Part shown: positions 1-64,000 of the stretch, piece after piece
Position numbering within the stretch: the stretch's first letter is position 1
Layout of the letters: each line of letters opens with the position of its first letter
Source of the DNA: Pedobacter polysacchareus
GTDB taxonomy: Bacteria > Bacteroidota > Bacteroidia > Sphingobacteriales > Sphingobacteriaceae
NCBI RefSeq assembly: GCF_019802255.1
Contig: NZ_JAHYSS010000002.1
Coordinates: forward strand, 822,548 to 886,547
Reading direction: 5' to 3'
Length of the DNA: 64,000 nucleotides
The notes under the pieces: model-generated
The model's database searches: none
What the model saw: the letters and a program-made list of their open reading frames with translations, nothing else
What the model was told of the DNA's origin: nothing
Position numbers and translations under genes: made by a program

Positions 1-578
1 GTTTTTAAGAATATATAACCATTTATCTAAATCTGTTTCCAATTCTGCTTCTGTTTTATTGAAACAGGGTAATTCAATGAACTTAAAGCCAAGCTTAATA
101 TAAAATAGCTTGGCGGTGTCTTTGTTCATTAAGGCGATGTCCTGCAGATAAGATCCCGCTTCGCTGTCTGCAAGTTTGAAATCCATCAATGCAATCACAT
201 ATACACCTGCTAAAGGTTTCTTCCAACGTCCTCCGGAAGCAATTTGTTTCTGGATCGATCTTGATAGATAAAAAACACATCGATCCCTGAAATGCTGTTG
301 TTTCTCCCGCTGCATTTCAATAATGAGCTACTCACCATTATCTGTTGTACAGGCAATGTCAAAGTATAATTTTTAAAGGTCTCTTCATCTCCTGTATGCT
401 CTGTTGGCCGATAAGTAACATCCACAATCTTCTTTTCCCCTTTAAAAAGCGCATTTAGAAAAGATATCAATAAGTCTTTATTCGCATCCGTACCAAACAG
501 GTGCTTAAAGCCGAAATCGGTTAAAGGATTAAGGAAGGGATATACGACAGGAACAGCATCAACAGTAATCATATACAA
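1..578 (-). pseudogene. Rpn-family recombination-promoting nuclease / PD-(D/E)XK putative transposase, frameshifted and cut by the window edge
   Basis: Reading leftward from the start near 578, the N-terminus carries the family signature NPLTDFGFKHLFG followed by NKDLLISFLNALF. The frame then shifts by one base near an A run at about 401-405. In the new frame the core continues as YFDIACTTDNGE, an in-frame TAG stop, then LIIEMQREKQQHFRDR, VFYLSRSIQKQ and later KKPLAGVYVIALMDFKL, running off base 1. The FDI, GE and IIEMQ pieces are the expected PD-(D/E)XK metal-binding core. Intact members make about 300-residue nucleases linked to RecA-independent recombination. Two independent lesions, a frameshift and a stop, mean this copy should not make a full protein. 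One of them could be a sequencing error. The family call is by eye from the motifs. Confidence 0.8.
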
Positions 579-889
579 TAGGTTCTAGACTAACATCTAT
601 ATTTAAAATCGGAATAACCACTTTAAGTGTAATTATTTATCAATAAATTAATGGTGTTTATCAGATAGTAGCTATTCCTCTAAGTAATAGGTGCTGGAAT
701 CCTATAAATATGGAGCTGGAAAGAGCTTAGGCAGACATGATGGAAATTAACTTCAGCTGAACTGATAAATTAGATCCTCGTAATGGGAGAGGAGGAAGCC
801 AAAATTCCTTAATCATTTGACAGAAAAACTCAGCTTATTTTCGGTAAATCTGACGTTCTTTGGGTAACACACCTGAAACCAAAACCATA
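579..889. other. Intergenic region between the nuclease pseudogene and the GH95 gene
   Basis: AT-rich and without a convincing gene. The only regulatory hint is TTTG at 816-819 followed 16 bases later by TATTTTCG at 836-843, one mismatch from the Bacteroidota -7 box TAnnTTTG, in front of the GH95 start at 890. The spacing is slightly short, so this is a weak promoter candidate. Confidence 0.3.
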
Positions 890-3349
890 ATGAAGCTTTA
901 CCAGAACATTTTCCTGCTTGCCCTGGGCAACACTTTTCTCCTTTCACTTAGCAGCAATGGCGCTCTCGCTCAATCTTCTGATGTGACTGTTTTCTTTAAA
1001 AAGCCAGCAGCCTCTTTTCAGGAGGCTTTACCCTTAGGTAATGGCCGTATCGGTGCTTTGATTGCTGGAAATCCGAACAAAGATAAAATTACCCTAAATG
1101 AGATCACTTTATGGTCTGGTGGGGTACAGGATGCTGATAGAGAAAATGCCCATCAATATTTGAAACCTATTCAGGATTACCTGTTAAAAGGGCAGAATAA
1201 AGAGGCACAGGAGCTACTCCAACAGCAATTTGTCGCAAAAGGAGCGGGTTCTGGAAACGGAAATGGTAAAGATGCACCTTATGGTGCTTATCAGACCATG
1301 GGAAACTTGTTGATCAGTTGGAAAGATACAACAGCCACCTATACTGATTATAGCAGGGTGCTGAATTTAGAAAAAGCGATAGCGACTACTAAATGGAAGC
1401 GTAATGGCGTTAATTATACTCAGGAAGCCTTGGTGAGTATCCCTGGAAACGTGATGATGATCAAAATCAGTGCTTCCGAAAAAGGAAAAATCAGTTTCAG
1501 CACCAGCATCAATAGAAAAGAAAATGCGACTGTTAAAGCGGAGGGGCAGACCTTGATGATGAACGGTCAGCTGCCAAATGGAAAGATTGCCGGGCTGCGC
1601 TTCGCCGCAGGCTTGCAAGTCCAGACAAAAGGTGGACAAAAGGTAGTTAAAGGTCATGAAATAGAAGTCAGTAATGCAGATGAAGTGATGCTGATCTGGA
1701 CTGCCGCAACGGATTATAACGTCGCAGATTACAATAAGCGCGGAGCAGATCCAACAGTAACGGTAAAAAACAACCTGATGGCTGCGGGAAAATTAACTCC
1801 CCTGCAAATAGAAAAAGTACATTTAACCGCATTTGGTAGTTTTTTTAACAGAAACAGGTTTTCTTTAAAGGGAGCAAGCCCGGAAGTTTCACCATTGAGT
1901 ACACCGGAACGTATGGAGCGCTATGCCAAACAATTACCAGATCCTCAGTTTCCGGTATTGTACTATAATTTCGGCCGTTACCTGTTAATTTCTTCTTCCC
2001 AGCCAGGAAGTTTGCCTGCGAATTTACAAGGACTTTGGGCAGAAGAATACCAAACGCCATGGAACGGTGATTATCATTTGAACATTAATATTCAGATGAA
2101 TTACTGGCTGGCAGAGCCTACCGGATTAGGCGACCTGGCCACTCCTTTACATCAATTTATCGCTGGTCTGGTGAAGCCAGGATCAAAAACAGCAAAAGCG
2201 TATTACAATGCCCCAGGATGGGTAGCACACGTGATCGCGAATCCCTGGGGATACACTTCTCCCGGAGAAGGCGCCGATTGGGGCTCTACTTTAACCGGTG
2301 GTGCATGGTTGTGCGAACATCTTTGGGAGCATTATAAATTCACAAACGATAAAGCATTTTTAGCAAAATATTATCCTGTATTTAAAGAAGCGGCCACCTT
2401 TTTATCGGCCATTCTAATCGAAGAACCAGAGCATAAATGGTTGGTGACCGCACCTTCGAACTCTCCGGAAAACACCTATATCATGCCAAATGGTTTCAAA
2501 GGGCAAACGGCAATGGGCCCCACAATGGACATGCAGATTTGCAGGGAGATTTTTGGTTATAGTATTGAAGCCGCAAAGATTTTGGGTAAAGACCAGGAAT
2601 GGGCAGCGGAATTAGCGGGGATCAGGAAACGTTTGGCGCCCAATCAAATTGGTGCGGCAGGTGATATTAATGAATGGCTGAACGATTGGAAAGATGCTGA
2701 ACCTACCCACCGTCACGTATCCCAGCTTTATGGCTTACACCCTTACGAAGAAATTACCCCATGGGACAGTCCGAAATTGGCTAATGCAGCACGCGAAAGT
2801 TTGATTCAAAGAGGAGATGGTGGTACTGGCTGGTCAAAAGCATGGAAAATCAACCATTGGGCAAGATTAGGCGATGGAGACCATGCGCTGAAATTATTCC
2901 GACAACTGGTGACCTTAGTAGATCCGGCAAGAAAACTAAATATGCATTCTGGTGGAACTTATCCAAATTTATTTTGTGCACATCCTCCATTCCAGATTGA
3001 CGGCAACTTTGGTGGTACTTCCGGGATCGCAGAAATGCTGATGCAAAGCCATGGAAACGACAATGTGATCCGTTTGCTGCCTGCCTTGCCTTCCGATAAG
3101 GATTGGAAAGATGGAACTGTCAAAGGAATGCGTGCAAGAAATGCTTTTGTAGTTGATTTCGATTGGGAAAATGGCAATTTAAAGAAAGGCAATATCCTGG
3201 CTTTAAACGGCGGTACCTGCAAGATTGAACTACCTGCAGCTATGTCGGTTAAAGATAAACAAGGAAAAATAATTGCCAAAACAGACAAACAAGGAATTGT
3301 TAGCTTTAAAGCCCTTAAAGGTGCAAACTATGCCTTCGAAAAGGCATAG
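890..3349 (+). CDS. GH95 family glycoside hydrolase (alpha-L-fucosidase type), secreted
   Basis: A protein of about 819 residues with a signal peptide ending ALAQ near residue 27. The GH95 N-terminal beta-sandwich begins with EALPLGNGRIGALI and LNEITLWSGG. The (alpha/alpha)6 catalytic domain shows the family's three active-site patches: NINIQMNYW with Asn398 and Asn400, EWLNDWKD with the general acid Glu595 followed by HRHVSQLYGLHP, and HPPFQIDGNFGG with Asp704. The family hydrolyses alpha-1,2-linked L-fucose and in some members alpha-L-galactose, by inversion. The reading frame opens 30 bases earlier at a TTG, but ATG at 890 begins a normal signal peptide, so it was chosen. A second, diverged GH95 lies at 28854-31433. 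It precedes the GH109-type gene and could be co-transcribed with it. The exact linkage cannot be read from the sequence. Confidence 0.9.
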   Translation: MKLYQNIFLLALGNTFLLSLSSNGALAQSSDVTVFFKKPAASFQEALPLGNGRIGALIAGNPNKDKITLNEITLWSGGVQDADRENAHQYLKPIQDYLLKGQNKEAQELLQQQFVAKGAGSGNGNGKDAPYGAYQTMGNLLISWKDTTATYTDYSRVLNLEKAIATTKWKRNGVNYTQEALVSIPGNVMMIKISASEKGKISFSTSINRKENATVKAEGQTLMMNGQLPNGKIAGLRFAAGLQVQTKGGQKVVKGHEIEVSNADEVMLIWTAATDYNVADYNKRGADPTVTVKNNLMAAGKLTPLQIEKVHLTAFGSFFNRNRFSLKGASPEVSPLSTPERMERYAKQLPDPQFPVLYYNFGRYLLISSSQPGSLPANLQGLWAEEYQTPWNGDYHLNINIQMNYWLAEPTGLGDLATPLHQFIAGLVKPGSKTAKAYYNAPGWVAHVIANPWGYTSPGEGADWGSTLTGGAWLCEHLWEHYKFTNDKAFLAKYYPVFKEAATFLSAILIEEPEHKWLVTAPSNSPENTYIMPNGFKGQTAMGPTMDMQICREIFGYSIEAAKILGKDQEWAAELAGIRKRLAPNQIGAAGDINEWLNDWKDAEPTHRHVSQLYGLHPYEEITPWDSPKLANAARESLIQRGDGGTGWSKAWKINHWARLGDGDHALKLFRQLVTLVDPARKLNMHSGGTYPNLFCAHPPFQIDGNFGGTSGIAEMLMQSHGNDNVIRLLPALPSDKDWKDGTVKGMRARNAFVVDFDWENGNLKKGNILALNGGTCKIELPAAMSVKDKQGKIIAKTDKQGIVSFKALKGANYAFEKA

Positions 3350-3379
3350 AACTCCTTCAATATCCCGGATCTGTTGTTA

Positions 3380-3393
3380 CGCAAGCGTTTGCG
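3380..3393. promoter_or_regulatory. LacI-family-like operator dyad upstream of the GH109-type gene
   Basis: CGCAAGCGTTTGCG is a near-perfect palindrome of the LacI-family type (core GCAAACGTTTGC), placed 133 bases before the start codon at 3526. A second copy of the same 14-base pattern sits at 5004-5017 after the gene. No LacI-family gene is present in the window, so the cognate regulator is unknown. Confidence 0.35.
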
Positions 3394-3525
3394 CATGATT
3401 CGCTGGAGGAAGTCAGCAACACAATCATTATATTCGTTTAGTAGGGTAGGAGGTGATTTCTGCCCGGAATCAACCTAAACCAAATAACCAAACGAAACTA
3501 AACCACACACCCAAAACCAACACAA

Positions 3526-4959
3526 ATGAAACCTAATCGTAGAAAGTTTTTACAACAACTGGCCATTGGCTCCAGCGCGGTAGCGATGGGCCTGCCTGCT
3601 TTTTCAAAATCTCCTGCATCAGCTGAATCTTTATCAAATGAAACGCCCCTGCTTTATCCAAATACCAATGGCGCAAGATTTAATATGTCAGGTTATGCTG
3701 CACCGAAAATCGATAAAGTAAAGATCGGTTTCATCGGTCTGGGGATGCGTGGGCCAGGAGCAGTGAGTAGAATGTCCTTTATTGAAGGTGTCGAAATTAA
3801 AGCGCTCTGCGATAAACTACCAGCAAGAGCAACTGCAGCACAAAAATACCTGGAGAAAAAAGGGCTGCCTAAAGCAAAAGAATATTCCGGCGAGAACGGC
3901 TGGAAAGACATGATCAATAACGAAGACCTTGACCTGATTTATATCTGTACTCCATGGCATTTACATACGCCAATGGCTGTTTATGCAATGGAGCATGGCA
4001 AACATGCTGCTACAGAAGTTCCTGCGGCTTTAACTTTAGAGGAATGCTGGCAATTGGTAGAAACCTCTGAGCGTACTCGCAAGCATTGCATGATGCTGGA
4101 AAATTGCTGTTATGATTTCTTCGAAATGCTGACCCTTAATATGGTGCGTCAAGGTTTATTTGGTGAATTGATCCATGCAGAAGGCGCTTATATTCATGAC
4201 CTTTTAGGATTAAATTTCGATAAGAATGGTTATGAAAACATGTGGAGATTAAAAGAAAATATTGACTTCAACGGGAATATCTATCCAACACATGGTTTAG
4301 GCCCGATTGCACAATGCATGAACATCAACAGAGGCGATAAAATGGACTATTTGGTGTCTATGTCTTCCAATGATTTCATGATGGGTGCCGAAGCGAAGAA
4401 AAAAGCGGAAAAAGACGCTTTCTTTAACCAGTTTGTAGGAAAGAACTTTAGAGGCAACATGAATACCACCACCATCAGAACCAATAAAGGGAAAACGATG
4501 ATGCTGCAGCATGATGTAACTTCTCCACGCCCATACTCCAGAATTCACTTGTTGAGCGGTACGAAAGGTTTTGCCAGTAAATGGCCGGAACCAGAACGTA
4601 TTGCTTTTGGAGAAGAATGGATAAAAGAAGCGGAAATGAAAAAATTATATGACGATTATACTCCTCCATTGATCAAACACGTTGGTGACATCGCTAAAAA
4701 AGTAGGTGGACACGGCGGAATGGACTTCATGATGGACTGGAGATTAATCGATTGTTTACGCAACGGTTTACCACTGGATCAGGATGTTTATGATGCTGCA
4801 GCATGGAGCTGTATTGTTCCATTGAGCAAGAAATCGGTAGCGAAAAGGTCTACAAGTATGGATATTCCTGATTTCACCAGAGGTAACTGGACAACAAACA
4901 AGCCTGTTAACCTTACTTTAGACGGTGGCGGCAATACGAAAGTCAGGGCAGCGAAGTAA
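3526..4959 (+). CDS. GH109-type Gfo/Idh/MocA glycosidase (alpha-N-acetylgalactosaminidase-like), Tat-exported
   Basis: 477 residues. The N-terminus has a twin-arginine signal (NRRKFLQQLA, residues 4-13), so the folded, cofactor-loaded protein is probably exported. A Rossmann NAD(H)-binding domain starts at VKIGFIGLGMRG (GLGMRG at 71-76), followed by TPWHLHTP (142-149) and EVP (164-166), the spot where ordinary family members have EKP. MLENCCYDFFE (190-200) and HAEGAYIHDL (217-226) are the patterns I associate with GH109 enzymes such as Elizabethkingia alpha-N-acetylgalactosaminidase, which use bound NAD+ for a redox-assisted elimination/addition mechanism. The gene follows the GH95 gene with a 176-base gap. 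A general Gfo/Idh/MocA sugar oxidoreductase is the alternative. Specificity for GalNAc is inferred from family membership only. Confidence 0.75.
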   Translation: MKPNRRKFLQQLAIGSSAVAMGLPAFSKSPASAESLSNETPLLYPNTNGARFNMSGYAAPKIDKVKIGFIGLGMRGPGAVSRMSFIEGVEIKALCDKLPARATAAQKYLEKKGLPKAKEYSGENGWKDMINNEDLDLIYICTPWHLHTPMAVYAMEHGKHAATEVPAALTLEECWQLVETSERTRKHCMMLENCCYDFFEMLTLNMVRQGLFGELIHAEGAYIHDLLGLNFDKNGYENMWRLKENIDFNGNIYPTHGLGPIAQCMNINRGDKMDYLVSMSSNDFMMGAEAKKKAEKDAFFNQFVGKNFRGNMNTTTIRTNKGKTMMLQHDVTSPRPYSRIHLLSGTKGFASKWPEPERIAFGEEWIKEAEMKKLYDDYTPPLIKHVGDIAKKVGGHGGMDFMMDWRLIDCLRNGLPLDQDVYDAAAWSCIVPLSKKSVAKRSTSMDIPDFTRGNWTTNKPVNLTLDGGGNTKVRAAK

Positions 4960-4994
4960 AAAATAATCGTCATTACGATATCATAATGAATAGG

Positions 4995-5026
4995 CTGGGT
5001 TAGCGCAAACGTTTGTGTTAACCCAG
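4995..5026 (+). terminator. Long hairpin terminator after the GH109-type gene
   Basis: A 32-base inverted repeat centred between 5010 and 5011, arms CTGGGTTAGCGCAAAC and GTTTGTGTTAACCCAG. The only two mismatched positions become G-U pairs in the plus-strand RNA, which points to selection as an RNA hairpin. It is followed by TTTAATTTCTCTTTT. The centre, CGCAAACGTTTGTG, also looks like a LacI-family operator, so a protein-binding role is possible. Confidence 0.6.
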
Positions 5027-5043
5027 TTTAATTTCTCTTTTCC

Positions 5044-5051
5044 TATCTTTG
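5044..5051 (+). promoter_or_regulatory. Bacteroidota -7 promoter box for the LytS-type kinase gene
   Basis: TATCTTTG matches TAnnTTTG exactly and ends only 5 bases before the ATG at 5057. If it is used, the transcript would start at about the start codon, so the mRNA would be leaderless or nearly so. No well-spaced -33 TTTG is evident. Confidence 0.5.
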
Positions 5052-5056
5052 CAGCA

Positions 5057-6673
5057 ATGAAGCTTGTGTTGCAAACCCCAAAATATCTGATAGTTATCGG
5101 TCTGGCAGTCTTTCTGTGCATCGCTGGCGTTACCTTTTTCACCGGCCGTTTTCTTGAGAAACGGATCAATACGATTGCTGATTTTGCAGGCACAAATGTG
5201 TACCGTCAGAAAGTACTGGTTTATCAGTATGAGTTCGGTAACATCTTTAAGGGCACGCAGGTAGCCGCCACACTTTTTCCTGAATTGAGAAAAGACATCA
5301 GCGAGGAGAGCCTGATGGAAACTCTGGGGACAGTATTAATGTCCGATGATAAAGTAAAAAAAGCCTGGTATGCCATCATTAAGGGAAAAGATACTTCTTT
5401 TGTCTACCTGATTCGTAATTCTGCTTCCTTTCAGAAAGTAGCCATGCCTAAATATGTAAAGAATTGGGCAAAGCAACAGTTTTTAGCCAATGATACCAGT
5501 AATGTGAGAGGGACGCAGACGCAGGTGTCTCCAGCTCTACATTTACTAACTGCCAGCAATACGGTAGAATCAGAGAGAGGTCGCCTCCTGACAGGTTTGG
5601 ATGTAGACTTGATGGAATTGCAGCGTGCTTTTGCTTCTGTGGACGTAAAAGGGCAATCTTATGCGATAATTGTGGACGAAAACGGGATTTGTATCACCAG
5701 TCCTAATGAAAAGCAAATTGGTCAGCAGTTATTTCAACCTAAACAGGATACCCTCTTTAATCAGATCCATCCTTATGGAAGGACTAAACATCAAGTAGTC
5801 AAATCCGATTTTTTAGGAATGCCTGTGACCAGATATTATATTCCCAATGTGATCAATGGCTTGAACTGGACGATTATCGTCGATGTTCCGGTGATTGTGT
5901 TAGAGGAGGATTTTGAGGACATCAGGGCCTATTCTATTTACATGGGACTGATTTCTGTGAGCATTATCCTGGGTATGATCTGGCTGTACCAGCGAAAATG
6001 GCAAAAGGAATTTTTGCTACGCAGGGAGGTAGAAATCAACCGTCAGGAATTGCTGATGGATAAGCAGGCCTTACAACTCCTGGCAGAGACGCATGAAAAA
6101 GAGAATGCCATGCTGCAGCTGAGTAAATTAAAAGAAAAGGTGAATCCTCATTTTCTTTTCAACTCCCTCAGCTCCTTAAATGCATTGATTGCTGAGGACA
6201 CCGAGCTTGCAAAAGCTTTCGTAGTGAAGCTTTCAAGAGTGTACCGTTATGTGTTGGAATCCTACCCTAGCGGGCTGGCTCCGGTAGCTGAAGAACTGCG
6301 TTTTATGAAGGAGTATTTCTTCCTGTTAAAGATCCGTTTCGGTGATGCACTGGCACCCCTGGATATCCAGATTGAAGACCGGTTATTCGAAGGTGAAATT
6401 CCATTTATGAGCTTGCAAACACTGATCGAAAATGCAGTTAAACACAACATCCTTTCTAAAGAAAAACCACTAAAAATCACCATTTCCAGTGACAAAAATA
6501 CGATCATCGTGAGCAACAACCTCCAATTGCGTACAGATGTCAAAGATTCCGGAAAACAGGGTCTGAACTACCTGAAAAGTACGTATTCCTATTTTGGAAA
6601 TCAAGGCTTTAACTACGGGATCGAACAGGAATACTTCAAATGTTATTTGCCAGTTTTACATTTAACTGAATAG
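5057..6673 (+). CDS. LytS-type sensor histidine kinase (His_kinase/PF06580 class)
   Basis: 538 residues. A membrane segment at about residues 8-28 and a second at about 293-315 bracket an extracytoplasmic sensor domain of about 265 residues, possibly Cache/PAS-like (it ends in IVDENGICITSPNEKQIGQQL and YYIPNVINGLNWTIIVD-type stretches). After a short coiled stretch comes the LytS-type phosphoacceptor motif KVNPHFLFNSL with His365, and an ATP-binding N box IENAVKHN. Such kinases pair with LytTR-type regulators. The likely partner gene lies 7.6 kb downstream at 14261, on the far side of the protease-SusCD operon. The frame is open from a TTG at 5015, but ATG at 5057 follows a good -7 box and starts the hydrophobic segment. 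The ligand is unknown. Confidence 0.88.
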   Translation: MKLVLQTPKYLIVIGLAVFLCIAGVTFFTGRFLEKRINTIADFAGTNVYRQKVLVYQYEFGNIFKGTQVAATLFPELRKDISEESLMETLGTVLMSDDKVKKAWYAIIKGKDTSFVYLIRNSASFQKVAMPKYVKNWAKQQFLANDTSNVRGTQTQVSPALHLLTASNTVESERGRLLTGLDVDLMELQRAFASVDVKGQSYAIIVDENGICITSPNEKQIGQQLFQPKQDTLFNQIHPYGRTKHQVVKSDFLGMPVTRYYIPNVINGLNWTIIVDVPVIVLEEDFEDIRAYSIYMGLISVSIILGMIWLYQRKWQKEFLLRREVEINRQELLMDKQALQLLAETHEKENAMLQLSKLKEKVNPHFLFNSLSSLNALIAEDTELAKAFVVKLSRVYRYVLESYPSGLAPVAEELRFMKEYFFLLKIRFGDALAPLDIQIEDRLFEGEIPFMSLQTLIENAVKHNILSKEKPLKITISSDKNTIIVSNNLQLRTDVKDSGKQGLNYLKSTYSYFGNQGFNYGIEQEYFKCYLPVLHLTE

Positions 6674-6707
6674 TAATCAGGACACAATATTAAGTTAACA
6701 ATAAAAA

Positions 6708-6757
6708 TTTCACTCCTTAAAACTGCGCTTTCACTAAGTATATTGTACGAGTTCACT
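6708..6757. repeat. Three helically phased TTCACT repeats before the metalloprotease operon
   Basis: TTTCACT at 6708-6714, TTTCACT at 6729-6735 and GTTCACT at 6751-6757, starting 21 and 22 bases apart, so they lie on the same face of the helix. The first and third extend to TCACTCC. Direct repeats with a 21-22 base period suit LytTR dimers, and genes for a LytS-type kinase and a LytTR regulator flank this operon. Binding is inferred. Confidence 0.45.
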
Positions 6758-6800
6758 CCCGAAAATTTCATTATGTGCCAATTATCCCCCACTTTGGAAC

Positions 6801-9428
6801 ATGATTTTGAATAAGACTTCATTTTTTTTGGCTGTTTTAGCAGGCTTGTTTACTACACAAGTAAACGCACAAACTACTAAAAAATTTCCAACTAAAACCA
6901 CTAAGAAAGTAGTAGCGGATACGCTAAAAAAGAAAAATGCTGCTGACACCACCAAAGGTAAGGAGCTGAAAAGTTATGCCGAGTTGTTAAAGAAAGCAAC
7001 CACGGTGAATGGACTGTTTAAAGTCCACCAGGTAGAAACTGATTATTACTTTGAGATCCCCCTGAAGTATATGGGTAAGGATTTTTTAGTAGTCAACAAA
7101 ATATCATCCGTACCATTGGCATTGAATGAGTCCGGATTAAACAAAGGGATGAACTTTGACAACAAAGTGATTCGCTTTTCACAAAATAAACTGGCGAAAA
7201 CCATCTGGGTAAAAACCATCGTTCCTCAGGTAGAATCACCAGAAGGAGATGCGATCACCCGTTCCGTAAAAGACAACTTCATTGGTTCAGTGATTGAATC
7301 TTTCAAGATTGAAGCCTATAGCCCGGATTCATCCGCAGTAGTGGTTAAAATGAACAGGGTTTTTGACGGTACCGATAAAAGCTTTAATGATGTTTTTACC
7401 GATATTGGTTTAGGTACTGCACCGAAAAGTTCATTGTCAGCCATTGAGCAGATCAAAAGCTTCCCTCAAAATGTAGTAGTACGTGCACTATTGAGTACCA
7501 GAGTAACAGAAGGTCAAAACAGCATTCCAATTAGTGTAGCTGTAACGACTAATGTACTTTTATTACCGGAAAAACCGATGAAACCACGTTATGCAGACGA
7601 TAGGGTAGGATTTTTTACCACACCAAGATGGTATTTCTCCGATACGCAGCATAAAATGGAGAAAAGGGAACTGTTAACCAGATGGAGAATGGAACCAAAA
7701 GCGGAAGACCGTGCCCGTTACCTTGCAGGTGAACTGGTAGAACCTGAAAAACCGATTATCTTTTATATTGACCCATCTACGCCTCCACAATGGAGAAAGC
7801 AAATCATTGCTGGTGTGGTAGACTGGCAAAAGGCTTTTGAAGCTGCAGGTTTCAAAAACGCGATTCAGGCAAGAGAAGTAAAAGATATTGCTGATTATGA
7901 TGGTGATGACATCCGTTATTCGGAGATCACTTATGCAGCTTCGCCGAAATCCAATGCAATGGGCCCTGCAGTAATCGATCCGCGTTCCGGAGAAATCCTG
8001 GAATCAGATGTGATCTGGTGGCACAATGTAATGACTTCTCTGCAATCCTGGATGAGGGTTCAAACCGGAGTTATCGATGAAGGTGCAAGAGGAAATAAAT
8101 TTACAGATGCACGTATGGCACATGCTATCCGCTTCGTATCTTCTCATGAAGTGGGTCATACTTTAGGCTTGAAACACAACATGGGCGCTTCGTTCTCTTT
8201 CCCGGTAGATTCTCTACGCTCGCCTTCCTTTACGGATCGCATGGGCGGAACAGCTTCTTCCATCATGGATTATGCACGTTTCAATTATGTAGCACAACCA
8301 GAAGATAAAGTAACGAGCATTACCCCAAAAATTGGTATATACGACAAATATGCGATCGCATGGGGATACCGCTGGTTAGATACCAAAGATCCACATGAGG
8401 AAATTCCAGTGTTGGCCAAATGGATTAAAGACCATGAAAATGATCCTTTATATTTCTATGGTGAGCAGCAAAGCTTAGTTGTAGATCCAAGGTCTCAATC
8501 AGAAGATTTAGGGGATGACGCTGTGAAGGCAAGTCGCTATGGTTTGTTAAACTTAAAACGTCTGATTCCTCAGATCACTACCTGGGCAGCAAATCCTGGC
8601 GAAGATTACTATCAGGCAGGGAAATTATACATGGCCGCCATTTTCCAATGGTTGACTTATGCAGAACACGTAACGGCAAATATTGGTGGTTACTATTTAG
8701 AGAAACCAGTAGCAGGTGATCAAAAGAATGCGTACACACCGGTTCCTAAAGCGATGCAGATCAAAGCGCTTGATTATTTGAAACAAGAGGTGATGGAAGT
8801 ACCGGATTGGTTGTTCAACAAAGATTTATTAATGAAAACATTCCCGATTAAGGATTCTCCGGCAGGACCTTATGAGTATGGGCCATACAATGTAAGACGT
8901 GAATTCCAATATGGCATATTATATAGCCTGGTTAGTCAGGAACGTCTGCTGAGAATGATGGAAATGGAAGTATTGCTGGGTAAAGACAGCGTATACACCG
9001 CTAATGAATTGCTAAAAGAAGTAAGAGAGACGGTTTTCGCGAAAACTCAACGTGGAAAAACGCTTTCGATTACCGACCGCATGTTACAGCAAAATTACGT
9101 AGATGTATTATTGGTGAGCACCGACAAAATGTTGGAGAAAATCACTAAAACAGCTTTACAAGACAATAAATTAAAAATGCAAAATCAATTGCAAGTGTGT
9201 GATTTCAGTAATGATGGTAAATCAGTTGTAGGGGCTGAGGACACATCGTTGAGAAATATTCAGGTGAGTTCTATGAGCAGAACCTCTGATGTGGCAGCTG
9301 CGAAACGCAGTGAGTTGCTTCAGATTCTTACGATCCTGGAAAAAAACAAAGGCAGGGGAGATGATGCAACCAAAGGTCATTATATGGACTTAATCCTCCG
9401 GATTCGTCAAAGTCTTAGAATGAACTAA
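6801..9428 (+). CDS. Secreted zinc-dependent metalloprotease (DUF5117/DUF5118/DUF4953-type)
   Basis: 875 residues with a signal peptide ending VNAQ near residue 24 and a Lys/Thr-rich linker after it. The zinc site is HEVGHTLGLKH, starting at His449 with catalytic Glu450, a metzincin-like HExxHxxGxxH. The stretch SSIMDYARFNYVAQPED that follows supplies the likely Met-turn. This long, secreted architecture matches the Bacteroidota metalloproteases annotated with DUF5117, DUF5118 and a C-terminal DUF4953. It starts an operon with SusC (37-base gap) and SusD, so the enzyme probably trims proteins or peptides at the surface for import by the SusCD complex. Phased repeats upstream suggest control by the flanking LytS/LytTR pair. 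The peptide substrate is not evident. Confidence 0.88.
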   Translation: MILNKTSFFLAVLAGLFTTQVNAQTTKKFPTKTTKKVVADTLKKKNAADTTKGKELKSYAELLKKATTVNGLFKVHQVETDYYFEIPLKYMGKDFLVVNKISSVPLALNESGLNKGMNFDNKVIRFSQNKLAKTIWVKTIVPQVESPEGDAITRSVKDNFIGSVIESFKIEAYSPDSSAVVVKMNRVFDGTDKSFNDVFTDIGLGTAPKSSLSAIEQIKSFPQNVVVRALLSTRVTEGQNSIPISVAVTTNVLLLPEKPMKPRYADDRVGFFTTPRWYFSDTQHKMEKRELLTRWRMEPKAEDRARYLAGELVEPEKPIIFYIDPSTPPQWRKQIIAGVVDWQKAFEAAGFKNAIQAREVKDIADYDGDDIRYSEITYAASPKSNAMGPAVIDPRSGEILESDVIWWHNVMTSLQSWMRVQTGVIDEGARGNKFTDARMAHAIRFVSSHEVGHTLGLKHNMGASFSFPVDSLRSPSFTDRMGGTASSIMDYARFNYVAQPEDKVTSITPKIGIYDKYAIAWGYRWLDTKDPHEEIPVLAKWIKDHENDPLYFYGEQQSLVVDPRSQSEDLGDDAVKASRYGLLNLKRLIPQITTWAANPGEDYYQAGKLYMAAIFQWLTYAEHVTANIGGYYLEKPVAGDQKNAYTPVPKAMQIKALDYLKQEVMEVPDWLFNKDLLMKTFPIKDSPAGPYEYGPYNVRREFQYGILYSLVSQERLLRMMEMEVLLGKDSVYTANELLKEVRETVFAKTQRGKTLSITDRMLQQNYVDVLLVSTDKMLEKITKTALQDNKLKMQNQLQVCDFSNDGKSVVGAEDTSLRNIQVSSMSRTSDVAAAKRSELLQILTILEKNKGRGDDATKGHYMDLILRIRQSLRMN

Positions 9429-9465
9429 TAACAACCAACAACTATAATATTTTAAAAAGGGGACA

Positions 9466-12400
9466 ATGAACAAACAATTAATGCTAATACTAATCTTGCT
9501 GGGCTTCGGCTTTGCAGGTTTTAGTCAGACAACCACCACCATCACCGGACAGGTGCTTGATGAGAAAGATGGTTTGCCAATACCTGGCGCTTCGGTATTT
9601 GTAGACAATGCCATGATTGGCGAACAAACAGGTGTTCCTGGAGTGATTCAGAATTCGGTAGTGGGAACCGTAACTGATGGCGATGGTAAATTCATATTGA
9701 AAGTACCAGAAGGAACAAAAGCCTTAAGAGTTACTTACCTTGGGTATGAGTCTGCGCAAATCAATATCATCAATAAAACACATGTCAATGTGACTTTAAA
9801 GAACGCTGACAATACCCTGGGGGAGGTAGTGGTGAATGGTTATACTGATATAGCAAAGCGTAAAAATACAACGGCTACAGTAAAGCTGGACTATGACAAA
9901 GTGCGTCAGACTGGTGTTGCCGGTATCGACCAGATGTTAGAAGGACAGGTTGCTGGTGTTTCTGTTGGAAATATTACTGGTGGTCCTGGTGCTGCTCCGC
10001 AGATCAGAATCCGTGGTACAGTTTCCTTAAACGGTTCACAAGATCCGCTATGGGTATTGGACGGTCTGCCTTTAGACGGTACCAACTTGCCTAATACCAT
10101 TGGAAAAGATGATATCGATCAATTGCGTAACCTCCCAATTGCAGGATTAAACCCTGATGATATCGCCGACATTACGATCCTTAAAGATGCTGCCGCTACC
10201 GCTATTTATGGCGCAAGAGCAGCAAACGGGGTAATCGTAATCACGACTAAAAAAGGTAAACAAGGTCCGATGTCGATCAACTTCTCTGCGAATTCATTCG
10301 TTTCACAGCGTCCGGATCTGGGTAAACTGGATCTGATGAATGCCACGGAGAAAGTAGATTTCGAATTGGGCATGGCTTCCAGATCAGATTTAACTTATAG
10401 AGATACACAAGGTGGCGTAGCCAGGATTCTAAACAAAAGCGGTGAATTGAATAAATTCAGAACTGGTGGTTTTTCTGCTTTATCTGCAGGCACTCAGGAC
10501 GCGATTAATGGCTTAAGAGTACAAGGTACAGATTGGGGCAAAGAATTATACCAAAATGCCTTAAATCAGCAGTACACTTTAGGTTTGTCTGGTGGTTCTG
10601 AGCAAGCCACATATTACTTCTCTGGAGGTTATTACAATGAGCAAGGTACCACAAAGCAAACGGGATTAGAGCGTTACAACATGACCTTGAAAACCGATTA
10701 TAAGATCTCACAAAAACTGAAAGCAGGCGTTGCGTTTTTTGGTTCCAAATCAAAACGTTCGAACTACTTCACAGATAGTGATGCTTTTACCAATCTAAGT
10801 ACCTATACTAGAAATGTAAATCCTTATCAAACCGTAAGAGATGCTGCAGGTAATTTCAATTATGATCCTGATATTTTTGGAAATGTTGGTGGCGACGTAT
10901 ATGTGCCTTTTAACACGGTTGAAGAGCGTGAGAATACGCGTTATACTTTAAACAATAAAAGTGTGAAGACCATTATGGACCTGAGCTATCAGATCAATAA
11001 AAATCTGAACATCCGCACAGAATTAGGACTTCAGTTTGAAGATACAGGTGTGGAAAAATATGCTAGTCAGCAGTCTTACAACTTACGTAAACTTAAAGAA
11101 ACGACTAGATTTTACAACTCAACCACCAAGAAATACGAATATTATCTGCCACAAGGTGGGATGATCTCCAACCAGAATAATTCCGCTTTCCAATACAATT
11201 GGAAGTCAATTTTGGAATACAAAAAAGTGTTTGCTGAAAAGCATGAAATTGAGGCATTGGCAGGTTCAGAACTAAGGAGAACTTATGATGAAGGTGTATT
11301 GACTAGAGGTTTTGGATATGACGACCGTACCTTAACCAGTCAGGCAATTGTGTTTAGAAATTCCAGTGACGCAACTAGAAGTGATTTACGTCCATACAAA
11401 AAGACGCAGTTAGAAAATAGGTATGCCTCTTTCTATGGTACTTTATCTTATACTTACGACAGAAAGTATACGCTTTACGGAAGTATCCGTTACGATGGAT
11501 CTGATTTATTTGGGGTGGATCCTAAGTACAGATTCTTGCCGATCTATTCACTTTCAGGTGCATGGAATGCGAGTGAAGAGAAATTCATTAAAGATATTTC
11601 ATGGATATCTAATCTTAGGGTACGTACTTCTTATGGTTTACAAGGTAATATTGACAAAAATACTACGCCGTATGTAGTAGGTGAATACGAACAAAGTGGT
11701 ATCCTTCCGGGAGGAAATCAAAATACGATCGTAGTGACGCGTCCACCAAATAATAAGTTGAGATGGGAAAAAACCTCTACTTTTAACGCAGGAGTAGACT
11801 TTGGGATTTTGAACAATGCAGTTCAGGTGACCTTTGATTATTACAACCGTTTCAGTAAAGACTTAATTGGAATAGAAGAGCTGCAATTAGAGAATGGCTT
11901 TAACTATACCAGTTCAAATTTCTCTCAGATCAGAAACAAAGGGTTAGAGCTGACGATTTCTACAAGAAATATGAGCAGCAAGAATTTCCAATGGTATACT
12001 GATTTCAACATTGCGCACAACAAGAGCAAAGTAGTGAGAGAGAAAGTACGTGCAAACCAACTGAACCCATCTAAAGAAGGGTATCCTGTGAACGGACTAT
12101 TTGTGATTAAAACTGCTGGATTAGATAAAGACGGCATTCCTCAGTTCAAAAATAAAGCCGGAAACATCGTTTCTTTGGAAGAGTTTTACCAATTGTATGA
12201 CCCTTATGCAGATAATGAATGGTTAGCAGGTAATTACACCAATAGTGCTTTAAGCGATAAAGATTTCCAGAATTTATACACGTATGCTGGAAATGGAGAC
12301 GCGGAATATACTGGTGGTATCACCAACCGTTTCCGTTATTCAAACTTTGACCTATCGATCTCTGCATTATTCAATATCAATAAATTGGTAAGAGAGCAGG

Positions 12401-12825
12401 CGCTTTATAACCCTGCACAGGTAGACCGCGGTAGAAACTACCCAAGAGCAATTCTTAATGCCTGGAGTCCAACAAATACGGGCAGTACTTTACCAGCAAT
12501 CTATGGTGCTTCAACTAATCCTGATCGTTGGATGGCTTATACCTGGCAAAATGGAAATGACCCGGCAAATACTTATAAAGACATGGATATTTTCGTAAGA
12601 AACATGAGCTATGTACGTATCAATAGCATCCGCTTAGGCTATACTGTGCCTTCAAAAATTGCAGGAAAGGTAAAAGCGAATAGTTTAAGAGTGAGTGTGG
12701 AAGCAAGAAATCCTTTCGTGATCAGTACGAATTATAAAGGTTACTTCGATCCGGAAACTTATGGTAACATTTATTCACAACCGATCACTAGAAGTCTTTC
12801 TATTGGTCTTAATGCTAGTTTTTAA
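9466..12825 (+). CDS. SusC/RagA-family TonB-linked outer-membrane transporter
   Basis: 1119 residues. A signal peptide ends FSQ near residue 21. A carboxypeptidase-D-like regulatory domain follows (ITGQVLDEKDGLPIPGASV), with an insertion of about 18 residues before TVTDGDGKF compared with the commonest form. The plug domain contains the SusC signature GAPQIRIRG-type stretch, PLWVLDG and DAAATAIYGARAANGVIVITTKKG. A long 22-strand-type barrel follows, ending in an aromatic-terminated strand (SIGLNASF). It lies between the metalloprotease and SusD genes. With the protease as neighbour, oligopeptides or glycopeptides are a more likely cargo than plain glycans, but this is inference. Energy would come from TonB-ExbBD, which is not encoded here. 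Confidence 0.93.
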   Translation: MNKQLMLILILLGFGFAGFSQTTTTITGQVLDEKDGLPIPGASVFVDNAMIGEQTGVPGVIQNSVVGTVTDGDGKFILKVPEGTKALRVTYLGYESAQINIINKTHVNVTLKNADNTLGEVVVNGYTDIAKRKNTTATVKLDYDKVRQTGVAGIDQMLEGQVAGVSVGNITGGPGAAPQIRIRGTVSLNGSQDPLWVLDGLPLDGTNLPNTIGKDDIDQLRNLPIAGLNPDDIADITILKDAAATAIYGARAANGVIVITTKKGKQGPMSINFSANSFVSQRPDLGKLDLMNATEKVDFELGMASRSDLTYRDTQGGVARILNKSGELNKFRTGGFSALSAGTQDAINGLRVQGTDWGKELYQNALNQQYTLGLSGGSEQATYYFSGGYYNEQGTTKQTGLERYNMTLKTDYKISQKLKAGVAFFGSKSKRSNYFTDSDAFTNLSTYTRNVNPYQTVRDAAGNFNYDPDIFGNVGGDVYVPFNTVEERENTRYTLNNKSVKTIMDLSYQINKNLNIRTELGLQFEDTGVEKYASQQSYNLRKLKETTRFYNSTTKKYEYYLPQGGMISNQNNSAFQYNWKSILEYKKVFAEKHEIEALAGSELRRTYDEGVLTRGFGYDDRTLTSQAIVFRNSSDATRSDLRPYKKTQLENRYASFYGTLSYTYDRKYTLYGSIRYDGSDLFGVDPKYRFLPIYSLSGAWNASEEKFIKDISWISNLRVRTSYGLQGNIDKNTTPYVVGEYEQSGILPGGNQNTIVVTRPPNNKLRWEKTSTFNAGVDFGILNNAVQVTFDYYNRFSKDLIGIEELQLENGFNYTSSNFSQIRNKGLELTISTRNMSSKNFQWYTDFNIAHNKSKVVREKVRANQLNPSKEGYPVNGLFVIKTAGLDKDGIPQFKNKAGNIVSLEEFYQLYDPYADNEWLAGNYTNSALSDKDFQNLYTYAGNGDAEYTGGITNRFRYSNFDLSISALFNINKLVREQALYNPAQVDRGRNYPRAILNAWSPTNTGSTLPAIYGASTNPDRWMAYTWQNGNDPANTYKDMDIFVRNMSYVRINSIRLGYTVPSKIAGKVKANSLRVSVEARNPFVISTNYKGYFDPETYGNIYSQPITRSLSIGLNASF

Positions 12826-12836
12826 TTCATAAGAAG

Positions 12837-14162
12837 ATGAATAAGATCATAAAATTAAGCGCAGTTTTGTTGTTGATGGTATCGGCAAGCAGCTGCAAAA
12901 AATACCTTGATGTACAACCAGTAGGAAAAGTGATTCCGACTACAGTGGAAGATTTCAGAGCTTTACTAAACTCTGGTTATGCTCAATTTCCAAAGCATAA
13001 ATCTAACCTGGCTTTTCGTACAGATGAGTTGTTGATGAACAATGATGAACCGAGTGCATCAATTTTTCGCGACCAGTATAAATGGAATGACGAAAACCCG
13101 GATCCAAATTCAAGAGAAATGCCTTATGGAAGTTTCTATACTTCTATTTTCTACACCAATTCTGTAATTGAGGAGATAGAAGCTAAAGCAGGTAAATCAG
13201 CAGCAACGGATCAAATTAAGGGAGAAGCTTATTTGCTTCGTGCTTATAACTATTTTGAGTTACTGAACTTGTATGCGAAATCTTTTAATTCTGCTACAGC
13301 AGGAACAGACCGTGGCGTGCCGATCTCGCTGACCATTAATCTTGAAGCTAACTATAAGCCTTCATCAGTGGAGGCGGTATATAGCCAGATTTTTTCTGAC
13401 ATTGCTGCTGGACAGGCTTTAGTAAATACCGATAACTTTGCAGCAGGATTAAACTATCGTTTTACTAAACGTGCAGCACTGGCTTTAACTGCAAGGGTTC
13501 ATGAGTTTAGAGGAGAGTGGGCAAGCGCACTTAAAGCAAGCCAGGATGCTTTGGCGATGAACAATCAGTTGGAAGATTTAAATGCCGCTGGAGCCGTATC
13601 CCCAAATAACTACATTTCTAAAGAAAATATCATGTCGATGGAAGATACATTCAATGCAGATGTAAGTAGAAGTGCTTTCATGTCTCCACATTTGATTGGC
13701 ATCTATGACCAGGTGAATGACAAGAGATTTGCTTTGTACTTTGGTAAAGCTGGAGGAGATTACGTTTCCATTAAAGGAAACAGCAATGCCTTCAAAACCT
13801 CTTTCCATAACTCGGAGCTTTACTTGATCCAGGCAGAAGCAGCCTTACAATTGAAGAACTTTTCTTTAGCACAAGAAAGTCTTTTGGCACTAAAAGCGAA
13901 ACGTTATACGCCAGCTTATTTCGCTACAGAAAAAACACGTGTATTGGCATTGAACAACGATGATTTGATGCTGGATATCTTGAAAGAAAGAGAAAAAGAA
14001 TTTGCATTGGAAGGTCATCGCTGGTATGATTTGAAACGTTACGGTCAGCCGGAATTGAAACATACAGTAAATGCTGAAGTATTTACCTTGTTGAAAAACG
14101 ATCCAAGATATACCATTCGCTTCCCTCAGTCGGCAGTACAAGCAAATCCGAACCTTCAATAA
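12837..14162 (+). CDS. SusD/RagB-family surface lipoprotein
   Basis: 441 residues, somewhat shorter than the usual 480-600. Lipobox SASSC places the lipidated Cys at residue 20, followed by the typical SusD opening KKYLDVQPVGKVIP. A TPR-rich middle contains GEAYLLRAYNYFELLNLYA, and the C-terminus has EREKEFALEGHRWYDLKRYG, both SusD hallmarks. It begins 11 bases after the SusC stop and ends just before a strong terminator, closing the protease-SusC-SusD operon. It should form the lid that captures ligand over the SusC channel at the cell surface. Ligand specificity cannot be read from the sequence. Confidence 0.93.
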   Translation: MNKIIKLSAVLLLMVSASSCKKYLDVQPVGKVIPTTVEDFRALLNSGYAQFPKHKSNLAFRTDELLMNNDEPSASIFRDQYKWNDENPDPNSREMPYGSFYTSIFYTNSVIEEIEAKAGKSAATDQIKGEAYLLRAYNYFELLNLYAKSFNSATAGTDRGVPISLTINLEANYKPSSVEAVYSQIFSDIAAGQALVNTDNFAAGLNYRFTKRAALALTARVHEFRGEWASALKASQDALAMNNQLEDLNAAGAVSPNNYISKENIMSMEDTFNADVSRSAFMSPHLIGIYDQVNDKRFALYFGKAGGDYVSIKGNSNAFKTSFHNSELYLIQAEAALQLKNFSLAQESLLALKAKRYTPAYFATEKTRVLALNNDDLMLDILKEREKEFALEGHRWYDLKRYGQPELKHTVNAEVFTLLKNDPRYTIRFPQSAVQANPNLQ

Positions 14163-14201
14163 GCATTAATCCTATAAAGAACGATATGTGCGGGTGATTA
14201 G

Positions 14202-14235
14202 CTCCGGTCTGTTTTACAGACCGGAGTTTTTTTTT
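14202..14235 (+). terminator. Rho-independent terminator after SusD
   Basis: A perfect 10-bp stem, CTCCGGTCTG and CAGACCGGAG, with a 5-base loop TTTTA, followed by nine T residues (14227-14235). It closes the metalloprotease-SusC-SusD operon. The end of the T run forms the first base of the next gene's -7 box. Confidence 0.9.
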
Positions 14236-14242
14236 ACTTTTG
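14235..14242 (+). promoter_or_regulatory. -7 promoter box for the LytTR regulator gene
   Basis: TACTTTTG matches TAnnTTTG, 18 bases before the ATG at 14261. The -33 region would fall within the terminator hairpin. Terminator and promoter are directly abutted. Confidence 0.6.
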
Positions 14243-14260
14243 CATCCAAGCAAGAAGAGG

Positions 14261-15016
14261 ATGAAAGTAGCAATTATTGAGGATGAGGAGTTGGCAGCAG
14301 TTACGTTACGGAAAATACTGATTCAGTTAAACCCGGAGATTGAAGTGATGGCCACTTTAGCTACTGTTGAAGCTGCGGTAGAATGGCTCAGCAACCATAC
14401 TCCTGACCTCTTGTTTATGGACATCCACCTCGGTGATGGCGAAAGCTTCCAGATCTTTGAACAGGTAGAAGTAGACTGTCCGGTGATCTTCACCACGGCC
14501 TACGATCAGTACACCCTGAAAGCTTTTAAAAATCAAGGCATTGATTACCTGCTCAAACCTTTTGATGAGGAAGACGTGGCCGCAGGGCTGGCTAAACTCA
14601 AAGGGATTCGAAAGATTTCTGATATTGGCCTTCCACAAATCAGCTACCAGACTTTAGGCCCCGCACCGAAAATCCGCAACCGCTTCATGGTGAAATTAGG
14701 AAAGCTGATCAAGACAGTACAGTCTGAGGATGTGGCTTACTTTATGGCAGAAGGTAAATACCTTTTCCTGGTCACGAACGACAAGCAGAATTACATCATC
14801 GAAGAAACGATCAGCAGTCTGGAACCCCAACTGGACAGCTCCGACTTTTTCCGCATCAACCGCAAATTTATCATTAACATCAAAGCCGTAAGGGAGATGT
14901 ATAAGTTATCCAGGAACCGGGTAAGGATTGTATTGGAACCTGCACCGGTAGAAGGATTGGAAGTGGTGGTGAGTGAGGAAAGAGCAGAAGCTTTTAAAAA
15001 CTGGCTTAATCAATAA
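14261..15016 (+). CDS. LytTR-family response regulator
   Basis: 251 residues. The receiver domain (about 1-115) has the acidic pair at Glu7-Asp8, phosphoacceptor Asp54 in LLFMDIHLGDG, and the conserved KP in YLLKPFDEED. The LytTR DNA-binding domain (about 145-250) contains VKLGKLIKTVQSEDVAYF, the region around LFLVTNDKQNYIIEETI, and FFRINRKFIINIKAV. LytTR regulators bind pairs of direct repeats about 21-22 bases apart, which fits the repeats at 6708-6757. The matching LytS-type kinase is at 5057. The frame opens at a TTG at 14240 inside the promoter box, so ATG at 14261 was chosen. Confidence 0.9.
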   Translation: MKVAIIEDEELAAVTLRKILIQLNPEIEVMATLATVEAAVEWLSNHTPDLLFMDIHLGDGESFQIFEQVEVDCPVIFTTAYDQYTLKAFKNQGIDYLLKPFDEEDVAAGLAKLKGIRKISDIGLPQISYQTLGPAPKIRNRFMVKLGKLIKTVQSEDVAYFMAEGKYLFLVTNDKQNYIIEETISSLEPQLDSSDFFRINRKFIINIKAVREMYKLSRNRVRIVLEPAPVEGLEVVVSEERAEAFKNWLNQ

Positions 15017-15091
15017 AGGGCTAACCTATCGTTTTTAGGATTTCGAATAATCAGATGCGCTTCGTCTGGTCTTCTATTTTCTTTATCGACA

Positions 15092-15316
15092 GTGATCAGC
15101 TTAAAATTTTTAAGAATGTCTTTTCCTAAAAATAATGAAGTAATTAGAGGTGGTGCAATCAATGAAGCAGGTGGTGCAATAGGTGGTGCAATCATGATTG
15201 CAGAACAATTAAATGTTAATGAATCGGCGGTGTTAAAACACATAGAGATTATGAAAGTCAAAGGATATATTACTCGTATTGGTGGGACGAGAGGTCATTG
15301 GCAAGTTTTAATTTAA
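15092..15316 (+). pseudogene. Small winged-helix fragment, probable C-terminal remnant of a RecG-like/AlbA-2 protein
   Basis: An open frame of 74 codons from GTG at 15092 (ATG at 15116). It contains Gly-Gly-Ala-Ile repeats (GGAINEAGGAIGGAI) followed by a helix-turn-helix IAEQLNVNESAVLKHIEIM and a wing KGYITRIGGTRGHW. This order, glycine-rich GG repeats then a winged helix ending in GGTRGxW, is what closes Bacteroidota proteins annotated as ATP-dependent DNA helicase/AlbA-2-domain transcriptional regulators of about 450-500 residues. Here nothing of the larger N-terminal part is visible upstream, so it is best read as a leftover tail. A functional stand-alone small DNA-binding protein cannot be excluded. 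Confidence 0.45.
15148..15192 (+). repeat. 12-base tandem repeat coding for Gly-Gly-Ala-Ile
   Basis: AGGTGGTGCAAT occurs three times, at 15148-15159, 15169-15180 and 15181-15192, the last two directly adjacent. It encodes the GGAI repeats of the small helix-turn-helix fragment. Confidence 0.75.
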
Positions 15317-15406
15317 TAAACCTACTGAATCAATAAAACCTGAACATTTTAGGTCGGTAAGGTATTTTTTATATACTTTTACCCCTGACCAAATATTACA
15401 ATATCT

Positions 15407-15430
15407 TGCTGTAATCAGCAGTATATTTTG
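15407..15430 (+). promoter_or_regulatory. Candidate promoter/operator for the HTCS gene
   Basis: TGCTGTAATCAGCA (15407-15420) is a perfect 5-4-5 inverted repeat directly before TATATTTTG (15422-15430), a -7-like box with one extra base, 14 bases ahead of the ATG at 15444. A dyad beside the -7 box would suit a regulator of HTCS expression. Confidence 0.35.
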
Positions 15431-15443
15431 CGATAATAATAAA

Positions 15444-18400
15444 ATGAACCACTTTAAACTCCTGCTTCTTGGCTTGCTGTTTTCCTTCATCGGAGCGACT
15501 GCGCAACAAAAAAGCATCAGCTTTAATCATCTGACCGTAGAGAATGGATTGTCGCAAAGCAGCGTGCTGTCTATTACACAGGATAGTCTGGGCTTCCTAT
15601 GGTTTGGTACCAAAGACGGGCTAAATAAGTTCAATACTCAGAATTTCGAGATTTATAAATACCATAAAAAGGATAGCACTTCTTTAACGAGCAGCATGAA
15701 CATCAATGCCCTGCTTACCGATAGCAAAGGGAATGTATGGGTGGGTACGCAAAAGGGCTTGAACTTATATCTGCCAAAAACCAATTCTTTTAAGCGTTTT
15801 CAATACCATGCCAGGCAAAAGAATAGCCTCAGCAATAACATCATCAGGAGTATATATGAAGACCGACAAGGTTTTATTTGGGTAGCCACAGATAGTGGAT
15901 TGAACAAATTGGTAGCTCCGGATAAATTTGAGCGCTACATGACTTCTAGTGATCCGCAAAAAGGACCGGTACACCATTTGATCAAATCTGTTTATCAGGA
16001 TCACAACAATGTGATGTGGGTGGGAACCCTTCAGGGCTTAACCAGTATGGTACTAAAGAATGGAAAATATGTTTGCCGTTCTTATGTACACGATAAAAAC
16101 AGGGCGGAAAGTTTGAGCGATAACGACATCAGTTCCATTCTGGAAGACCATCGGCACAACTTATGGATTGGTACACATAGCGGCGGACTGGAGTTAATGG
16201 ATCGCAGTACCGGTACTTTTAAGCATTTCCGCTTTAAGAACGGACAGCCCAATAGCATCAGCAGTAACGTAATCCGTAAAATGATGCAGGCAAAGGATGG
16301 CAAATTATGGGTGTCCACGCTAAATGGTATCAACATCATTGATGTAGATACTTATGCGATAAAAGTATTGAATCACCTTCCTGACGACCCTTCCAGCTTA
16401 AACCAGAATTCTATTTACGACTTAATGCAGGATGCCGCCGGTTCCATCTGGGTGGGTACTTATTATGGTGGCGTAAATGTGTACCATGTGAATTCGACAC
16501 CTTTCCGGGAGTATAAATCGAAGATAGGGAAAAACGGACTCAGCAGTAATGTGGTCAGTTCTATCGTAGAAGATTCTAAAAATAACCTTTGGATAGGAAC
16601 GGAAGCGGAGGGACTCAATTATTATGATCGTGCTTCCGGTAAGTTTACGAGTTTCAGACATGACCCTGAAGATCCTTCTTCACTCAGTTCTACCCTGGTG
16701 AAAGCTGTTTCTATAGACCATAAAGGGAAAGTTTGGGTGGGTACCTATGAAGGTGGACTGGATTTGTATCAACCCGCTACAAAGAACTTCCGTCATTATG
16801 CGGCGAACCCAGCAAATCCTAAGGCTTTAAATTCTGGCCGGATCATTTCTTTATTGCATGACCGACAGCAGCGCTTCTGGATCGGAACCCGTGCCAATGG
16901 CCTTTTCCTTTACAATGAAAAAACAGACGACTTTTCTCCGTTTTCGGGAATTAATGACAAGCATGATTTAAAAGTAGTGCGTTACTTATTTCAGGATTCT
17001 AAGAACAATGTCTGGATTTGCTGTAATTCGGGAACCTATATTCTGGAGCCCAATAGTACAAAGGTCAGGAAGTTTAAGAACAATGACGACCGGATGCAGT
17101 TCAACGATATCAATTTTGTGCAGGAGGATTCACATGGTTATATCTGGCTGGGCGGCTATGAATCCGGGCTGACCCGCTATCAGCCTCAAAATAAAACCAT
17201 CCGTTCTTTTAAGAAGGAAGATGGCTTGCCGAGCAATGTGGTACTGGGGATGTTGGAAGATGATAAAGGGAACCTTTGGATCAGTACCGACAATGGCCTG
17301 TCGAAATTTGACCGCAAGACTTTTAAAACGTATACAGTAAGGGATGGCCTTCCAGGGAATGTGTTCAATTATAACTCTTTCTTTAAAGACAGTAAAGGAG
17401 AGTTTTTCTTCGGTGGATTTAATGGTCTGGTCAGCTTCTTCCCTGATCAGATTAAAGACAATAACCGGGTGCCGAAAGTGGTGTTTACACGCCTTAAGCT
17501 TTTTAATAAGCCAATCAGCATCAATGATGAGACTGAACTGCTGAAAGAAAATATCAGCCTGACCAAAGAACTTACTTTTTCTTACCATCAGAATATTTTT
17601 ACGGTAGACTTTGCCGTGCTCAATTATATCAAGTCGGAGAAGAACAGGTATGCTTACAAATTGGAAGGTTTTGAAAAAGATTGGAATTATGTGAGCAGTC
17701 CCTCTGCCACTTTTACCAATTTGCCCTCGGGCACTTATACTTTATTGATCCGTGGTTCTAACAATGATGGGGTCTGGAATCCAGTACCTACTAAACTCCT
17801 GATCCATGTGAACCCGCCTTTATGGAAAACCTGGTGGGCATACCTGATTTATTTATCAGCTTTCCTGGGGCTGTTGTTTTTGTTCTCGCGCTTCCTTTGG
17901 ATCCGGGCCCTGCTGAAAAGAGAACAGGATGTATATCAAATGAAACTTGATTTCTTTACCAATGTTTCCCATGAGATCAGAACACCGCTGACCTTAATTG
18001 AGGGGCCTTTAGAAACGCTGATCAATGAGACTCAGGAATCGCCGGTATTGAATCGGAAATTGCTGACAGTGAGAAGGAATGCAGGCCGTTTAACGAGATT
18101 GGTAAATGAGCTGCTGGATTTTAGAAAGGCAGAATCAGGAAAACTGCGCCTCAACATCTCACCGGGTAATATTGTCGGCTTTGCCAAAGAGATCTACCTT
18201 TCTTTTACAGATTTGGCCATCAAACAGCATATCGATTATCAGTTCTTGTCGGACGAAGCAGAGATTGAGGTTTATTTCGACAATGAACAGTTGGAAAAGG
18301 TCTTGTATAACCTCTTGTCAAATGCCTTTAAATGTACACCAGATGGTGGGATGATCCGTTTGTCGGTCTTAAAAACTAATGACGGTTTTGTAGAAATCCG

Positions 18401-19517
18401 CACCTGTGACAACGGTAAAGGGATTCCAGAAGAAAGCAGGGATAAGCTGTTTACGAATTTCTACCAGGTCAAAGATCCGCTTTCCAGAAATAGCGGGACA
18501 GGAATAGGACTGGCGCTTTCTAAAAAGATTGCAGAACTCCACCATGGGAACCTGTTCTTAGCGGAACAAAAAGATATTCCTGAGGCGGGCATTCGCACCT
18601 GCTTTTGCTTGAAGCTGAAATTAGGGCAGGAACATTTTTCAAAAGAAGAGCTGGTACAAGATTTTCTTAATTCTGAGAACCCGGCACATTATCAGGCTTC
18701 GGATACAGCTATGGAGGAACAGTTGGTTCAAATGCCATCCGTAGAAAGCGGAGATGCGGATGAGCAGATCACGATTTTGATTGTAGAAGATAACCATGAG
18801 GTCAGAGATTTTATTGTACAGTCTTTACGGCCGTTTTATATCGTGTTGGAAGCGGAAAATGGGGCTTTAGGCCTGGAGATCGCGATAGAAAAAATACCTG
18901 ATTTGATTGTGAGTGATGTGATGATGCCGGTGATGGATGGCTTAGAGCTGTGCCGGACTTTGAAAACCGATGTCAGGACCAGCCATATTCCAGTCATCCT
19001 GTTAACTGCAAGGACGGGGAATATCCATGAAGTGAACGGTTTGAAAACGGGAGCTGAGGCTTACCTCACCAAACCTTTCAGCATCAGCAGTCTGCAGCTG
19101 ACCATCTCGAATCTGCTCATGCTGCAAGCCAATATGAGGCGGAAGTTTAGTCAGCAGATTACCCTGCAGCCCGCAAATATTTTAATTGAGTCTTCCGACG
19201 AAGAATTCCTAAACAAAGTTATGGCCCTGATTGAGGATAATTTTACAACGCCGGAGTTTAGCGTAAACACCCTGGCTTCGGAGCTGGGTATGAGCACACC
19301 TATTCTTTATAAAAAGATAAAAGTATTGACCGGTTTAACCGTGAATAACTTCCTGAAATCTGTCCGCCTGAAAAGAGCGGCGCAACTCCTCCGACAAAAG
19401 GTGTACACCGTTTATGAAGTGGCCTACCTCGTAGGTTTTAGTGACCCCAAATATTTCAGTAAAGAATTTGTGAAACAGTTTGGCAGAACCCCTTCTGATT
19501 ATGCTGTCGGAGAATAA
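15444..19517 (+). CDS. Hybrid two-component system (HTCS) regulator of the polysaccharide utilization locus
   Basis: 1357 residues combining sensor, kinase, receiver and DNA-binding parts. A signal peptide (to about residue 20) is followed by some 14 Reg_prop beta-propeller repeats (GFLWFGTKDGLNKF, VWVGTQKGLNLY, and so on) and a Y_Y_Y domain (YAYKLEGFEKDWNYV). One membrane segment (about 792-812) follows, then HisKA with NVSHEIRTPLTLIEG (His843), HATPase with ATP-lid GTGIGLALSKKIAELHHG, a receiver with Asp1158 in IVSDVMMPVMDG, and a C-terminal AraC helix-turn-helix ending VGFSDPKYFSKEFVKQFGRTPSDY. Family members bind glycan breakdown products in the periplasm and activate nearby SusCD/CAZyme genes. 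It precedes the locus at 20933-43488 and is its most likely activator. Confidence 0.95.
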   Translation: MNHFKLLLLGLLFSFIGATAQQKSISFNHLTVENGLSQSSVLSITQDSLGFLWFGTKDGLNKFNTQNFEIYKYHKKDSTSLTSSMNINALLTDSKGNVWVGTQKGLNLYLPKTNSFKRFQYHARQKNSLSNNIIRSIYEDRQGFIWVATDSGLNKLVAPDKFERYMTSSDPQKGPVHHLIKSVYQDHNNVMWVGTLQGLTSMVLKNGKYVCRSYVHDKNRAESLSDNDISSILEDHRHNLWIGTHSGGLELMDRSTGTFKHFRFKNGQPNSISSNVIRKMMQAKDGKLWVSTLNGINIIDVDTYAIKVLNHLPDDPSSLNQNSIYDLMQDAAGSIWVGTYYGGVNVYHVNSTPFREYKSKIGKNGLSSNVVSSIVEDSKNNLWIGTEAEGLNYYDRASGKFTSFRHDPEDPSSLSSTLVKAVSIDHKGKVWVGTYEGGLDLYQPATKNFRHYAANPANPKALNSGRIISLLHDRQQRFWIGTRANGLFLYNEKTDDFSPFSGINDKHDLKVVRYLFQDSKNNVWICCNSGTYILEPNSTKVRKFKNNDDRMQFNDINFVQEDSHGYIWLGGYESGLTRYQPQNKTIRSFKKEDGLPSNVVLGMLEDDKGNLWISTDNGLSKFDRKTFKTYTVRDGLPGNVFNYNSFFKDSKGEFFFGGFNGLVSFFPDQIKDNNRVPKVVFTRLKLFNKPISINDETELLKENISLTKELTFSYHQNIFTVDFAVLNYIKSEKNRYAYKLEGFEKDWNYVSSPSATFTNLPSGTYTLLIRGSNNDGVWNPVPTKLLIHVNPPLWKTWWAYLIYLSAFLGLLFLFSRFLWIRALLKREQDVYQMKLDFFTNVSHEIRTPLTLIEGPLETLINETQESPVLNRKLLTVRRNAGRLTRLVNELLDFRKAESGKLRLNISPGNIVGFAKEIYLSFTDLAIKQHIDYQFLSDEAEIEVYFDNEQLEKVLYNLLSNAFKCTPDGGMIRLSVLKTNDGFVEIRTCDNGKGIPEESRDKLFTNFYQVKDPLSRNSGTGIGLALSKKIAELHHGNLFLAEQKDIPEAGIRTCFCLKLKLGQEHFSKEELVQDFLNSENPAHYQASDTAMEEQLVQMPSVESGDADEQITILIVEDNHEVRDFIVQSLRPFYIVLEAENGALGLEIAIEKIPDLIVSDVMMPVMDGLELCRTLKTDVRTSHIPVILLTARTGNIHEVNGLKTGAEAYLTKPFSISSLQLTISNLLMLQANMRRKFSQQITLQPANILIESSDEEFLNKVMALIEDNFTTPEFSVNTLASELGMSTPILYKKIKVLTGLTVNNFLKSVRLKRAAQLLRQKVYTVYEVAYLVGFSDPKYFSKEFVKQFGRTPSDYAVGE

Positions 19518-19528
19518 TTCCAGGTTAT

Positions 19529-19566
19529 TTAAGAATTTCCCCCTTTATAATTAAGAATTTCACCCC
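19529..19566. repeat. 22-base-period direct repeat downstream of the HTCS gene
   Basis: TTAAGAATTTCCCCC at 19529-19543 and TTAAGAATTTCACCCC at 19551-19566, starting exactly 22 bases apart. AraC-type proteins, including HTCS output domains, typically bind direct repeats about two helical turns apart. The TTTCACCCC end resembles TTTCACTCC at 6708-6716. It could control the AraC gene or the SusC operon further on. Confidence 0.45.
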
Positions 19567-19813
19567 TCAGAGATGCGCAGGAGCGCTACATTAGCAAAAC
19601 CAAGTATAATTTATCTGTAAGACCAATTGATCTGATGAACGAGTATTCTATGATTTCTTGTCCTGTATTTCCTAACTGTGGGAATGTTTTTCAGGATTCC
19701 TCATTTCTGTTATGCACTAGCGTTAGCGCTGGTCATGACCAGACTGTATCCTTCGTATTTCAAATAAATGTGCTGGTAGCGCCTCTAGGATTCTAACTAA
19801 ATAACTATTGATT

Positions 19814-20695
19814 ATGAAAGCACAATTACTAAAAGTATCGATGGCTCCTGCTCAATCATTTAGTGTCAGACAGGATGTCGAACCATTTGTCAACAATAAA
19901 TGGCATTACCATCAGGAACTGGAATTGATTTACTTTAATGAAGGAAAGGGAACCCAGTTTATCGGGGATAACATTCAATCATTTGATTCGGGAGACATCA
20001 TTCTGGTAGGGGCGCATTTGCCGCATTACTGGAGATTTGAGGATGCCTATTTTGAAGGTGGCGAAAAAAGCGGTACTGCAGATGTCAAGGTTGCTCATTT
20101 TAGTGAAGACCTTTGGGGAGATTTCTTTTTGAACCTGCCAGAAAATAAAGCCCTAAAAGATGTGATGGAGAAATCCAAAAGAGGAGTGAAGGTAAAGGGG
20201 AAAAATAAAGAAATGGTAGCGGCATTACTTACCCGCATGCTGGAAGCAGAAGGAACGGAAAGGATCATCATGCTGATGCAGGCTTTACTGGAAATCGCTA
20301 AATGCACTGAACTGGAAACGCTGGCTTCCGTTGGGTTTCAGTACGACCTGGAGCAGGTAGAGAAAGACCGCATCAGTGACATTTATGAATATACTTATGC
20401 CAATTTCAGGAATAAGATCTGTCTGGAGGAAATTGCTGATGTAGCCAAGATCAGCCCGAATTCTTTCTGCCGTTATTTTAAATCGCGCACGCGAAAAACC
20501 TATTCTCAGTTTCTGACAGAGATCAAAGTAGGGCAGGCCTGCAAGCTTTTAATTGAAGCACACCTCAACCTCAAACAAATCTGCTACAATAGTGGCTTTA
20601 ATAATTTTGCCAGTTTCCATAAGTGTTTTAAAAAAGTAACCGGGAAAAGTCCCCTCTGTTATCAGCGGGAATTTGTAACCGAATATATCAACTAA
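19814..20695 (+). CDS. AraC-family transcriptional regulator with cupin-like N-terminal domain
   Basis: 293 residues. The N-terminal half has a cupin-like sensor pattern (WHYHQELELIYFNEGKGTQF, then a GDIILVGAHLPHYW strand), used in this family to bind small sugars. The C-terminal AraC double helix-turn-helix contains LEEIADVAKISPNSFCRYFK and ICYNSGFNNFASFHKCFKKVTGKSP. The gene stands between the HTCS gene and the SusC gene, in the same direction, so a second, cytoplasmic layer of control over the locus is likely. The frame extends two codons upstream to a TTG; ATG at 19814 was chosen. Confidence 0.92.
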   Translation: MKAQLLKVSMAPAQSFSVRQDVEPFVNNKWHYHQELELIYFNEGKGTQFIGDNIQSFDSGDIILVGAHLPHYWRFEDAYFEGGEKSGTADVKVAHFSEDLWGDFFLNLPENKALKDVMEKSKRGVKVKGKNKEMVAALLTRMLEAEGTERIIMLMQALLEIAKCTELETLASVGFQYDLEQVEKDRISDIYEYTYANFRNKICLEEIADVAKISPNSFCRYFKSRTRKTYSQFLTEIKVGQACKLLIEAHLNLKQICYNSGFNNFASFHKCFKKVTGKSPLCYQREFVTEYIN

Positions 20696-20796
20696 ACAGG
20701 AGCCAATTCTGTTGACAACTACGCCAAACCAACCGACTGATTCCTAAAAAATAATCCGTCCCTTAGATCAACCAAAATAAACTTAAACGAATAATA

Positions 20797-20856
20797 ATGA
20801 AAATGACCACCACTACTACAAAGCGCCATAGGGGATATATGGCTTTGCCCTCCTGA
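20797..20856 (+). other. Short open frame (19 codons) in the leader of the SusC operon
   Basis: ATG at 20797 follows an A-rich stretch of the kind that precedes start codons in this window and reads MKMTTTTTKRHRGYMALPS before TGA at 20854. It could be a leader peptide or a leftover start of another gene. No regulatory hairpin with a T run was found beside it, so a coding role is unproven. Confidence 0.2.
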
Positions 20857-20932
20857 CCAGCATGATGACCGGATTCCCGGAATAATTAGCTGAAGATCAA
20901 TTAAAGTATTTACTCATTTTTAAAACTGAAGT

Positions 20933-23900
20933 ATGAAGGAAATTTATACTATGAACCTCTATTTGTCTGACAAATGGAACTTGTGCACGATCAGGAAGGT
21001 TGGCGTCATCATTTTACTAGCCCTCGGGATGTTATTTTCCCCCTCCGCGTATGCACAAACAATTAAAGTAAAAGGCGTGGTGAAGGATGATAAAGGGGTG
21101 CCGCTTCCAGGGGTGGGCGTCAAAATTAAAGGGACTTCCACGGGTACTTCTACCAATGGGGATGGTCTTTACAACATTACAGTACCCAGCTCATCAGCGG
21201 TATTGGTGTTTAGTTATATCGGCTATATGCCTCAGGAAGCTACAGTAGGCAGTAAAACTACGGTAAACATTAGCCTGAAAGAAGATTTTTCTGATCTGGA
21301 GGAAATTGTAGTGACGGGTTATGGCGGGGTGGCCAGAAAGAAAGACCTTACCGGTGCCAGTTCTTCTGTGAATGAGAAAGCAATTAAAGAACGTCAGCCA
21401 ATTAACCTTTTTGATGCTTTGCAAGGCCAGGCAGCAGGGGTTTTAATTGTGAATGATGGCGGTGGTGCCCCAGGTGCTACAGGTTCTATCCAGATTCGCG
21501 GTACTTCTACTTTGAATGGTGGAAATGGTCCTTTATATGTAGTAGATGGGGTGATCGACGAGAATGGTGCGAATATCAATCCTGCCGATATGGCCAATAT
21601 AGAAGTCTTGAAAGATGCGGCATCAGCCTCCATCTATGGTTCACGTGCCGCAAACGGGGTAATTTTAATTACCACCAAAAGAGGACAGGAAGGAAAACCT
21701 TCAATCGATGTGACCTATAATCACGTATTTGGACGTTTAGCCCATAGCATTCCAATCAGTAATTCGGCGGAAGTACGTGCATTTAGAGCGATTCAAGGCA
21801 GAACGAATGCCACAGATTCCCTGAATCCAAGTTTCAATGCAGATAATGACCTGCAGGATATCTTATTAGGTAACCTGGCTCAAAAGAAAGAAGTTAAATT
21901 GGGAATTAGTGGTGCCCAAAAAGGATTGAACTATTATACCAGTTTAAATTACCTGGATGATCAATCTATCATTAAAAATAGCTGGGCGAAACGCTTACAG
22001 TCGAGGATAAATATCGGCTATCAGATCTCCCCAAAATTAAAATATTCAAATAATGTGTCCTTTGGCTGGTCGAAAGGAAATGCAATTCCAGTGGGAAATA
22101 CGATAAAGGTTGTCGTAGACCGACCTGCTTATTCCTTGCTTTACTATCCTGACGGAACATTAACCAGTTATATCGCTTCAAAAAGAAATCCAATTGCCCA
22201 GGCTTTATATGAGCGGGATGAGGACGAAGTGTATTCTGCACAATTGAATAACCAGCTGGATTATTCCTTTACAAATGAACTGAAGTTTACGACCTTATTT
22301 AACGCAAAACTCGATAATGCCCAGAATATGTATTTTTCGCCAAGGATCATTTCAGCGAATAAAGATCAGAACTCTGGTAAAAATGAAATGAACAAAACAT
22401 TCAGGTATGAATACCAGGCTTTTGTGAACTACAACAGAACTGTGTTAACCGACCATACTTTTTCTGCTTTGCTGGGCTTTAGTGCAGACAGAAGAAAGTT
22501 TGATCGCGTCCATACGGAGTATCAAAACAGTGTAAATGAGGCAGTTTTCGTGACGCTTCCTGATTACCTGACGGCCTCTAAAAGTTACACAGATGGAACG
22601 GCAAATTCTACGGCTTCTATCTTTAGCAGATTAGGCTACAATTATAAAGGACGCTATATTTTACAAGGAACCTATCGTAGAGATGGATCTTCAAGATTCG
22701 GATCAGAAAACCGCTGGGGTAATTTCTTCTCTGCTTCTGCAGCATGGCGTTTCTCTGATGAGAAATTTATGAGCTTTGCAAAACCTTACCTGGAAGATGC
22801 AAAACTTCGTTACAGTTTTGGTCAGCTAGGAAACGATAAAATCGGAGATTACGAGTCTTATACCAAATTCGGATTTGCAGGAAACTATAATGGCATTGGT
22901 GCTGCAGTACCAATCTCAAATTTCGGTAATCCTTACATCAAATGGGAAACCACTACACAGAACAATATCGGAATGGACCTGAGTTTCTTCAAGGGAAGGT
23001 TAGGCATCACCGCTGATTATTATGTGAAAGAAACCAGTAACCTATTGTACCCAAAAGAACTTTCTAAAGAAACAGGATATAGTACGGTGCTGGTGAATGT
23101 AGGAACCATACAGTCAAAAGGTTTTGAGTTTGTAGCCACAGGAACACCAATAGCCACAAAGAATTTTGAATGGAACATCATGGGTAACATCACCTTTGAA
23201 CGTGGAACAGTAAAGAAACTTGCAGGCGGTATTCCATTATTTGTGGGTAATAAATGGTATGTAGAAGAGGGTGGTAAAATTGGTAATTTCTATGGTTGGA
23301 AAAACCTGGGTGTTTACCAGTGGAATGAATCAAATGCTTACGATGAAAACTGGAAAAAACTAACCTTAGTATTAGAGAATGGACAGCCTAAAATTGAGAA
23401 TGGTAAAGCGGTTTATACTTCAGATGGACAGCCATATACTGGAAATGTGTTGAGTAAAAGGGCACCGGATGGTAAATTAAAAGGTGGTGATGCAGAGTGG
23501 GAAGAGGTAAAAGCCGATGGGGTAATTGATGATGAAGATCGCCAGATCCTGGGTAATGCGACTCCTGATTTCTATCTGGGTGTGACGAACAATTTCCGTT
23601 ATAAAAATATAGCCTTGTCCTTTACGTTCAATGGTTCATTTGGCGGCGAAGTATACAATAGCCTTTTACAATCACAGAATAATCCTTCCAATACTGGTGC
23701 CGGATCTCCGGATATGGTTTACAATTCCTGGAGAAAGCCTGGCGATATTGCCAAATACCCTTATTATATCGAGAAGAATAACCGTGGAAACCTGAAAACT
23801 AATCAGAACAGCTTGTACGTAGAAGATGCATCTTTCTTTAGGTTATCGAGCGCACGCTTGTCGTACCAACTCAATGAAAAATGGTCAAAAACCGTTGGCA

Positions 23901-24067
23901 TGAGAAGGATCAGTACCTATATATATGGTACCAATTTATTAACCTGGACCAATTACCGCGGTTATGATCCTGAGTTTAGCACCAACAACCCTTTAACCCC
24001 GGGTGATGACGTTGGTAAATATCCAAGAAGAAGAGAGTTTGGTTTAGGTATCAATGTTAATTTCTAA
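20933..24067 (+). CDS. SusC/RagA-family TonB-linked outer-membrane transporter of the polysaccharide locus
   Basis: 1044 residues. A hydrophobic signal (IILLALGMLFSPSAYAQ) ends near residue 42, and ATG at 20951 is an alternative start giving a more usual signal length. The carboxypeptidase-D-like domain (VKGVVKDDKGVPLPGVGV) and the DLEEIVVTGYG junction precede a plug with GSIQIRGTSTLNG, PLYVVDGVIDE and DAASASIYGSRAANGVILITTKRG. The barrel ends in FGLGINVNF. It is followed at once by SusD, and together they should import large oligosaccharides released at the surface. No FecR or ECF sigma factor lies nearby, so control more likely runs through the HTCS and AraC regulators upstream. Confidence 0.94.
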   Translation: MKEIYTMNLYLSDKWNLCTIRKVGVIILLALGMLFSPSAYAQTIKVKGVVKDDKGVPLPGVGVKIKGTSTGTSTNGDGLYNITVPSSSAVLVFSYIGYMPQEATVGSKTTVNISLKEDFSDLEEIVVTGYGGVARKKDLTGASSSVNEKAIKERQPINLFDALQGQAAGVLIVNDGGGAPGATGSIQIRGTSTLNGGNGPLYVVDGVIDENGANINPADMANIEVLKDAASASIYGSRAANGVILITTKRGQEGKPSIDVTYNHVFGRLAHSIPISNSAEVRAFRAIQGRTNATDSLNPSFNADNDLQDILLGNLAQKKEVKLGISGAQKGLNYYTSLNYLDDQSIIKNSWAKRLQSRINIGYQISPKLKYSNNVSFGWSKGNAIPVGNTIKVVVDRPAYSLLYYPDGTLTSYIASKRNPIAQALYERDEDEVYSAQLNNQLDYSFTNELKFTTLFNAKLDNAQNMYFSPRIISANKDQNSGKNEMNKTFRYEYQAFVNYNRTVLTDHTFSALLGFSADRRKFDRVHTEYQNSVNEAVFVTLPDYLTASKSYTDGTANSTASIFSRLGYNYKGRYILQGTYRRDGSSRFGSENRWGNFFSASAAWRFSDEKFMSFAKPYLEDAKLRYSFGQLGNDKIGDYESYTKFGFAGNYNGIGAAVPISNFGNPYIKWETTTQNNIGMDLSFFKGRLGITADYYVKETSNLLYPKELSKETGYSTVLVNVGTIQSKGFEFVATGTPIATKNFEWNIMGNITFERGTVKKLAGGIPLFVGNKWYVEEGGKIGNFYGWKNLGVYQWNESNAYDENWKKLTLVLENGQPKIENGKAVYTSDGQPYTGNVLSKRAPDGKLKGGDAEWEEVKADGVIDDEDRQILGNATPDFYLGVTNNFRYKNIALSFTFNGSFGGEVYNSLLQSQNNPSNTGAGSPDMVYNSWRKPGDIAKYPYYIEKNNRGNLKTNQNSLYVEDASFFRLSSARLSYQLNEKWSKTVGMRRISTYIYGTNLLTWTNYRGYDPEFSTNNPLTPGDDVGKYPRRREFGLGINVNF

Positions 24068-24071
24068 TAAG

Positions 24072-25625
24072 ATGATGATGAAAAAGATAATCGCGATGTC
24101 TGCTTTAGGCGCAGCGTTGTTACTGGGTGGCTGTAAAAAGTTTTTAGATGAAAGACCTTTCAATCAGGTACCCTTAGCGGATTTTTATAAAAACAGATAT
24201 GATGTGGAAGCTGCAGTTGCAGGGATGTATTCTGGCTTTCAGCAGGAAATGGTGGGTAAAGACCAGTACACAGAAAAATATATGTATTGGGGAGAATACC
24301 GTTCTGATAATTTCGACAGGTTTCTGATCTATACTAAAGATTTTGTGGATGAGGTAGTGCTGAATAGTTTAACACCAACCAATCAATTTTCGGATTGGAC
24401 CGGACTATATTCGGTGATCGGCAGAGCCAATAATAATATTAAATATATTCCGCTGACTGCAAATCTGGACCCGCTGCTTACACCAGCGATGGTGAATAGC
24501 TACCTTTCCCAAACTTATGCCATGCGAGCCATGAGTTATTTTTACCTGGTTAGGGTTTGGGGCGATGCAGTGGTCAGACTGGAACCTTTTGAAAGTCTGG
24601 ATGCTGTTTCTGAAGAACCCCGGGTTGCTAAAGATAAGGTGATCAATGAAGTGATCATTCCTGATCTCCAGAAAGCTTATGACCTGGTAAAAAAAGGCGA
24701 CAAGCCTGTGGTATTCAATATTGGTGAAGCAGCGATCTGCGCCACAATGGCTGATGTGTACATGTGGAAGAAAGATTATCCAAATGCCATCAAATGGATC
24801 AAGCTTTTATTTGCTGCTAAAGGACCTACAGGAGCATTATATACCGGCGCTAGTGAAGCGAATTTACAGCCTTCTGCCACCTGGAAAAATATGTTTACTG
24901 CACCTGCAAGTAGTATGGAGTCGATATGGAGCATCCACTGGGATTACCAGAAAAATGGCTGTGCCTGTATGCAGACTTCATGGACTTCCAATAACAAACA
25001 GATTTCCATTGATGAAGGCATCTATGCCACCTGGTTTCAGCCACAAGTATCGGCGACCACCAGGACTACAGATATCAGACCAAGACAAACAGCAGATGTG
25101 TTTTTTGGAGGGACAAAACCTAACAGGGATCGTTTTGTGAAATGGTATCCTACTGCTGCTAATCCTACTGCTGCAGATCCATGGCCAGCGAGCAATCAAT
25201 TGCTGCCAGTGTATTTGACGATGTATCGCCTGGGTGATATTTACCTATTGTATGCGGAAGCATTGAATGCAACAGGCGATTTACCAAATGCGTTAAAATA
25301 CTTAAACTATGTACGTAAGCGTGCAGTGGTGCCTGAGTACCTGCCTACCGATCCTTTGGTATCCAATCAAATTGCAATGGAGAATGCCATCCTGAACGAA
25401 AGACAGCTCGAGTTGTTTGGCGAAGGGAAAAGATGGTTCGACCTGGTTCGTACCAATCATGTGAAAGCAGTGATGGATCCAATTCTTAAACGAAGACAAA
25501 CGGCTGCCGGAAATATAGATGCCCCAGGATTTTTGAATCCTGAAAATAAAGTCTACTGGCCCTTACATAGAAATGTGCTGAACTCTAATTCTAAATTAAA
25601 CCAAAATCCTGGTTACACCGATTAA
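24072..25625 (+). CDS. SusD/RagB-family glycan-binding lipoprotein
   Basis: 517 residues. Lipobox LGGC places the lipidated Cys at residue 21, then KKFLDERPFNQVPLADFYKN, the standard SusD opening. TPR helices (YLSQTYAMRAMSYFYLVRVWGDAVV) and the C-terminal NERQLELFGEGKRWFDLVRTN are family hallmarks. An ATG at 24054 in the same frame overlaps the SusC stop but adds only MLISNK. The run of three ATGs at 24072-24080 directly before the lysines is the better start. It pairs with the SusC at 20933 as the surface lid and determines part of the ligand choice. Confidence 0.93.
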   Translation: MMMKKIIAMSALGAALLLGGCKKFLDERPFNQVPLADFYKNRYDVEAAVAGMYSGFQQEMVGKDQYTEKYMYWGEYRSDNFDRFLIYTKDFVDEVVLNSLTPTNQFSDWTGLYSVIGRANNNIKYIPLTANLDPLLTPAMVNSYLSQTYAMRAMSYFYLVRVWGDAVVRLEPFESLDAVSEEPRVAKDKVINEVIIPDLQKAYDLVKKGDKPVVFNIGEAAICATMADVYMWKKDYPNAIKWIKLLFAAKGPTGALYTGASEANLQPSATWKNMFTAPASSMESIWSIHWDYQKNGCACMQTSWTSNNKQISIDEGIYATWFQPQVSATTRTTDIRPRQTADVFFGGTKPNRDRFVKWYPTAANPTAADPWPASNQLLPVYLTMYRLGDIYLLYAEALNATGDLPNALKYLNYVRKRAVVPEYLPTDPLVSNQIAMENAILNERQLELFGEGKRWFDLVRTNHVKAVMDPILKRRQTAAGNIDAPGFLNPENKVYWPLHRNVLNSNSKLNQNPGYTD

Positions 25626-25635
25626 TCAACAGACC

Positions 25636-26385
25636 ATGAATAAGATCAATAGATTACTGAAAAGGTACGCCTTCTTATTGCTGCTCCCATTAACAGGATG
25701 CACGTTGTTCGATATGGAACTACAAAAGAAATACGATTATAATCCTCAAACACTGGATCCGAACATCCATATTTCGGCTAGAAAGTTCTTAGAAGACCGT
25801 TCTTATGAAAGTCCGGCTAACCGTAGTGATACGGTTTTTAAATGGATGAGAAAGGGTTTGGAATATGCAGAGATCGACCTTGCTGCCTATGAAAAACAAG
25901 GAATGACTTTCATGTTTCTTCACAATGATGCCATCCGGGTTTGGGATGCCAAAACGAATAAGGTGACTGGAGGAATGTGGTTTGATTTCCCGATTATCAC
26001 TTTGGTTCCAGGTACAGAGACGATTGCAACAAGTCGGCCAGCCACAAAATGGTCGGATTATCCTAAAGCTGATGTGAGGAATTATTTTCTTTACCTGATG
26101 CTGCAAGGGACTTATAATTTCAATAACCTCCGTTTAACACCTGTAGATGCACAAACCATGCTGCCTCCGGGAACATTGGCCACTAAATCTTCTCTGCTGG
26201 GCTTTATGAATGGAGGGAAAGGATTTGATCAGGAAGGTAAAATGAGTTTATCCATTCTGAACAATGATGACCTTGCACCATTGGTGATTAATAAATTGAC
26301 GAAAAACAGATCCGGTGGTTATGTGACCACAAATGCCATTGTTCATGTATATGGCGCCACAGTTTTCCCTTATCGACCAGAATAA
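25636..26385 (+). CDS. Lipoprotein at the SusE/SusF position, family uncertain
   Basis: 249 residues with a lipobox PLTGC (Cys22), so probably outer-membrane anchored and surface-exposed like SusE/F proteins. It starts 10 bases after SusD and ends 5 bases before the GH2 gene, placing it firmly in the operon. Visible features are RKFLEDRSYESP, VFKWMRKGLEYAEIDL and MTFMFLHNDAI, faintly reminiscent of fasciclin-like (FAS1) proteins found after SusD in some Bacteroidota, plus a C-terminal beta-rich part. No catalytic motif is evident. A surface glycan-binding or adhesion role is the most economical guess, but I do not recognise the family with confidence. Confidence 0.6.
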   Translation: MNKINRLLKRYAFLLLLPLTGCTLFDMELQKKYDYNPQTLDPNIHISARKFLEDRSYESPANRSDTVFKWMRKGLEYAEIDLAAYEKQGMTFMFLHNDAIRVWDAKTNKVTGGMWFDFPIITLVPGTETIATSRPATKWSDYPKADVRNYFLYLMLQGTYNFNNLRLTPVDAQTMLPPGTLATKSSLLGFMNGGKGFDQEGKMSLSILNNDDLAPLVINKLTKNRSGGYVTTNAIVHVYGATVFPYRPE

Positions 26386-26390
26386 AATTT

Positions 26391-28850
26391 ATGAGAAGAA
26401 TAGCTTTAGTCTTTTTTTGCACGATCCTGTTTAATAATGTATTTGCACAGCAAAGTCAGCGTTTAACCCAAAACTGGGAATTTCTGAAGGGTGATCTTGG
26501 TGGTATTTATGAAGCCATCAGGCCGGTGAAAGCCGGGAATCCTGAAAGTGTCCCGGTATGGGAGCAAGTCGTTCTCCCACATTGTTTCAATGCGAAGGAT
26601 GCCGTTACTCCCGATGTCAACTATTACCAGGGACCGGGTTGGTACCGGACGCAGCTGACGATCAGCAATCCTTATAAAAATGGGCGTACACTTCTTCATT
26701 TTGAAGGAGCAGGGCAGAAGACTAAAGTTTATGTCTACGATGTTTTAGTAGCCGAGCATGTGGGCGGTTACGATGAATGGACGGCCGATATTACCGATGC
26801 GGTAGCGGCTTTCCGTAAAAAACCTTTATTTGAAAAACAGTTTAAAGGAAAGATCCCGGTAGAAATCCGTTCGGACAACTCCCGGGATCTTGAAATGATC
26901 CCTTCGGATCTTTCAGATTTTAATGTGTATGGCGGTTTATACCGTTACCTGAACCTTGTTTATGTGCCGCAGGTATCCGCAGAGAAGATTTTTGCTGAGG
27001 CAAGTGTGGACGCAAAAGGCGCGTTAGGGAGTTTAAAGATCAGTTCGCAATTGTTAAATCCGGATGGGGTCGATACGGTGTTGGTGAAATTCCAGGTCAA
27101 AGACCCTCAGGGGAAATTGGTGGCTTCTTTTAATAAACAATGGAAAGCATTTTATGGGAAAAAAGCGCTTTGGGAAACTTCGCTGAAGAAACCGCAGTTA
27201 TGGTCTACCGAGCATCCAAACCTGTATACCGTAGAAATGAGCATTACTGCGAATGGACTGACCTCAGTTCATTCAGAAAAAATAGGATTCAGAAACTTTG
27301 AGTTTGTTAAAAAAGGACCTTTTATGCTGAATGGCAAAAGGTTTTTATTAAGAGGTACGCACCGTCATGAAGACCATGCAGGCGTAGCAGCAGCGATGAC
27401 AGAAGATCAGATCCGCGAGGAAATGGTGCTGATGAAAAGTATGGGCGTTAATTTTATCCGCCTCGGTCATTACCAGCAATCCAGAATTGTACTGGATTTA
27501 TGTGACAGTTTAGGGATTTTAGTATGGGAAGAGATTCCCTGGTGTCGTGGTGGTTTAGGTGGCGAAAGCTACAAAAATCAGGCGCGTACCATGCTCCGCA
27601 ATATGGTGGAGCAGCATTATAACCATCCCTCGATCATCATCTGGGGAATGGGGAATGAAAATGATTGGCCGGGAGATTTCTCGGAGTTTGATCAGCATAA
27701 GATCAGGGAGTTCATGAAAGAACTGAACGACCTTTCACACGTACTGGATCCTTCCAGAAAAACAGCGATCAGAAGATGTGATTTCTGTAAAGACATTGTA
27801 GACGTTTACTCGCCTTCGATCTGGGCAGGTTGGTATCGTGGGATTTACACTGAATATAAAGAAGTATCTAAGCAGGAATTTGATAAAGTAGACCACTTCC
27901 TTCATGTGGAATGGGGAGGGGATAGCCATGCAGGCAGACATTCGGAAAGTCCGGATAATGCTTTGAGTTTGGTCACTAAAGGTAAGGGTGCTGATGAGCG
28001 TGCAGGTGATGCCTCGTTATTTGGCGGCAGTGCCCGTGTTTCTAAAGACGGTGATTGGAGCGAAAGTTATATCGTAAACCTGATCGACTGGCATTTGAAA
28101 GAGCAGGAAACCATGCCTTGGCTGACTGGTGCTGCTTACTGGCCGTTTAAAGATTTTTCTACGCCTGTCCGTCCGGATAATCCGGTTCCTTATATGAACC
28201 AAAAAGGGGTGGTTGAACGTGATTTCACTAAAAAAGAAGCGTTTTATGTGTTCCAGTCGTACTGGACAACAGCGCCGATGATCCATATTTATGGTCATTC
28301 CTGGCCGGTAAGATGGGGTGATGCTGCAGAAGAGAAAATGGTGAAAGTATATGCAAACCTGGATGAAGTAGAACTCTTCCTGAACGGTAAAAGCATAGGC
28401 AAGAGAAAAAGAAATAGCCAGGACTTTCCTGCTGCCGGTTTGAGGTGGATGGTCAACTTTAAAGAAGGTCAGAATACCATTAAAGCAGTAGGTAAAAAAG
28501 ATGGAAAGGTGTTTACAGATGAGATCACACAAGAATATCAAACGGCAAAATGGGATAAACCCGCAAAAATGATACTGGAAAAGGTGTCTCAAAAGGATGG
28601 GATAGCCACGATTCAGGTTAAAGTATTAGACAAGAATAATATCTTGTGTTTGGATGCGCAGAACTATATCAGCTTTGGCATCACCGGCGACGGTACTTTA
28701 ATCGATGATTTGGGAACTGCCCGCGGTTCGAGAAAAGTACAGCTTGGAAACGGATCTGCAGAGATCAGCATCAAAATGAATAAAGGAAAGAGTGTAGCGA
28801 GCGTAAAAGCCGATGGACTGTCTTCCGCATTTTTGGAAATAAACGAATAG
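26391..28850 (+). CDS. GH2 family glycoside hydrolase (beta-galactosidase type), secreted
   Basis: 819 residues with a signal peptide ending VFAQ at about residue 20. GH2 sugar-binding jelly roll (YYQGPGWYRTQL, HVGGYDEWTADIT), immunoglobulin-like domain and TIM barrel follow in order. The barrel has FLLRGTHRHEDHAG, MGVNFIRLGHYQQS, the acid/base Glu423 in IWGMGNEND and the probable nucleophile Glu507 in LHVEWGGDSH. Two further C-terminal beta domains complete the chain (VKVYANLDEVELFLNGKSIG and after). The family covers beta-galactosidases, beta-glucuronidases and beta-mannosidases. The general pattern favours beta-galactosidase, though beta-glucuronidase is possible given the uronic-acid theme of the locus. 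The next gene starts 3 bases later. Confidence 0.88.
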   Translation: MRRIALVFFCTILFNNVFAQQSQRLTQNWEFLKGDLGGIYEAIRPVKAGNPESVPVWEQVVLPHCFNAKDAVTPDVNYYQGPGWYRTQLTISNPYKNGRTLLHFEGAGQKTKVYVYDVLVAEHVGGYDEWTADITDAVAAFRKKPLFEKQFKGKIPVEIRSDNSRDLEMIPSDLSDFNVYGGLYRYLNLVYVPQVSAEKIFAEASVDAKGALGSLKISSQLLNPDGVDTVLVKFQVKDPQGKLVASFNKQWKAFYGKKALWETSLKKPQLWSTEHPNLYTVEMSITANGLTSVHSEKIGFRNFEFVKKGPFMLNGKRFLLRGTHRHEDHAGVAAAMTEDQIREEMVLMKSMGVNFIRLGHYQQSRIVLDLCDSLGILVWEEIPWCRGGLGGESYKNQARTMLRNMVEQHYNHPSIIIWGMGNENDWPGDFSEFDQHKIREFMKELNDLSHVLDPSRKTAIRRCDFCKDIVDVYSPSIWAGWYRGIYTEYKEVSKQEFDKVDHFLHVEWGGDSHAGRHSESPDNALSLVTKGKGADERAGDASLFGGSARVSKDGDWSESYIVNLIDWHLKEQETMPWLTGAAYWPFKDFSTPVRPDNPVPYMNQKGVVERDFTKKEAFYVFQSYWTTAPMIHIYGHSWPVRWGDAAEEKMVKVYANLDEVELFLNGKSIGKRKRNSQDFPAAGLRWMVNFKEGQNTIKAVGKKDGKVFTDEITQEYQTAKWDKPAKMILEKVSQKDGIATIQVKVLDKNNILCLDAQNYISFGITGDGTLIDDLGTARGSRKVQLGNGSAEISIKMNKGKSVASVKADGLSSAFLEINE

Positions 28851-28853
28851 AAC

Positions 28854-31433
28854 ATGAAGAAACTGTATGTCTGCTTAGGAGCCCTGTCCATTTCGATAAA
28901 TGCCATTGCACAGCAGCCTTTAAAATTATGGTATGATCGCCCGGCGAAAGTTTGGGAGGAAGCTTTGCCACTTGGCAATGGGAAAACGGGTGCCATGGTG
29001 TATGGTCGTGTAAATCGGGAAAGAATCCCTTTAAACGACAATACACTGTGGTCTGGCTATCCGGATCCAGGAAATAATCCGGCAGGGCCGAAAGTATTGC
29101 CAGAAGTACGTAAAGCAATAGAGGAAGGCAAATATGAGGAAGCCACGCAGCTGTGGAGGAAAATGCAAGGGCCTTATTCAGCAAGGTATCTTCCTTTAGG
29201 AGATTTGTATCTGCAGTTTAATCAAAAAGATAGTATTCCTACTAAATACAATAGATCGCTGAGTCTGGACAACGCCATTGCTACAGTGAATTATTCATTG
29301 AATGGGGTAGACTATAAAAGAGAAGTATTTACCAGTTTTCCTGGGAAAGTATTGATGATGCGGATTACTGCGAGTAAGCCTGGGTCGATCAGTTTCAATA
29401 CCGGCTTGATCAGTAAACTGCGTTTTAAGACTGCTGCGGCAGGTGATCAGGAGCTGATCTTGAAAGGAAAGGCGCCAAAGTTTGTAGCAAACAGGGATTA
29501 CGAACCGAAGCAGGTGGAATACGATGAGAAAGAGGGGATGACTTTTGAGATCCGAATGAGGGTCAAAAATGAGGGGGGAACATTAAAAGCAGCTGGAGAT
29601 CAACTGGTCGTTCAAAATGCAAATGCAGTGACAATTTATTTAACAGAAGCCACCAGCTTTAACGGCTTTGATCAATCTCCGGGGCTTGCTGGGAAAGATC
29701 CTGCGATAGCCAGTCTGGCAGCTATGAATGGCGTGTTTGGAAAAGGTTATGACGTATTGAAAGCGCAGCACATTAAAGATTATCAGCAGCTTTTTAACCG
29801 TGTGAAATTTGAGCTGAAAGGCAATGCGCTGGCTGAAAAGCTAAGTACGGACGAACGTTTAAAGCAATATGCAAGTACTAAAAATGACCAGGGCCTGCAG
29901 GCTTTATATTATCAGTTTGGGCGTTATCTGATGATTGCCTGTTCCCGTCTGGGATCTCGTCCATCGAACCTTCAGGGGATTTGGAACGACCATGTGCAAC
30001 CGCCATGGGGAAGCAATTATACCACCAATATCAATACGGAAATGAATTACTGGCTGGCAGAAAATGCCAACCTTTCGGAGTGCCACCAGCCACTGTTCGA
30101 CTTTATGAAGGAATTGGCAGTAAATGGGGCAAAAACCGCGAAAGTAAATTACAATATAGACAAGGGATGGGTAGCCCATCACAATTCTGACCTTTGGGCA
30201 AAAACATCTCCTCCGGGAGGCTACGATTGGGATCCTAAAGGGGCACCAAGATGGACGGCATGGCCGATGAGCGGCGCCTGGTTCAGCACACATTTGTTCG
30301 AACATTACCAGTTTACCGGCGACAAAGTGTTTTTAAGCAAAACTGCTTATCCTTTGATGAAGGGCGCGGCGGAGTTTATGCTGCAATGGCTGATCAAAGA
30401 TGATCAGAGTGGTTACCTGGTGACCAGCCCATCCACTTCGCCAGAAAATACGGTTAAAATCCAAGGTAAAGAATACCAGCTTTCCAAAGCTTCAACGATG
30501 GATATGTCGATCCTCAGACAGTTGTTTACGGACATCATCCGTACAACTGAGGCCTTAAATATAGACGCGCCTTTTAGAAATGAATTGATCCATGCGCGTG
30601 AAAAGTTATATCCTTTCCACATCGGACAATACGGTCAGGTGCAGGAATGGTTTCAGGATTGGGATGATCCAAAAGATCAGCACCGTCACATTTCTCATCT
30701 GTTCAGTCTGTTCCCTGGCAACCAGATTTCTGTTTTTGAAACACCCGAGTTGGCCAGTGCGGCAAAACAAACCCTGATTTTTAGAGGTGATGTGAGCACA
30801 GGATGGTCTATGGCCTGGAAAATCAATTGGTGGGCAAGGCTGCAGGATGGAAATCATGCTTACAAAATACTGGAAGACGCTTTTACTTATATAGATCCGA
30901 CATTGACGAAAGCGCAGATGAGTGGAGGAGGTACCTATCCGAACCTTTTTGATGCACATCCTCCTTTCCAGATTGATGGCAACTTTGGAGCAACGGCAGG
31001 GATTACTGAAATGCTACTGCAGAGTCAGGATGGGATGATCAGTTTATTGCCGGCATTGCCGGATGCCTGGTCTTCCGGCAGTATTCAGGGGATCAAAGCC
31101 AGAGGTAATTTTGTGATTGGAATGAACTGGAAAGATGGGAAGTTAAGCGAGGCAACAATCAAGTCGGAAAATGGAGGGAATTGCAGATTAAGGACTTTGC
31201 AGCCGGTGAGAATTGTAGTGGTAAATGCCGACGGTACTCCTTCAAGTGATGCTAAGGCCTTAAATGTCAGCCCGGCTACCGGAGAAAATAGCAATATGTT
31301 AACGCAAAAACCTTACGTACCTGCTTATAAGAACGTTTCCAAGGCAGTGTTGAAAAAATTAGCAGTCCCTGAGGGCTACGTTTTTGATTTTAAGACTGAA
31401 AAAAATAAGATTTACAAAGTATACACCCTATAA
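28854..31433 (+). CDS. GH95 family glycoside hydrolase (second copy), secreted
   Basis: 859 residues with a signal peptide ending AIAQ. N-terminal domain: EALPLGNGKTGAMV and LNDNTLWSGYPD. Active-site patches: NINTEMNYW (Asn392, Asn394), EWFQDWDDP with general acid Glu598 followed by HRHISHLFSLFPG, and HPPFQIDGNFGA (Asp708). It is clearly a GH95 enzyme but diverged from the copy at 890-3349: this one has NINTEMNYW, the form in characterised alpha-1,2-L-fucosidases, where the other has NINIQMNYW. Different linkages or sugars (L-fucose versus L-galactose) are therefore plausible. It is the second glycosidase of the operon, directly after GH2. Confidence 0.92.
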   Translation: MKKLYVCLGALSISINAIAQQPLKLWYDRPAKVWEEALPLGNGKTGAMVYGRVNRERIPLNDNTLWSGYPDPGNNPAGPKVLPEVRKAIEEGKYEEATQLWRKMQGPYSARYLPLGDLYLQFNQKDSIPTKYNRSLSLDNAIATVNYSLNGVDYKREVFTSFPGKVLMMRITASKPGSISFNTGLISKLRFKTAAAGDQELILKGKAPKFVANRDYEPKQVEYDEKEGMTFEIRMRVKNEGGTLKAAGDQLVVQNANAVTIYLTEATSFNGFDQSPGLAGKDPAIASLAAMNGVFGKGYDVLKAQHIKDYQQLFNRVKFELKGNALAEKLSTDERLKQYASTKNDQGLQALYYQFGRYLMIACSRLGSRPSNLQGIWNDHVQPPWGSNYTTNINTEMNYWLAENANLSECHQPLFDFMKELAVNGAKTAKVNYNIDKGWVAHHNSDLWAKTSPPGGYDWDPKGAPRWTAWPMSGAWFSTHLFEHYQFTGDKVFLSKTAYPLMKGAAEFMLQWLIKDDQSGYLVTSPSTSPENTVKIQGKEYQLSKASTMDMSILRQLFTDIIRTTEALNIDAPFRNELIHAREKLYPFHIGQYGQVQEWFQDWDDPKDQHRHISHLFSLFPGNQISVFETPELASAAKQTLIFRGDVSTGWSMAWKINWWARLQDGNHAYKILEDAFTYIDPTLTKAQMSGGGTYPNLFDAHPPFQIDGNFGATAGITEMLLQSQDGMISLLPALPDAWSSGSIQGIKARGNFVIGMNWKDGKLSEATIKSENGGNCRLRTLQPVRIVVVNADGTPSSDAKALNVSPATGENSNMLTQKPYVPAYKNVSKAVLKKLAVPEGYVFDFKTEKNKIYKVYTL

Positions 31434-31447
31434 AACAGTTAAAGATT

Positions 31448-33589
31448 ATGTTTAAAAGCATTTTGATTTGTACTGCATTTTTACTGAGTTGCCTTTGTTT
31501 AAATGCACAAACTATCGCCTGGGAATTGGTTGCTCCAGGTGTTTGGAAAGGGACGGTTGGCCGTCCTGAAAGTTATAATTTATTGACGGCTTCTGGCGTC
31601 AAACCTTATGCCGCTGGTTTAGCGCAAATGGGCTCAGCGGAGTTTCCTATGGTGCAGCAGCAGGTAGTTGCCCAGTTAAAAGATGGGAAAACCTATTTAA
31701 GTTTCCCCCTGAAAAAGGAGGAGCAGCTGTTTGGTTTTGGTTTGAACTTTCAAACTGTTCATCAGCGCGGAAAGATCCTTGAATTGCATGTGGATCATTT
31801 TGGTGGGAAAGACAATGGTCGGACGCATTCGCCAACCCCTTTTTATGTGTCTTCGGATGGTTATGGGGTTTTTGTAAATTCTGCCCGTTACCTGAAAGTT
31901 TATGCAGGAACCGGGGTTCGGAGAGACAGTGAAAATGCGCCTCCTGCCAAAGATCGGAATACCGATAAAAGCTGGGCATCCCGCCCATATTCCGATGCGG
32001 TAGAATTTCTGGTGCCTGCAGAAGGTGTGGAGTTTTATGTGTTTGCGGGCCCGACACCGTTAAAAGCAGTGAGCCGCTACAATTTATTTAATGGCGGTGG
32101 TCCTTTGCCTCCGCGCTGGGGATTGGGCTTTACACAGCGCGTGAAAACACTTTTTACTGCTGAAGAGGTAGAAAAGGAAGCCGATACTTTTGCCGAAAAA
32201 GGTTTCCCTTTAGATTTTATTGGTTTAGAACCAGGCTGGCAAAGTAAATCCTACCCTTGTTCATTTGAATGGGATAAGGGCAGATTTCCTAGTCCCGCGG
32301 GATTTGTGAGCGATATGCTCAAAAAAGGAATCAGGTTGAATTTATGGACCAATCCTTACGTTTCACCGGAATCTCCGATTTACAAAGCGATCAAACCTTT
32401 TACTGCCGACCATACCGTTTGGTTAGGTGCAATACCTGATTTAACGATGCCAGAGGCACAGCAACTGTTGTTTGGTCAGTTGAAAAAGGACCAGGTGGCT
32501 ATTGGTGTCAGCGGTTATAAATTTGATGAAGTAGATGGTTACGACCATTATTTATGGCCGGATGTAACCACATTTCCCTCTGGAAAATCTGCAGAGCAAA
32601 TGCGCCAGACTTACGGTTTGCTGACTCAGCGTTACAGTACCGACCTTTTTCGTGAGCGTAATCAGCGTACTTATGGCCTGGTTCGTGGTTCCAACGGCGG
32701 AGGGACTTCTTTTCCGTATGTGATTTATAATGATTATTACAACCATGAAGACTTTATCACCGCTTTAATCAATAGCAGTTTTGCGGGAGTATTATGGACG
32801 CCAGAAGTAAGGGCCTCTAAAACTGGTGAAGAATGGCTGCGTAGGATGCAATCGGTTGTGTTTTCGCCAATGGCGATGATCAATGCCTGGTCTAGCGGTA
32901 CAAAACCATGGTCTTACCCGGAAGTAGAAAAACAGGTAAAAGACATGGCCATTTTACGCATGCAAATGATGCCTTACTGGTATAGTGAATTTGCGAAATA
33001 TCATTTTCAAGGGATTCCTCCTTTCCGTGCAATGAACATGGAGCCTGGTTTTAACTCCGGAATTGATAAAGAAGTGAGAAACACAGATCTGGAAGAAAAT
33101 CCTTATGTAGATGCGGTAACTAAAGAAGTAAAAGATCAATACATGGCAGGGGAGTACTTATTGGTAGCTCCGATGTTTGCCGGAAAAACAACACGTACCG
33201 TGATCCTTCCTCGTGGAAAATGGTTCGATTTCTATACTGGGGATTTCGTGGGTGATGGTACGGTAATTACCGTTAAGCCGGGATTAGACCGCATTCCAGT
33301 GTATGTGAAAGATGGTGGGATCATTCCAATGGGACCAGGACTGATGCATGCCCCGAAACCTATGGATAAGATTGATCTGGAGATCAGGTATTATGGTTCG
33401 AAACCTGGTACGTATCAATTGTACGATGATGATGGGGAGAGTTTTGATTATGAAAAAGGTGCTTATAGCTTCCGTGAGATTAAAATGGAACTAGGAAAAG
33501 ATGGGAAATTGAAAAGTTCTATAAGCAGCGCTGTGAAAGGGAAACCGAATACACTGAATAAAATCAGTTTTAAAGCAATGACAAAATAA
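31448..33589 (+). CDS. GH31 family glycoside hydrolase (alpha-galactosidase/alpha-xylosidase-like), secreted
   Basis: 713 residues with a signal peptide ending LNAQ. The N-terminal beta-sandwich (QLFGFGLNFQTVHQRGK) is followed by the GH31 barrel: PPRWGLGFTQRV, LDFIGLEPGWQSK, and the nucleophile region GYKFDEVDGYD with Asp360. LVRGSNGGGTSFPYVIYND probably carries the acid/base Asp. A C-terminal beta-sandwich has LPRGKWFDFYTGD and YDDDGESFDYEKG. The KFDEVDG form differs from the WxDMNE of alpha-glucosidases and the KxDFGE of classical alpha-xylosidases. It recalls the GH31 branch with alpha-galactosidase activity known from Pseudopedobacter, but that assignment is inference. It would trim alpha-linked side-chain hexoses from imported or surface oligosaccharides. 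Confidence 0.85.
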   Translation: MFKSILICTAFLLSCLCLNAQTIAWELVAPGVWKGTVGRPESYNLLTASGVKPYAAGLAQMGSAEFPMVQQQVVAQLKDGKTYLSFPLKKEEQLFGFGLNFQTVHQRGKILELHVDHFGGKDNGRTHSPTPFYVSSDGYGVFVNSARYLKVYAGTGVRRDSENAPPAKDRNTDKSWASRPYSDAVEFLVPAEGVEFYVFAGPTPLKAVSRYNLFNGGGPLPPRWGLGFTQRVKTLFTAEEVEKEADTFAEKGFPLDFIGLEPGWQSKSYPCSFEWDKGRFPSPAGFVSDMLKKGIRLNLWTNPYVSPESPIYKAIKPFTADHTVWLGAIPDLTMPEAQQLLFGQLKKDQVAIGVSGYKFDEVDGYDHYLWPDVTTFPSGKSAEQMRQTYGLLTQRYSTDLFRERNQRTYGLVRGSNGGGTSFPYVIYNDYYNHEDFITALINSSFAGVLWTPEVRASKTGEEWLRRMQSVVFSPMAMINAWSSGTKPWSYPEVEKQVKDMAILRMQMMPYWYSEFAKYHFQGIPPFRAMNMEPGFNSGIDKEVRNTDLEENPYVDAVTKEVKDQYMAGEYLLVAPMFAGKTTRTVILPRGKWFDFYTGDFVGDGTVITVKPGLDRIPVYVKDGGIIPMGPGLMHAPKPMDKIDLEIRYYGSKPGTYQLYDDDGESFDYEKGAYSFREIKMELGKDGKLKSSISSAVKGKPNTLNKISFKAMTK

Positions 33590-33598
33590 ACACTGCAT

Positions 33599-34843
33599 AT
33601 GAATAAAGGAATCCTGATGGTTTGTATAGGAGTTTTTCTACTGGTTGGCCTGCAAAGGCCAGCCATTGGAAAGCCAGTGAATGAGGACGAAGCGAAACTG
33701 AAAGCTGACAACAGCAGTTTCCAGCATGATGAAACCATAGTACGTGCAGACGAAATTAGGAAGCAAGCAGAACTGACTTTAAAAAAGCAGGTGTTCGCAA
33801 AGGCAAAATGGGCGATGCAGCAAAAACCAGTCACTGTAACGGCGGCAAGTTCCACAAGAAGTGCTGGCGGTATACATGATTTCTTTTCCGAAGGAGATTA
33901 CTGGTGGCCGGATCCTAAAAATCCGGATGGTCCTTATATACAGAGAGATGGAATGACTAATCCTGAAAACTTTGTGGCGCATCGTTTAGCGATGATCCGC
34001 TTTAGCGAAATTATCGGCGCATTGGCTTCGGCTTATCGCCTCACAGGAGAAGAAAAATATGCCAAACAGGCAATGGTACATTTAAAGGCCTGGTTTATCA
34101 ATGAAGGTACACTGATGAATCCTCACCTGAAATTCGCCCAGGCGATAAAAGGTCGGTTTACTGGTCGTGGGATTGGCATTATAGACACCATTCAGCTGAT
34201 GGAGGTTGCGCAAGGGGTAATGGTCATGTCGGCTAGCTTGGATCAAGCTGTACTGCAAGGGGTAAAGGGCTGGTTTTCCGAATATCTGAACTGGCTGATG
34301 ACCCATCCTTATGGTAAAGATGAGATGAAAGCGGAGAATAACCACGGCACTTGTTTTACGATGCAGGTGGCTTCTTTTGCTAAACTGACTGGAAATGGGG
34401 AGCTGATGAAGTTTTGCAGCGATCGCTATAAAACTGTGCTGCTTCCTAATCAGATGGCTGCAGACGGCAGTTTTCCTAGAGAATTGTCGCGCACAAAACC
34501 TTACGGTTATTCGGTTTTTAACCTGGATGCCATGACTGCACTTTGCCAGATTCTTTCTACGCCTCAGGATAACCTCTGGACTTTTGAAACCGCAGATGGC
34601 AGATCCATCAAAAAAGGAGTAGCGTATTTCTATCCTTTTGTAAAAGATAAAAGTACATGGCCTTTAAAACCGGATGTGATGTATTGGGAACAATGGCCGG
34701 TAGCCCAGCCTTTCCTAATATTTGCGGCAGATGCTTTTCAGCAGGAAGAATGGCTGAAAACCTGGCAGCAGCTGGATCATCAACCGAAAGTGGAAGAGGT
34801 AATTCGCAATCTGCCAGTTAGAAATCCGCTGATCTGGTTGTAA
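33599..34843 (+). CDS. Alginate_lyase-fold polysaccharide lyase (PL38-like)
   Basis: 414 residues with an N-terminal signal. The (alpha/alpha)-toroid lyase pattern is visible: FFSEGDYWWPDPKNPDGPYI, NPENFVAHRLAMIRFSEII, the central KAENNHGTCF with the catalytic-type Asn-Asn-His, then ADGSFPRELSRTKPYGYSVFNLDAM. These are hallmarks of the alginate lyase domain (PF05426), and the length and DYWWPDP opening resemble PL38, a family that includes endo-beta-1,4-glucuronan lyases. It would cut uronic-acid polymers by beta-elimination, leaving an unsaturated uronate that GH88 (36902) can remove. It sits 9 bases after the GH31 gene. Alginate or glucuronan specificity cannot be decided from the sequence. 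Confidence 0.8.
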   Translation: MNKGILMVCIGVFLLVGLQRPAIGKPVNEDEAKLKADNSSFQHDETIVRADEIRKQAELTLKKQVFAKAKWAMQQKPVTVTAASSTRSAGGIHDFFSEGDYWWPDPKNPDGPYIQRDGMTNPENFVAHRLAMIRFSEIIGALASAYRLTGEEKYAKQAMVHLKAWFINEGTLMNPHLKFAQAIKGRFTGRGIGIIDTIQLMEVAQGVMVMSASLDQAVLQGVKGWFSEYLNWLMTHPYGKDEMKAENNHGTCFTMQVASFAKLTGNGELMKFCSDRYKTVLLPNQMAADGSFPRELSRTKPYGYSVFNLDAMTALCQILSTPQDNLWTFETADGRSIKKGVAYFYPFVKDKSTWPLKPDVMYWEQWPVAQPFLIFAADAFQQEEWLKTWQQLDHQPKVEEVIRNLPVRNPLIWL

Positions 34844-34954
34844 TGTGTATCAGTAAAGTAGAGGCGTCCGAGGCTTTATTGCAAAGGAACAGCATGAAGT
34901 TTTAGAGCTAAGTTTAATGATAAAGAGGTGTTTTTTAATAATAAATGATGCTAA

Positions 34955-36835
34955 ATGAGAATGAATTGTAAGTCGGCTGTTTTATTACTGTCCTTATCGT
35001 TGAGCGCGGGTTATAGCTATAGCCAGGTGGCGGGTGATGAAGATAAGGATATGTTTAACCAGGCAAAAGCGCGTGATGAGCGGGCAATAGAAGCTGCTAA
35101 AAATGGCTGGTGGACGGCTTCAATGAAAAATCATGAAGAGCGGATTCAATGGTGGAGGGATGCGAAGTTTGGTATGTTCATCCATTGGGGGCTTTATTCT
35201 ATCCCTGAGGGAGAATGGAAAGGGAAAGTTGTAGACGGTTATGCAGAACATTTGATGCGTAAAGAAAAAATCAGCAGGGCTGCTTATCTGGATCTTGCTC
35301 ATCAATTCAATCCTATGAAATTTAACGCAGAGGAATGGATTTTGGAGGCAAAAAAAGCGGGCATGAATTATTTCATCGTGACTGCGAAACACCATGATGG
35401 CTTTGCGATGTTTGATTCTAAAGTTTCGGATTTTGATGTGATGGATCAGACGCCTTTTAAGCGGGATCCGATGGCAGAATTGGCTGCAGCAGCCAAGAAA
35501 CATGGAATTAAGTTCGGGTTTTACTACTCTCATGCTTTTGATTGGGAAGATCCTAATGCCCCGGGCAATGACTGGGAGTATAAAAATCCAGGAGGTGATC
35601 AGTTGATTGGTGGTGCAAACTGGTTCGATAACCATCCGGAATGGTTGCCTAAAGCACAGCAATATGTAAATGAGAAGGCAATTCCTCAGATTAAAGAATT
35701 GATCAATACCTATCATCCAGATATTTTATGGTTTGATACGCCACATAAATTACCCTTTTCCGAAAACCTGCGGATACTACAGGCCATTCGGGAAACTGAC
35801 CCTAATATTGTGGTCAATGGCCGTTTGGCGAGAAGCGCTACTGGGAATTTTGGTGATTATCTAAATACAGGAGATCGTCCGGCAGAATTTCGTACTGTAG
35901 CCGGAGATTGGGAGGCGATTCCTACTACGAATGAATCTTACGGTTATTCAAAACATGATAACAGTCATAAGCCTGCTGGTTTTTTTATTCGCCTGCTGGC
36001 TAATGCAAGCGCTCGTGGTGGTAATCTATTGATGAATATTGGCCCTAAAGGCGATGGAAGTTTCGACCAGAAAGACCAGCGTATTTTAGATAGTATCGGC
36101 CCCTGGCTGCATAAAAACTCGGCTTCGATTTTTGGTACCCAACGCTCTGGCTTGCCAATCCCGGCATGGGGAGTAACCACACAAAAAGGCATGCAGGTTT
36201 ATCTGCACATTTTTGAATGGCCAAAGGATGGCAAGTTATTGCTGGCAGGATTAAAAACGGATGTTAAACAGGCTTATCTATTGAATGATCCGGCAAAAAA
36301 GAAATTAGAAATAAAGCGTTTAAGCCCGGCAGATTTAAGTATTTCTGTTCCTAAACAAAGTCCGGATCTGGTGGATGCAGTGGTGGTATTGGAACTAAGT
36401 GCCCCTTTAGCAGTAGATTCTTGGCGACTGCTGGCCAATAAAGATGTAACGAATAGGCTGCTTTCTTTTGATGCGACGTTGCATGGCAAAGGTTTTGGCT
36501 TTGGGGATGGAAAAACCAACCGTTATTTCGTGGATGGCTTAAAAGAGAAAGGACAGTACTTCTCCTGGGATGTTAAAACCCTGGCTCCTGCAAAGTATAA
36601 GGTATTGGTGAAATACATTGGCGGAGCGGATCCGAAAGGGACTTATCGCTTTCAGCTGGGACCTATGAATAAAGAAATGCCCGCTATCGTTCAGAAATCA
36701 GGTGTTGTGACCCAGGAAATAGGATCGGTTTCGCTGAATAAAGGCCAGTACCAGTTAAAACTTAGTGCAGAAAACACGAATGGTGTCGAACTGATGAAAC
36801 TCCTGGAAGTCCAGTTAATACCGATAGCGCTTTGA
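34955..36835 (+). CDS. GH29 alpha-L-fucosidase with C-terminal carbohydrate-binding-like domain
   Basis: 626 residues with a signal peptide ending SYSQ. GH29 barrel markers are RDAKFGMFIHWGLYSIPEGEW, YFIVTAKHHDGFAMFDSK, GIKFGFYYSHAFDWE and ILWFDTPHK with nucleophile Asp261. The motif RGGNLLMNIGPKGDG closes the barrel. After about residue 480 there is an extra beta-sandwich-like region of about 140 residues (FSWDVKTLAPAKYKVLVKY, NKGQYQLKLSA) resembling a carbohydrate-binding module. It should release terminal alpha-L-fucose with retention. The 111-base gap before it has no clear terminator, so it may still belong to the preceding operon. The second GH29 (39159) lacks the extra C-terminal domain. 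Confidence 0.93.
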   Translation: MRMNCKSAVLLLSLSLSAGYSYSQVAGDEDKDMFNQAKARDERAIEAAKNGWWTASMKNHEERIQWWRDAKFGMFIHWGLYSIPEGEWKGKVVDGYAEHLMRKEKISRAAYLDLAHQFNPMKFNAEEWILEAKKAGMNYFIVTAKHHDGFAMFDSKVSDFDVMDQTPFKRDPMAELAAAAKKHGIKFGFYYSHAFDWEDPNAPGNDWEYKNPGGDQLIGGANWFDNHPEWLPKAQQYVNEKAIPQIKELINTYHPDILWFDTPHKLPFSENLRILQAIRETDPNIVVNGRLARSATGNFGDYLNTGDRPAEFRTVAGDWEAIPTTNESYGYSKHDNSHKPAGFFIRLLANASARGGNLLMNIGPKGDGSFDQKDQRILDSIGPWLHKNSASIFGTQRSGLPIPAWGVTTQKGMQVYLHIFEWPKDGKLLLAGLKTDVKQAYLLNDPAKKKLEIKRLSPADLSISVPKQSPDLVDAVVVLELSAPLAVDSWRLLANKDVTNRLLSFDATLHGKGFGFGDGKTNRYFVDGLKEKGQYFSWDVKTLAPAKYKVLVKYIGGADPKGTYRFQLGPMNKEMPAIVQKSGVVTQEIGSVSLNKGQYQLKLSAENTNGVELMKLLEVQLIPIAL

Positions 36836-36901
36836 TGCCTTTTAACCTTTTAGTCCTTTAGCTTTTTAAAATAAGTAATTACCCATATAATATTTAGAAT
36901 A

Positions 36902-38086
36902 ATGAAAAGATACCTCTTTACTGTACTAGCCCTTTCTTTGCTGCATACCAGCACTTTTGCCCAGAAACCGAACGTTAAAAAAGCGTTCAAGCTGGCTGCT
37001 AAACAAACAGAATTTATGCTGAAGGAGGTGGAACAAGCAAAGTTGCATTCCAAAAATCCAGCATTGGTTTCGCCGAGGACTATCGAAGATGGAAAACTGA
37101 AATTGGTGGCTTCAAGAGATTGGACCAGTGGTTTTTTTCCTGGTGTGCTTTGGTTTTTATATGAATACAACCATCAGCAGCCCTGGATGAAAGAAGCGAG
37201 GAAGTTTTCTGCGGCTATCGAAAAGGAAAAGCTGAATGGTACGACGCATGATATGGGCTTTAAAGTGTATTGCAGCATTGGTACAGGCTATCGCATTACG
37301 AAAGATGCCCATTACAAAGAAGTGATTGTGGAATCGGCAAAAAAACTGGCCACTCGCTTTAATCCTAAAACAGGGGTGATTTTATCCTGGGATCATAGTC
37401 GGGATAAATGGGTGAATCCAGTGATTATCGACAATATGATGAACCTGGAGCTGCTGTTTGAAGCGACCAGATTAAGTGGTGATTCTTCTTTTTATAAGAT
37501 TGCAGTGAGCCATGCCAATGTAACCATGAAAAACCATTTCCGCCCGGATTACAGCTCATATCATGTGATTGATTATGATCCTCAAACTGGTGCGGTATTG
37601 AAAAAGCAAACCCATCAGGGTTACAGCCATGAATCTGCCTGGTCCAGGGGACAGGGATGGGCATTATACGGTTATACAATGTGTTACCGATTCACTAAAG
37701 ATCCTGTTTATTTGAAACAAGCAGAAAACATAGCTGCATATATCCTGAACCATCCAAATATGCCAAAAGACCTGGTTCCTTACTGGGATTTTAACGCGCC
37801 AAATATTCCTAATGAACCAAGAGATGTCTCCGCTGCCGCGGTGATCGCTTCTGCATTGTATGAACTGAGTGATTATAGTCAGCAAAAGGCACTTTATAAA
37901 GAAAAAGCAAATGTGATGATGAACAGTATGGCTAATAAATATACAGCGCCGGTGGGAACGAATAAAGGATTTATCCTGATCAGCAGCACCGGTTCTAAAC
38001 CTTCAAATTCTGAGGTAGATGTGCCGCTTTCTTACGCCGATTACTATTATCTGGAAGCTTTGTTAAGGGCAGATCAGTTGAAATAA
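36902..38086 (+). CDS. GH88 unsaturated glucuronyl hydrolase
   Basis: 394 residues with a signal peptide ending FAQ near residue 21. The (alpha/alpha)6 barrel carries DWTSGFFPGVLWFLYEY, VIIDNMMNLELLF with the key Asp177, THQGYSHESAWSRGQGWALYG, and a C-terminal EVDVPLSYADYYYLEALLR. GH88 enzymes hydrate the C4=C5 double bond of unsaturated uronates made by lyases, which releases the sugar from the oligosaccharide end. Its presence beside three lyase-type genes (33599, 38210, 40603) strongly supports a uronic-acid-containing substrate. GH105 is related but the SRGQGWALYG pattern fits GH88. The signal peptide suggests action in the periplasm. Confidence 0.92.
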   Translation: MKRYLFTVLALSLLHTSTFAQKPNVKKAFKLAAKQTEFMLKEVEQAKLHSKNPALVSPRTIEDGKLKLVASRDWTSGFFPGVLWFLYEYNHQQPWMKEARKFSAAIEKEKLNGTTHDMGFKVYCSIGTGYRITKDAHYKEVIVESAKKLATRFNPKTGVILSWDHSRDKWVNPVIIDNMMNLELLFEATRLSGDSSFYKIAVSHANVTMKNHFRPDYSSYHVIDYDPQTGAVLKKQTHQGYSHESAWSRGQGWALYGYTMCYRFTKDPVYLKQAENIAAYILNHPNMPKDLVPYWDFNAPNIPNEPRDVSAAAVIASALYELSDYSQQKALYKEKANVMMNSMANKYTAPVGTNKGFILISSTGSKPSNSEVDVPLSYADYYYLEALLRADQLK

Positions 38087-38209
38087 GCGTTTGTTAGCTG
38101 CAGCGGTTTTCGCTTGGGCATAAATCCAGCGAATGAAATGCCGGATGTTTTTAATTCCATAACCGGACAATAACGAGAATCAACCTAATACTAACCATAT
38201 ATAAACTTT

Positions 38210-39001
38210 ATGAAAAAGAACCAATTAATGATTGCAGTATTGATGAGTGGGGGTGCGTTATTGTCCAGTTGTGAAAAGGAAGGATCAGCAGAGTCTGCCA
38301 TTAGTCCAAATCCGAAAACTAAAGAAGTGGTCACGACAACGGATGATCCTGTTGCTGCTTCGGTATTGTTCAACGGTGATGCGAGTAATGGCGCCGATAA
38401 TCTCTGGAAAGCCATCAATATCGAGGGAACGGGGGCATTATCTACGGTAACAGATGAAACGGGTGTGTTGACCTGGAAATTTTTGAAACCATTGGGGAGC
38501 CACCGTACAGAGGTACGTGGTGCCAAGAATTTTCAGGCAGCCGAAGGTGATGAAATTTACATCGGTTTTACGAGTAAACTGCTCATCCCCTCGAATTTAA
38601 AAACGGAGGCGATTTTCCAGTGGAAATCTTACCCTACCGAAGACTCCCGACAAAATCATCCTTTGATGCTGAGGACAAAAAATGGGAAATTAGAGCTGCA
38701 GCATTTTGACGATAGTCATGTGGCTACGGTTCCCTGGTCGATTAATTTACCAGTGAGTACCTGGATGAGCTTTGTGATTCGTATGAAAGTTTCCCGTAAT
38801 CCAGCCATCGGATTTATTGAATTCTGGTACAATGGGGTGAAACAAACCTTGTCTAACGGTACTCAGCGCCTGACTTGCAGGACGCTTGATGTGCAGGATT
38901 GCGATCCTAAATGGGGCGTATATGGTGGTGATGAAGCTGCGGTGACACATTATGTGAAAAAGATCAGAATCGGGACTACTTATGCCGATGCCGCGCAATA
39001 G
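38210..39001 (+). CDS. Polysaccharide lyase with beta-jelly-roll fold (PL20/heparin-lyase-I-like), lipoprotein
   Basis: 263 residues. Lipobox LLSSC (Cys21) followed by an acidic linker suggests surface anchoring. The jelly-roll core contains GSHRTEVRG, IYIGFTSKLLIP, AIFQWKSYP, PWSINLPVSTWMSFVIRM and FWYNGVKQTL, ending in KWGVYGGDE and a terminal KKIRIGTTYADA. These match the lyase fold of PF14099 and of PL20 glucuronan lyases. A surface-anchored endo-lyase would make the first cuts in the polymer before SusCD import. Together with PL38-like and GH88 genes it points to beta-1,4-linked glucuronate. Catalytic residues were not assigned, so family PL20 is a best guess. Confidence 0.7.
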   Translation: MKKNQLMIAVLMSGGALLSSCEKEGSAESAISPNPKTKEVVTTTDDPVAASVLFNGDASNGADNLWKAINIEGTGALSTVTDETGVLTWKFLKPLGSHRTEVRGAKNFQAAEGDEIYIGFTSKLLIPSNLKTEAIFQWKSYPTEDSRQNHPLMLRTKNGKLELQHFDDSHVATVPWSINLPVSTWMSFVIRMKVSRNPAIGFIEFWYNGVKQTLSNGTQRLTCRTLDVQDCDPKWGVYGGDEAAVTHYVKKIRIGTTYADAAQ

Positions 39002-39053
39002 AATAAGGTGTTGGGCTGGAAAAAAGAACCATTAAAATAATGGCCTAAAGCAT

Positions 39054-39116
39054 GCAAGGGGAGCACTCAGGGTAATATTGCTGAAACATCAGCCAATTAC
39101 AGAGTGTTCCCCTTGC
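39054..39116 (+). repeat. 63-base imperfect inverted repeat between the lyase and second GH29 genes
   Basis: Outer arms GCAAGGGGAGCACTC (39054-39068) and GAGTGTTCCCCTTGC (39102-39116) pair over 15 bases with one G-U. The inner part refolds as a second stem around CTGAAACATCAG. There is no long T run after it. It could be a terminator, an RNA-stabilising structure that divides the operon, or a small dispersed repeat. Confidence 0.7.
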
Positions 39117-39158
39117 TAAATATGCAGTACATTAGGAGACCTAACCATTATAACCATT

Positions 39159-40598
39159 ATGCGTAAAATATCATTATCACTCCTCATAGCATTATCTTTT
39201 TTTATTCAGTTCGCCCATGGCCAACGCGCGCTAACTAAAGACGAGCGGATGGCCTGGTGGCGAGAGGCCAAATTCGGCATGTTCATCCACTGGGGCGTTT
39301 ATGCGCAGTTTGCTGGCGTATATAAAGGACATGAACAGCTTCGCGGAGGGGCAGAATGGATCATGAACCGCTCTAAAATTCCTGTTGCAGAGTATCAGGA
39401 AATGGCTAAAAGCTTCAATCCTACAAAATATAATCCGGATGCCTGGGTCAAAATGGCTAAAGACGCGGGGATGAAATACCTGATCATCACGGCAAAACAC
39501 CATGATGGTTTCGCTTTATTCAACTCAAAAGCCAGTAAATGGGACATCACCGATGCCACTCCTTATGGTAAAGATCTGCTGAAACCTTTAGCAGAAGCCT
39601 GTAAGAAATATGGACTGAAACTAGGTTTTTATTATTCTCAGGCACAGGATTGGAATAACCCTGGTGGATCAGCTGCAAGAAAAGAAATGAGAGAGGGCTG
39701 GGCAAACCCAGATTCTACAAAAATTGATGCTTATACGCTGGCCAATAAAGGCCATTGGGATCCTGCTCAGCAGACAAAAAACTTCGATCAATATATTGAT
39801 GAGGTGGCTGTCCCACAAGTGAAAGAATTGATGACCAATTACGGTGATATTGCTGTGCTTTGGTGGGATACGCCAACAAATATGACGGATGAAGCCGCTT
39901 TAAAACTTCAAAATGCGCTAAAAACACAGCCTCAAATCATTACCAACGACCGTTTAAAAAGACCTAATTTCCCTGGGGACACTAAAACTCCAGAGCAAAA
40001 AATTCCTAATCAGGCAGAATTGGATGGAATGGACTGGGAAACCTGTATGACCATGAATGGCACCTGGGGATTCCGTACTGCAGATCATAAATGGAAATCA
40101 AGTGAAACATTGATCCGTAATTTAGTGGATATCGCTTCTAAAGGAGGAAATTACTTGCTGAATGTTGGTCCGAAACCAGATGGTACTTTTCCTGAGGAAA
40201 GTGTACAAAGGTTGAGCGATATTGGAAAATGGATGAAGGTAAATAGTGAAGCCATTTATGGTACAAAAGCAAGTCCTTTAGCGCCATTGGATTGGGGACG
40301 CTGTACAAGAAAAGAGACCAAAAAAGGAACTGTGCTGTATTTGTCTGTGTTCAACTGGCCTAAAGATGGGGTTTTGGTGGTTCCTGGATTGAAAAATAAG
40401 GTGTTATCGGCATCACTTTTAGCAAAAGGTAAAGGGAAGGTCAGCACCCAAAGAAAAGGAGATGAGTTGTTGATTACTGTACCTCAGGAAGCTCCTGATG
40501 CAGTCGCTTCGGTGATCCGCCTGGAGCTGGAAGGTACGGTGGAACATCATGTGACTGATCAGCCTAAAAAAGAAATGAAAACCGGTGCATTAGATTAA
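39159..40598 (+). CDS. GH29 alpha-L-fucosidase (second, single-domain)
   Basis: 479 residues with a signal peptide ending AHGQ. GH29 markers are MAWWREAKFGMFIHWGVYAQ, YLIITAKHHDGFALFNSK, GLKLGFYYSQAQDWNN and AVLWWDTPTNM with nucleophile Asp237, plus KGGNYLLNVGPKPDGTFP. It keeps a short C-terminal beta domain but lacks the longer binding-module-like region of the copy at 34955. The residue patterns differ enough to suggest another GH29 subfamily and a different fucose linkage (alpha-1,3/1,4 versus broad). It is followed 4 bases later by the PL6 gene, so the two are surely co-transcribed. Confidence 0.92.
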   Translation: MRKISLSLLIALSFFIQFAHGQRALTKDERMAWWREAKFGMFIHWGVYAQFAGVYKGHEQLRGGAEWIMNRSKIPVAEYQEMAKSFNPTKYNPDAWVKMAKDAGMKYLIITAKHHDGFALFNSKASKWDITDATPYGKDLLKPLAEACKKYGLKLGFYYSQAQDWNNPGGSAARKEMREGWANPDSTKIDAYTLANKGHWDPAQQTKNFDQYIDEVAVPQVKELMTNYGDIAVLWWDTPTNMTDEAALKLQNALKTQPQIITNDRLKRPNFPGDTKTPEQKIPNQAELDGMDWETCMTMNGTWGFRTADHKWKSSETLIRNLVDIASKGGNYLLNVGPKPDGTFPEESVQRLSDIGKWMKVNSEAIYGTKASPLAPLDWGRCTRKETKKGTVLYLSVFNWPKDGVLVVPGLKNKVLSASLLAKGKGKVSTQRKGDELLITVPQEAPDAVASVIRLELEGTVEHHVTDQPKKEMKTGALD

Positions 40599-40602
40599 TC
40601 AA

Positions 40603-41922
40603 ATGAAAACGATACTTTTTACTGTTGTGCTGCTATGGATCGCCGCTATTGGGCAGGCAAAAGATTACCGCATTCGTTCTGCAAAGGAACTGGAAGCATT
40701 GGTTTTAACGCCTGGTGATCGGGTGATACTGGAAGCAGGTGATTGGAAAGATCAGAAAATTGTATTTAAAGGAAATGGGACCAAAGCGCGTCCCATTGTT
40801 TTATTGGCCGCAAATCCAGGGAAAACGGTTTTGACCGGTAATTCCTCCCTGGAGATTGACGGAACCTGGCTGCTGGTAGATGGTTTGTCTTTTAGCAATG
40901 GTTTTCTAGATGCTGGCGATGTGATTAATTTTTCTGAAAGCGCTTCTTTTTGCAGGTTAACCAATACTGCGGTGGTCGATTACAACCATCCGGATGAAAA
41001 AGTAGATTACCGATGGGTTTCTTTAAGAGGAGACCATAATCGGGTAGACCATTGTTTTTTTAAAGGGAAACGCCATCAAGGGGTGACGCTGGTAGTCTGG
41101 CTTTCAGAAAAACCGAATTACCACCAGATCGACCATAATTATTTTGGACCACGTCCGGAATTGGGAAGAAATGGCGGCGAAACCATTAGAATAGGAACCA
41201 GTACCTGGTCTTTTCATGATTCGTTTACGGTAGTAGAAGAGAATATTTTTGAGCATTGCAATGGGGAATTAGAAGCAGTTTCTAATAAATCATGCCGGAA
41301 TATCATTAGAAATAACTTGTTTTATGAGTGCAAGGCTACGCTGACCTTAAGGCATGGGAACCATTCGGAAGTTTCAGGGAACTTCTTTATCGGCAATGGG
41401 AAACCTGGAACTGGTGGGGTTCGCATCATTGGGGAAGATCATGTCGTACATGACAATTACTTTCAGGATTTAACAGGAACGAGTGTGAGTGCTGCGATTT
41501 CTGTGATGGCAGGGCTGCCAAATCCGATATTAACAAGCCATTGGCAAGTGAAAAATGCGCTGATCAAGGGCAACCTGATCCTCAATTGCAAAGAACCTTT
41601 TGCGATTGCTGCGGGCTATCATCCTGGTCGGTATTTACCCGCTTTAAATACGGTTTTTGCGGAGAATATCATTCTGGCGAATCAATCTCCATTAAAATGG
41701 TATGATGAAAAGGTGCTGGTTGATTTTAAGGATAACCTGATTTTGAGCCCATCTTATTCCGGAACTCCAGAAAAAGGTTTTACATTGAAAAATGAAGTCC
41801 TTAAAAAGATGAAGAATGGGTTGTACTTAAAACCAGGACAGTCGCCATTTGAGCCCTTCTGGGAAAGCACGAAAATCGGACCGGATTGGGCTAAATTGAA
41901 TACTTCTTTTCCGGTGCTGTAA
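40603..41922 (+). CDS. PL6 family polysaccharide lyase (chondroitinase B/alginate lyase type)
   Basis: 439 residues with a signal peptide ending GQAKD. A right-handed beta-helix with the PL6 signature NGGETIRIGTS, then the catalytic pair Lys229 in VSNKSCRNI and Arg250 in LTLRHGNHSEVSGN, spaced 21 residues as in characterised PL6 lyases, and GVRIIGEDHVVHDNYFQDL. Family members cut alginate or dermatan-type chains by beta-elimination using Ca2+, Lys as base and Arg as acid. At 439 residues it is a single-domain form, somewhat shorter than chondroitinase B. In this locus the substrate could be a uronate in a heteropolymer rather than alginate, since no PL7 or PL17 gene accompanies it. Confidence 0.9.
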   Translation: MKTILFTVVLLWIAAIGQAKDYRIRSAKELEALVLTPGDRVILEAGDWKDQKIVFKGNGTKARPIVLLAANPGKTVLTGNSSLEIDGTWLLVDGLSFSNGFLDAGDVINFSESASFCRLTNTAVVDYNHPDEKVDYRWVSLRGDHNRVDHCFFKGKRHQGVTLVVWLSEKPNYHQIDHNYFGPRPELGRNGGETIRIGTSTWSFHDSFTVVEENIFEHCNGELEAVSNKSCRNIIRNNLFYECKATLTLRHGNHSEVSGNFFIGNGKPGTGGVRIIGEDHVVHDNYFQDLTGTSVSAAISVMAGLPNPILTSHWQVKNALIKGNLILNCKEPFAIAAGYHPGRYLPALNTVFAENIILANQSPLKWYDEKVLVDFKDNLILSPSYSGTPEKGFTLKNEVLKKMKNGLYLKPGQSPFEPFWESTKIGPDWAKLNTSFPVL

Positions 41923-42063
41923 TCCCGATTTCTTATATTTCCTGGAATAAATTGATTCCGACACAAAATGGAAGAATTACGAGATGGTATCCGGTTTCTT
42001 TATTTGAGGCGCAGCTTCAGTGGAGACTAAAAGGTATTGACCTGTCTAAAGCTAAATAGAAAA

Positions 42064-43488
42064 ATGAGAAGAATATTTAAAGTGCTCTTGATATTATCGG
42101 TTTTTATCACTGGTAATGAGGGTTATGCACAGTCGAAAACACGTATTGTTTGTGTGGGCAATAGCATCACCTTTGGTTCCGGATTAAAGAATAGGGCCAG
42201 GGAATCTTATCCTTCACAGCTGCAAGCACTGCTTGGGCCTGATTTTGAAGTGCTGAACTTTGGCGTTAGCGGGGCCACGATGCTAAAAAAAGGGAACAAA
42301 CCTTATTGGAAAACGAAGGAATATCAGCAGGTATTGTCCAGCGCTCCGAACCTGGTTTTTATCAAATTGGGAACGAATGACAGTAAACAAATCAACCGTT
42401 CGGAGATGGTTTCTTTTGTCGCGGATTATAAAGATATGGTACATAGTTTTCAGGGATTGGCATCCAAGCCCAAGGTAGTTTTGCTATTGCCCCTGAAAGC
42501 TTTTTCTGAAACGCAGTTTGGGATTTCGGGTACCTATCTAAAGGATAGTCTGATTCCTATGGTTCAAAAAGTGGCTTATGAAGAAGGCCTGGAATTACTG
42601 GACCTTTATTCTTTATTTGAAGATAAAGAGTCTTTACTGGCAGATAAAGTCCATCCGAATGCTGTTGGCGACGGCTTTATTGCAGAACGATTAAAGGCTT
42701 TTGTCCTGCAAAAAAATAAACCTGCTAAGAACCTCTCCGGCAAGATCAGAGGACCTTTGAAAAGAAGGTCTTTTTACGGCTATGAGGAGCTGGACTTTTC
42801 ATTTAAAGGTCGTGATGCCCGGATCGTGAGTCCGAAGCAAGTGGCGAAAGGCATGCCCTGGGTATGGAGAGCAAGGTTCTTTGGGCATGAACCACAAACA
42901 GACATCGCCTTGCTGGAACGTGGTTTTCATATCGTGTATTGTGATGTGGCAGAGTTGTTCGGGAATCAGGAAGCTATTGGCATCTGGAATGACTTTTACC
43001 GTTCCCTTCAAAAGATGGGTTTTGCAAAGAAGGCGGTGATGGAAGGCATGAGCAGAGGTGGCGTATATGTCTATAACTGGGCAGCGGCTAATCCGGATAA
43101 AGTGGCTTGTGTGTATGCGGATAACCCGGTGCTGGATTTAAAAAGCTGGCCTGGTGGTAAGGGTACGGGACCAGGCAGCAAAGACAGTTGGGCAACTTTT
43201 TTAAAGGACTACGGCTATGCAAATGATGCGGAAGCCGAGGCTTTTAAAGGCAGTCCAATAGATAAAATAAATGCTATTGTAAAAGGAAAATATCCGATGT
43301 TACATGTTTGCGGGGACAGGGATGAGGTCGTGCCAATGGCAGAGAACAGCCTCCCTTTTGCGGAGAAAATTAAAGCGGCGGGTGGAGAGATTCAGCTGAT
43401 TCATAAGCCTGAAGGCAAACATCATCCGCATAGTCTTCCCAATCCGCAGCCTATTGTTGATTTTATTTTGAAAGCTACCGGATATTGA
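42064..43488 (+). CDS. Two-domain esterase: SGNH/GDSL hydrolase fused to alpha/beta hydrolase
   Basis: 474 residues with a signal peptide ending YAQ. Domain 1 (about 25-220) is SGNH: IVCVGNSITFGSG with Ser34, LGTNDS, and the catalytic DKVHPNA with Asp194 and His197. Domain 2 (about 235-474) is alpha/beta hydrolase: nucleophile elbow EGMSRGGVYVYNWAA with Ser330, the acid region HVCGDRDEVVP and the His in PEGKHHPHSLP. Both active sites look complete. Fused carbohydrate esterases of this kind are thought to remove acetyl or other acyl groups from decorated glycans, which fits the end of a lyase/glycosidase operon. The frame opens at a TTG at 42037; ATG at 42064 starts the signal peptide. The gene overlaps the convergent gene by 14 bases. 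Confidence 0.88.
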   Translation: MRRIFKVLLILSVFITGNEGYAQSKTRIVCVGNSITFGSGLKNRARESYPSQLQALLGPDFEVLNFGVSGATMLKKGNKPYWKTKEYQQVLSSAPNLVFIKLGTNDSKQINRSEMVSFVADYKDMVHSFQGLASKPKVVLLLPLKAFSETQFGISGTYLKDSLIPMVQKVAYEEGLELLDLYSLFEDKESLLADKVHPNAVGDGFIAERLKAFVLQKNKPAKNLSGKIRGPLKRRSFYGYEELDFSFKGRDARIVSPKQVAKGMPWVWRARFFGHEPQTDIALLERGFHIVYCDVAELFGNQEAIGIWNDFYRSLQKMGFAKKAVMEGMSRGGVYVYNWAAANPDKVACVYADNPVLDLKSWPGGKGTGPGSKDSWATFLKDYGYANDAEAEAFKGSPIDKINAIVKGKYPMLHVCGDRDEVVPMAENSLPFAEKIKAAGGEIQLIHKPEGKHHPHSLPNPQPIVDFILKATGY

Positions 43489-43501
43489 TTCCGGCAGCTT
43501 T
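43471..43501. terminator. Hairpin shared by two convergent genes, containing both stop codons
   Basis: AAAGCTACCGG (43471-43481) and CCGGCAGCTTT (43491-43501) form an 11-bp stem around a 9-base loop. The single mismatch becomes G-U in the minus-strand RNA. The plus-strand stop TGA (43486-43488) is in the loop and the minus-strand stop (43475-43477) is in the stem. Short T/A-rich stretches flank both sides, so it can act in both directions. Confidence 0.65.
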
Positions 43502-45043
43502 AACTTGTGCCAGGAATAAAGATGCTGGCTGCAGGTTTTTTTGATCCTGACCTTCCCATTCTCCATCAGGTTTTCCTGGTAAACGTCCGGCTACCTTTTT
43601 TCCTTTCAGACCTATCGCGTAGTTTTTACCGGATGCCCATGGGTTTTGAACGGCTGCAGATGCTACGGTACAGTTCCAAATCACCTGTGTTACACCTGCC
43701 CAGCCATGTCCGCTGCCCCAGTTTCCACGGTCTTGCACGTTAATTTGACCATCGGTATCGATGTTGTCGTATAGCGTTCCGCTTGCCCAGCGGTGGTGCG
43801 GCCCAATATCGGCATGGGTATTTCTGGATTTACAATTGTAGAACACGTTAGGGCCTGCTGTTTTGGCTCCGGTTACGTAATCATGCCGACCTTCGGTAGT
43901 TTCCAGGTTCGTGAAGAGATTTTGCTGTCCGTTGTTGTTGAAGGAATACCTTCTGCCACCAGTAATCACTGATTTAGCATCCAGACATTTGGAGTCTTTT
44001 ACCGTGATGTTCTTTGCACCGGTATTCAGACTCACTGCTGCATAAATGAAAAAGCGCGCGGTGATGCCGCTTACCCAGCCATTTTCGACATGGTCAAAGT
44101 CGATGGCAATGTTCCCATGGTCTTCATCAATATCACTCGCGTATTCAGATTCAAAAAGTATGTCTTCTACGCCAACTTCCTGTAAGCGGCCTTTATAGCT
44201 GTATTTGTAAATGGCTCCAGTGCTGTATTTCTGGTCTATGGCCATGACTACTGGGTTGTCAATAAAGACCGTATTCCCAACTATCTTTGTAATTTCTCTT
44301 TCATAACTCAGGTTATAATCTTCGGCCGTCCATTGTTTGGTGCCTTCTCTGGCTACTATCTGATCCATTTGTATATCCTTGATCCAATTGCTGCTTCCTG
44401 GTCTGAAAAGAATGATTTTATCCCCGGCTTTGAAGGCTTTGGCATCCGTTACGTTGAAAGATTTTGCTCCGGTAGGAACATAAGCATTGGTTATATTTAC
44501 CCTGCTGCCAGGGATTTCTGTGATCTTGCCGGTGCCACTGATCTCCAGTAGGGAGCGGGAACCTTTTCCGGTGGCGATGAGCTGAGTGCCATTGGCTGTA
44601 TTTCCTTCCCCTTTCAGCACGATGCCATCGGATTTGATATATACTGTGCCAGAAATAGGGTAAGTACCTTTAGTTAAGAGAATCGTTCCCCTGTGGCCAT
44701 TCTTATCTGCGGGTTGTTTTGAAAGTTCATCAATAGCTTGCTGAATCATGTTTCCCGCATCGCCAGTTCCAGGATGGAGGGTTTTAACTATATTAAGTTT
44801 TGGGATGGGTTTTAGGCCATGGTGATAACCGACCAGGCTAAAATCCGGGATCGTATTTCCTTGTTCGTCGGGATGGTAAGTGATGGTTCCATCTTTATTG
44901 ACGTTGAGGTACTTTGATTCCCAGGGATTTTGTTTGGTATGGTGGGGATTTTCTATGATGCTAGGATCATGCTCCTTGATAAAGGAAAAAAGAAAGGTGC
45001 TGGTCAGAACGGCCAGCACACTCCATGTAAATTTGTGCTTCAT
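43475..45043 (-). CDS. Secreted right-handed beta-helix protein, pectate-lyase-like, family uncertain
   Basis: 522 residues with a signal peptide (VLAVLTSTFLFSFI). The opening of the mature protein includes GYHHGLKPIP and AGNMIQQAIDEL, followed by the pectate_lyase_3 pattern GTILLTKGTYPISGTVYIKSDGIVLKGEG and many beta-helix turns (GNIAIDFDHVENGWVSGI, NITVKDSKCLDA). The C-terminal part has PHHRWASGTLYDNI and GSGHGWAGVTQVIWNC, strongly conserved-looking stretches with several His and Trp. It resembles Bacteroidota beta-helix proteins with a C-terminal DUF4955, but this is from memory and unchecked. A lyase or glycosidase acting on the same glycan is likely. It is convergent to the esterase gene and follows the P-type ATPase gene on the minus strand. 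Confidence 0.65.
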   Translation of the reverse strand: MKHKFTWSVLAVLTSTFLFSFIKEHDPSIIENPHHTKQNPWESKYLNVNKDGTITYHPDEQGNTIPDFSLVGYHHGLKPIPKLNIVKTLHPGTGDAGNMIQQAIDELSKQPADKNGHRGTILLTKGTYPISGTVYIKSDGIVLKGEGNTANGTQLIATGKGSRSLLEISGTGKITEIPGSRVNITNAYVPTGAKSFNVTDAKAFKAGDKIILFRPGSSNWIKDIQMDQIVAREGTKQWTAEDYNLSYEREITKIVGNTVFIDNPVVMAIDQKYSTGAIYKYSYKGRLQEVGVEDILFESEYASDIDEDHGNIAIDFDHVENGWVSGITARFFIYAAVSLNTGAKNITVKDSKCLDAKSVITGGRRYSFNNNGQQNLFTNLETTEGRHDYVTGAKTAGPNVFYNCKSRNTHADIGPHHRWASGTLYDNIDTDGQINVQDRGNWGSGHGWAGVTQVIWNCTVASAAVQNPWASGKNYAIGLKGKKVAGRLPGKPDGEWEGQDQKNLQPASLFLAQVKAAGINIR

Positions 45044-45160
45044 TTTATGGTCGGTATTGGTTTATGACCATGCAATAGCGTTATAATATTCTAAATTTTA
45101 ATCGTTCATATTGGCAGGGTAGTCAAGATGCTTGGCAATTCCTACATAACTTTGACGATT

Positions 45161-47164
45161 TTAAACTTTCATTCTTTGGATGCGAACGGCATTTAGAATG
45201 GCGAGTAAGGCCACACCTACATCTGCAATTACCGCTTCCCAAAGGTTGGCTACGCCACCTGCACCTAGAATCAATACAATTACTTTGACGCCCATGGCAA
45301 GGATGATGTTTTGCCAAACGATATTTCTGGTGAGCTTGCCGATCTTAATGGCCGCGACTATTTTGGAAGGCTGATCGTTTTGGATCACAATATCGGCGGT
45401 TTCAATCGTCGCATCGCTGCCCAGTCCACCCATTGCAATTCCTGCATCTGCCAATGCCACTACGGGGGCATCATTTACACCATCTCCTACAAATGCCAGC
45501 GTTCTTCCTGCGGATTTCAGCTTTTCAACCTGTGTCACTTTGTTTTCAGGAAGTAGGTTGCCAAAGGCCTGGTCAATCCCTAAAAATGCAGCTACTTTAT
45601 CCACTACACTTTGTTTATCACCACTCAGCATCACCGTTTTAATATTTAATGCATGTAAATCAGCAATGGCTTGTTTTGCATCTGCTTTAACTTCGTCTGC
45701 AATGGTCACATAACCTGCAAATTTCTGGTCAATTGCCACCACCACAACTGAATCTACGATGGCATCTATGTCTGCAGGATAAGCAATGTTGAATTTTTTA
45801 AGGAGCTTGGCATTACCTGCAAGGACTTCTTTGCCATCAATCAGACCCTTTAAGCCCTGCCCTGCGATTTCTTCTACATGGCCGATCTGATCCTGGTTTG
45901 GAGCAGTTCCTGCGTATTCAGCGATGGCTGTTGCAATTGGGTGTGTAGATTTGCTTTCGATAGCTGCGAGCAGCTGAATGAATTCTTTTTCTTCAATACC
46001 GGCTACTGTGCTGACTTTCTGTACCTGGAAAACACCTTTAGTCAGCGTCCCGGTTTTGTCCATCACCACAGTATCAATTTTAGTCATAATGTCGAGGAAG
46101 TTTGATCCTTTGAACAGGATTCCATTTCTGGAAGCCAGTCCGATTCCTCCAAAATAACCAAGTGGAATAGACACCACCAAGGCACATGGACAACTGATGA
46201 CCAAGAAAACCAATCCACGGTAAAACCATTCCTGGAACACGTAATTCGCTACAAAAAAGTAGGGGAGGGTAATGAGCAGCACCGCCAGCAGGAACACGAT
46301 TGGCGTATATACTTTAGCAAATCTGGAGATGAAAAGCTGGGTCTGTGATTTTCTTGCTGTAGCATCCTGTACCATTTCCAGAATTTTGCTGAGCTTGCTG
46401 TCTTTGAACAGGGATTTCACCTGTACTTGTGCCAGCTGGTTTAAATTGATCATTCCTGCTAGCACCTGATCGCCTTTATTTTTGGAGTCTGGTTTGCTTT
46501 CACCGGTCAGGGCTGCGGTATTGAAGGTTGCTTTTTCGGAATATAGTACGCCATCCAGGGCTACTTTTTCTCCTGGTTTTACTTGAATAATTTCTTTTAT
46601 GGCTACTTCTGCCGGAGCAATCGTAGTTACCTTTCCATCCCGGATGACATCTACAGTATCAGGCCTGATGTCTAAAAGGGCTTTAATGCTTCTTTTTGCT
46701 TTGTTTACGGCACTATCCTGGAACCATTCACCGATAGAATAGAAGACCATAACGGCCACACCTTCGCTGTAAGAACCGATGGCAAATGCACCAATGGTGG
46801 CTACACTCATCAGGAAAAATTCATTGAAGAAATCTAATCTCAGGGCTTTTCTGAAGGCGAGGTCCAAAACATTGTAACCGGCTAAAAGGTAAGCAGGGAC
46901 AAAAATGATCAGTTGAGTTACCTGGTTAAAGGTGATGTTAAAACCATATTCCAGCGTGAGCATCACGATGACTACTGTCAGGGCGGTCAGCAGGGGCCAG
47001 TGGCTGGTCCATGATTCCGGCTCTCCAGATCCATGGTTATGTCCGTCATCATCGTCGTGGCTTTCTTCAGCATGCTGGTGTCCGTCATGATGCCCATTTT
47101 GGGATTTTTTATCCTGATTTTTTATAGTAGTAGTTGCGTTTTCTGTAGTACAGCAATCTTTCAT
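45161..47164 (-). CDS. zntA: Heavy-metal (Zn/Cd/Pb-type) P1B ATPase
   Basis: 667 residues. The N-terminus carries a His/Asp-rich cytosolic tail (GHHDGHQHAEESHDDDDGHNHG) in place of the usual HMA domain with CxxC. Then come membrane helices, the ion-site motif SCPCALV (Cys325, Cys327), phosphorylation motif DKTGTLTKG with Asp369, and the hinge GDGVNDAPVVALADAGIAMG. The last membrane segment carries the Asp of VIADVGVALLAILNAVR, typical of the Zn2+/Cd2+/Pb2+ subgroup. It pumps divalent soft metals from cytosol to periplasm, from where the CzcCBA system upstream can remove them. A Fur-family gene precedes it and a dyad operator overlaps its promoter. Confidence 0.92.
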   Translation of the reverse strand: MKDCCTTENATTTIKNQDKKSQNGHHDGHQHAEESHDDDDGHNHGSGEPESWTSHWPLLTALTVVIVMLTLEYGFNITFNQVTQLIIFVPAYLLAGYNVLDLAFRKALRLDFFNEFFLMSVATIGAFAIGSYSEGVAVMVFYSIGEWFQDSAVNKAKRSIKALLDIRPDTVDVIRDGKVTTIAPAEVAIKEIIQVKPGEKVALDGVLYSEKATFNTAALTGESKPDSKNKGDQVLAGMINLNQLAQVQVKSLFKDSKLSKILEMVQDATARKSQTQLFISRFAKVYTPIVFLLAVLLITLPYFFVANYVFQEWFYRGLVFLVISCPCALVVSIPLGYFGGIGLASRNGILFKGSNFLDIMTKIDTVVMDKTGTLTKGVFQVQKVSTVAGIEEKEFIQLLAAIESKSTHPIATAIAEYAGTAPNQDQIGHVEEIAGQGLKGLIDGKEVLAGNAKLLKKFNIAYPADIDAIVDSVVVVAIDQKFAGYVTIADEVKADAKQAIADLHALNIKTVMLSGDKQSVVDKVAAFLGIDQAFGNLLPENKVTQVEKLKSAGRTLAFVGDGVNDAPVVALADAGIAMGGLGSDATIETADIVIQNDQPSKIVAAIKIGKLTRNIVWQNIILAMGVKVIVLILGAGGVANLWEAVIADVGVALLAILNAVRIQRMKV

Positions 47165-47195
47165 AATTATTTGCCTCGTCTTTAAAATTAATATA

Positions 47196-47203
47196 CAAAT
47201 TTA
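47196..47203 (-). promoter_or_regulatory. -7 promoter box of the P-type ATPase gene
   Basis: Read on the minus strand this is TAAATTTG, an exact TAnnTTTG box, 31 bases before the start codon. The -33 region falls within the dyads at 47217-47243. Confidence 0.65.
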
Positions 47204-47216
47204 CCAGCAATAACGA

Positions 47217-47243
47217 TGCAATGCTATTGCAATGTTCATTGCA
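47217..47243. promoter_or_regulatory. Overlapping dyads, candidate Fur/Zur-family operator of the ATPase gene
   Basis: TGCAATGCTATTGCA (47217-47231) is a 7-1-7 dyad with one mismatched pair, the layout of Fur-family boxes. It overlaps TGCAATGTTCATTGCA (47228-47243), a perfect 7-2-7 dyad. They cover the -33 region of the ATPase promoter. The Fur-family protein encoded at 47322-47741 is the obvious candidate ligand. Confidence 0.55.
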
Positions 47244-47321
47244 GCAAGATGAGGATTGGGATGCCAGAAGAATGATTTAATGAGCATTCATGTTCCCAGA
47301 AAATGCAGGATTTAGGAATGG

Positions 47322-47741
47322 TTAATCCGTGTTGCAAAGGTCGCAGACCCCTTTAATCACCAGATTCATTTCTTCAGCGCGGAACTTTTTAGGAAGTGTA
47401 ATTTCTGGATTTTTAGTGTTTGGCAGACAGAAGGTCTCTTTACAGTTATTGCAGTAAAAATGTACATGGAGGTCATGATGGTGGTCGCCATCACATTCCT
47501 CCATGCACAAAGCATATTTTGTAGTACCTGTTCCATCATCAATATGATGAACCAGTCCTTTTTCTTCAAAAGTTTTCAGGGTACGGTATAGGGTAATCCT
47601 ATCGGATGGCCCCATGCCTTTCTCCAGATCATTCAGACTAATGGCGGTATTTTGCTGCATCAAAAAGTCCAATACCAGCAATCGCATGGCAGTAGGGTTG
47701 ATGTTTTTATTTTTAAGCCTTTGTTCGATGTCTTTTGTCAT
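47322..47741 (-). CDS. Fur-family transcriptional regulator (Zur-like)
   Basis: 139 residues. The N-terminal winged helix covers NPTAMRLLVLDFLMQQ, SLNDLEKGMGPSDRITLYRTLKTFEEKGLVHHI. The metal-binding C-terminal half has the His-rich EECDGDHHHDLHVHFYCNNCKETFC and the second structural zinc pair CDLCNTD at the very end, so a Cys4 zinc site (CNNC plus CDLC) is present. It lies between czcB and the P-type ATPase gene, with its own -7 box just upstream, and probably senses zinc or cadmium to control both efflux units. PerR or Fur roles are less likely given the neighbours. Confidence 0.88.
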   Translation of the reverse strand: MTKDIEQRLKNKNINPTAMRLLVLDFLMQQNTAISLNDLEKGMGPSDRITLYRTLKTFEEKGLVHHIDDGTGTTKYALCMEECDGDHHHDLHVHFYCNNCKETFCLPNTKNPEITLPKKFRAEEMNLVIKGVCDLCNTD

Positions 47742-47804
47742 TTCCTGATCTTTATATTTTCACTGATTTGATTTTCTAAGGTTGGTACATTCGCATCGAG
47801 AATA

Positions 47805-47812
47805 CAAAAATA
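47805..47812 (-). promoter_or_regulatory. -7 promoter box of the Fur-family gene
   Basis: On the minus strand this reads TATTTTTG, an exact TAnnTTTG box, 63 bases before the start at 47741 and just after the czcB stop. It allows the regulator to be made separately from the czc operon. Confidence 0.5.
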
Positions 47813-47819
47813 CCGTTTT

Positions 47820-49103
47820 TTAATGGGAGTGAGCGGTTGGTGCTGTAGATTTAGATTGCAGGTAGAATGCACCTTTTACCACTAATTTCGTGTCTTTAGG
47901 GAGTTTTTGCAGTGGAGCAATACTGATGTATCCCAGTTCTGAAACTCCGGTTACTACTTCTATTTTCTTGAAATGTGTACCATGTTCATGCTCCGCTTCT
48001 TCTTTAGGATTTTCTTTTTTAGAAGATTCGGTAGTTTTATCTGCTGCTGTTTTTTCATGTTCATCTGTTTTCGCCTCTTCTTCCAGGATGAAAATATATT
48101 CTTTTCCTTCCGCTTTTACGACTGCATCAATGGGTACTGCTGTTGATTTTTCTGTGCCTACACTGATCAACCCAGTAACATACATTCCAGGAATTAGGTT
48201 TGGCAACGGTTTGGTGATCACTGCATGAACAATTACGCCTTTGGTATCGTCTTCAAATGATTTGTTGATCCCGATTAATACGCCTTCAATTTGTTGGTTG
48301 TCCTGATTGGTGAGTCTGAAGCTCACTTTTTGCCCAACCTGTACTTTGAAAAGATCTTTCTCATATACGAGTAAGTCGGCATGGATTTTTGAATTGTCTA
48401 CAATGTCCATTAGAGAAGTTCCAGGCTGTACGAAAGCACCGGTAGTCACCTGAATGGTTCCTATAGTTCCAGAAATAGGCGCTATTACGGTAGTCTGTGC
48501 AGTGATATTTCCTGCAGAAACGCTTCTTGGAGAAATACCCAGCTGCTGTAGCTGACGTTCCAGTGCTTTGATTTTTGAAAGTTCCGTATGGTAATTTGCT
48601 TCTGCCAGCTGGAAAGATTTCCCCGTTCCGGCATCTGCTGCTTTCAATTGCTGCTGACGTTTATATTCGGCATCTACGAAGGCAAATCCATTTTTCGACG
48701 ACAGGTAATCCTGCTGCAGTTTAATCATTTCCTGATTTTCTACTACTGCCAGGGCTTGCCCTTTCTTTACCTGCTGTCCTTCGAGGACATTGATTTTACG
48801 AATGATCCCACCAGAAAGTAGGTTTACTTTAGCCTCGTTTTGTGGTGGTACAGCCAGTTGACCGCTTGCTTTTACTACAGCGGTCAGATTTTTCTCCTGG
48901 ATCGTGCCGATCTCTATGCCTACTGCTTTCATTTGCTGATCGGTCAGCTCAATTTCATCACTAACTGCGGCTTCTTCTTCATGTACTTCTGTTGCTTCTT
49001 TTTCTGCGGTTTTTTCTTTGTTACCGTTACAAGAGATGAGCATACTGCTCAGCATTAATGCGATCATTAGGGCAAACGGTAAGTTGTTTTTATATAAGTT
49101 CAT
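47820..49103 (-). CDS. czcB: RND efflux periplasmic adaptor subunit (CzcB/CusB family), lipoprotein
   Basis: 427 residues with lipobox LISC (Cys25) followed by an acidic linker (EKEATEVHEEEAAVSDE). The adaptor fold is visible: a beta-barrel/lipoyl half-motif GGIIRKINVLEGQQVKKGQALAVVENQEMI, a coiled-coil hairpin (about residues 125-185), the second lipoyl half VIAPISGTIGTIQVTTGAFVQPGTSL, and a beta-barrel. A Lys/Glu/His-rich insertion (EEEAKTDEHEKTAADK to EHEHGTHF) near the C-terminus and the final TAHSH may bind metal. It starts 4 bases after the CzcA-CzcC stop, so the two are translated from one mRNA. It should link pump and channel and may hand over Zn/Cd/Co ions. Confidence 0.92.
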   Translation of the reverse strand: MNLYKNNLPFALMIALMLSSMLISCNGNKEKTAEKEATEVHEEEAAVSDEIELTDQQMKAVGIEIGTIQEKNLTAVVKASGQLAVPPQNEAKVNLLSGGIIRKINVLEGQQVKKGQALAVVENQEMIKLQQDYLSSKNGFAFVDAEYKRQQQLKAADAGTGKSFQLAEANYHTELSKIKALERQLQQLGISPRSVSAGNITAQTTVIAPISGTIGTIQVTTGAFVQPGTSLMDIVDNSKIHADLLVYEKDLFKVQVGQKVSFRLTNQDNQQIEGVLIGINKSFEDDTKGVIVHAVITKPLPNLIPGMYVTGLISVGTEKSTAVPIDAVVKAEGKEYIFILEEEAKTDEHEKTAADKTTESSKKENPKEEAEHEHGTHFKKIEVVTGVSELGYISIAPLQKLPKDTKLVVKGAFYLQSKSTAPTAHSH

Positions 49104-49107
49104 CTGA

Positions 49108-52100
49108 TTATTCTCCTTTGATAAATGCCAATTGAATGGTGGTTTGATTGAGCTGATTTAGTGTTTCCAGGTAGGTGATATTGCTTTGAATGGCCAGGGA
49201 AATGTTCTGTACATATTCCATATAGCCGATTTCTCCCAGATCAAATGATACTTGTGCGATGCGCAGCTGCTCTTTTGACTGCTTTAAGCCCACTGAGGTG
49301 TAATAATCCAGGATTTGTTTATTTTTCAGGTACTCCTGAAATATTTGTTCATACTGAATTTCAAACTCACGTGCGGTATTCTGGTAATCAGTTTCGGCCA
49401 TTTGAACGGCAATTTTCTCCGCTTTCACTTTTGCGCGGCCGGCACCATTAAATAGGGGAACGGCAATGCCAACCTGCATTCCTGCAATACGGGTTCCCGG
49501 GGTATAACTCCGATCGATGTTTGCCGGATTGAAGGACTTGATCACCATTTGCTGACTATAACCAAGGCTGAAATCTGGCATCGCTTTAGACTTCTGCAAT
49601 GCGATTTTCGCATTGGCAATCGCTACCTGCTGCTCCTGATAACTGAGCATCGGATTTAAGCTTTTTCTTGCTGAATCCAGTTTAAGGGCAGTTAGCAATG
49701 GTAAATCGGTAGAAGCCAAAATAATCGGGGACCTGGTATTCAGCAATTGCTGGAGGCTAAGTTCCTGAATTTTCAACTCCGCTGCTGCGGCATTTTTTAA
49801 GGCCTGTACCTCCTGATACTTATTTCTGGCGGTCATCAGCTCCAGGTTAGAAGTTTCACCCGATTTATGTCTGATTTCGGCCTTTTTGATGAAGTTCTGA
49901 TAGATACTATCCTGGAAGTTCAGCACTTTTAGTGTCTGGAGGTAGTACAGGTAATTGTAATAAGCAGTTTTTGTATCCCTTACAATCTCTGCACGGGAAT
50001 AATTGTAAGCTTTTTCTGTGAGTTCAGTTTCCATCTTGAGCAGCTTATTCTGGTTTTTATACAATCCTGGCCAGGAGAAAGTCTGGGTCACATTGATGGA
50101 GTTGTCGTTACCACCACCACTTGTAGGATCCTGTGCCAAGGCGAATTCTGTTTTTGCAGGGTCGAAACCTGATTTTTGCAGCGCTTTCGACTGTGCTACG
50201 CCCAGTTTGGCAGATTTCAACTTTAAGTTGTTGTTTACAGCCATTGCGATAATGCTGTCTAAACTGAGTGGTTTATTTTGAGCTGCAGCGGTATTGATGC
50301 TGCTAAAGCTGGTTAAACCAATTAGTCCAATAATGAACAAGCTTTTAACCATTGGATGGGAATTTGATTTTTCATTTTCTTCTCTTTTTCGGGAGAACAA
50401 TAAATATAAACAAGGGAGAACAAAGAGGGTGAGCAGGGTAGCGGAAAGCAATCCGCCGATCACTACTGTGGCTAAAGGTTTTTGTACTTCCGCACCTGCG
50501 CTGCTAGAAAGTGCCATTGGCAGAAAGCCTAATGAAGCTACAGCAGCAGTCATGATGACCGGTCGTAACCTTACTTTTGTCCCTTCAATTACACGCTGAT
50601 AAATATCGGTCATGCCTTCTTCTTTCAATTGATTAAAATAGCCAATCAACACGATTCCATTCAGGACGGCTACACCAAATAGGGCAATAAAACCTACACC
50701 TGCAGAAATACTGAAAGGCATATCCCTCAGGATTAAAGCGAAAACACCACCAATAGCGGAAAGTGGAATGGCTGTAAAGATGAGTATAGTCTGACTAAAG
50801 GATCTGAAAGTCATGTACAGTAAGCCCATGATCAAAATCAGTGCGATTGGAACGGCAATAGACAGCCTGTTTTTCGCTTTCGTCAGGTTTTCAAACTGCC
50901 CGCCATAAGTCAGGTAATATCCGGAAGGAAGTTTTAACTTTTCATTTAAGATGCTTTGAATTTCCGACACGGTACGTTCCACATCTCTTCCTTTTACATT
51001 AAAACCAACATATATTCTACGTTTTCCATCTTCTCTGGAGATTTGTGCCGGTGCATTTTTTAAGGTAATACTGGCTACCTGATTCAGTGGTACTTTATTG
51101 CCTGATGGTAGTGGGATGTATAGGTTTTCGATGCTTGAAATGTTTTCACGTAGGTCTCTCTGCAAGCGAACTACCATTTCAAATCTTTTCTCTCCTTCGA
51201 AGATGACACCTGCGGTATTCCCTGCAAAAGCGGTTTTCAGCAAAGTATTGACTTCAGCAATGCTGAGACCATATTGAGCAATTTTATCACGGTCGTACTC
51301 CACTACGATTTGTGGAAGTCCGGTCACCTGTTCTACAAAGGGCTCGTTGACACCAGAAACGGGAGTAATGAGTTTGGCAATTTTATTGGCCTGCTGTGTG
51401 AGTACATCCAGGTCTTCACCATAGATTTTTATGGCCACATCCTGTCTTACACCAGTCATCAGTTCATTGAAACGCATTTGCATCGGCTGTGTGATTTCTA
51501 TGTTGACACCGGGCAGGATGGACAATGCGGCCTCCATTTTCTCCGACATTTCTTCTTTTGTTTTTGCGGAAGTCCATTGTTCTTTAGGTTTCATGGCCAC
51601 CATCATATCACCTCGCTCTACTGGCATGGGGTCTGTAGGGATTTCGGCGCTTCCAATACGGGTGACTACTTGTTTCACCTCTGGAAACTGCGCTTTCAGG
51701 ATTTTCTCGGCTTTACCAAAAGTTTCTACGACTTGCGTTAAAGAGGTCCCCTGCGACATAGAGATCTCTACCGCGAGGTCACCTTCTTCTAATTGGGGAA
51801 GAAATTCTCCGCCCATATTATTGAATACCCATAGGGTGATCGCGAACAGTAAAAGGGCTGCTGCTACGGTGAGTTTTTTGAATTTTAATACTGCTTTTAA
51901 TGCTGGTTGATAAATGCGCAGCATCGCATCCATGATTTTATCGGAGATGTTGTGTTTATGCTGGGTGTTTTTACTGAGGAAAAGGGCGGCCATCATGGGC
52001 ACGTAGGTCATGGATAAGATGAAAGCCCCTACAATAGCGAAAACGACGGTCTGTGCCATTGGTTTAAACATTTTCCCTTCAATTCCAACCAATGTCAGCA

Positions 52101-53493
52101 GGGGAAGGTAAACGATCAGGATAATGATTTCGCCGAAAGCGGCACTATTTCTGATTTTCGAGGAGGCAGTATATACCTCTTCATCCATTTGCTGGTTGGT
52201 TAAGGGGATAGGGTCTGCAGCTTGATTTCTAGTGCTAAGTCTGAAGATGATGGCTTCTACAATAATCACTGCGCCATCTACAATCAGTCCGAAATCTATC
52301 GCTCCAAGGCTCATTAAGTTCCCAGAAACCCCAAAAAGACGCATCAGGGAGAAAGCAAATAACATGGATAGGGGGATGACTGAGGCGACGATCAGACCTG
52401 CTCTCCAGTTACCCAACAAAAGCAGCAATACGAATATGACGATCAGTGCACCTTCAATCAGGTTTTTCTGTACGGTACTGATCGATCTGCCCACCAATTC
52501 CGTACGGTCAATGAAAGGTTCAATGACTACGCCTTCCGGTAATGATTTCTGGATTTGTTCAATACGTCCTTTCACATTTTTGATTACCTCATTGAAGTTT
52601 TCCCCTTTGAGCATGAGTGTGATTCCGGCTACCACTTCACCTTCGCCATCTCGGGTGACGGCGCCATATCTGGTGGCAGATCCAAATTGTACGGTTGCCA
52701 CATCACGGATGAGGATGGGTACACCGCCCATATTTTTTACGACAATCTTTTCAATGTCTGCCAGGCTTTTTACTTGACCTACACCGCGGATGGTATAAGA
52801 ATTACTTTGCTGTTCAATATAGGAACCGCCAGTATTTTCGTTGTTGTTCTCTAATGCTTTATAGATGTCTGCAATGGTAATATTAAGGGAATTCAGCTTA
52901 TCATTGTCGAGGGCAATTTCATATTGTTTCACATAGCCGCCCCAGCCACTCACCTCGGCTACACCTTTAGTACCGGCAAGCTGTGTTCTAACTACCCAGT
53001 CCTGTAAAGTTCTAAGATCTGTAGCGTTGTATTTATTTTCATAGCCTTTCCTGGTATGCAATACATATTGATAAATCTCTCCTAATCCAGTGGTAATCGG
53101 GGCTAGAGTAGGTTCTGCCAAACCTTTTGGAATATTGGACTCTGCTTCTTTCAGCTGGGCACTCACCTGCTGCCTTGCCCAGTAAATATCGGTATCGTCT
53201 TCAAAAACGATGGTAATCACTGAGATTCCTGACCTGGAGATGGAACGTTTTTCCAGTACTTCCGGGATATTGGCCATGGCCAGTTCGATGGGTGCTGTGA
53301 TGAACTGTTCTACTTCCTGGGCTCCTAAACTTGGTGCCTGGGTTATAATTTGTACCTGGTTGTTGGTGATGTCAGGTACCGCATCTATGGGCAATCTGGT
53401 TAATGAATAAATGCCCCAGATCACCAGGGAAAGTGTCATTAAACCTATGGCCAGTTTATTCTTTATAGAGAATAAAATAATCTTATCAAACAT
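49108..53493 (-). CDS. czcA: Fused heavy-metal RND pump and TolC-like outer-membrane channel (CzcA-CzcC)
   Basis: 1461 residues, against about 1050 for ordinary CzcA. Residues 1 to about 1035 are a complete RND pump. The proton-relay and metal-site motif in TM4, DFGLIVDGAVIIVE, gives Asp400, Asp406 and Glu413, spaced as in CzcA. From Met1048 comes what looks like a signal peptide, ending NTAAAQ at about 1072, then an outer-membrane efflux protein domain (KPLSLDSIIAMAVNNNLKLKSAKLG to the end) with the two repeated helical hairpins of TolC/CzcC. Fused pumps like this are known in Bacteroidota. The buried signal raises the question of whether the channel is cut free. It probably exports Zn, Co, Cd or Cu ions from the periplasm. 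Confidence 0.93.
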   Translation of the reverse strand: MFDKIILFSIKNKLAIGLMTLSLVIWGIYSLTRLPIDAVPDITNNQVQIITQAPSLGAQEVEQFITAPIELAMANIPEVLEKRSISRSGISVITIVFEDDTDIYWARQQVSAQLKEAESNIPKGLAEPTLAPITTGLGEIYQYVLHTRKGYENKYNATDLRTLQDWVVRTQLAGTKGVAEVSGWGGYVKQYEIALDNDKLNSLNITIADIYKALENNNENTGGSYIEQQSNSYTIRGVGQVKSLADIEKIVVKNMGGVPILIRDVATVQFGSATRYGAVTRDGEGEVVAGITLMLKGENFNEVIKNVKGRIEQIQKSLPEGVVIEPFIDRTELVGRSISTVQKNLIEGALIVIFVLLLLLGNWRAGLIVASVIPLSMLFAFSLMRLFGVSGNLMSLGAIDFGLIVDGAVIIVEAIIFRLSTRNQAADPIPLTNQQMDEEVYTASSKIRNSAAFGEIIILIVYLPLLTLVGIEGKMFKPMAQTVVFAIVGAFILSMTYVPMMAALFLSKNTQHKHNISDKIMDAMLRIYQPALKAVLKFKKLTVAAALLLFAITLWVFNNMGGEFLPQLEEGDLAVEISMSQGTSLTQVVETFGKAEKILKAQFPEVKQVVTRIGSAEIPTDPMPVERGDMMVAMKPKEQWTSAKTKEEMSEKMEAALSILPGVNIEITQPMQMRFNELMTGVRQDVAIKIYGEDLDVLTQQANKIAKLITPVSGVNEPFVEQVTGLPQIVVEYDRDKIAQYGLSIAEVNTLLKTAFAGNTAGVIFEGEKRFEMVVRLQRDLRENISSIENLYIPLPSGNKVPLNQVASITLKNAPAQISREDGKRRIYVGFNVKGRDVERTVSEIQSILNEKLKLPSGYYLTYGGQFENLTKAKNRLSIAVPIALILIMGLLYMTFRSFSQTILIFTAIPLSAIGGVFALILRDMPFSISAGVGFIALFGVAVLNGIVLIGYFNQLKEEGMTDIYQRVIEGTKVRLRPVIMTAAVASLGFLPMALSSSAGAEVQKPLATVVIGGLLSATLLTLFVLPCLYLLFSRKREENEKSNSHPMVKSLFIIGLIGLTSFSSINTAAAQNKPLSLDSIIAMAVNNNLKLKSAKLGVAQSKALQKSGFDPAKTEFALAQDPTSGGGNDNSINVTQTFSWPGLYKNQNKLLKMETELTEKAYNYSRAEIVRDTKTAYYNYLYYLQTLKVLNFQDSIYQNFIKKAEIRHKSGETSNLELMTARNKYQEVQALKNAAAAELKIQELSLQQLLNTRSPIILASTDLPLLTALKLDSARKSLNPMLSYQEQQVAIANAKIALQKSKAMPDFSLGYSQQMVIKSFNPANIDRSYTPGTRIAGMQVGIAVPLFNGAGRAKVKAEKIAVQMAETDYQNTAREFEIQYEQIFQEYLKNKQILDYYTSVGLKQSKEQLRIAQVSFDLGEIGYMEYVQNISLAIQSNITYLETLNQLNQTTIQLAFIKGE

Positions 53494-53545
53494 AAGGGTT
53501 TGTCTTATAGCTAAAAATAATCAATACGAGGATTCATCGAAAGCT

Positions 53546-53560
53546 GATGAATATTTCATC
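53546..53560. promoter_or_regulatory. Dyad upstream of the czcA start
   Basis: GATGAATATTTCATC is a 7-1-7 near-palindrome 53 bases before the CzcA start codon, between it and the small Cys-rich gene. It has the Fur-box layout but a different sequence from the ATPase dyads. The role is unproven. Confidence 0.3.
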
Positions 53561-53607
53561 GCTGCCAAACAATTATTCATTGTTTTTAAGGAAGAATTGG
53601 TGTTGAA

Positions 53608-53928
53608 TTATCCTAACTGAGGCGGTTGCCAGATGTCACCGGCGAATATGACCAGTGGTGCGGCAGGAAGTTCAGGGTAGCTGACTTCTTTTTTAGAAAA
53701 TACGGTAGTGTTGATCAATTGGCTTGGGCTGGGAATAGCAAAAGCCTGGCAAGTGCTGCAATGGAAGAAAGGGGAGCAGGTATGTGGACCTGGATCCTGA
53801 TCACAAGGGATCTCCTGTACTTCGCTGATGTGCGTTTGCTGTGTACTGATTTTAGCTTCATCATCACAGCATGGCCATATTGATAGGGCCATGATGACAA
53901 TTGTAAATATATAAGCTAAGTACCTCAC
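53608..53928 (-). CDS. Small secreted Cys-rich protein (DUF6660-like)
   Basis: 106 residues with a hydrophobic signal segment (YLAYIFTIVIMALSIWPCC). The mature part has cysteines in CCDDE, IPCDQDPGPHTCSPFFHCSTCQAF, a pattern I associate with small proteins annotated DUF6660 that precede metal-efflux genes in Bacteroidota; this is a tentative match. It lies 114 bases upstream of the CzcA-CzcC gene, in the same direction. The His/Cys cluster suggests periplasmic metal binding, perhaps sensing or buffering. The start is GTG at 53928, 4 bases after an exact -7 box, implying a leaderless mRNA. The next Met, at residue 13, would leave a truncated signal. Confidence 0.6.
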   Translation of the reverse strand: MRYLAYIFTIVIMALSIWPCCDDEAKISTQQTHISEVQEIPCDQDPGPHTCSPFFHCSTCQAFAIPSPSQLINTTVFSKKEVSYPELPAAPLVIFAGDIWQPPQLG

Positions 53929-53932
53929 GCCG

Positions 53933-53940
53933 CAAACTTA
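53933..53940 (-). promoter_or_regulatory. -7 promoter box of the small Cys-rich gene / czc operon
   Basis: On the minus strand this reads TAAGTTTG, an exact TAnnTTTG box ending 4 bases before the GTG at 53928. It probably drives the whole czc operon. Confidence 0.6.
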
Positions 53941-54081
53941 TATATTTTTTTAAACTACTGGTGATCTTTTTGACTTTTTTTTACTTTGGGGAGATGTTTG
54001 TTTCTAAAAACAGGGTGATTTTAAGGGGTTCTTATTTTTTCGATGGAAGTGGATTGAGTTGGCCTGTTTTTCTAGGGGGGG

Positions 54082-54144
54082 CGGAAGGGGTTGCTATAGT
54101 AAACATTGCAGTTACCCTATGGCAAGCCCTTCCGAACCCCTTCC
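54082..54144. repeat. GC-rich hairpin element with two competing right arms
   Basis: Lies within the 328-base gap 53929-54256, which has no convincing gene. Left arm CGGAAGGGGTTGCTATAG (54082-54099) pairs with CTATGGCAAGCCCTTCCG (54117-54134) at 16 of 18 positions. Its GGAAGGGGTT part can instead pair perfectly with AACCCCTTCC (54135-54144). It may be a bidirectional-looking terminator region, an alternative-fold RNA, or a member of a dispersed palindromic repeat family. Confidence 0.6.
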
Positions 54145-54256
54145 AGCTCCTATGATAAGGGCGATCTCTTCCCGACCACTACCCGACCAGTATCGCGTTT
54201 TTCTTACAGAAAAGCAAACTAGCTTTCAAAGGTATATCTCTCCATTTTTTGTGAGA

Positions 54257-55327
54257 TCAGGCATTCCGAAGGAAGTACTTTTTTCTAAACCAAAAGGAAA
54301 GATTGACGAGGGCAATGAGGGCTGGTACTTCTACCAATGGACCGATTACTCCTGCGAAGGCTTGTCCGGAGTTGATTCCAAATACACCGATTGCCACTGC
54401 GATGGCCAGTTCAAAATTGTTTCCGGTTGCGGTGAAGGCGATTGCAGTACTTCTGCTGTAATCTGCACCGAAATACTTGCCAGCGAAGAAGCTTAAAAAG
54501 AACATCAATGCAAAATAAATGGCTAATGGAATGGCGATACGAACCACATCTAAGGGAATCTGAACGATCAGTTCTCCTTTCAAACTGAACATGACAACAA
54601 TGGTAAATAACAGCGCAATCAGGGTGATTGGTGAAATGAAGGGCACAAATTTTTCCTGAAACCAGCGCTCACCTTTTAATTTAATCAGGCTGTACCTGCT
54701 GATGATGCCCATAGCAAAAGGAATCCCCAGATAGATGGCTACACTTTCTGCAATCTGACCGATGCTGATGGAAACTTCCAGCCCTTTTAATCCGAATAAT
54801 GGCGGCAGTACCGTAATGAAAACATAGGCATAAACGCTGTACAATAAGACCTGAAAGATGCTGTTGAGGGCAATTAGTCCGGCGGCGTATTCCCGGTTTC
54901 CCTCTGCCAGCTCATTCCAAACCACTACCATCGCGATACATCGGGCTAAACCGATCAGGATCAATCCGATCATATATTCCGGATAATCCCTTAAAAATGT
55001 AATGGCCAATAGGAACATTAACACCGGACCAATGATCCAGTTCAGTACCAATGAGGTGCTCAGGACTTTGGTGTCTTTAAAAACTTCTCCCATGTTTTCA
55101 TATTTCACTTTGGCCAGGGGAGGGTACATCATCAGGATCAGGCCAATAGCCAGGGGAATATTTGTGGTGCCACTGGAAAAGGAATTGATGATTCCCGCAG
55201 AAGCGGGAACAAAGTATCCTATGCTAACCCCAATAGCCATGGCCAGAAAGATCCATAAGGTAAGATAGCGGTCTAAAAAGCTGAGCTTTTTTCGTGCAAC
55301 TACTGGGGTACAATGATTTGCAGACAT
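54257..55327 (-). CDS. acr3: ACR3-family arsenite efflux permease
   Basis: 356 residues with ten predicted membrane helices. Family markers include [19 protein letters not shown] at the N-terminus, the conserved Cys in [19 protein letters not shown], and the final [19 protein letters not shown] with [13 protein letters not shown]3 proteins export As(III) using the proton gradient, with the helix-4 Cys essential for transport. It is the last gene of the arsR-DUF6428-arsC-acr3 operon; its start is 6 bases after the arsC stop. The C-terminus, [12 protein letters not shown], is complete. Confidence 0.95.
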
Positions 55328-55333
55328 GCTAGA

Positions 55334-55747
55334 TTACAGGTTTTTGTGAACAAAATTTTGGCAGTATTCCTTGATCATATCCCGGACTTCGGCAAATTTT
55401 GCCTGGATTTCTGCTTCAGTTCCTGTGGCCTTTGCGGGGTCTGGGAAGTTGTAATGAAATTTGATGGCCTGAGTTGGAAAAAATGGACAGCTTTCTTTCG
55501 CGTTGTCACATACAGTGATCAGGAAATCAAAATCTAGGGCCATATATTCTTCGATATGGTTAGAGGTATGTGTTGAAATGTCTATACCATCTTGCTTCAT
55601 CGTTTCAATGGCCCTTGGATTTACTCCATGAGTCTCTATCCCTGCGCTGTAAATCAGCGCTTTATTGCCAGCAAAATGTCTTAAATAACCTTCTGCAATC
55701 TGACTGCGACAGCTATTGCCTGTGCAGAGTACGAGTATTTTTTTCAT
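55334..55747 (-). CDS. arsC: Arsenate reductase of the low-molecular-weight phosphatase family
   Basis: 137 residues. The P-loop CTGNSCR (Cys8 to Arg14, CX5R) at the N-terminus and the later FPDPAKATGTE with the general-acid Asp identify the LMW tyrosine-phosphatase fold used by thioredoxin-type arsenate reductases. A second Cys pair position appears in ITVCDNAKESCPFFP, matching the redox cysteines of this class. It reduces As(V) to As(III) for export by the ACR3 protein encoded next. It sits 10 bases after the DUF6428-type gene. A plain protein phosphatase is excluded by the extra cysteines and the operon. Confidence 0.93.
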   Translation of the reverse strand: MKKILVLCTGNSCRSQIAEGYLRHFAGNKALIYSAGIETHGVNPRAIETMKQDGIDISTHTSNHIEEYMALDFDFLITVCDNAKESCPFFPTQAIKFHYNFPDPAKATGTEAEIQAKFAEVRDMIKEYCQNFVHKNL

Positions 55748-55757
55748 CTGTTAAAAT

Positions 55758-56345
55758 TTAGCAACAACCAGATCCAGGCGTGCAGATTTCAGCATCCGGG
55801 GCAAAATTGATCAATTGAATTTTTGGTTTTTCTGTGGATACAGTTTCCACTGCTGCTGTTGTTGGGCTACAGCATTCTACGCCTGTTTCATTGGTGCCGC
55901 AGCTGCCTCCGCGATTGATCGCTTTACATTGTGTGGCATCAGGAATGAGGTTTACAATTAAATTTTCTCCATCGATGGTCATTTCTCCAGGATACATCTG
56001 ACGGGTGTCAAACTGAGAATTTCCAAACTCAATTTTCACGATTCCTATAGGATTCAGGGGTAATGATTTTTCTACCAATTCCACAATAGATAAGGCTTTC
56101 TTCACTTGCATAGCCCTTTCACTGTCCTTTTCTGAAGGCTCCCAAAGTTGTACGATGATCTCCGTCCAGGAATTCATCACACCACCGCAATCCACGGATA
56201 CGATAGGTGCCTGTTTGATTTCGGTGATGTGGTAGGAGGCATCTACCCATTGATTTGCTGCATATTGAAATTGCAGCGTTAGCTCAGGATGAGCTTGTAA
56301 CTTCGCTTTGAAGTTTTCCCAGTTCATTAATGTTGTGGTATTCAT
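55758..56345 (-). CDS. DUF6428-like protein of the ars operon with Cys-rich tail
   Basis: 195 residues from ATG at 56345; the frame extends 10 codons to a TTG at 56375, but that lies within the operator. The N-terminal two thirds has no recognised motif (VDCGGVMNSWTEIIVQLWEP, then FGNSQFDTRQMYPGEM). The C-terminal part is cysteine-rich, with Cys140, 149, 158, 159, 188, 194 and 195, ending in CTPGSGCC. Genes of this type, annotated DUF6428, recur in Bacteroidota ars operons. The adjacent cysteine pairs suggest As(III) binding, in the manner of the metallochaperone ArsD, but there is no sequence evidence of homology. It lies between arsR and arsC. Confidence 0.7.
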   Translation of the reverse strand: MNTTTLMNWENFKAKLQAHPELTLQFQYAANQWVDASYHITEIKQAPIVSVDCGGVMNSWTEIIVQLWEPSEKDSERAMQVKKALSIVELVEKSLPLNPIGIVKIEFGNSQFDTRQMYPGEMTIDGENLIVNLIPDATQCKAINRGGSCGTNETGVECCSPTTAAVETVSTEKPKIQLINFAPDAEICTPGSGCC

Positions 56346-56367
56346 ATATTGCAATTTTACGATTGAT
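56344..56367 (-). promoter_or_regulatory. Second ArsR-type operator, between arsR and the DUF6428-type gene
   Basis: On the minus strand ATCAATCGTAAAATTGCAAT abuts the ATG of the DUF6428-type gene. It shares nearly all its bases with the site in front of arsR (56726-56749), differing only in a few spacer bases. Half-sites CAAT and ATTG are separated by six bases starting CGTA. Confidence 0.65.
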
Positions 56368-56381
56368 GTAGACAATTTTTT

Positions 56382-56711
56382 TTAACAGCAGGGGATTTCA
56401 CCTTTATAAGCACCCAGGAATGCGCCCAATTGGCTTTCCATCATTTTCCAGGTTTTTGGATTGATGCAATAGCAGACACTTACGCCTTCAATGGTTCCTT
56501 GAATGAGCCCTGCATTTTTTAGCTCTTTTAAATGTTGCGAGATGGTGGCTTGTGCCAAACCTAGTTCTTCGACAAGATCACCACAAATACAGGTGTTGGA
56601 AGCCAGAATTCGCTGCAAAATGGCAATTCTTGCCGGGTGTGCCATTGCCTTTAATAGTTGAGACAATTGGTTTTGCTCGTCGGTAAATATTTCTGATTTG
56701 GTCAGTCCCAT
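56382..56711 (-). CDS. arsR: ArsR-family metalloregulator
   Basis: 109 residues. The winged helix spans AMAHPARIAILQRILASN through ATISQHLKELKNAGLIQGTIEG. The metal site is in the first recognition-region helix: CICGDL with Cys41 and Cys43, close to the ELCVCDL site of As(III)-sensing ArsR. A second Cys cluster lies in SVCYC and a CC pair ends the protein. It represses by binding imperfect inverted repeats and is released by As(III). Two near-identical candidate sites, in front of its own gene and after it, suit autoregulation plus a second control point. Confidence 0.93.
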   Translation of the reverse strand: MGLTKSEIFTDEQNQLSQLLKAMAHPARIAILQRILASNTCICGDLVEELGLAQATISQHLKELKNAGLIQGTIEGVSVCYCINPKTWKMMESQLGAFLGAYKGEIPCC

Positions 56712-56725
56712 GTCTTGTTTAATTG

Positions 56726-56749
56726 ATACATTGCAATAATACGATTGAT
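56726..56749 (-). promoter_or_regulatory. ArsR-type operator upstream of arsR
   Basis: On the minus strand ATCAATCGTATTATTGCAAT, 15 bases before the arsR start codon. It has CAAT-N6-ATTG half-sites and is matched by the copy at 56344-56367. Confidence 0.65.
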
Positions 56750-56834
56750 AGCTGGATCTTCCAAATAAATTTGTTCAAAAGACCAAAATATGACTTTAGC
56801 TGAGTCGGGATATAGGAAGAGTAACTGGTTGATA

Positions 56835-58397
56835 TTAAACAGCGGACCCTTTTTCGGTGGCCACCCTATAGGTAGGATCTTCCAGGATATTCACTACAAT
56901 AATAGCTGCTGCATCTTTTAATAGTTTTCTGCAATCTTCACTTAAATGAATTAAATGAAGCGTTTTTCCTATTTTTCGATAACGTTCAGTTAGCTTGTTG
57001 ATCGCATCTATGCCAGACATATCTGCAATCCTGCTGTCTTTAAAATCAATAAAAACGACTTCCGGATCCTCGGCTGGTTCAAACTTTTCCAGGAAATTGT
57101 GGGTAGAACCGAAAAATAACGGGCCATAGATCTCGTAGTGTTTGGCCCCATTTTCATCGAAGTACTTCTTTGCACGGATTCTTTTGGCACTTTCCCAGGC
57201 GAACATTAATGCGGAAACGATCACGCCGATCAATACCGCGAGTGCCAGATTGTGGAGCCATACGGTAATTCCTGCGACTAGCACACCTACAAAAATATCT
57301 TTACCAGGCATTTTATTGATCACTTTGAAGCTCATCCATTCAAATGTCCCAATCGCGACCATGATCATCACGCCTGTCAGGGCGGCCATAGGTACTTTTT
57401 CTATCAGCGGGGCACCAAAAAGAATGATCATTAATATCGTAATTGCGGCAATAATTCCAGAAAGCCTGGCTCTGGCACCTGCAGAAAGATTAACCAGTGT
57501 TTGTGCAATCATTGGGCAGCCTCCCATTCCAAAGAAAAAGCCATTGAGCATATTTGCCGAACCTTGGGCAATACATTCCCGGTTGCTATCGCCTTTGCTT
57601 TCTGTGATTTCATCTACCAGATTTAAGGTGAGTAATCCTTCCGTTAAACCTACAGCGCCCATAATTAAGGCATAAGGCAGGATAATTTGTAAGGTTTCCA
57701 GGGTAAATGGTACCTGAGGAATATGAAAAGGAGGAAATCCGCCACTCACAGCTGCGATATCCCCAACGGTTTTGGTATCAATACCGAAGCCTAAAACAAT
57801 CAGGAACACCACAATAATAGCGACCAATGAGGCGGGGATGGCTTTCGTGAATTTTGGTAAGATCAGCACAATGGCGATGGTTAAGGCAACGAGGCTAGCC
57901 ATCAGGTATAGTGCAGTACCGCTGAGCCATACCATTTCTCCGTTAATTACGGTTTTAAATTGTTCTAATTGCGCTATAAAGATGATAATGGCCAATCCGT
58001 TGACGAAGCCAAACATTACCGGCTGAGGGACCAGGCGTACAAATTTGCCCAGCTTAAATAAGCCAACACTAATTTGAAAAACACCAGCAAGTATGACGGC
58101 AGCAAAAACATAATCCAGGCCATGTGATTTCATTAAAGCAATGAGTACAATTACGGTAGCGCCTGCTCCGCCGGAGATTAAACCTGGTCTGCCACCAAAT
58201 ATTGCTGTTACTAAACCCATGATGAAGGCAGCATACAAACCTGTTAGTGGTGGAAAGCCTGCCAGAATAGCAAAGGATAAGGATTCCGGCATCATTGTCA
58301 TGGCTACAGTTAGCCCTGCAAGGATTTCAGTTTTATAATTGATCTTTTTAGAAAAGTCGAACAGCTGGATAAAAGGTTTCTGGAGGTAAGGCTTCAT
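56835..58397 (-). CDS. SulP-family inorganic anion transporter with STAS domain
   Basis: 520 residues. The N-terminal membrane domain begins INYKTEILAGLTVAMTMMPESLSFAILAGFPPLTGLYAAFIMGLV and contains FGGRPGLISGGAGATVIVLIAL, both SulP signatures, across about 10-14 helices. The C-terminal STAS domain (about residues 415-515) has YEIYGPLFFGSTHNFLEKF and VVFIDFKDSRIADMSGIDAINKL. Members carry sulfate, bicarbonate or other anions with Na+ or H+. The substrate cannot be told here. It is adjacent to arsR but has its own transcription unit; the arsR operator lies between. It has no obvious partner such as a carbonic anhydrase gene next to it. Confidence 0.92.
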   Translation of the reverse strand: MKPYLQKPFIQLFDFSKKINYKTEILAGLTVAMTMMPESLSFAILAGFPPLTGLYAAFIMGLVTAIFGGRPGLISGGAGATVIVLIALMKSHGLDYVFAAVILAGVFQISVGLFKLGKFVRLVPQPVMFGFVNGLAIIIFIAQLEQFKTVINGEMVWLSGTALYLMASLVALTIAIVLILPKFTKAIPASLVAIIVVFLIVLGFGIDTKTVGDIAAVSGGFPPFHIPQVPFTLETLQIILPYALIMGAVGLTEGLLTLNLVDEITESKGDSNRECIAQGSANMLNGFFFGMGGCPMIAQTLVNLSAGARARLSGIIAAITILMIILFGAPLIEKVPMAALTGVMIMVAIGTFEWMSFKVINKMPGKDIFVGVLVAGITVWLHNLALAVLIGVIVSALMFAWESAKRIRAKKYFDENGAKHYEIYGPLFFGSTHNFLEKFEPAEDPEVVFIDFKDSRIADMSGIDAINKLTERYRKIGKTLHLIHLSEDCRKLLKDAAAIIVVNILEDPTYRVATEKGSAV

Positions 58398-58453
58398 TTG
58401 CCTGCAAAGTTACGTTGGATTTATCAGGCTTTAATCTGCAGGAGCTGAAAAAT

Positions 58454-59128
58454 TTAGATGGGCAGATAATTGTTGATCGGTTTAATCAGGCTGGAGTCGT
58501 TGAGACTGCGGTCTGCGATGTCTTTGGTCACTTGAAACCTGGTCATCAATTCCGGAGGATAGCTCATACACAGCGCCAATAATTTTTCTTCTTCAATGGT
58601 TTTACTCAGCCATGCTTTTTCCGTTTCCGGCGTTAAAATGACTGGCATGGATTTGCTGATGCCACTAATGAGTTCATTTCCGGGGATGGTAATGATACAG
58701 AAGGATTCATACCTTTCTTTTGTAATGGGGTCAATCCAGGCAGACCAGATTCCGGCCATTGAGAAAACTTTCCTGTCTTTTAATGTGAAACGAAAGGGAT
58801 ATTTTTCTGCGCCGAACCTTTTCCATAGGTAAAAGCCATCTGCCAGCACCAGACAGCGTTTATGGGTGACCATGAGTTTTCTAAACAGTTGTTTAGAAAG
58901 AATCTGGGAATGCCTGACGGTACACATGATTGATTTTCGCTCTTTAAAGAAAAACGGAACCATGGAGTAGTGCATCTTTTTTATTAAATGAGGTTCATCT
59001 GCCGTGACCACCATGCCTGGCATATAGATGCCAATGTTATAGGTGGGCGTATAGGCTGCTTCTAATTCATACGGATAATTTTGCTGTATCAATGGAAGCG
59101 CTTCTGTAAGAGAGAACGATAAACTCAT
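58454..59128 (-). CDS. SRAP/YedK-fold protein apparently lacking the catalytic residues
   Basis: 224 residues from ATG at 59128; a longer frame to 59254 overlaps CbpM and is rejected. The SRAP (HMCES/YedK) fold is recognisable from TPTYNIGIYMPGMVV, RCLVLADGFYLWKR, VFSMAGIWSAW and SKSMPVILTPE. The family normally starts with Met-Cys so that Cys2 can crosslink to abasic DNA, and uses an Asn, a Glu in DGFYEW and a His before MP. Here there is no N-terminal Cys; the Glu position is Leu101, the His position is Ser158, and the Asn-Ala-Arg region reads CTVRHS. It therefore looks inactive for self-crosslinking, though it may still bind DNA. It follows CbpM by 37 bases. Confidence 0.75.
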   Translation of the reverse strand: MSLSFSLTEALPLIQQNYPYELEAAYTPTYNIGIYMPGMVVTADEPHLIKKMHYSMVPFFFKERKSIMCTVRHSQILSKQLFRKLMVTHKRCLVLADGFYLWKRFGAEKYPFRFTLKDRKVFSMAGIWSAWIDPITKERYESFCIITIPGNELISGISKSMPVILTPETEKAWLSKTIEEEKLLALCMSYPPELMTRFQVTKDIADRSLNDSSLIKPINNYLPI

Positions 59129-59165
59129 AGTGTGAAAATTAGGTTTCCTTTCCGTTAATGCAATA

Positions 59166-59453
59166 TTACTTATGGAGCTGGAGTTCGTGCTGCAATTCCT
59201 TGATCTCCTGCTGCATATCATGTACGCGCTGCAGCAAGTGCCTGATGGCGTCAATCCCTTCTATATTAATTTGAAGGTCATAGTGCAAATGAACATATTT
59301 ATCCAATTCTGCGAGCTGATCTGTATGGATACATTTTTCTTTTTCAACAACTGGGAACCGGACAATTTCTGATTCTTCCAGTGAGACCATAAAAGAAGGG
59401 TCTATGTGATAATTGATACAATATTCAGTGATGGTGATGAATTCTGTTTCCAT
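59166..59453 (-). CDS. cbpM: Chaperone modulator CbpM (MerR-like)
   Basis: 95 residues, the usual length. An N-terminal MerR-like helical part (FITITEYCINYHIDPSFMVSLEESEIV) and a C-terminal helix with IDAIRHLLQRVHDMQQEIKELQHELQ, a probable coiled coil, match CbpM. The protein binds the J domain of CbpA and inhibits its co-chaperone action. It starts 11 bases after the stop of the DnaJ-type gene, the classic cbpA-cbpM order. Confidence 0.88.
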   Translation of the reverse strand: METEFITITEYCINYHIDPSFMVSLEESEIVRFPVVEKEKCIHTDQLAELDKYVHLHYDLQINIEGIDAIRHLLQRVHDMQQEIKELQHELQLHK

Positions 59454-59464
59454 AGCTGTAGGGA

Positions 59465-60376
59465 TTAACTCAGGTTTTGTAGTTCTCTAAACAGTTCTTG
59501 TTGTTTTTGAGTCAGGTTTTCTGGAAGTTTAACATTATAAGTAATAAAAAGGTTCCCAAATTCTCCATCTTTCTTATAAAGGGGGAAGCCTTTATTTTTC
59601 AGTCTGACTTTAGTGCCGTTTTGTGTTCCAGCCGGGATTTTAAGTTTTACTTTTCCATCCAGGGTTTCCACCATGACTTCTCCACCCAAAACAGCGGTAT
59701 ATAAATCAATATCCTGCGTCAGGTATAGGTCGTTGTGCAGTCTTTTGAAGATTGGATCTTCTTCCACATTAATGGTCAGGTATAAATCACCTGCCGGGCC
59801 ACCGTTTACTCCGGGAGCACCCATGCCCTTTAATTTAATGACCTGATCGTCCGCTATACCTGCAGGAATGGTAATCCTGATTTTTTTATCATTGATGGTC
59901 AGCGTTTGTTTATGCGTGGTATAAGCATCTCTAAGAGAAATGCTAAAACTTGCATTGTAATCCTGCCCTTTGAATTTCATGCTGCCTCTTCCAGATGATC
60001 TTCCGCCGCCACCGCCACCAAACATAGATTCAAAAAAGTCTGAGAAATTGCCGCCACCAAAATCACTAGCACCTTGTCCGCCTCTGCCACCACCAAAAGG
60101 ATTTCCTCCAGTGTGTCTGGATTGTGATCGGGCCTGTTCAAACTGGTCTGAATTTTTCCAGTGTTCTCCGTACTCATCGTATTTTTTTCGCTTTTCCGGA
60201 TCACTCAGCGCCTCATTTGCTTCATTGATTTCCTGGAATCTCTTGTTTGCTTCTTTATCGTTGGGATTTAAATCCGGATGATATTTCCTTGCCAGTTTCC
60301 TGTATGCTTTTTTTATATCCTCCTGTGAAGCTTTTTTGTCAACGCCCAGAATCTTATAATAGTCGATAAATGCCAT
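59465..60376 (-). CDS. cbpA: DnaJ-type co-chaperone CbpA (type II J protein)
   Basis: 303 residues. J domain at about 1-70, [20 protein letters not shown] with the HPD triplet at residues 33-35 ([10 protein letters not shown]), then a Gly/Phe/Ser-rich linker ([28 protein letters not shown]). No CxxCxGxG zinc repeats are present, so it is type II. The C-terminal substrate-binding domains contain [40 protein letters not shown]. It stimulates the ATPase of DnaK and assists protein folding under stress. Partner gene cbpM follows directly. Confidence 0.93.
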
Positions 60377-60655
60377 ATCAATAATTGGTCTATCCTCAAA
60401 TTTAAGCTATTATTTTTATCATTCCTCAATATTCAGCTATTTGTATTAAGTAAGTGTTATAATTACACCGATTTTCTCAATAATAATAATAAATTTGAGA
60501 ATCAATGGCTTGCGGCTGACCACCTAAGCTATAAACCAAGTGTAAGCTGTTCCTGTAGGAGTCCGTCTTTTTCTAAGATGGTACCTCCATGTGTCGTTTC
60601 GGATCTGTTTACATGGCGTTTGATTTTGCTCGAATACATTAATGCACAAACGAAT

Positions 60656-61927
60656 ATGAAACCAAATCAACCAAACTCAAGAAGAGATTTTATTAAAAAG
60701 ACAGCGGTAGGTGTTGCTGCCTTCAGCATCGTCCCCAGGTATGTACTTGGCGGAACCGGATTTATTGCACCCAGTGATCGCCTGACTAAAGCGGTCATCG
60801 GTGTTGGCAGTATGGGAAGAGGCCATTTTGGATACGATGGAACACAGGTCGTAGCCATTTGTGATGTCGATACCAGACATTTGGATCTCGCAAAACCGAT
60901 GCTCGATAAAGGGGTCAAGACCTTTAGTGATTACCGGGAATTGATCAAATTACCGGAAGTAGATATTGTACACATCGCCACACCGCCGCACTGGCATGGG
61001 ATTATGGCCGTTGATGCTGCCAATGCCGGAAAAGACATTTGGTGTGAAAAGCCGATGACGCATACCATCGGAGAAGGTAAGCGGGTGATGGAAGCCGTTC
61101 AAAAACATGGCAGGATGTTCCGTTTAAATACCTGGTTCCGTTTCAAAGATAATTTCTATGGGATGGGGACTACGGTGAAACCGATTAAGAGATTAGTAGA
61201 CAGCGGTTTATTGGGTTGGCCACTAAAGGTAACCGTGAGTAAGCATACTGGTTTCGACTGGAAGTTTTACTGGGTAGGAAAAGACAATTTACCTGTTGAA
61301 CCTGTTCCAAAGGAATTGGATTATGATGCCTGGTTAGGTCCGGCACCATTTAAACCGTATAGCACACATCGCGTGCACCAAACTTTCAGGGGATACTGGG
61401 ATTATGATGGCGGCGGTTTAAGTGATATGGGACAGCATTATCTGGATCCTATTCAATACTTCCTGGGTAAAGACGACACCAGTCCTGTTTCTGTAGAAAT
61501 TGATGCGCCACAGCAGCATACTGATGCAGTAGGCATCTGGCGTAGAATTACATATACTTATGCAGATGGCTGCCAGATCATTCTGGATGGCGAAGGAAAA
61601 GATGAGAAAGCGGCTTATATTGAAGGCCCTAAAGGCAAGCTTTATGCTGGATTTAAGTCTGATATTCCTGATTTGGAACGTAAGCTGGCTGCATTCCCTG
61701 ATCCGGCACCGCAAATGACGGATTTTATCACCTCTGTGAAAACCAGGAGCCAGTTTGCTTTAAATGAAGAAAATGGGCATCGTTCCTGCAATATCATCAA
61801 CATTGGATTGGCGGCATTACGCTTAGGCCGATCGCTGAAGTTTGATCCGGTAAAACAGGAGTTTATTGACGATGAGGGTGCAAACAGATTGATTAACCCA
61901 GTCATGCGCGCTCCATACACCATTTAA
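60656..61927 (+). CDS. Gfo/Idh/MocA-family oxidoreductase, Tat-exported
   Basis: 423 residues. A twin-arginine signal (NSRRDFIKKTAVGVAAFS, about residues 8-25) points to export as a folded protein. The Rossmann domain has TKAVIGVGSMGRGH, VAICDVD and TPPHWHGIMAVDAANAGKDIWCEKPMTHTIGEG, with the family EKP motif. The C-terminal dimerisation domain has RGYWDYDGGGLSDMGQHYLDP, whose Asp/His pair is the usual substrate site. Exported members oxidise sugars, often at C3 in a pathway that breaks glycosides via 3-keto intermediates. A HEAT-repeat gene follows 36 bases later. The frame continues to an ATG at 60578, but the Tat signal starts at 60656. Confidence 0.9.
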   Translation: MKPNQPNSRRDFIKKTAVGVAAFSIVPRYVLGGTGFIAPSDRLTKAVIGVGSMGRGHFGYDGTQVVAICDVDTRHLDLAKPMLDKGVKTFSDYRELIKLPEVDIVHIATPPHWHGIMAVDAANAGKDIWCEKPMTHTIGEGKRVMEAVQKHGRMFRLNTWFRFKDNFYGMGTTVKPIKRLVDSGLLGWPLKVTVSKHTGFDWKFYWVGKDNLPVEPVPKELDYDAWLGPAPFKPYSTHRVHQTFRGYWDYDGGGLSDMGQHYLDPIQYFLGKDDTSPVSVEIDAPQQHTDAVGIWRRITYTYADGCQIILDGEGKDEKAAYIEGPKGKLYAGFKSDIPDLERKLAAFPDPAPQMTDFITSVKTRSQFALNEENGHRSCNIINIGLAALRLGRSLKFDPVKQEFIDDEGANRLINPVMRAPYTI

Positions 61928-61963
61928 AATCAATTCATTCGAACCCATTCTCAAATATTTATA

Positions 61964-64000
61964 ATGATGAAAAAGATATTCTTTATCCTTTTGGCTAGCC
62001 TTGCATTTCAGGGACTGGCCATTGCACAGGATAAAAAAGACCAGCGAACGCAGACTACGCGTATTGCTGATTTGCTGGCGCAGATGCCGGCAAAAGATGC
62101 GGCCCAGGCGGCCATTAATGCAAATGATATTGCCGGACTTGGTGAGACAGGCTACCTGGAACTCATTGGGATGCTTGCTCCGGTAGGAAAAGGCAATAAT
62201 GCGTTAATTGAATATGCAATTGGCGGATTTACTGCAGCCTCCACAAAGACAGGAAAAGAAAACTGGAGAAAAATGTGTGTGTCTGCTTATAGTAAGGCTT
62301 TACAGAAACTAAGTGATCCACAAAATAAAGCCTTTATCATGAGTCAGCTGGATGGTGTTGCGCAAGACGATGCAGTGCCTGCGCTGGTTCCTTTTTTGAA
62401 GGATACGCAGCTTGCTGATCCTGCAGTTAGGGCATTGGTGAAAATCAATACTCCAGCATCGAAAACAGCTTTGTTGAATGCTTTGGCTTCAACGGAAGGT
62501 AAGAGTCGTCTTTCTGTGATAGAAGGATTAGGTGATAGTCGCGTTAAAGCGGCTGCAGCCCCAATTGCTGCATTTGCAAATGTTGCTGACCAGAATTTAA
62601 CGAAAATGAGCCTTTATGCTTTAGCAAAGATTGCCGATCCTTCTTCTGAGGAATTAATGGCTTCTTCGGCAGCAAAAAGTAATTTTAAATATGAAAATAC
62701 AAATGCTGTAGCCGCTTATCTGGACTATGCAGCCCGTCTTTTAGCAGATGGCCATGCTGTTTTAGCGCATAAGATCGCGCTTCAGTTGTTGGATAAAGCA
62801 ACTGCTCCGGATTTGGTGTCTGTTCGTACAGGCGCTTTAAAAATCCTTTCTGATGAAACTAAGGGTCAGGATATCTCTGTGCTGTTAGGGGCAGTAAAAG
62901 ATCCTTCTATTGCTTATAGAGCAGCAGCTTTGAAATTTGCTTTACCTTATTTAAATCCAGCAACAACAGCTTTATGGCTTAAGGAATTAAACAAAGTAAA
63001 ACCTGAGGTACAGGCTGAAATGGTCACTATGCTTGGCGATGGACAGGCAGTAACTGCACTTCCAGCAGTATTGAAATTGATCAACCATAAAAATCAGGAT
63101 TTGAAGTTTGCTGCAATTGAGGCAGCAGCGAAAATTGGCGGAATAGAGGTGTTTCATGATTTATTAAAAACCATGGACAAAGGTGATGACGCGACCGTGC
63201 AAAAGGTGGCGGATGTAATGCTGAGGATGAAAGGTGATGGTTTGACAGCAAATATCGCAAAGACATTGCCTGTGATGAAACCGAATGTGCAGGTGGCCTT
63301 AATTCAAGTGCTTGCAGCACGTTCCGCTCATGAGCAGATCAATAGTGTATATGCTTTGCAGAAGAGTAAAAATCCAGCGGTGAGAAAAGCGGCATTTGCA
63401 GCTTTAGCAAAGCTAGTGACTAAGGCAGATCTTCCAGAGTTATTCGCATTATTGAATCAGAAAGAGACTACCGATGAGGAATCTTTAATGGTGCAATCTG
63501 CATTGATAGCGGCATTAAAAGTGGGAGCAAGCCCGAGCCATACTGAAATTGTTTTACAGCAAATGGCGGATGCCCAATCTGATAAGAAAAAGTTCTTTTA
63601 CAAGGTACTGGCTAGTCTTGGTGATGCTAAAGCCTTAGCAGCAGTAAATAATGCTTTTAAAACCGGGGATGAGCAAACACAAAAGCTGGCATTGGAAGCC
63701 CTTTCTTCCTGGGCAAATCCGAGTTCTATGGAGAGTTTATTGAACATTGCAAGAACGGCTAATAATCCGGCCTTCCAGGAGCAGGCATTGCAAGGGTATT
63801 TACGTCTGGTTCGTTTATCAACAGCCCCTGCTGCACAAAAATTACTGATGCTGCGTGAAGCCATGGAGGTGGCTAAAACGACTGCGCAAAAGCAACAGAT
63901 TTTAACAGATCTGGAGCAGGCTAAAACTTTTAATGCAGTGATTTTTGCTGGAAAATATATAGATGACCCTGCTTTGCAGCAAGCTGCAGCAAGAGCAGTC
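61964..64000 (+). CDS. Secreted HEAT-repeat protein, incomplete at the window edge
   Basis: Open from ATG at 61964 (a second ATG follows directly) for 679 codons to the last base, with no stop, so the C-terminus is missing. A signal peptide ends AIAQ at about residue 22. The visible part consists of helical HEAT-like repeats of about 30-40 residues (AVPALVPFLKDTQLADPAVRALVKI, ALPAVLKLINHKNQDLKFAAIEAAAKIGG, NPAVRKAAFAALAKLVTKADLPELFALL). Bacteroidota genes of this type beside a Gfo/Idh/MocA oxidoreductase often end in a DUF1080/3-keto-disaccharide hydrolase domain, which would lie beyond base 64000. That part is inference. It probably works at the surface or periplasm with the oxidoreductase encoded just upstream. 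Confidence 0.85.
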   Translation, partial: MMKKIFFILLASLAFQGLAIAQDKKDQRTQTTRIADLLAQMPAKDAAQAAINANDIAGLGETGYLELIGMLAPVGKGNNALIEYAIGGFTAASTKTGKENWRKMCVSAYSKALQKLSDPQNKAFIMSQLDGVAQDDAVPALVPFLKDTQLADPAVRALVKINTPASKTALLNALASTEGKSRLSVIEGLGDSRVKAAAAPIAAFANVADQNLTKMSLYALAKIADPSSEELMASSAAKSNFKYENTNAVAAYLDYAARLLADGHAVLAHKIALQLLDKATAPDLVSVRTGALKILSDETKGQDISVLLGAVKDPSIAYRAAALKFALPYLNPATTALWLKELNKVKPEVQAEMVTMLGDGQAVTALPAVLKLINHKNQDLKFAAIEAAAKIGGIEVFHDLLKTMDKGDDATVQKVADVMLRMKGDGLTANIAKTLPVMKPNVQVALIQVLAARSAHEQINSVYALQKSKNPAVRKAAFAALAKLVTKADLPELFALLNQKETTDEESLMVQSALIAALKVGASPSHTEIVLQQMADAQSDKKKFFYKVLASLGDAKALAAVNNAFKTGDEQTQKLALEALSSWANPSSMESLLNIARTANNPAFQEQALQGYLRLVRLSTAPAAQKLLMLREAMEVAKTTAQKQQILTDLEQAKTFNAVIFAGKYIDDPALQQAAARAV

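Follow-up and report, generated by a model that had tools for sequence, protein, structure and literature searches.

A polysaccharide utilization locus of Pedobacter polysacchareus with a gene set pointing to a fucosylated, galactose-bearing and glucuronate-rich glycan

One of the questions raised by a large gene cluster of Pedobacter polysacchareus is which polymer would call for uronate lyases, fucosidases, an alpha-galactosidase and an esterase within a single operon. The cluster occupies positions 15444-45043 of the window, that is, of the 64,000-nucleotide stretch of DNA that was analysed, and it is a polysaccharide utilization locus (PUL): Pfam and NCBIfam scans and an ORF map place SusC and SusD genes side by side, accompanied by CAZymes and a local regulator. 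It is made up of two regulators, the SusC/SusD pair, a lipoprotein, ten tightly ordered enzymes and a convergent beta-helix protein (Table 1), with the spacing from SusC through the esterase varying between a 14-base overlap and a 157-base gap. All genes named in an earlier note on this DNA are intact open reading frames within this range, and their families hold at the Pfam level. For the esterase, the signal peptide suggests that the listed TTG start probably lies upstream of the true start.

Table 1. Genes of the locus, with positions in the window
Feature	Position	Strand	Evidence
Hybrid two-component regulator HTCS (Reg_prop/Y_Y_Y sensor, HisKA, HATPase, receiver, AraC HTH)	15444..19517	+	Pfam
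AraC-family regulator with cupin domain	19808..20695	+	Pfam; 97% in P. gandavensis locus
SusC/RagA TonB-dependent transporter	20933..24067	+	TIGR04056 797.5 bits; Pfam
SusD-family glycan-binding lipoprotein, lipobox LGGC	24054..25625	+	Pfam
Small lipoprotein after SusD, lipobox LTGC	25636..26385	+	no Pfam family above cut-off
GH2, beta-hexuronidase (glucuronidase) type	26391..28850	+	PDB 6d7j 1204.6 bits; NQKG motif
GH95, alpha-L-fucosidase family	28854..31433	+	Pfam; PDB matches
GH31 alpha-galactosidase, PsGal31A type	31448..33589	+	PDB 4xpo 1170.8 bits; active-site residues
PL38-like polysaccharide lyase	33599..34843	+	PF05426 305 bits; PDB 3nfv 214, 8bdq 141 bits
GH29 alpha-L-fucosidase, copy a	34955..36835	+	Pfam; PDB matches
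GH88 unsaturated glucuronyl hydrolase	36902..38086	+	Pfam; PDB 3wiw 353 bits
PL20-like endo-glucuronan lyase, predicted lipoprotein (lipobox LSSC)	38210..39001	+	PF14099 64.9 bits; fold match 2zzj
GH29 alpha-L-fucosidase, copy b	39159..40598	+	Pfam; PDB matches
PL6 lyase	40603..41922	+	PF14592 321 bits; PDB 7o7a 466 bits
Two-domain esterase, SGNH/GDSL + alpha/beta hydrolase	42037..43488	+	Pfam; sequence
Right-handed beta-helix protein, convergent to operon	43475..45043	-	predicted model, pLDDT 83

The comparisons below draw on sister genomes and on the 80 best-scoring PL38 loci among at least 577 relatives in named genomes, a sample that therefore leans to close relatives and in which gene counts around PL38 are lower bounds, as flanks end at 10 kb or at contig ends. 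Gene counts in these loci accept any match at E 1e-10, and co-occurrence counts require 45% identity. Residue alignments mix both sources (at least 45% identity, above a length limit), with one genome (G209) left out as equal to locus L055 and another (G026) kept beside L064, whose contig has the same length; other duplicates are possible. In every relative aligned (identity of at least 45%, nearly full length), the catalytic residues that were checked are preserved. The small lipoprotein, probably an extra surface glycan-binding protein, has a homologue in 15 of the 80 loci.

The GH2 protein had been taken in the earlier note for a galactose enzyme, a view that has to be given up, as the protein is of the beta-hexuronidase type: it carries NQKG at position 603, acid/base E423 and nucleophile E507, and the NxKG motif and the catalytic residues are kept in 40 of 40 aligned relatives. 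Its strongest PDB match, 6d7j, is named as a beta-glucuronidase and is presumably PmGUS of Parabacteroides merdae. Against the NCBIfam equivalog NF050095 (LacZ4) the protein scores 304.7 bits, below the cut-off of 950, so that it is not a LacZ4 equivalog, and scores against beta-galactosidase equivalogs are lower still (272.8 bits at best, with a cut-off of 900); assignment as a beta-galactosidase was set aside on the NxKG motif. The NxK(G) motif has been described as a mark of GH2 beta-hexuronidases and glucuronidases (PMC12243196, PMC6712278), and since beta-galacturonidases carry an NxK motif too (PMC12243196 or PMC6712278), galacturonate is a possible substrate as well.

Homology of the PL38-like protein to solved PL38 enzymes is accompanied by conservation of N248, H249, R298 and Y304 in 85 of 85 relatives. 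We take 8bdq to be BoPL38, and the Asn/His, Arg and Tyr residues presumably have their usual roles in this family. PL38 is reported to be polyspecific, with members acting on alginate, glucuronan and hyaluronan (PMC13027841). In the GH88 protein, D117 and D177 are kept in 60 of 60 relatives. The PL20-like call had been weak by sequence, where 2zzj appears only at E 0.6 in a PDB profile search and phmmer of PDB was unconvincing, but it is borne out by the fold. PF14099 scores above its cut-off of 29.9 (Pfam), and 2zzj, the glucuronan lyase of Trichoderma reesei, ranks first for the predicted model in both Foldseek and VIA-align (Z 22.2, rmsd 2.4, 202 residues; the next row, a GH131, reaches 18.9). 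The Foldseek list also includes many lectin-like domains of unrelated proteins, which have only the jelly roll in common. This lipoprotein is a candidate surface enzyme, and its gene is an accessory of PL38 loci, found within 10 kb of 4 of the 80 and in 15 of 251 family genomes, as compared with 97 of 251 for PL38 at the same threshold of E 0.001, a figure that at such a threshold includes some weak matches. In seven of the 80 PL38 loci, all with GH88 and six with GH2, lies a cluster of homologues containing UxuA (mannonate dehydratase, identified from the single scanned member L131). The uronate backbone leaning to glucuronate that was proposed earlier thus finds support in the PL20 fold, PL38, GH88, the GH2 hexuronidase motif and UxuA.

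The PL6 enzyme, which is dispensable to the glucuronate reading, invites another explanation, namely an alginate-utilization locus with extra fucosidases. A PF14592 match is combined with K229 and R250, both kept in 19 of 19 relatives, the Lys being presumably catalytic; the strongest relative, 7o7a, is in our understanding Pedsa0632, an endo alginate lyase. R241 appears as a mutant name among the PL6 matches in PDB. Characterised PL6 enzymes are described as acting on alginate or dermatan sulfate (PMC4954714), and two PL38 enzymes as active on alginate (PMC13027841). The genome, however, already houses a separate alginate-type locus (C18:22570-38338) with PL6, a PL17-type protein, SDR, MFS, GntR and SusC/SusD genes. 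Alginate utilization loci combine PL17 and/or PL7 with PL6, an SDR reductase and an MFS transporter, and by Pfam the PL17/PL7, SDR and MFS genes of this set, present in the C18 locus, are absent from 15444-45043, where the hexuronidase-type GH2, the GH88, three fucosidase-family genes and the alpha-galactosidase would be unneeded for alginate. The same genome holds an L-fucose dehydrogenase (407 bits) clustered with an amidohydrolase, UxaA-type dehydratase, SDR, FAA hydrolase, MFS and GH29, and the genes UxaC, UxuA and KduI; FucI was not found in it. In view of the separate alginate-type locus, the L-fucose cluster and the glucuronate genes UxaC and UxuA, alginate is a very improbable target, in agreement with the earlier note's position that the substrate was not pure alginate.

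What the backbone might carry is suggested by the remaining enzymes. GH95 matches 2rdy (783 bits), 8zbv, an alpha-L-fucosidase (701), and 4ufc (634) in PDB. In GH31 the nucleophile is D360, and Y269, E361, R413 and W481 correspond to the active-site residues Y274, E366, R418 and W486 of PsGal31A (PMC9491548), all five being kept in 29 of 29 relatives. PsGal31A has been observed with fucose at +1 (PMC9491548), and some of the galactose in the target is probably alpha-linked to fucose. Together with the two GH29 enzymes and the double esterase, these results sustain earlier claims of L-fucose branches, alpha-galactose and acylation. Judged from its gene content, the PUL probably degrades an acylated acidic heteropolysaccharide with a backbone rich in 4-linked D-glucuronate, and with alpha-L-fucose and alpha-D-galactose.

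Alternatively, the locus might combine two functions, with GH2, PL38 and GH88 forming a uronate module and GH95, GH31 and the GH29s a fucose/alpha-galactose module directed at another glycan. Thirty-six of the 80 PL38 loci have GH2 and/or GH88 and none of GH31, GH95, GH29a and GH29b at 45% identity, and of 39 GH31 loci, 17 have a PL38 within 10 kb and 22 have none that near (hand counts, at 60% identity or more, with a gene split in two taken as one). On the other hand, GH31 loci lacking PL38 in two genomes (G097, G018) retain GH2 and GH88, and in mixed loci both sets are interleaved in one order: three or more of the families GH31, GH95, GH29a and GH29b are present in 19 of the 80 loci (45% identity), and in 15 of these 19, by hand count, the run GH95-GH31-PL38-GH29a-GH88 is unbroken, in Pedobacter, Segetibacter, Longitalea, Niabella and Pseudobacter. 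This recurrence is beyond chance, and a division into two functions appears decidedly unlikely.

All ten enzymes co-occur, with one more beta-helix gene, in P. gandavensis, P. steynii and Pedobacter sp. KBW06, and a homologue of the HTCS (91% identity over the 941 aa compared) lies beside the P. gandavensis locus. The earlier note's remark that it knew of no locus having exactly this set stands for the literature searched, in which no described system of this make-up was found, including among Pedobacter PULs with GH95 and a lyase as far as the available parts of those sources go; it does not stand for genomes, three of which contain the full set. Gene content varies among sister loci, with PL38 missing in G118 and G224, and with genes for an SDR, an MFS protein and a dehydratase of UxaA type in both G115 and G236; the G115 SDR scores as an L-fucose dehydrogenase (404.6 bits, cut-off 300; one copy of each G115/G236 pair was scanned).

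If the target is indeed a fucosylated, galactose-bearing glucuronan, where might it come from? The likeliest natural source, at somewhat less than an even chance, would be the glucuronan or fucoglucuronan of Mucoromycota fungi. Composition favours Mucorales-type glucuronans among fungal, bacterial and plant glycans: a review gives Fuc:Man:Gal:GlcA as 5:1:1:6 for Mucorales glycuronan and mentions beta-1,4-GlcA exopolymers (PMC6433966). Several points count against a fungal source. No mannosidase family is present in the locus by Pfam, although Mucorales polymers contain mannose, and solid-state NMR of the R. delemar wall is reported to have given no GlcA signals (PMC11437000). The GlcA of mucoran has been reported as alpha-linked (PMC6433966), which likewise counts against this source, as GH2 uronidases cleave beta links. 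GH46 chitosanase, the sole family tried as a sign of feeding on Mucoromycota, gave no support, as this genome lacks it and 4 of the 251 family genomes have it.

Next in likelihood, though on the whole unlikely, come bacterial capsule-like exopolysaccharides of the colanic acid or Klebsiella K1 type, which would leave polymer class and enzyme roles as proposed and change the source. Colanic acid has GlcA, Fuc and acyl groups as well as alpha-Gal attached to Fuc, and the Klebsiella K1 capsule contains GlcA-Fuc units. Moreover, for the beta-helix protein, whose gene overlaps the operon by 14 bases and which has no Pfam match above cut-off, Foldseek puts the Klebsiella K1 capsule lyase first. Its TM-score is about 0.35, however, and VIA-align places the alginate epimerase/lyase 8jaz (Z 26.7) ahead of it (Z 25.1, rmsd 4.8); with such a low TM-score and this ranking, the matches give fold class, not function, and the lead to a K1-type lyase falls within the general beta-helix class. 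The protein, homologues of which occur inside or beside several sister loci, is a candidate uronate-acting lyase or epimerase. A bacterial source is further disfavoured by the Pfam result that, with GH2 as a uronidase, no typical beta-glucosidase or beta-galactosidase family remains in the locus, and by a report that the PL20 enzyme studied there needs three GlcA residues free of acetyl groups (PMC10180729).

A plant source, in the form of a mucilage or gum containing GlcA, Fuc and Gal (glucuronomannan or root mucilage, for example), is less probable again. Several relatives have plant- or soil-related names (a matter of names only), and one scanned GH31 locus without PL38 (L147) has a GH106 rhamnosidase; but Pfam shows none of the arabinose, rhamnose, xylose or mannose enzyme families in 15444-45043, the lack of the first three making plant gums fit less well, and the glucuronan-lyase fold points to consecutive GlcA.

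Returning to an acylated, fucosylated glucuronan, degradation could proceed as follows. The lipoprotein PL20 would cut glucuronate stretches at the cell surface, and SusC/SusD with the small lipoprotein would bind and import the fragments. In the periplasm the esterase would strip acyl groups, GH95 and the two GH29s fucose, and GH31 alpha-galactose, whereupon PL38 and PL6 could cut the exposed uronan; GH88 would take off the unsaturated uronate that the lyases leave behind, and GH2 the saturated beta-glucuronate. The HTCS and AraC proteins might respond to a fragment by activating the operon, and catabolism of fucose and glucuronate would depend on genes located outside the locus. It is a tentative and rather doubtful further step to regard the locus as the first to be recognised from a family of PULs with which terrestrial Bacteroidota would specifically target the fucosylated glucuronan of Mucoromycota. 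On that view the surface PL20 would be the entry enzyme, and the beta-helix protein would be a new lyase or epimerase for this polymer. This fungal glucuronan is a major, little-studied microbial polymer, and no bacterial pathway for such a fucose- and glucuronate-rich polymer is described in the literature searched. If the proposal is true, it would name bacteria and enzymes that recycle such a polymer, probably fungal, and suggest a substrate to be tested for a PL38 clade that has 577 or more relatives among named genomes. It would also yield tools for working out how Mucorales polysaccharides, whose structure is poorly known, are built, and improve annotation of a GH2 group easily taken for galactosidases.

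Among known systems, PmGUS is the nearest solved relative of the locus GH2, through the presumed identity of 6d7j; it is a gut enzyme studied for drug glucuronides. PmGUS is reported to turn over pNP-glucuronide slowly (kcat 0.088 per s; PMC6351562), as might be expected of an enzyme that acts on glycans. TrGL of T. reesei (2zzj) shares the fold of the PL20 product at 18% identity, but is a secreted fungal enzyme and not a predicted bacterial lipoprotein. The alginate PUL of Bacteroides ovatus CP926 (BoPL6, BoPL17, BoPL38) likewise unites PL38 and PL6; it is described for alginate and has PL17, and the available part of that account mentions no fucosidase, GH31, GH88 or glucuronidase (PMC11381880). 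For degradation of Mucorales glucuronan or mucoran, no bacterial PUL was found in the literature searched, and the likeness to the locus is one of sugar composition only. The active-site residues of the locus GH31 are shared by PsGal31A (Pedsa_3617) of Pseudopedobacter saltans, which, like the PL6 enzyme Pedsa3628 of the same species, is known as a single enzyme, with no PUL described for either in the available parts of the sources (PMC9491548, PMC4954714). As the two lie 11 locus-tag numbers apart, they may share a related locus.

The locus lies on contig C12 of a 5.83-Mb genome (see table). Between SusC and the esterase, neighbouring genes overlap by at most 14 bases and stand no more than 157 bases apart, which makes a single transcript across this stretch plausible. 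In P. gandavensis the locus is also followed by beta-helix, ZntA-like and FUR genes, as in the window. Further downstream, HlyD, FUR and ZntA-like P-type ATPase genes are found near a 1461-residue ORF that encodes a fused efflux system, probably for heavy metals, and the group containing DUF6428 is presumably arsenic-like.

Features of the window (PUL, polysaccharide utilization locus; HTCS, hybrid two-component regulator)
Feature	Window position	Strand
Upstream PUL-like block: GH95, GH109, histidine kinase, met-zincin, SusC, SusD, LytTR regulator	860-15016	
Regulators and import genes: HTCS, AraC regulator, SusC, SusD, small lipoprotein	in 15444-45043	+
Binding and import genes among these: SusC, SusD, lipoprotein	20933-26385	+
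Enzymes, in order: GH2, GH95, GH31, PL38-like, GH29 (GH29a), GH88, PL20-like, GH29 (GH29b), PL6, two-domain esterase	in 15444-45043	+
Beta-helix gene	downstream end of 15444-45043	convergent to plus-strand genes
1461-residue ORF: AcrB-type RND pump (residues 6-1033) and outer-membrane efflux protein (best stretch 1278-1460)	49108-53493	
SBF-family transporter, low-molecular-weight phosphatase family protein, DUF6428	54257-56375	

The PL38-like product matches Pfam PF05426 (305 bits) and the PDB entries 3nfv (214 bits) and 8bdq (141 bits), and its residues N248, H249, R298 and Y304 are unchanged in all 85 relatives aligned. In its available portion, a paper of 2026 puts the number of characterised PL38 enzymes at four, of which two cleave alginate and two glucuronan, and itself contributes a further enzyme with activity on hyaluronan and chondroitin sulfate (PMC13027841). 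When the PL20-like model was compared by VIA-align, the Trichoderma reesei glucuronan lyase 2zzj came first (Z 22.2) and the following row stood at Z 18.9. The PL6 product matches PF14592 (321 bits) and PDB 7o7a (466 bits), which we take to be Pedsa0632. Excerpts of PMC4954714 describe Pedsa0632 as an endo lyase with MG and G alginate as substrates. The GH88 product matches 3wiw (353 bits). The GH2 gene, read in the earlier note as a sign of galactose, does not bear that reading out, as its product matches 6d7j, named a beta-glucuronidase, at 1204.6 bits and has the motif NQKG at position 603, conserved in 40/40 relatives; in the passages seen of PMC12243196 and PMC6712278, NxK(G) is a mark of GH2 beta-hexuronidases, mainly glucuronidases but including some galacturonidases.

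The GH31 product matches PsGal31A (PDB 4xpo) at 1170.8 bits. The accessible text of PMC9491548 names residues Y274, W486, R418 and E366 of PsGal31A and reports fucose captured at +1; their counterparts are present in the window GH31 and in 29/29 relatives, which points to alpha-galactose adjoining fucose as the likely target. GH95, GH29a and GH29b all match solved proteins named alpha-L-fucosidase. The third PDB match of GH95 is 4ufc, presumably an L-galactosidase, so that action of GH95 on fucose is likely but not certain. The same GH31 type occurs beside GH95 and GH29 in three loci without PL38 (L147, L148 and L163), and the one scanned, L147, has a GH106 rhamnosidase; this suggests a second alpha-Gal/Fuc glycan as the target of such loci.

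Searching named genomes with the PL38 alignment returned at least 577 relatives; of these, the 80 best-scoring loci were examined together with flanks of up to 10 kb. GH88 was found in 53 of these, GH2 in 39, GH31 in 24, GH95 in 20, and GH29a and GH29b in 19 each (E 1e-10). At 45% identity or more, 19 of the 80 held at least three of GH31, GH95, GH29a and GH29b, all of them with GH2 or GH88; six held one or two of the four, 36 held GH2 or GH88 with none of the four, and 19 held neither group. The plus-strand neighbours GH31-PL38 and PL38-GH29a each recur in 18 of the 19 mixed loci, GH95-GH31 and GH29a-GH88 in 17, and GH2-GH95 in 13, and the run GH95-GH31-PL38-GH29a-GH88 is unbroken in 15 (counted by eye). 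From these counts and this order, a uronate module (GH2, PL38, GH88) occurs alone, and in a subset of loci it is interleaved with a fucose/alpha-galactose set. All ten window enzymes were found in P. gandavensis, P. steynii and Pedobacter sp. KBW06. Among 251 family genomes, PL38 is present in 97 and PL20 in 15 (both E 0.001), and GH31 in 55 (E 1e-60); PL38 lies within 10 kb in 17 of 39 GH31 loci (at least 60% identity; hand count), and it is absent from the sister loci of genomes G118 and G224. A broader PL38 module without fucosidases (L066-L131), with GH88 and often GH2, was seen in Hymenobacter, Spirosoma, Mucilaginibacter and Pedobacter. Where one member of a cluster neighbouring this module was scanned, it proved to be GH30, UxuA or PL8.

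Identity to the P. gandavensis locus is 80-95% for the enzymes but falls to 58% for SusC, 50% for SusD and 44% for the lipoprotein; against P. cryoconitis the latter three reach 85, 84 and 77%. These identities suggest that the genes for binding and import have been swapped as one unit. Among the enzymes of the window, a pattern search placed a lipobox at the end of the signal peptide in PL20; the pattern also matches within the GH31 signal peptide, yet in 0/30 GH31 relatives. Among relatives it occurs in 7/10 PL20, 8/19 PL6 and 12/85 PL38 proteins, and thus the identity of the surface lyase may differ from locus to locus.

Homologues of UxuA (query, the one scanned, from L131) near PL38 in seven of the 80 best loci tie the PL38 module to D-glucuronate. 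The window's genome has UxaC, UxuA with an adjoining SDR, and one KduI match. In genomes G115 and G236 the sister loci include an MFS gene along with an SDR and a UxaA-type dehydratase, and the SDR scanned, that of G115, passes the cut-off of 300 for L-fucose dehydrogenase with 404.6 bits. Contig C1 of the window's genome carries GH29, MFS, UxaA-type, SDR, FAA hydrolase, amidohydrolase and L-fucose dehydrogenase (407 bits) genes, which we take to be the expected parts of an oxidative fucose pathway; FucI had no match in this genome.

Alginate was set aside as an unlikely target of the locus, since the genome has a separate alginate-type locus and no PL17, SDR or MFS gene was found in the window locus. 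That separate locus (C18:22570-38338) encodes a PL6 (767 residues), SusD, SusC, SDR, MFS, an esterase, a PL17-type protein (Alginate_lyase and Hepar_II_III_C), GntR and a PF14099 protein, presumably the usual alginate set. The beta-helix product had no Pfam family above cut-off. By VIA-align its model (pLDDT 83) came closest to an alginate epimerase/lyase, with 273 residues aligned at rmsd 3.0 (Z 26.7); lower rows included a Geobacillus virus protein (Z 25.2), the Klebsiella K1 capsule lyase, with 336 aligned at rmsd 4.8 (Z 25.1), mannuronan C5-epimerases (about 23.5) and a polygalacturonase (23.1); many of these matches act on uronates, but the fold itself is common and no function follows.

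Judged from their sequences, the enzymes together call for a substrate that contains GlcA, Fuc and alpha-Gal and bears acyl groups. A fungal source would offer the Mucorales glycuronan (Fuc:Man:Gal:GlcA 5:1:1:6) and exopolymers of chiefly beta-1,4-GlcA, although the same partly available source gives mucoran GlcA as alpha-linked (PMC6433966), and no mannosidase was found in the locus. Walls of R. oryzae are given as Fuc 20%, GlcA 3-23% and Gal 12%, while GlcA signals were missing in an NMR study of the R. delemar wall, both in the portion seen of PMC11437000. One group designed a glucuronan lyase-chitinase fusion for use against Mucorales walls but had yet to try it on walls (PMC7601620). Also against a fungal source, the locus includes PL6, characterised members of which act on alginate or dermatan sulfate in the excerpts of PMC4954714, and GH46 chitosanase is found in 4/251 family genomes, the window's own not among them. 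Colanic-acid-like polymers retain a fair share as the source.

Among the literature matches listed for its enzymes, for Pedobacter PULs and for related glycans, as far as those texts were available, this PUL is undescribed and its enzyme combination does not appear. Its general kind, the PUL, is already known, and the locus belongs to a clear family of relatives.
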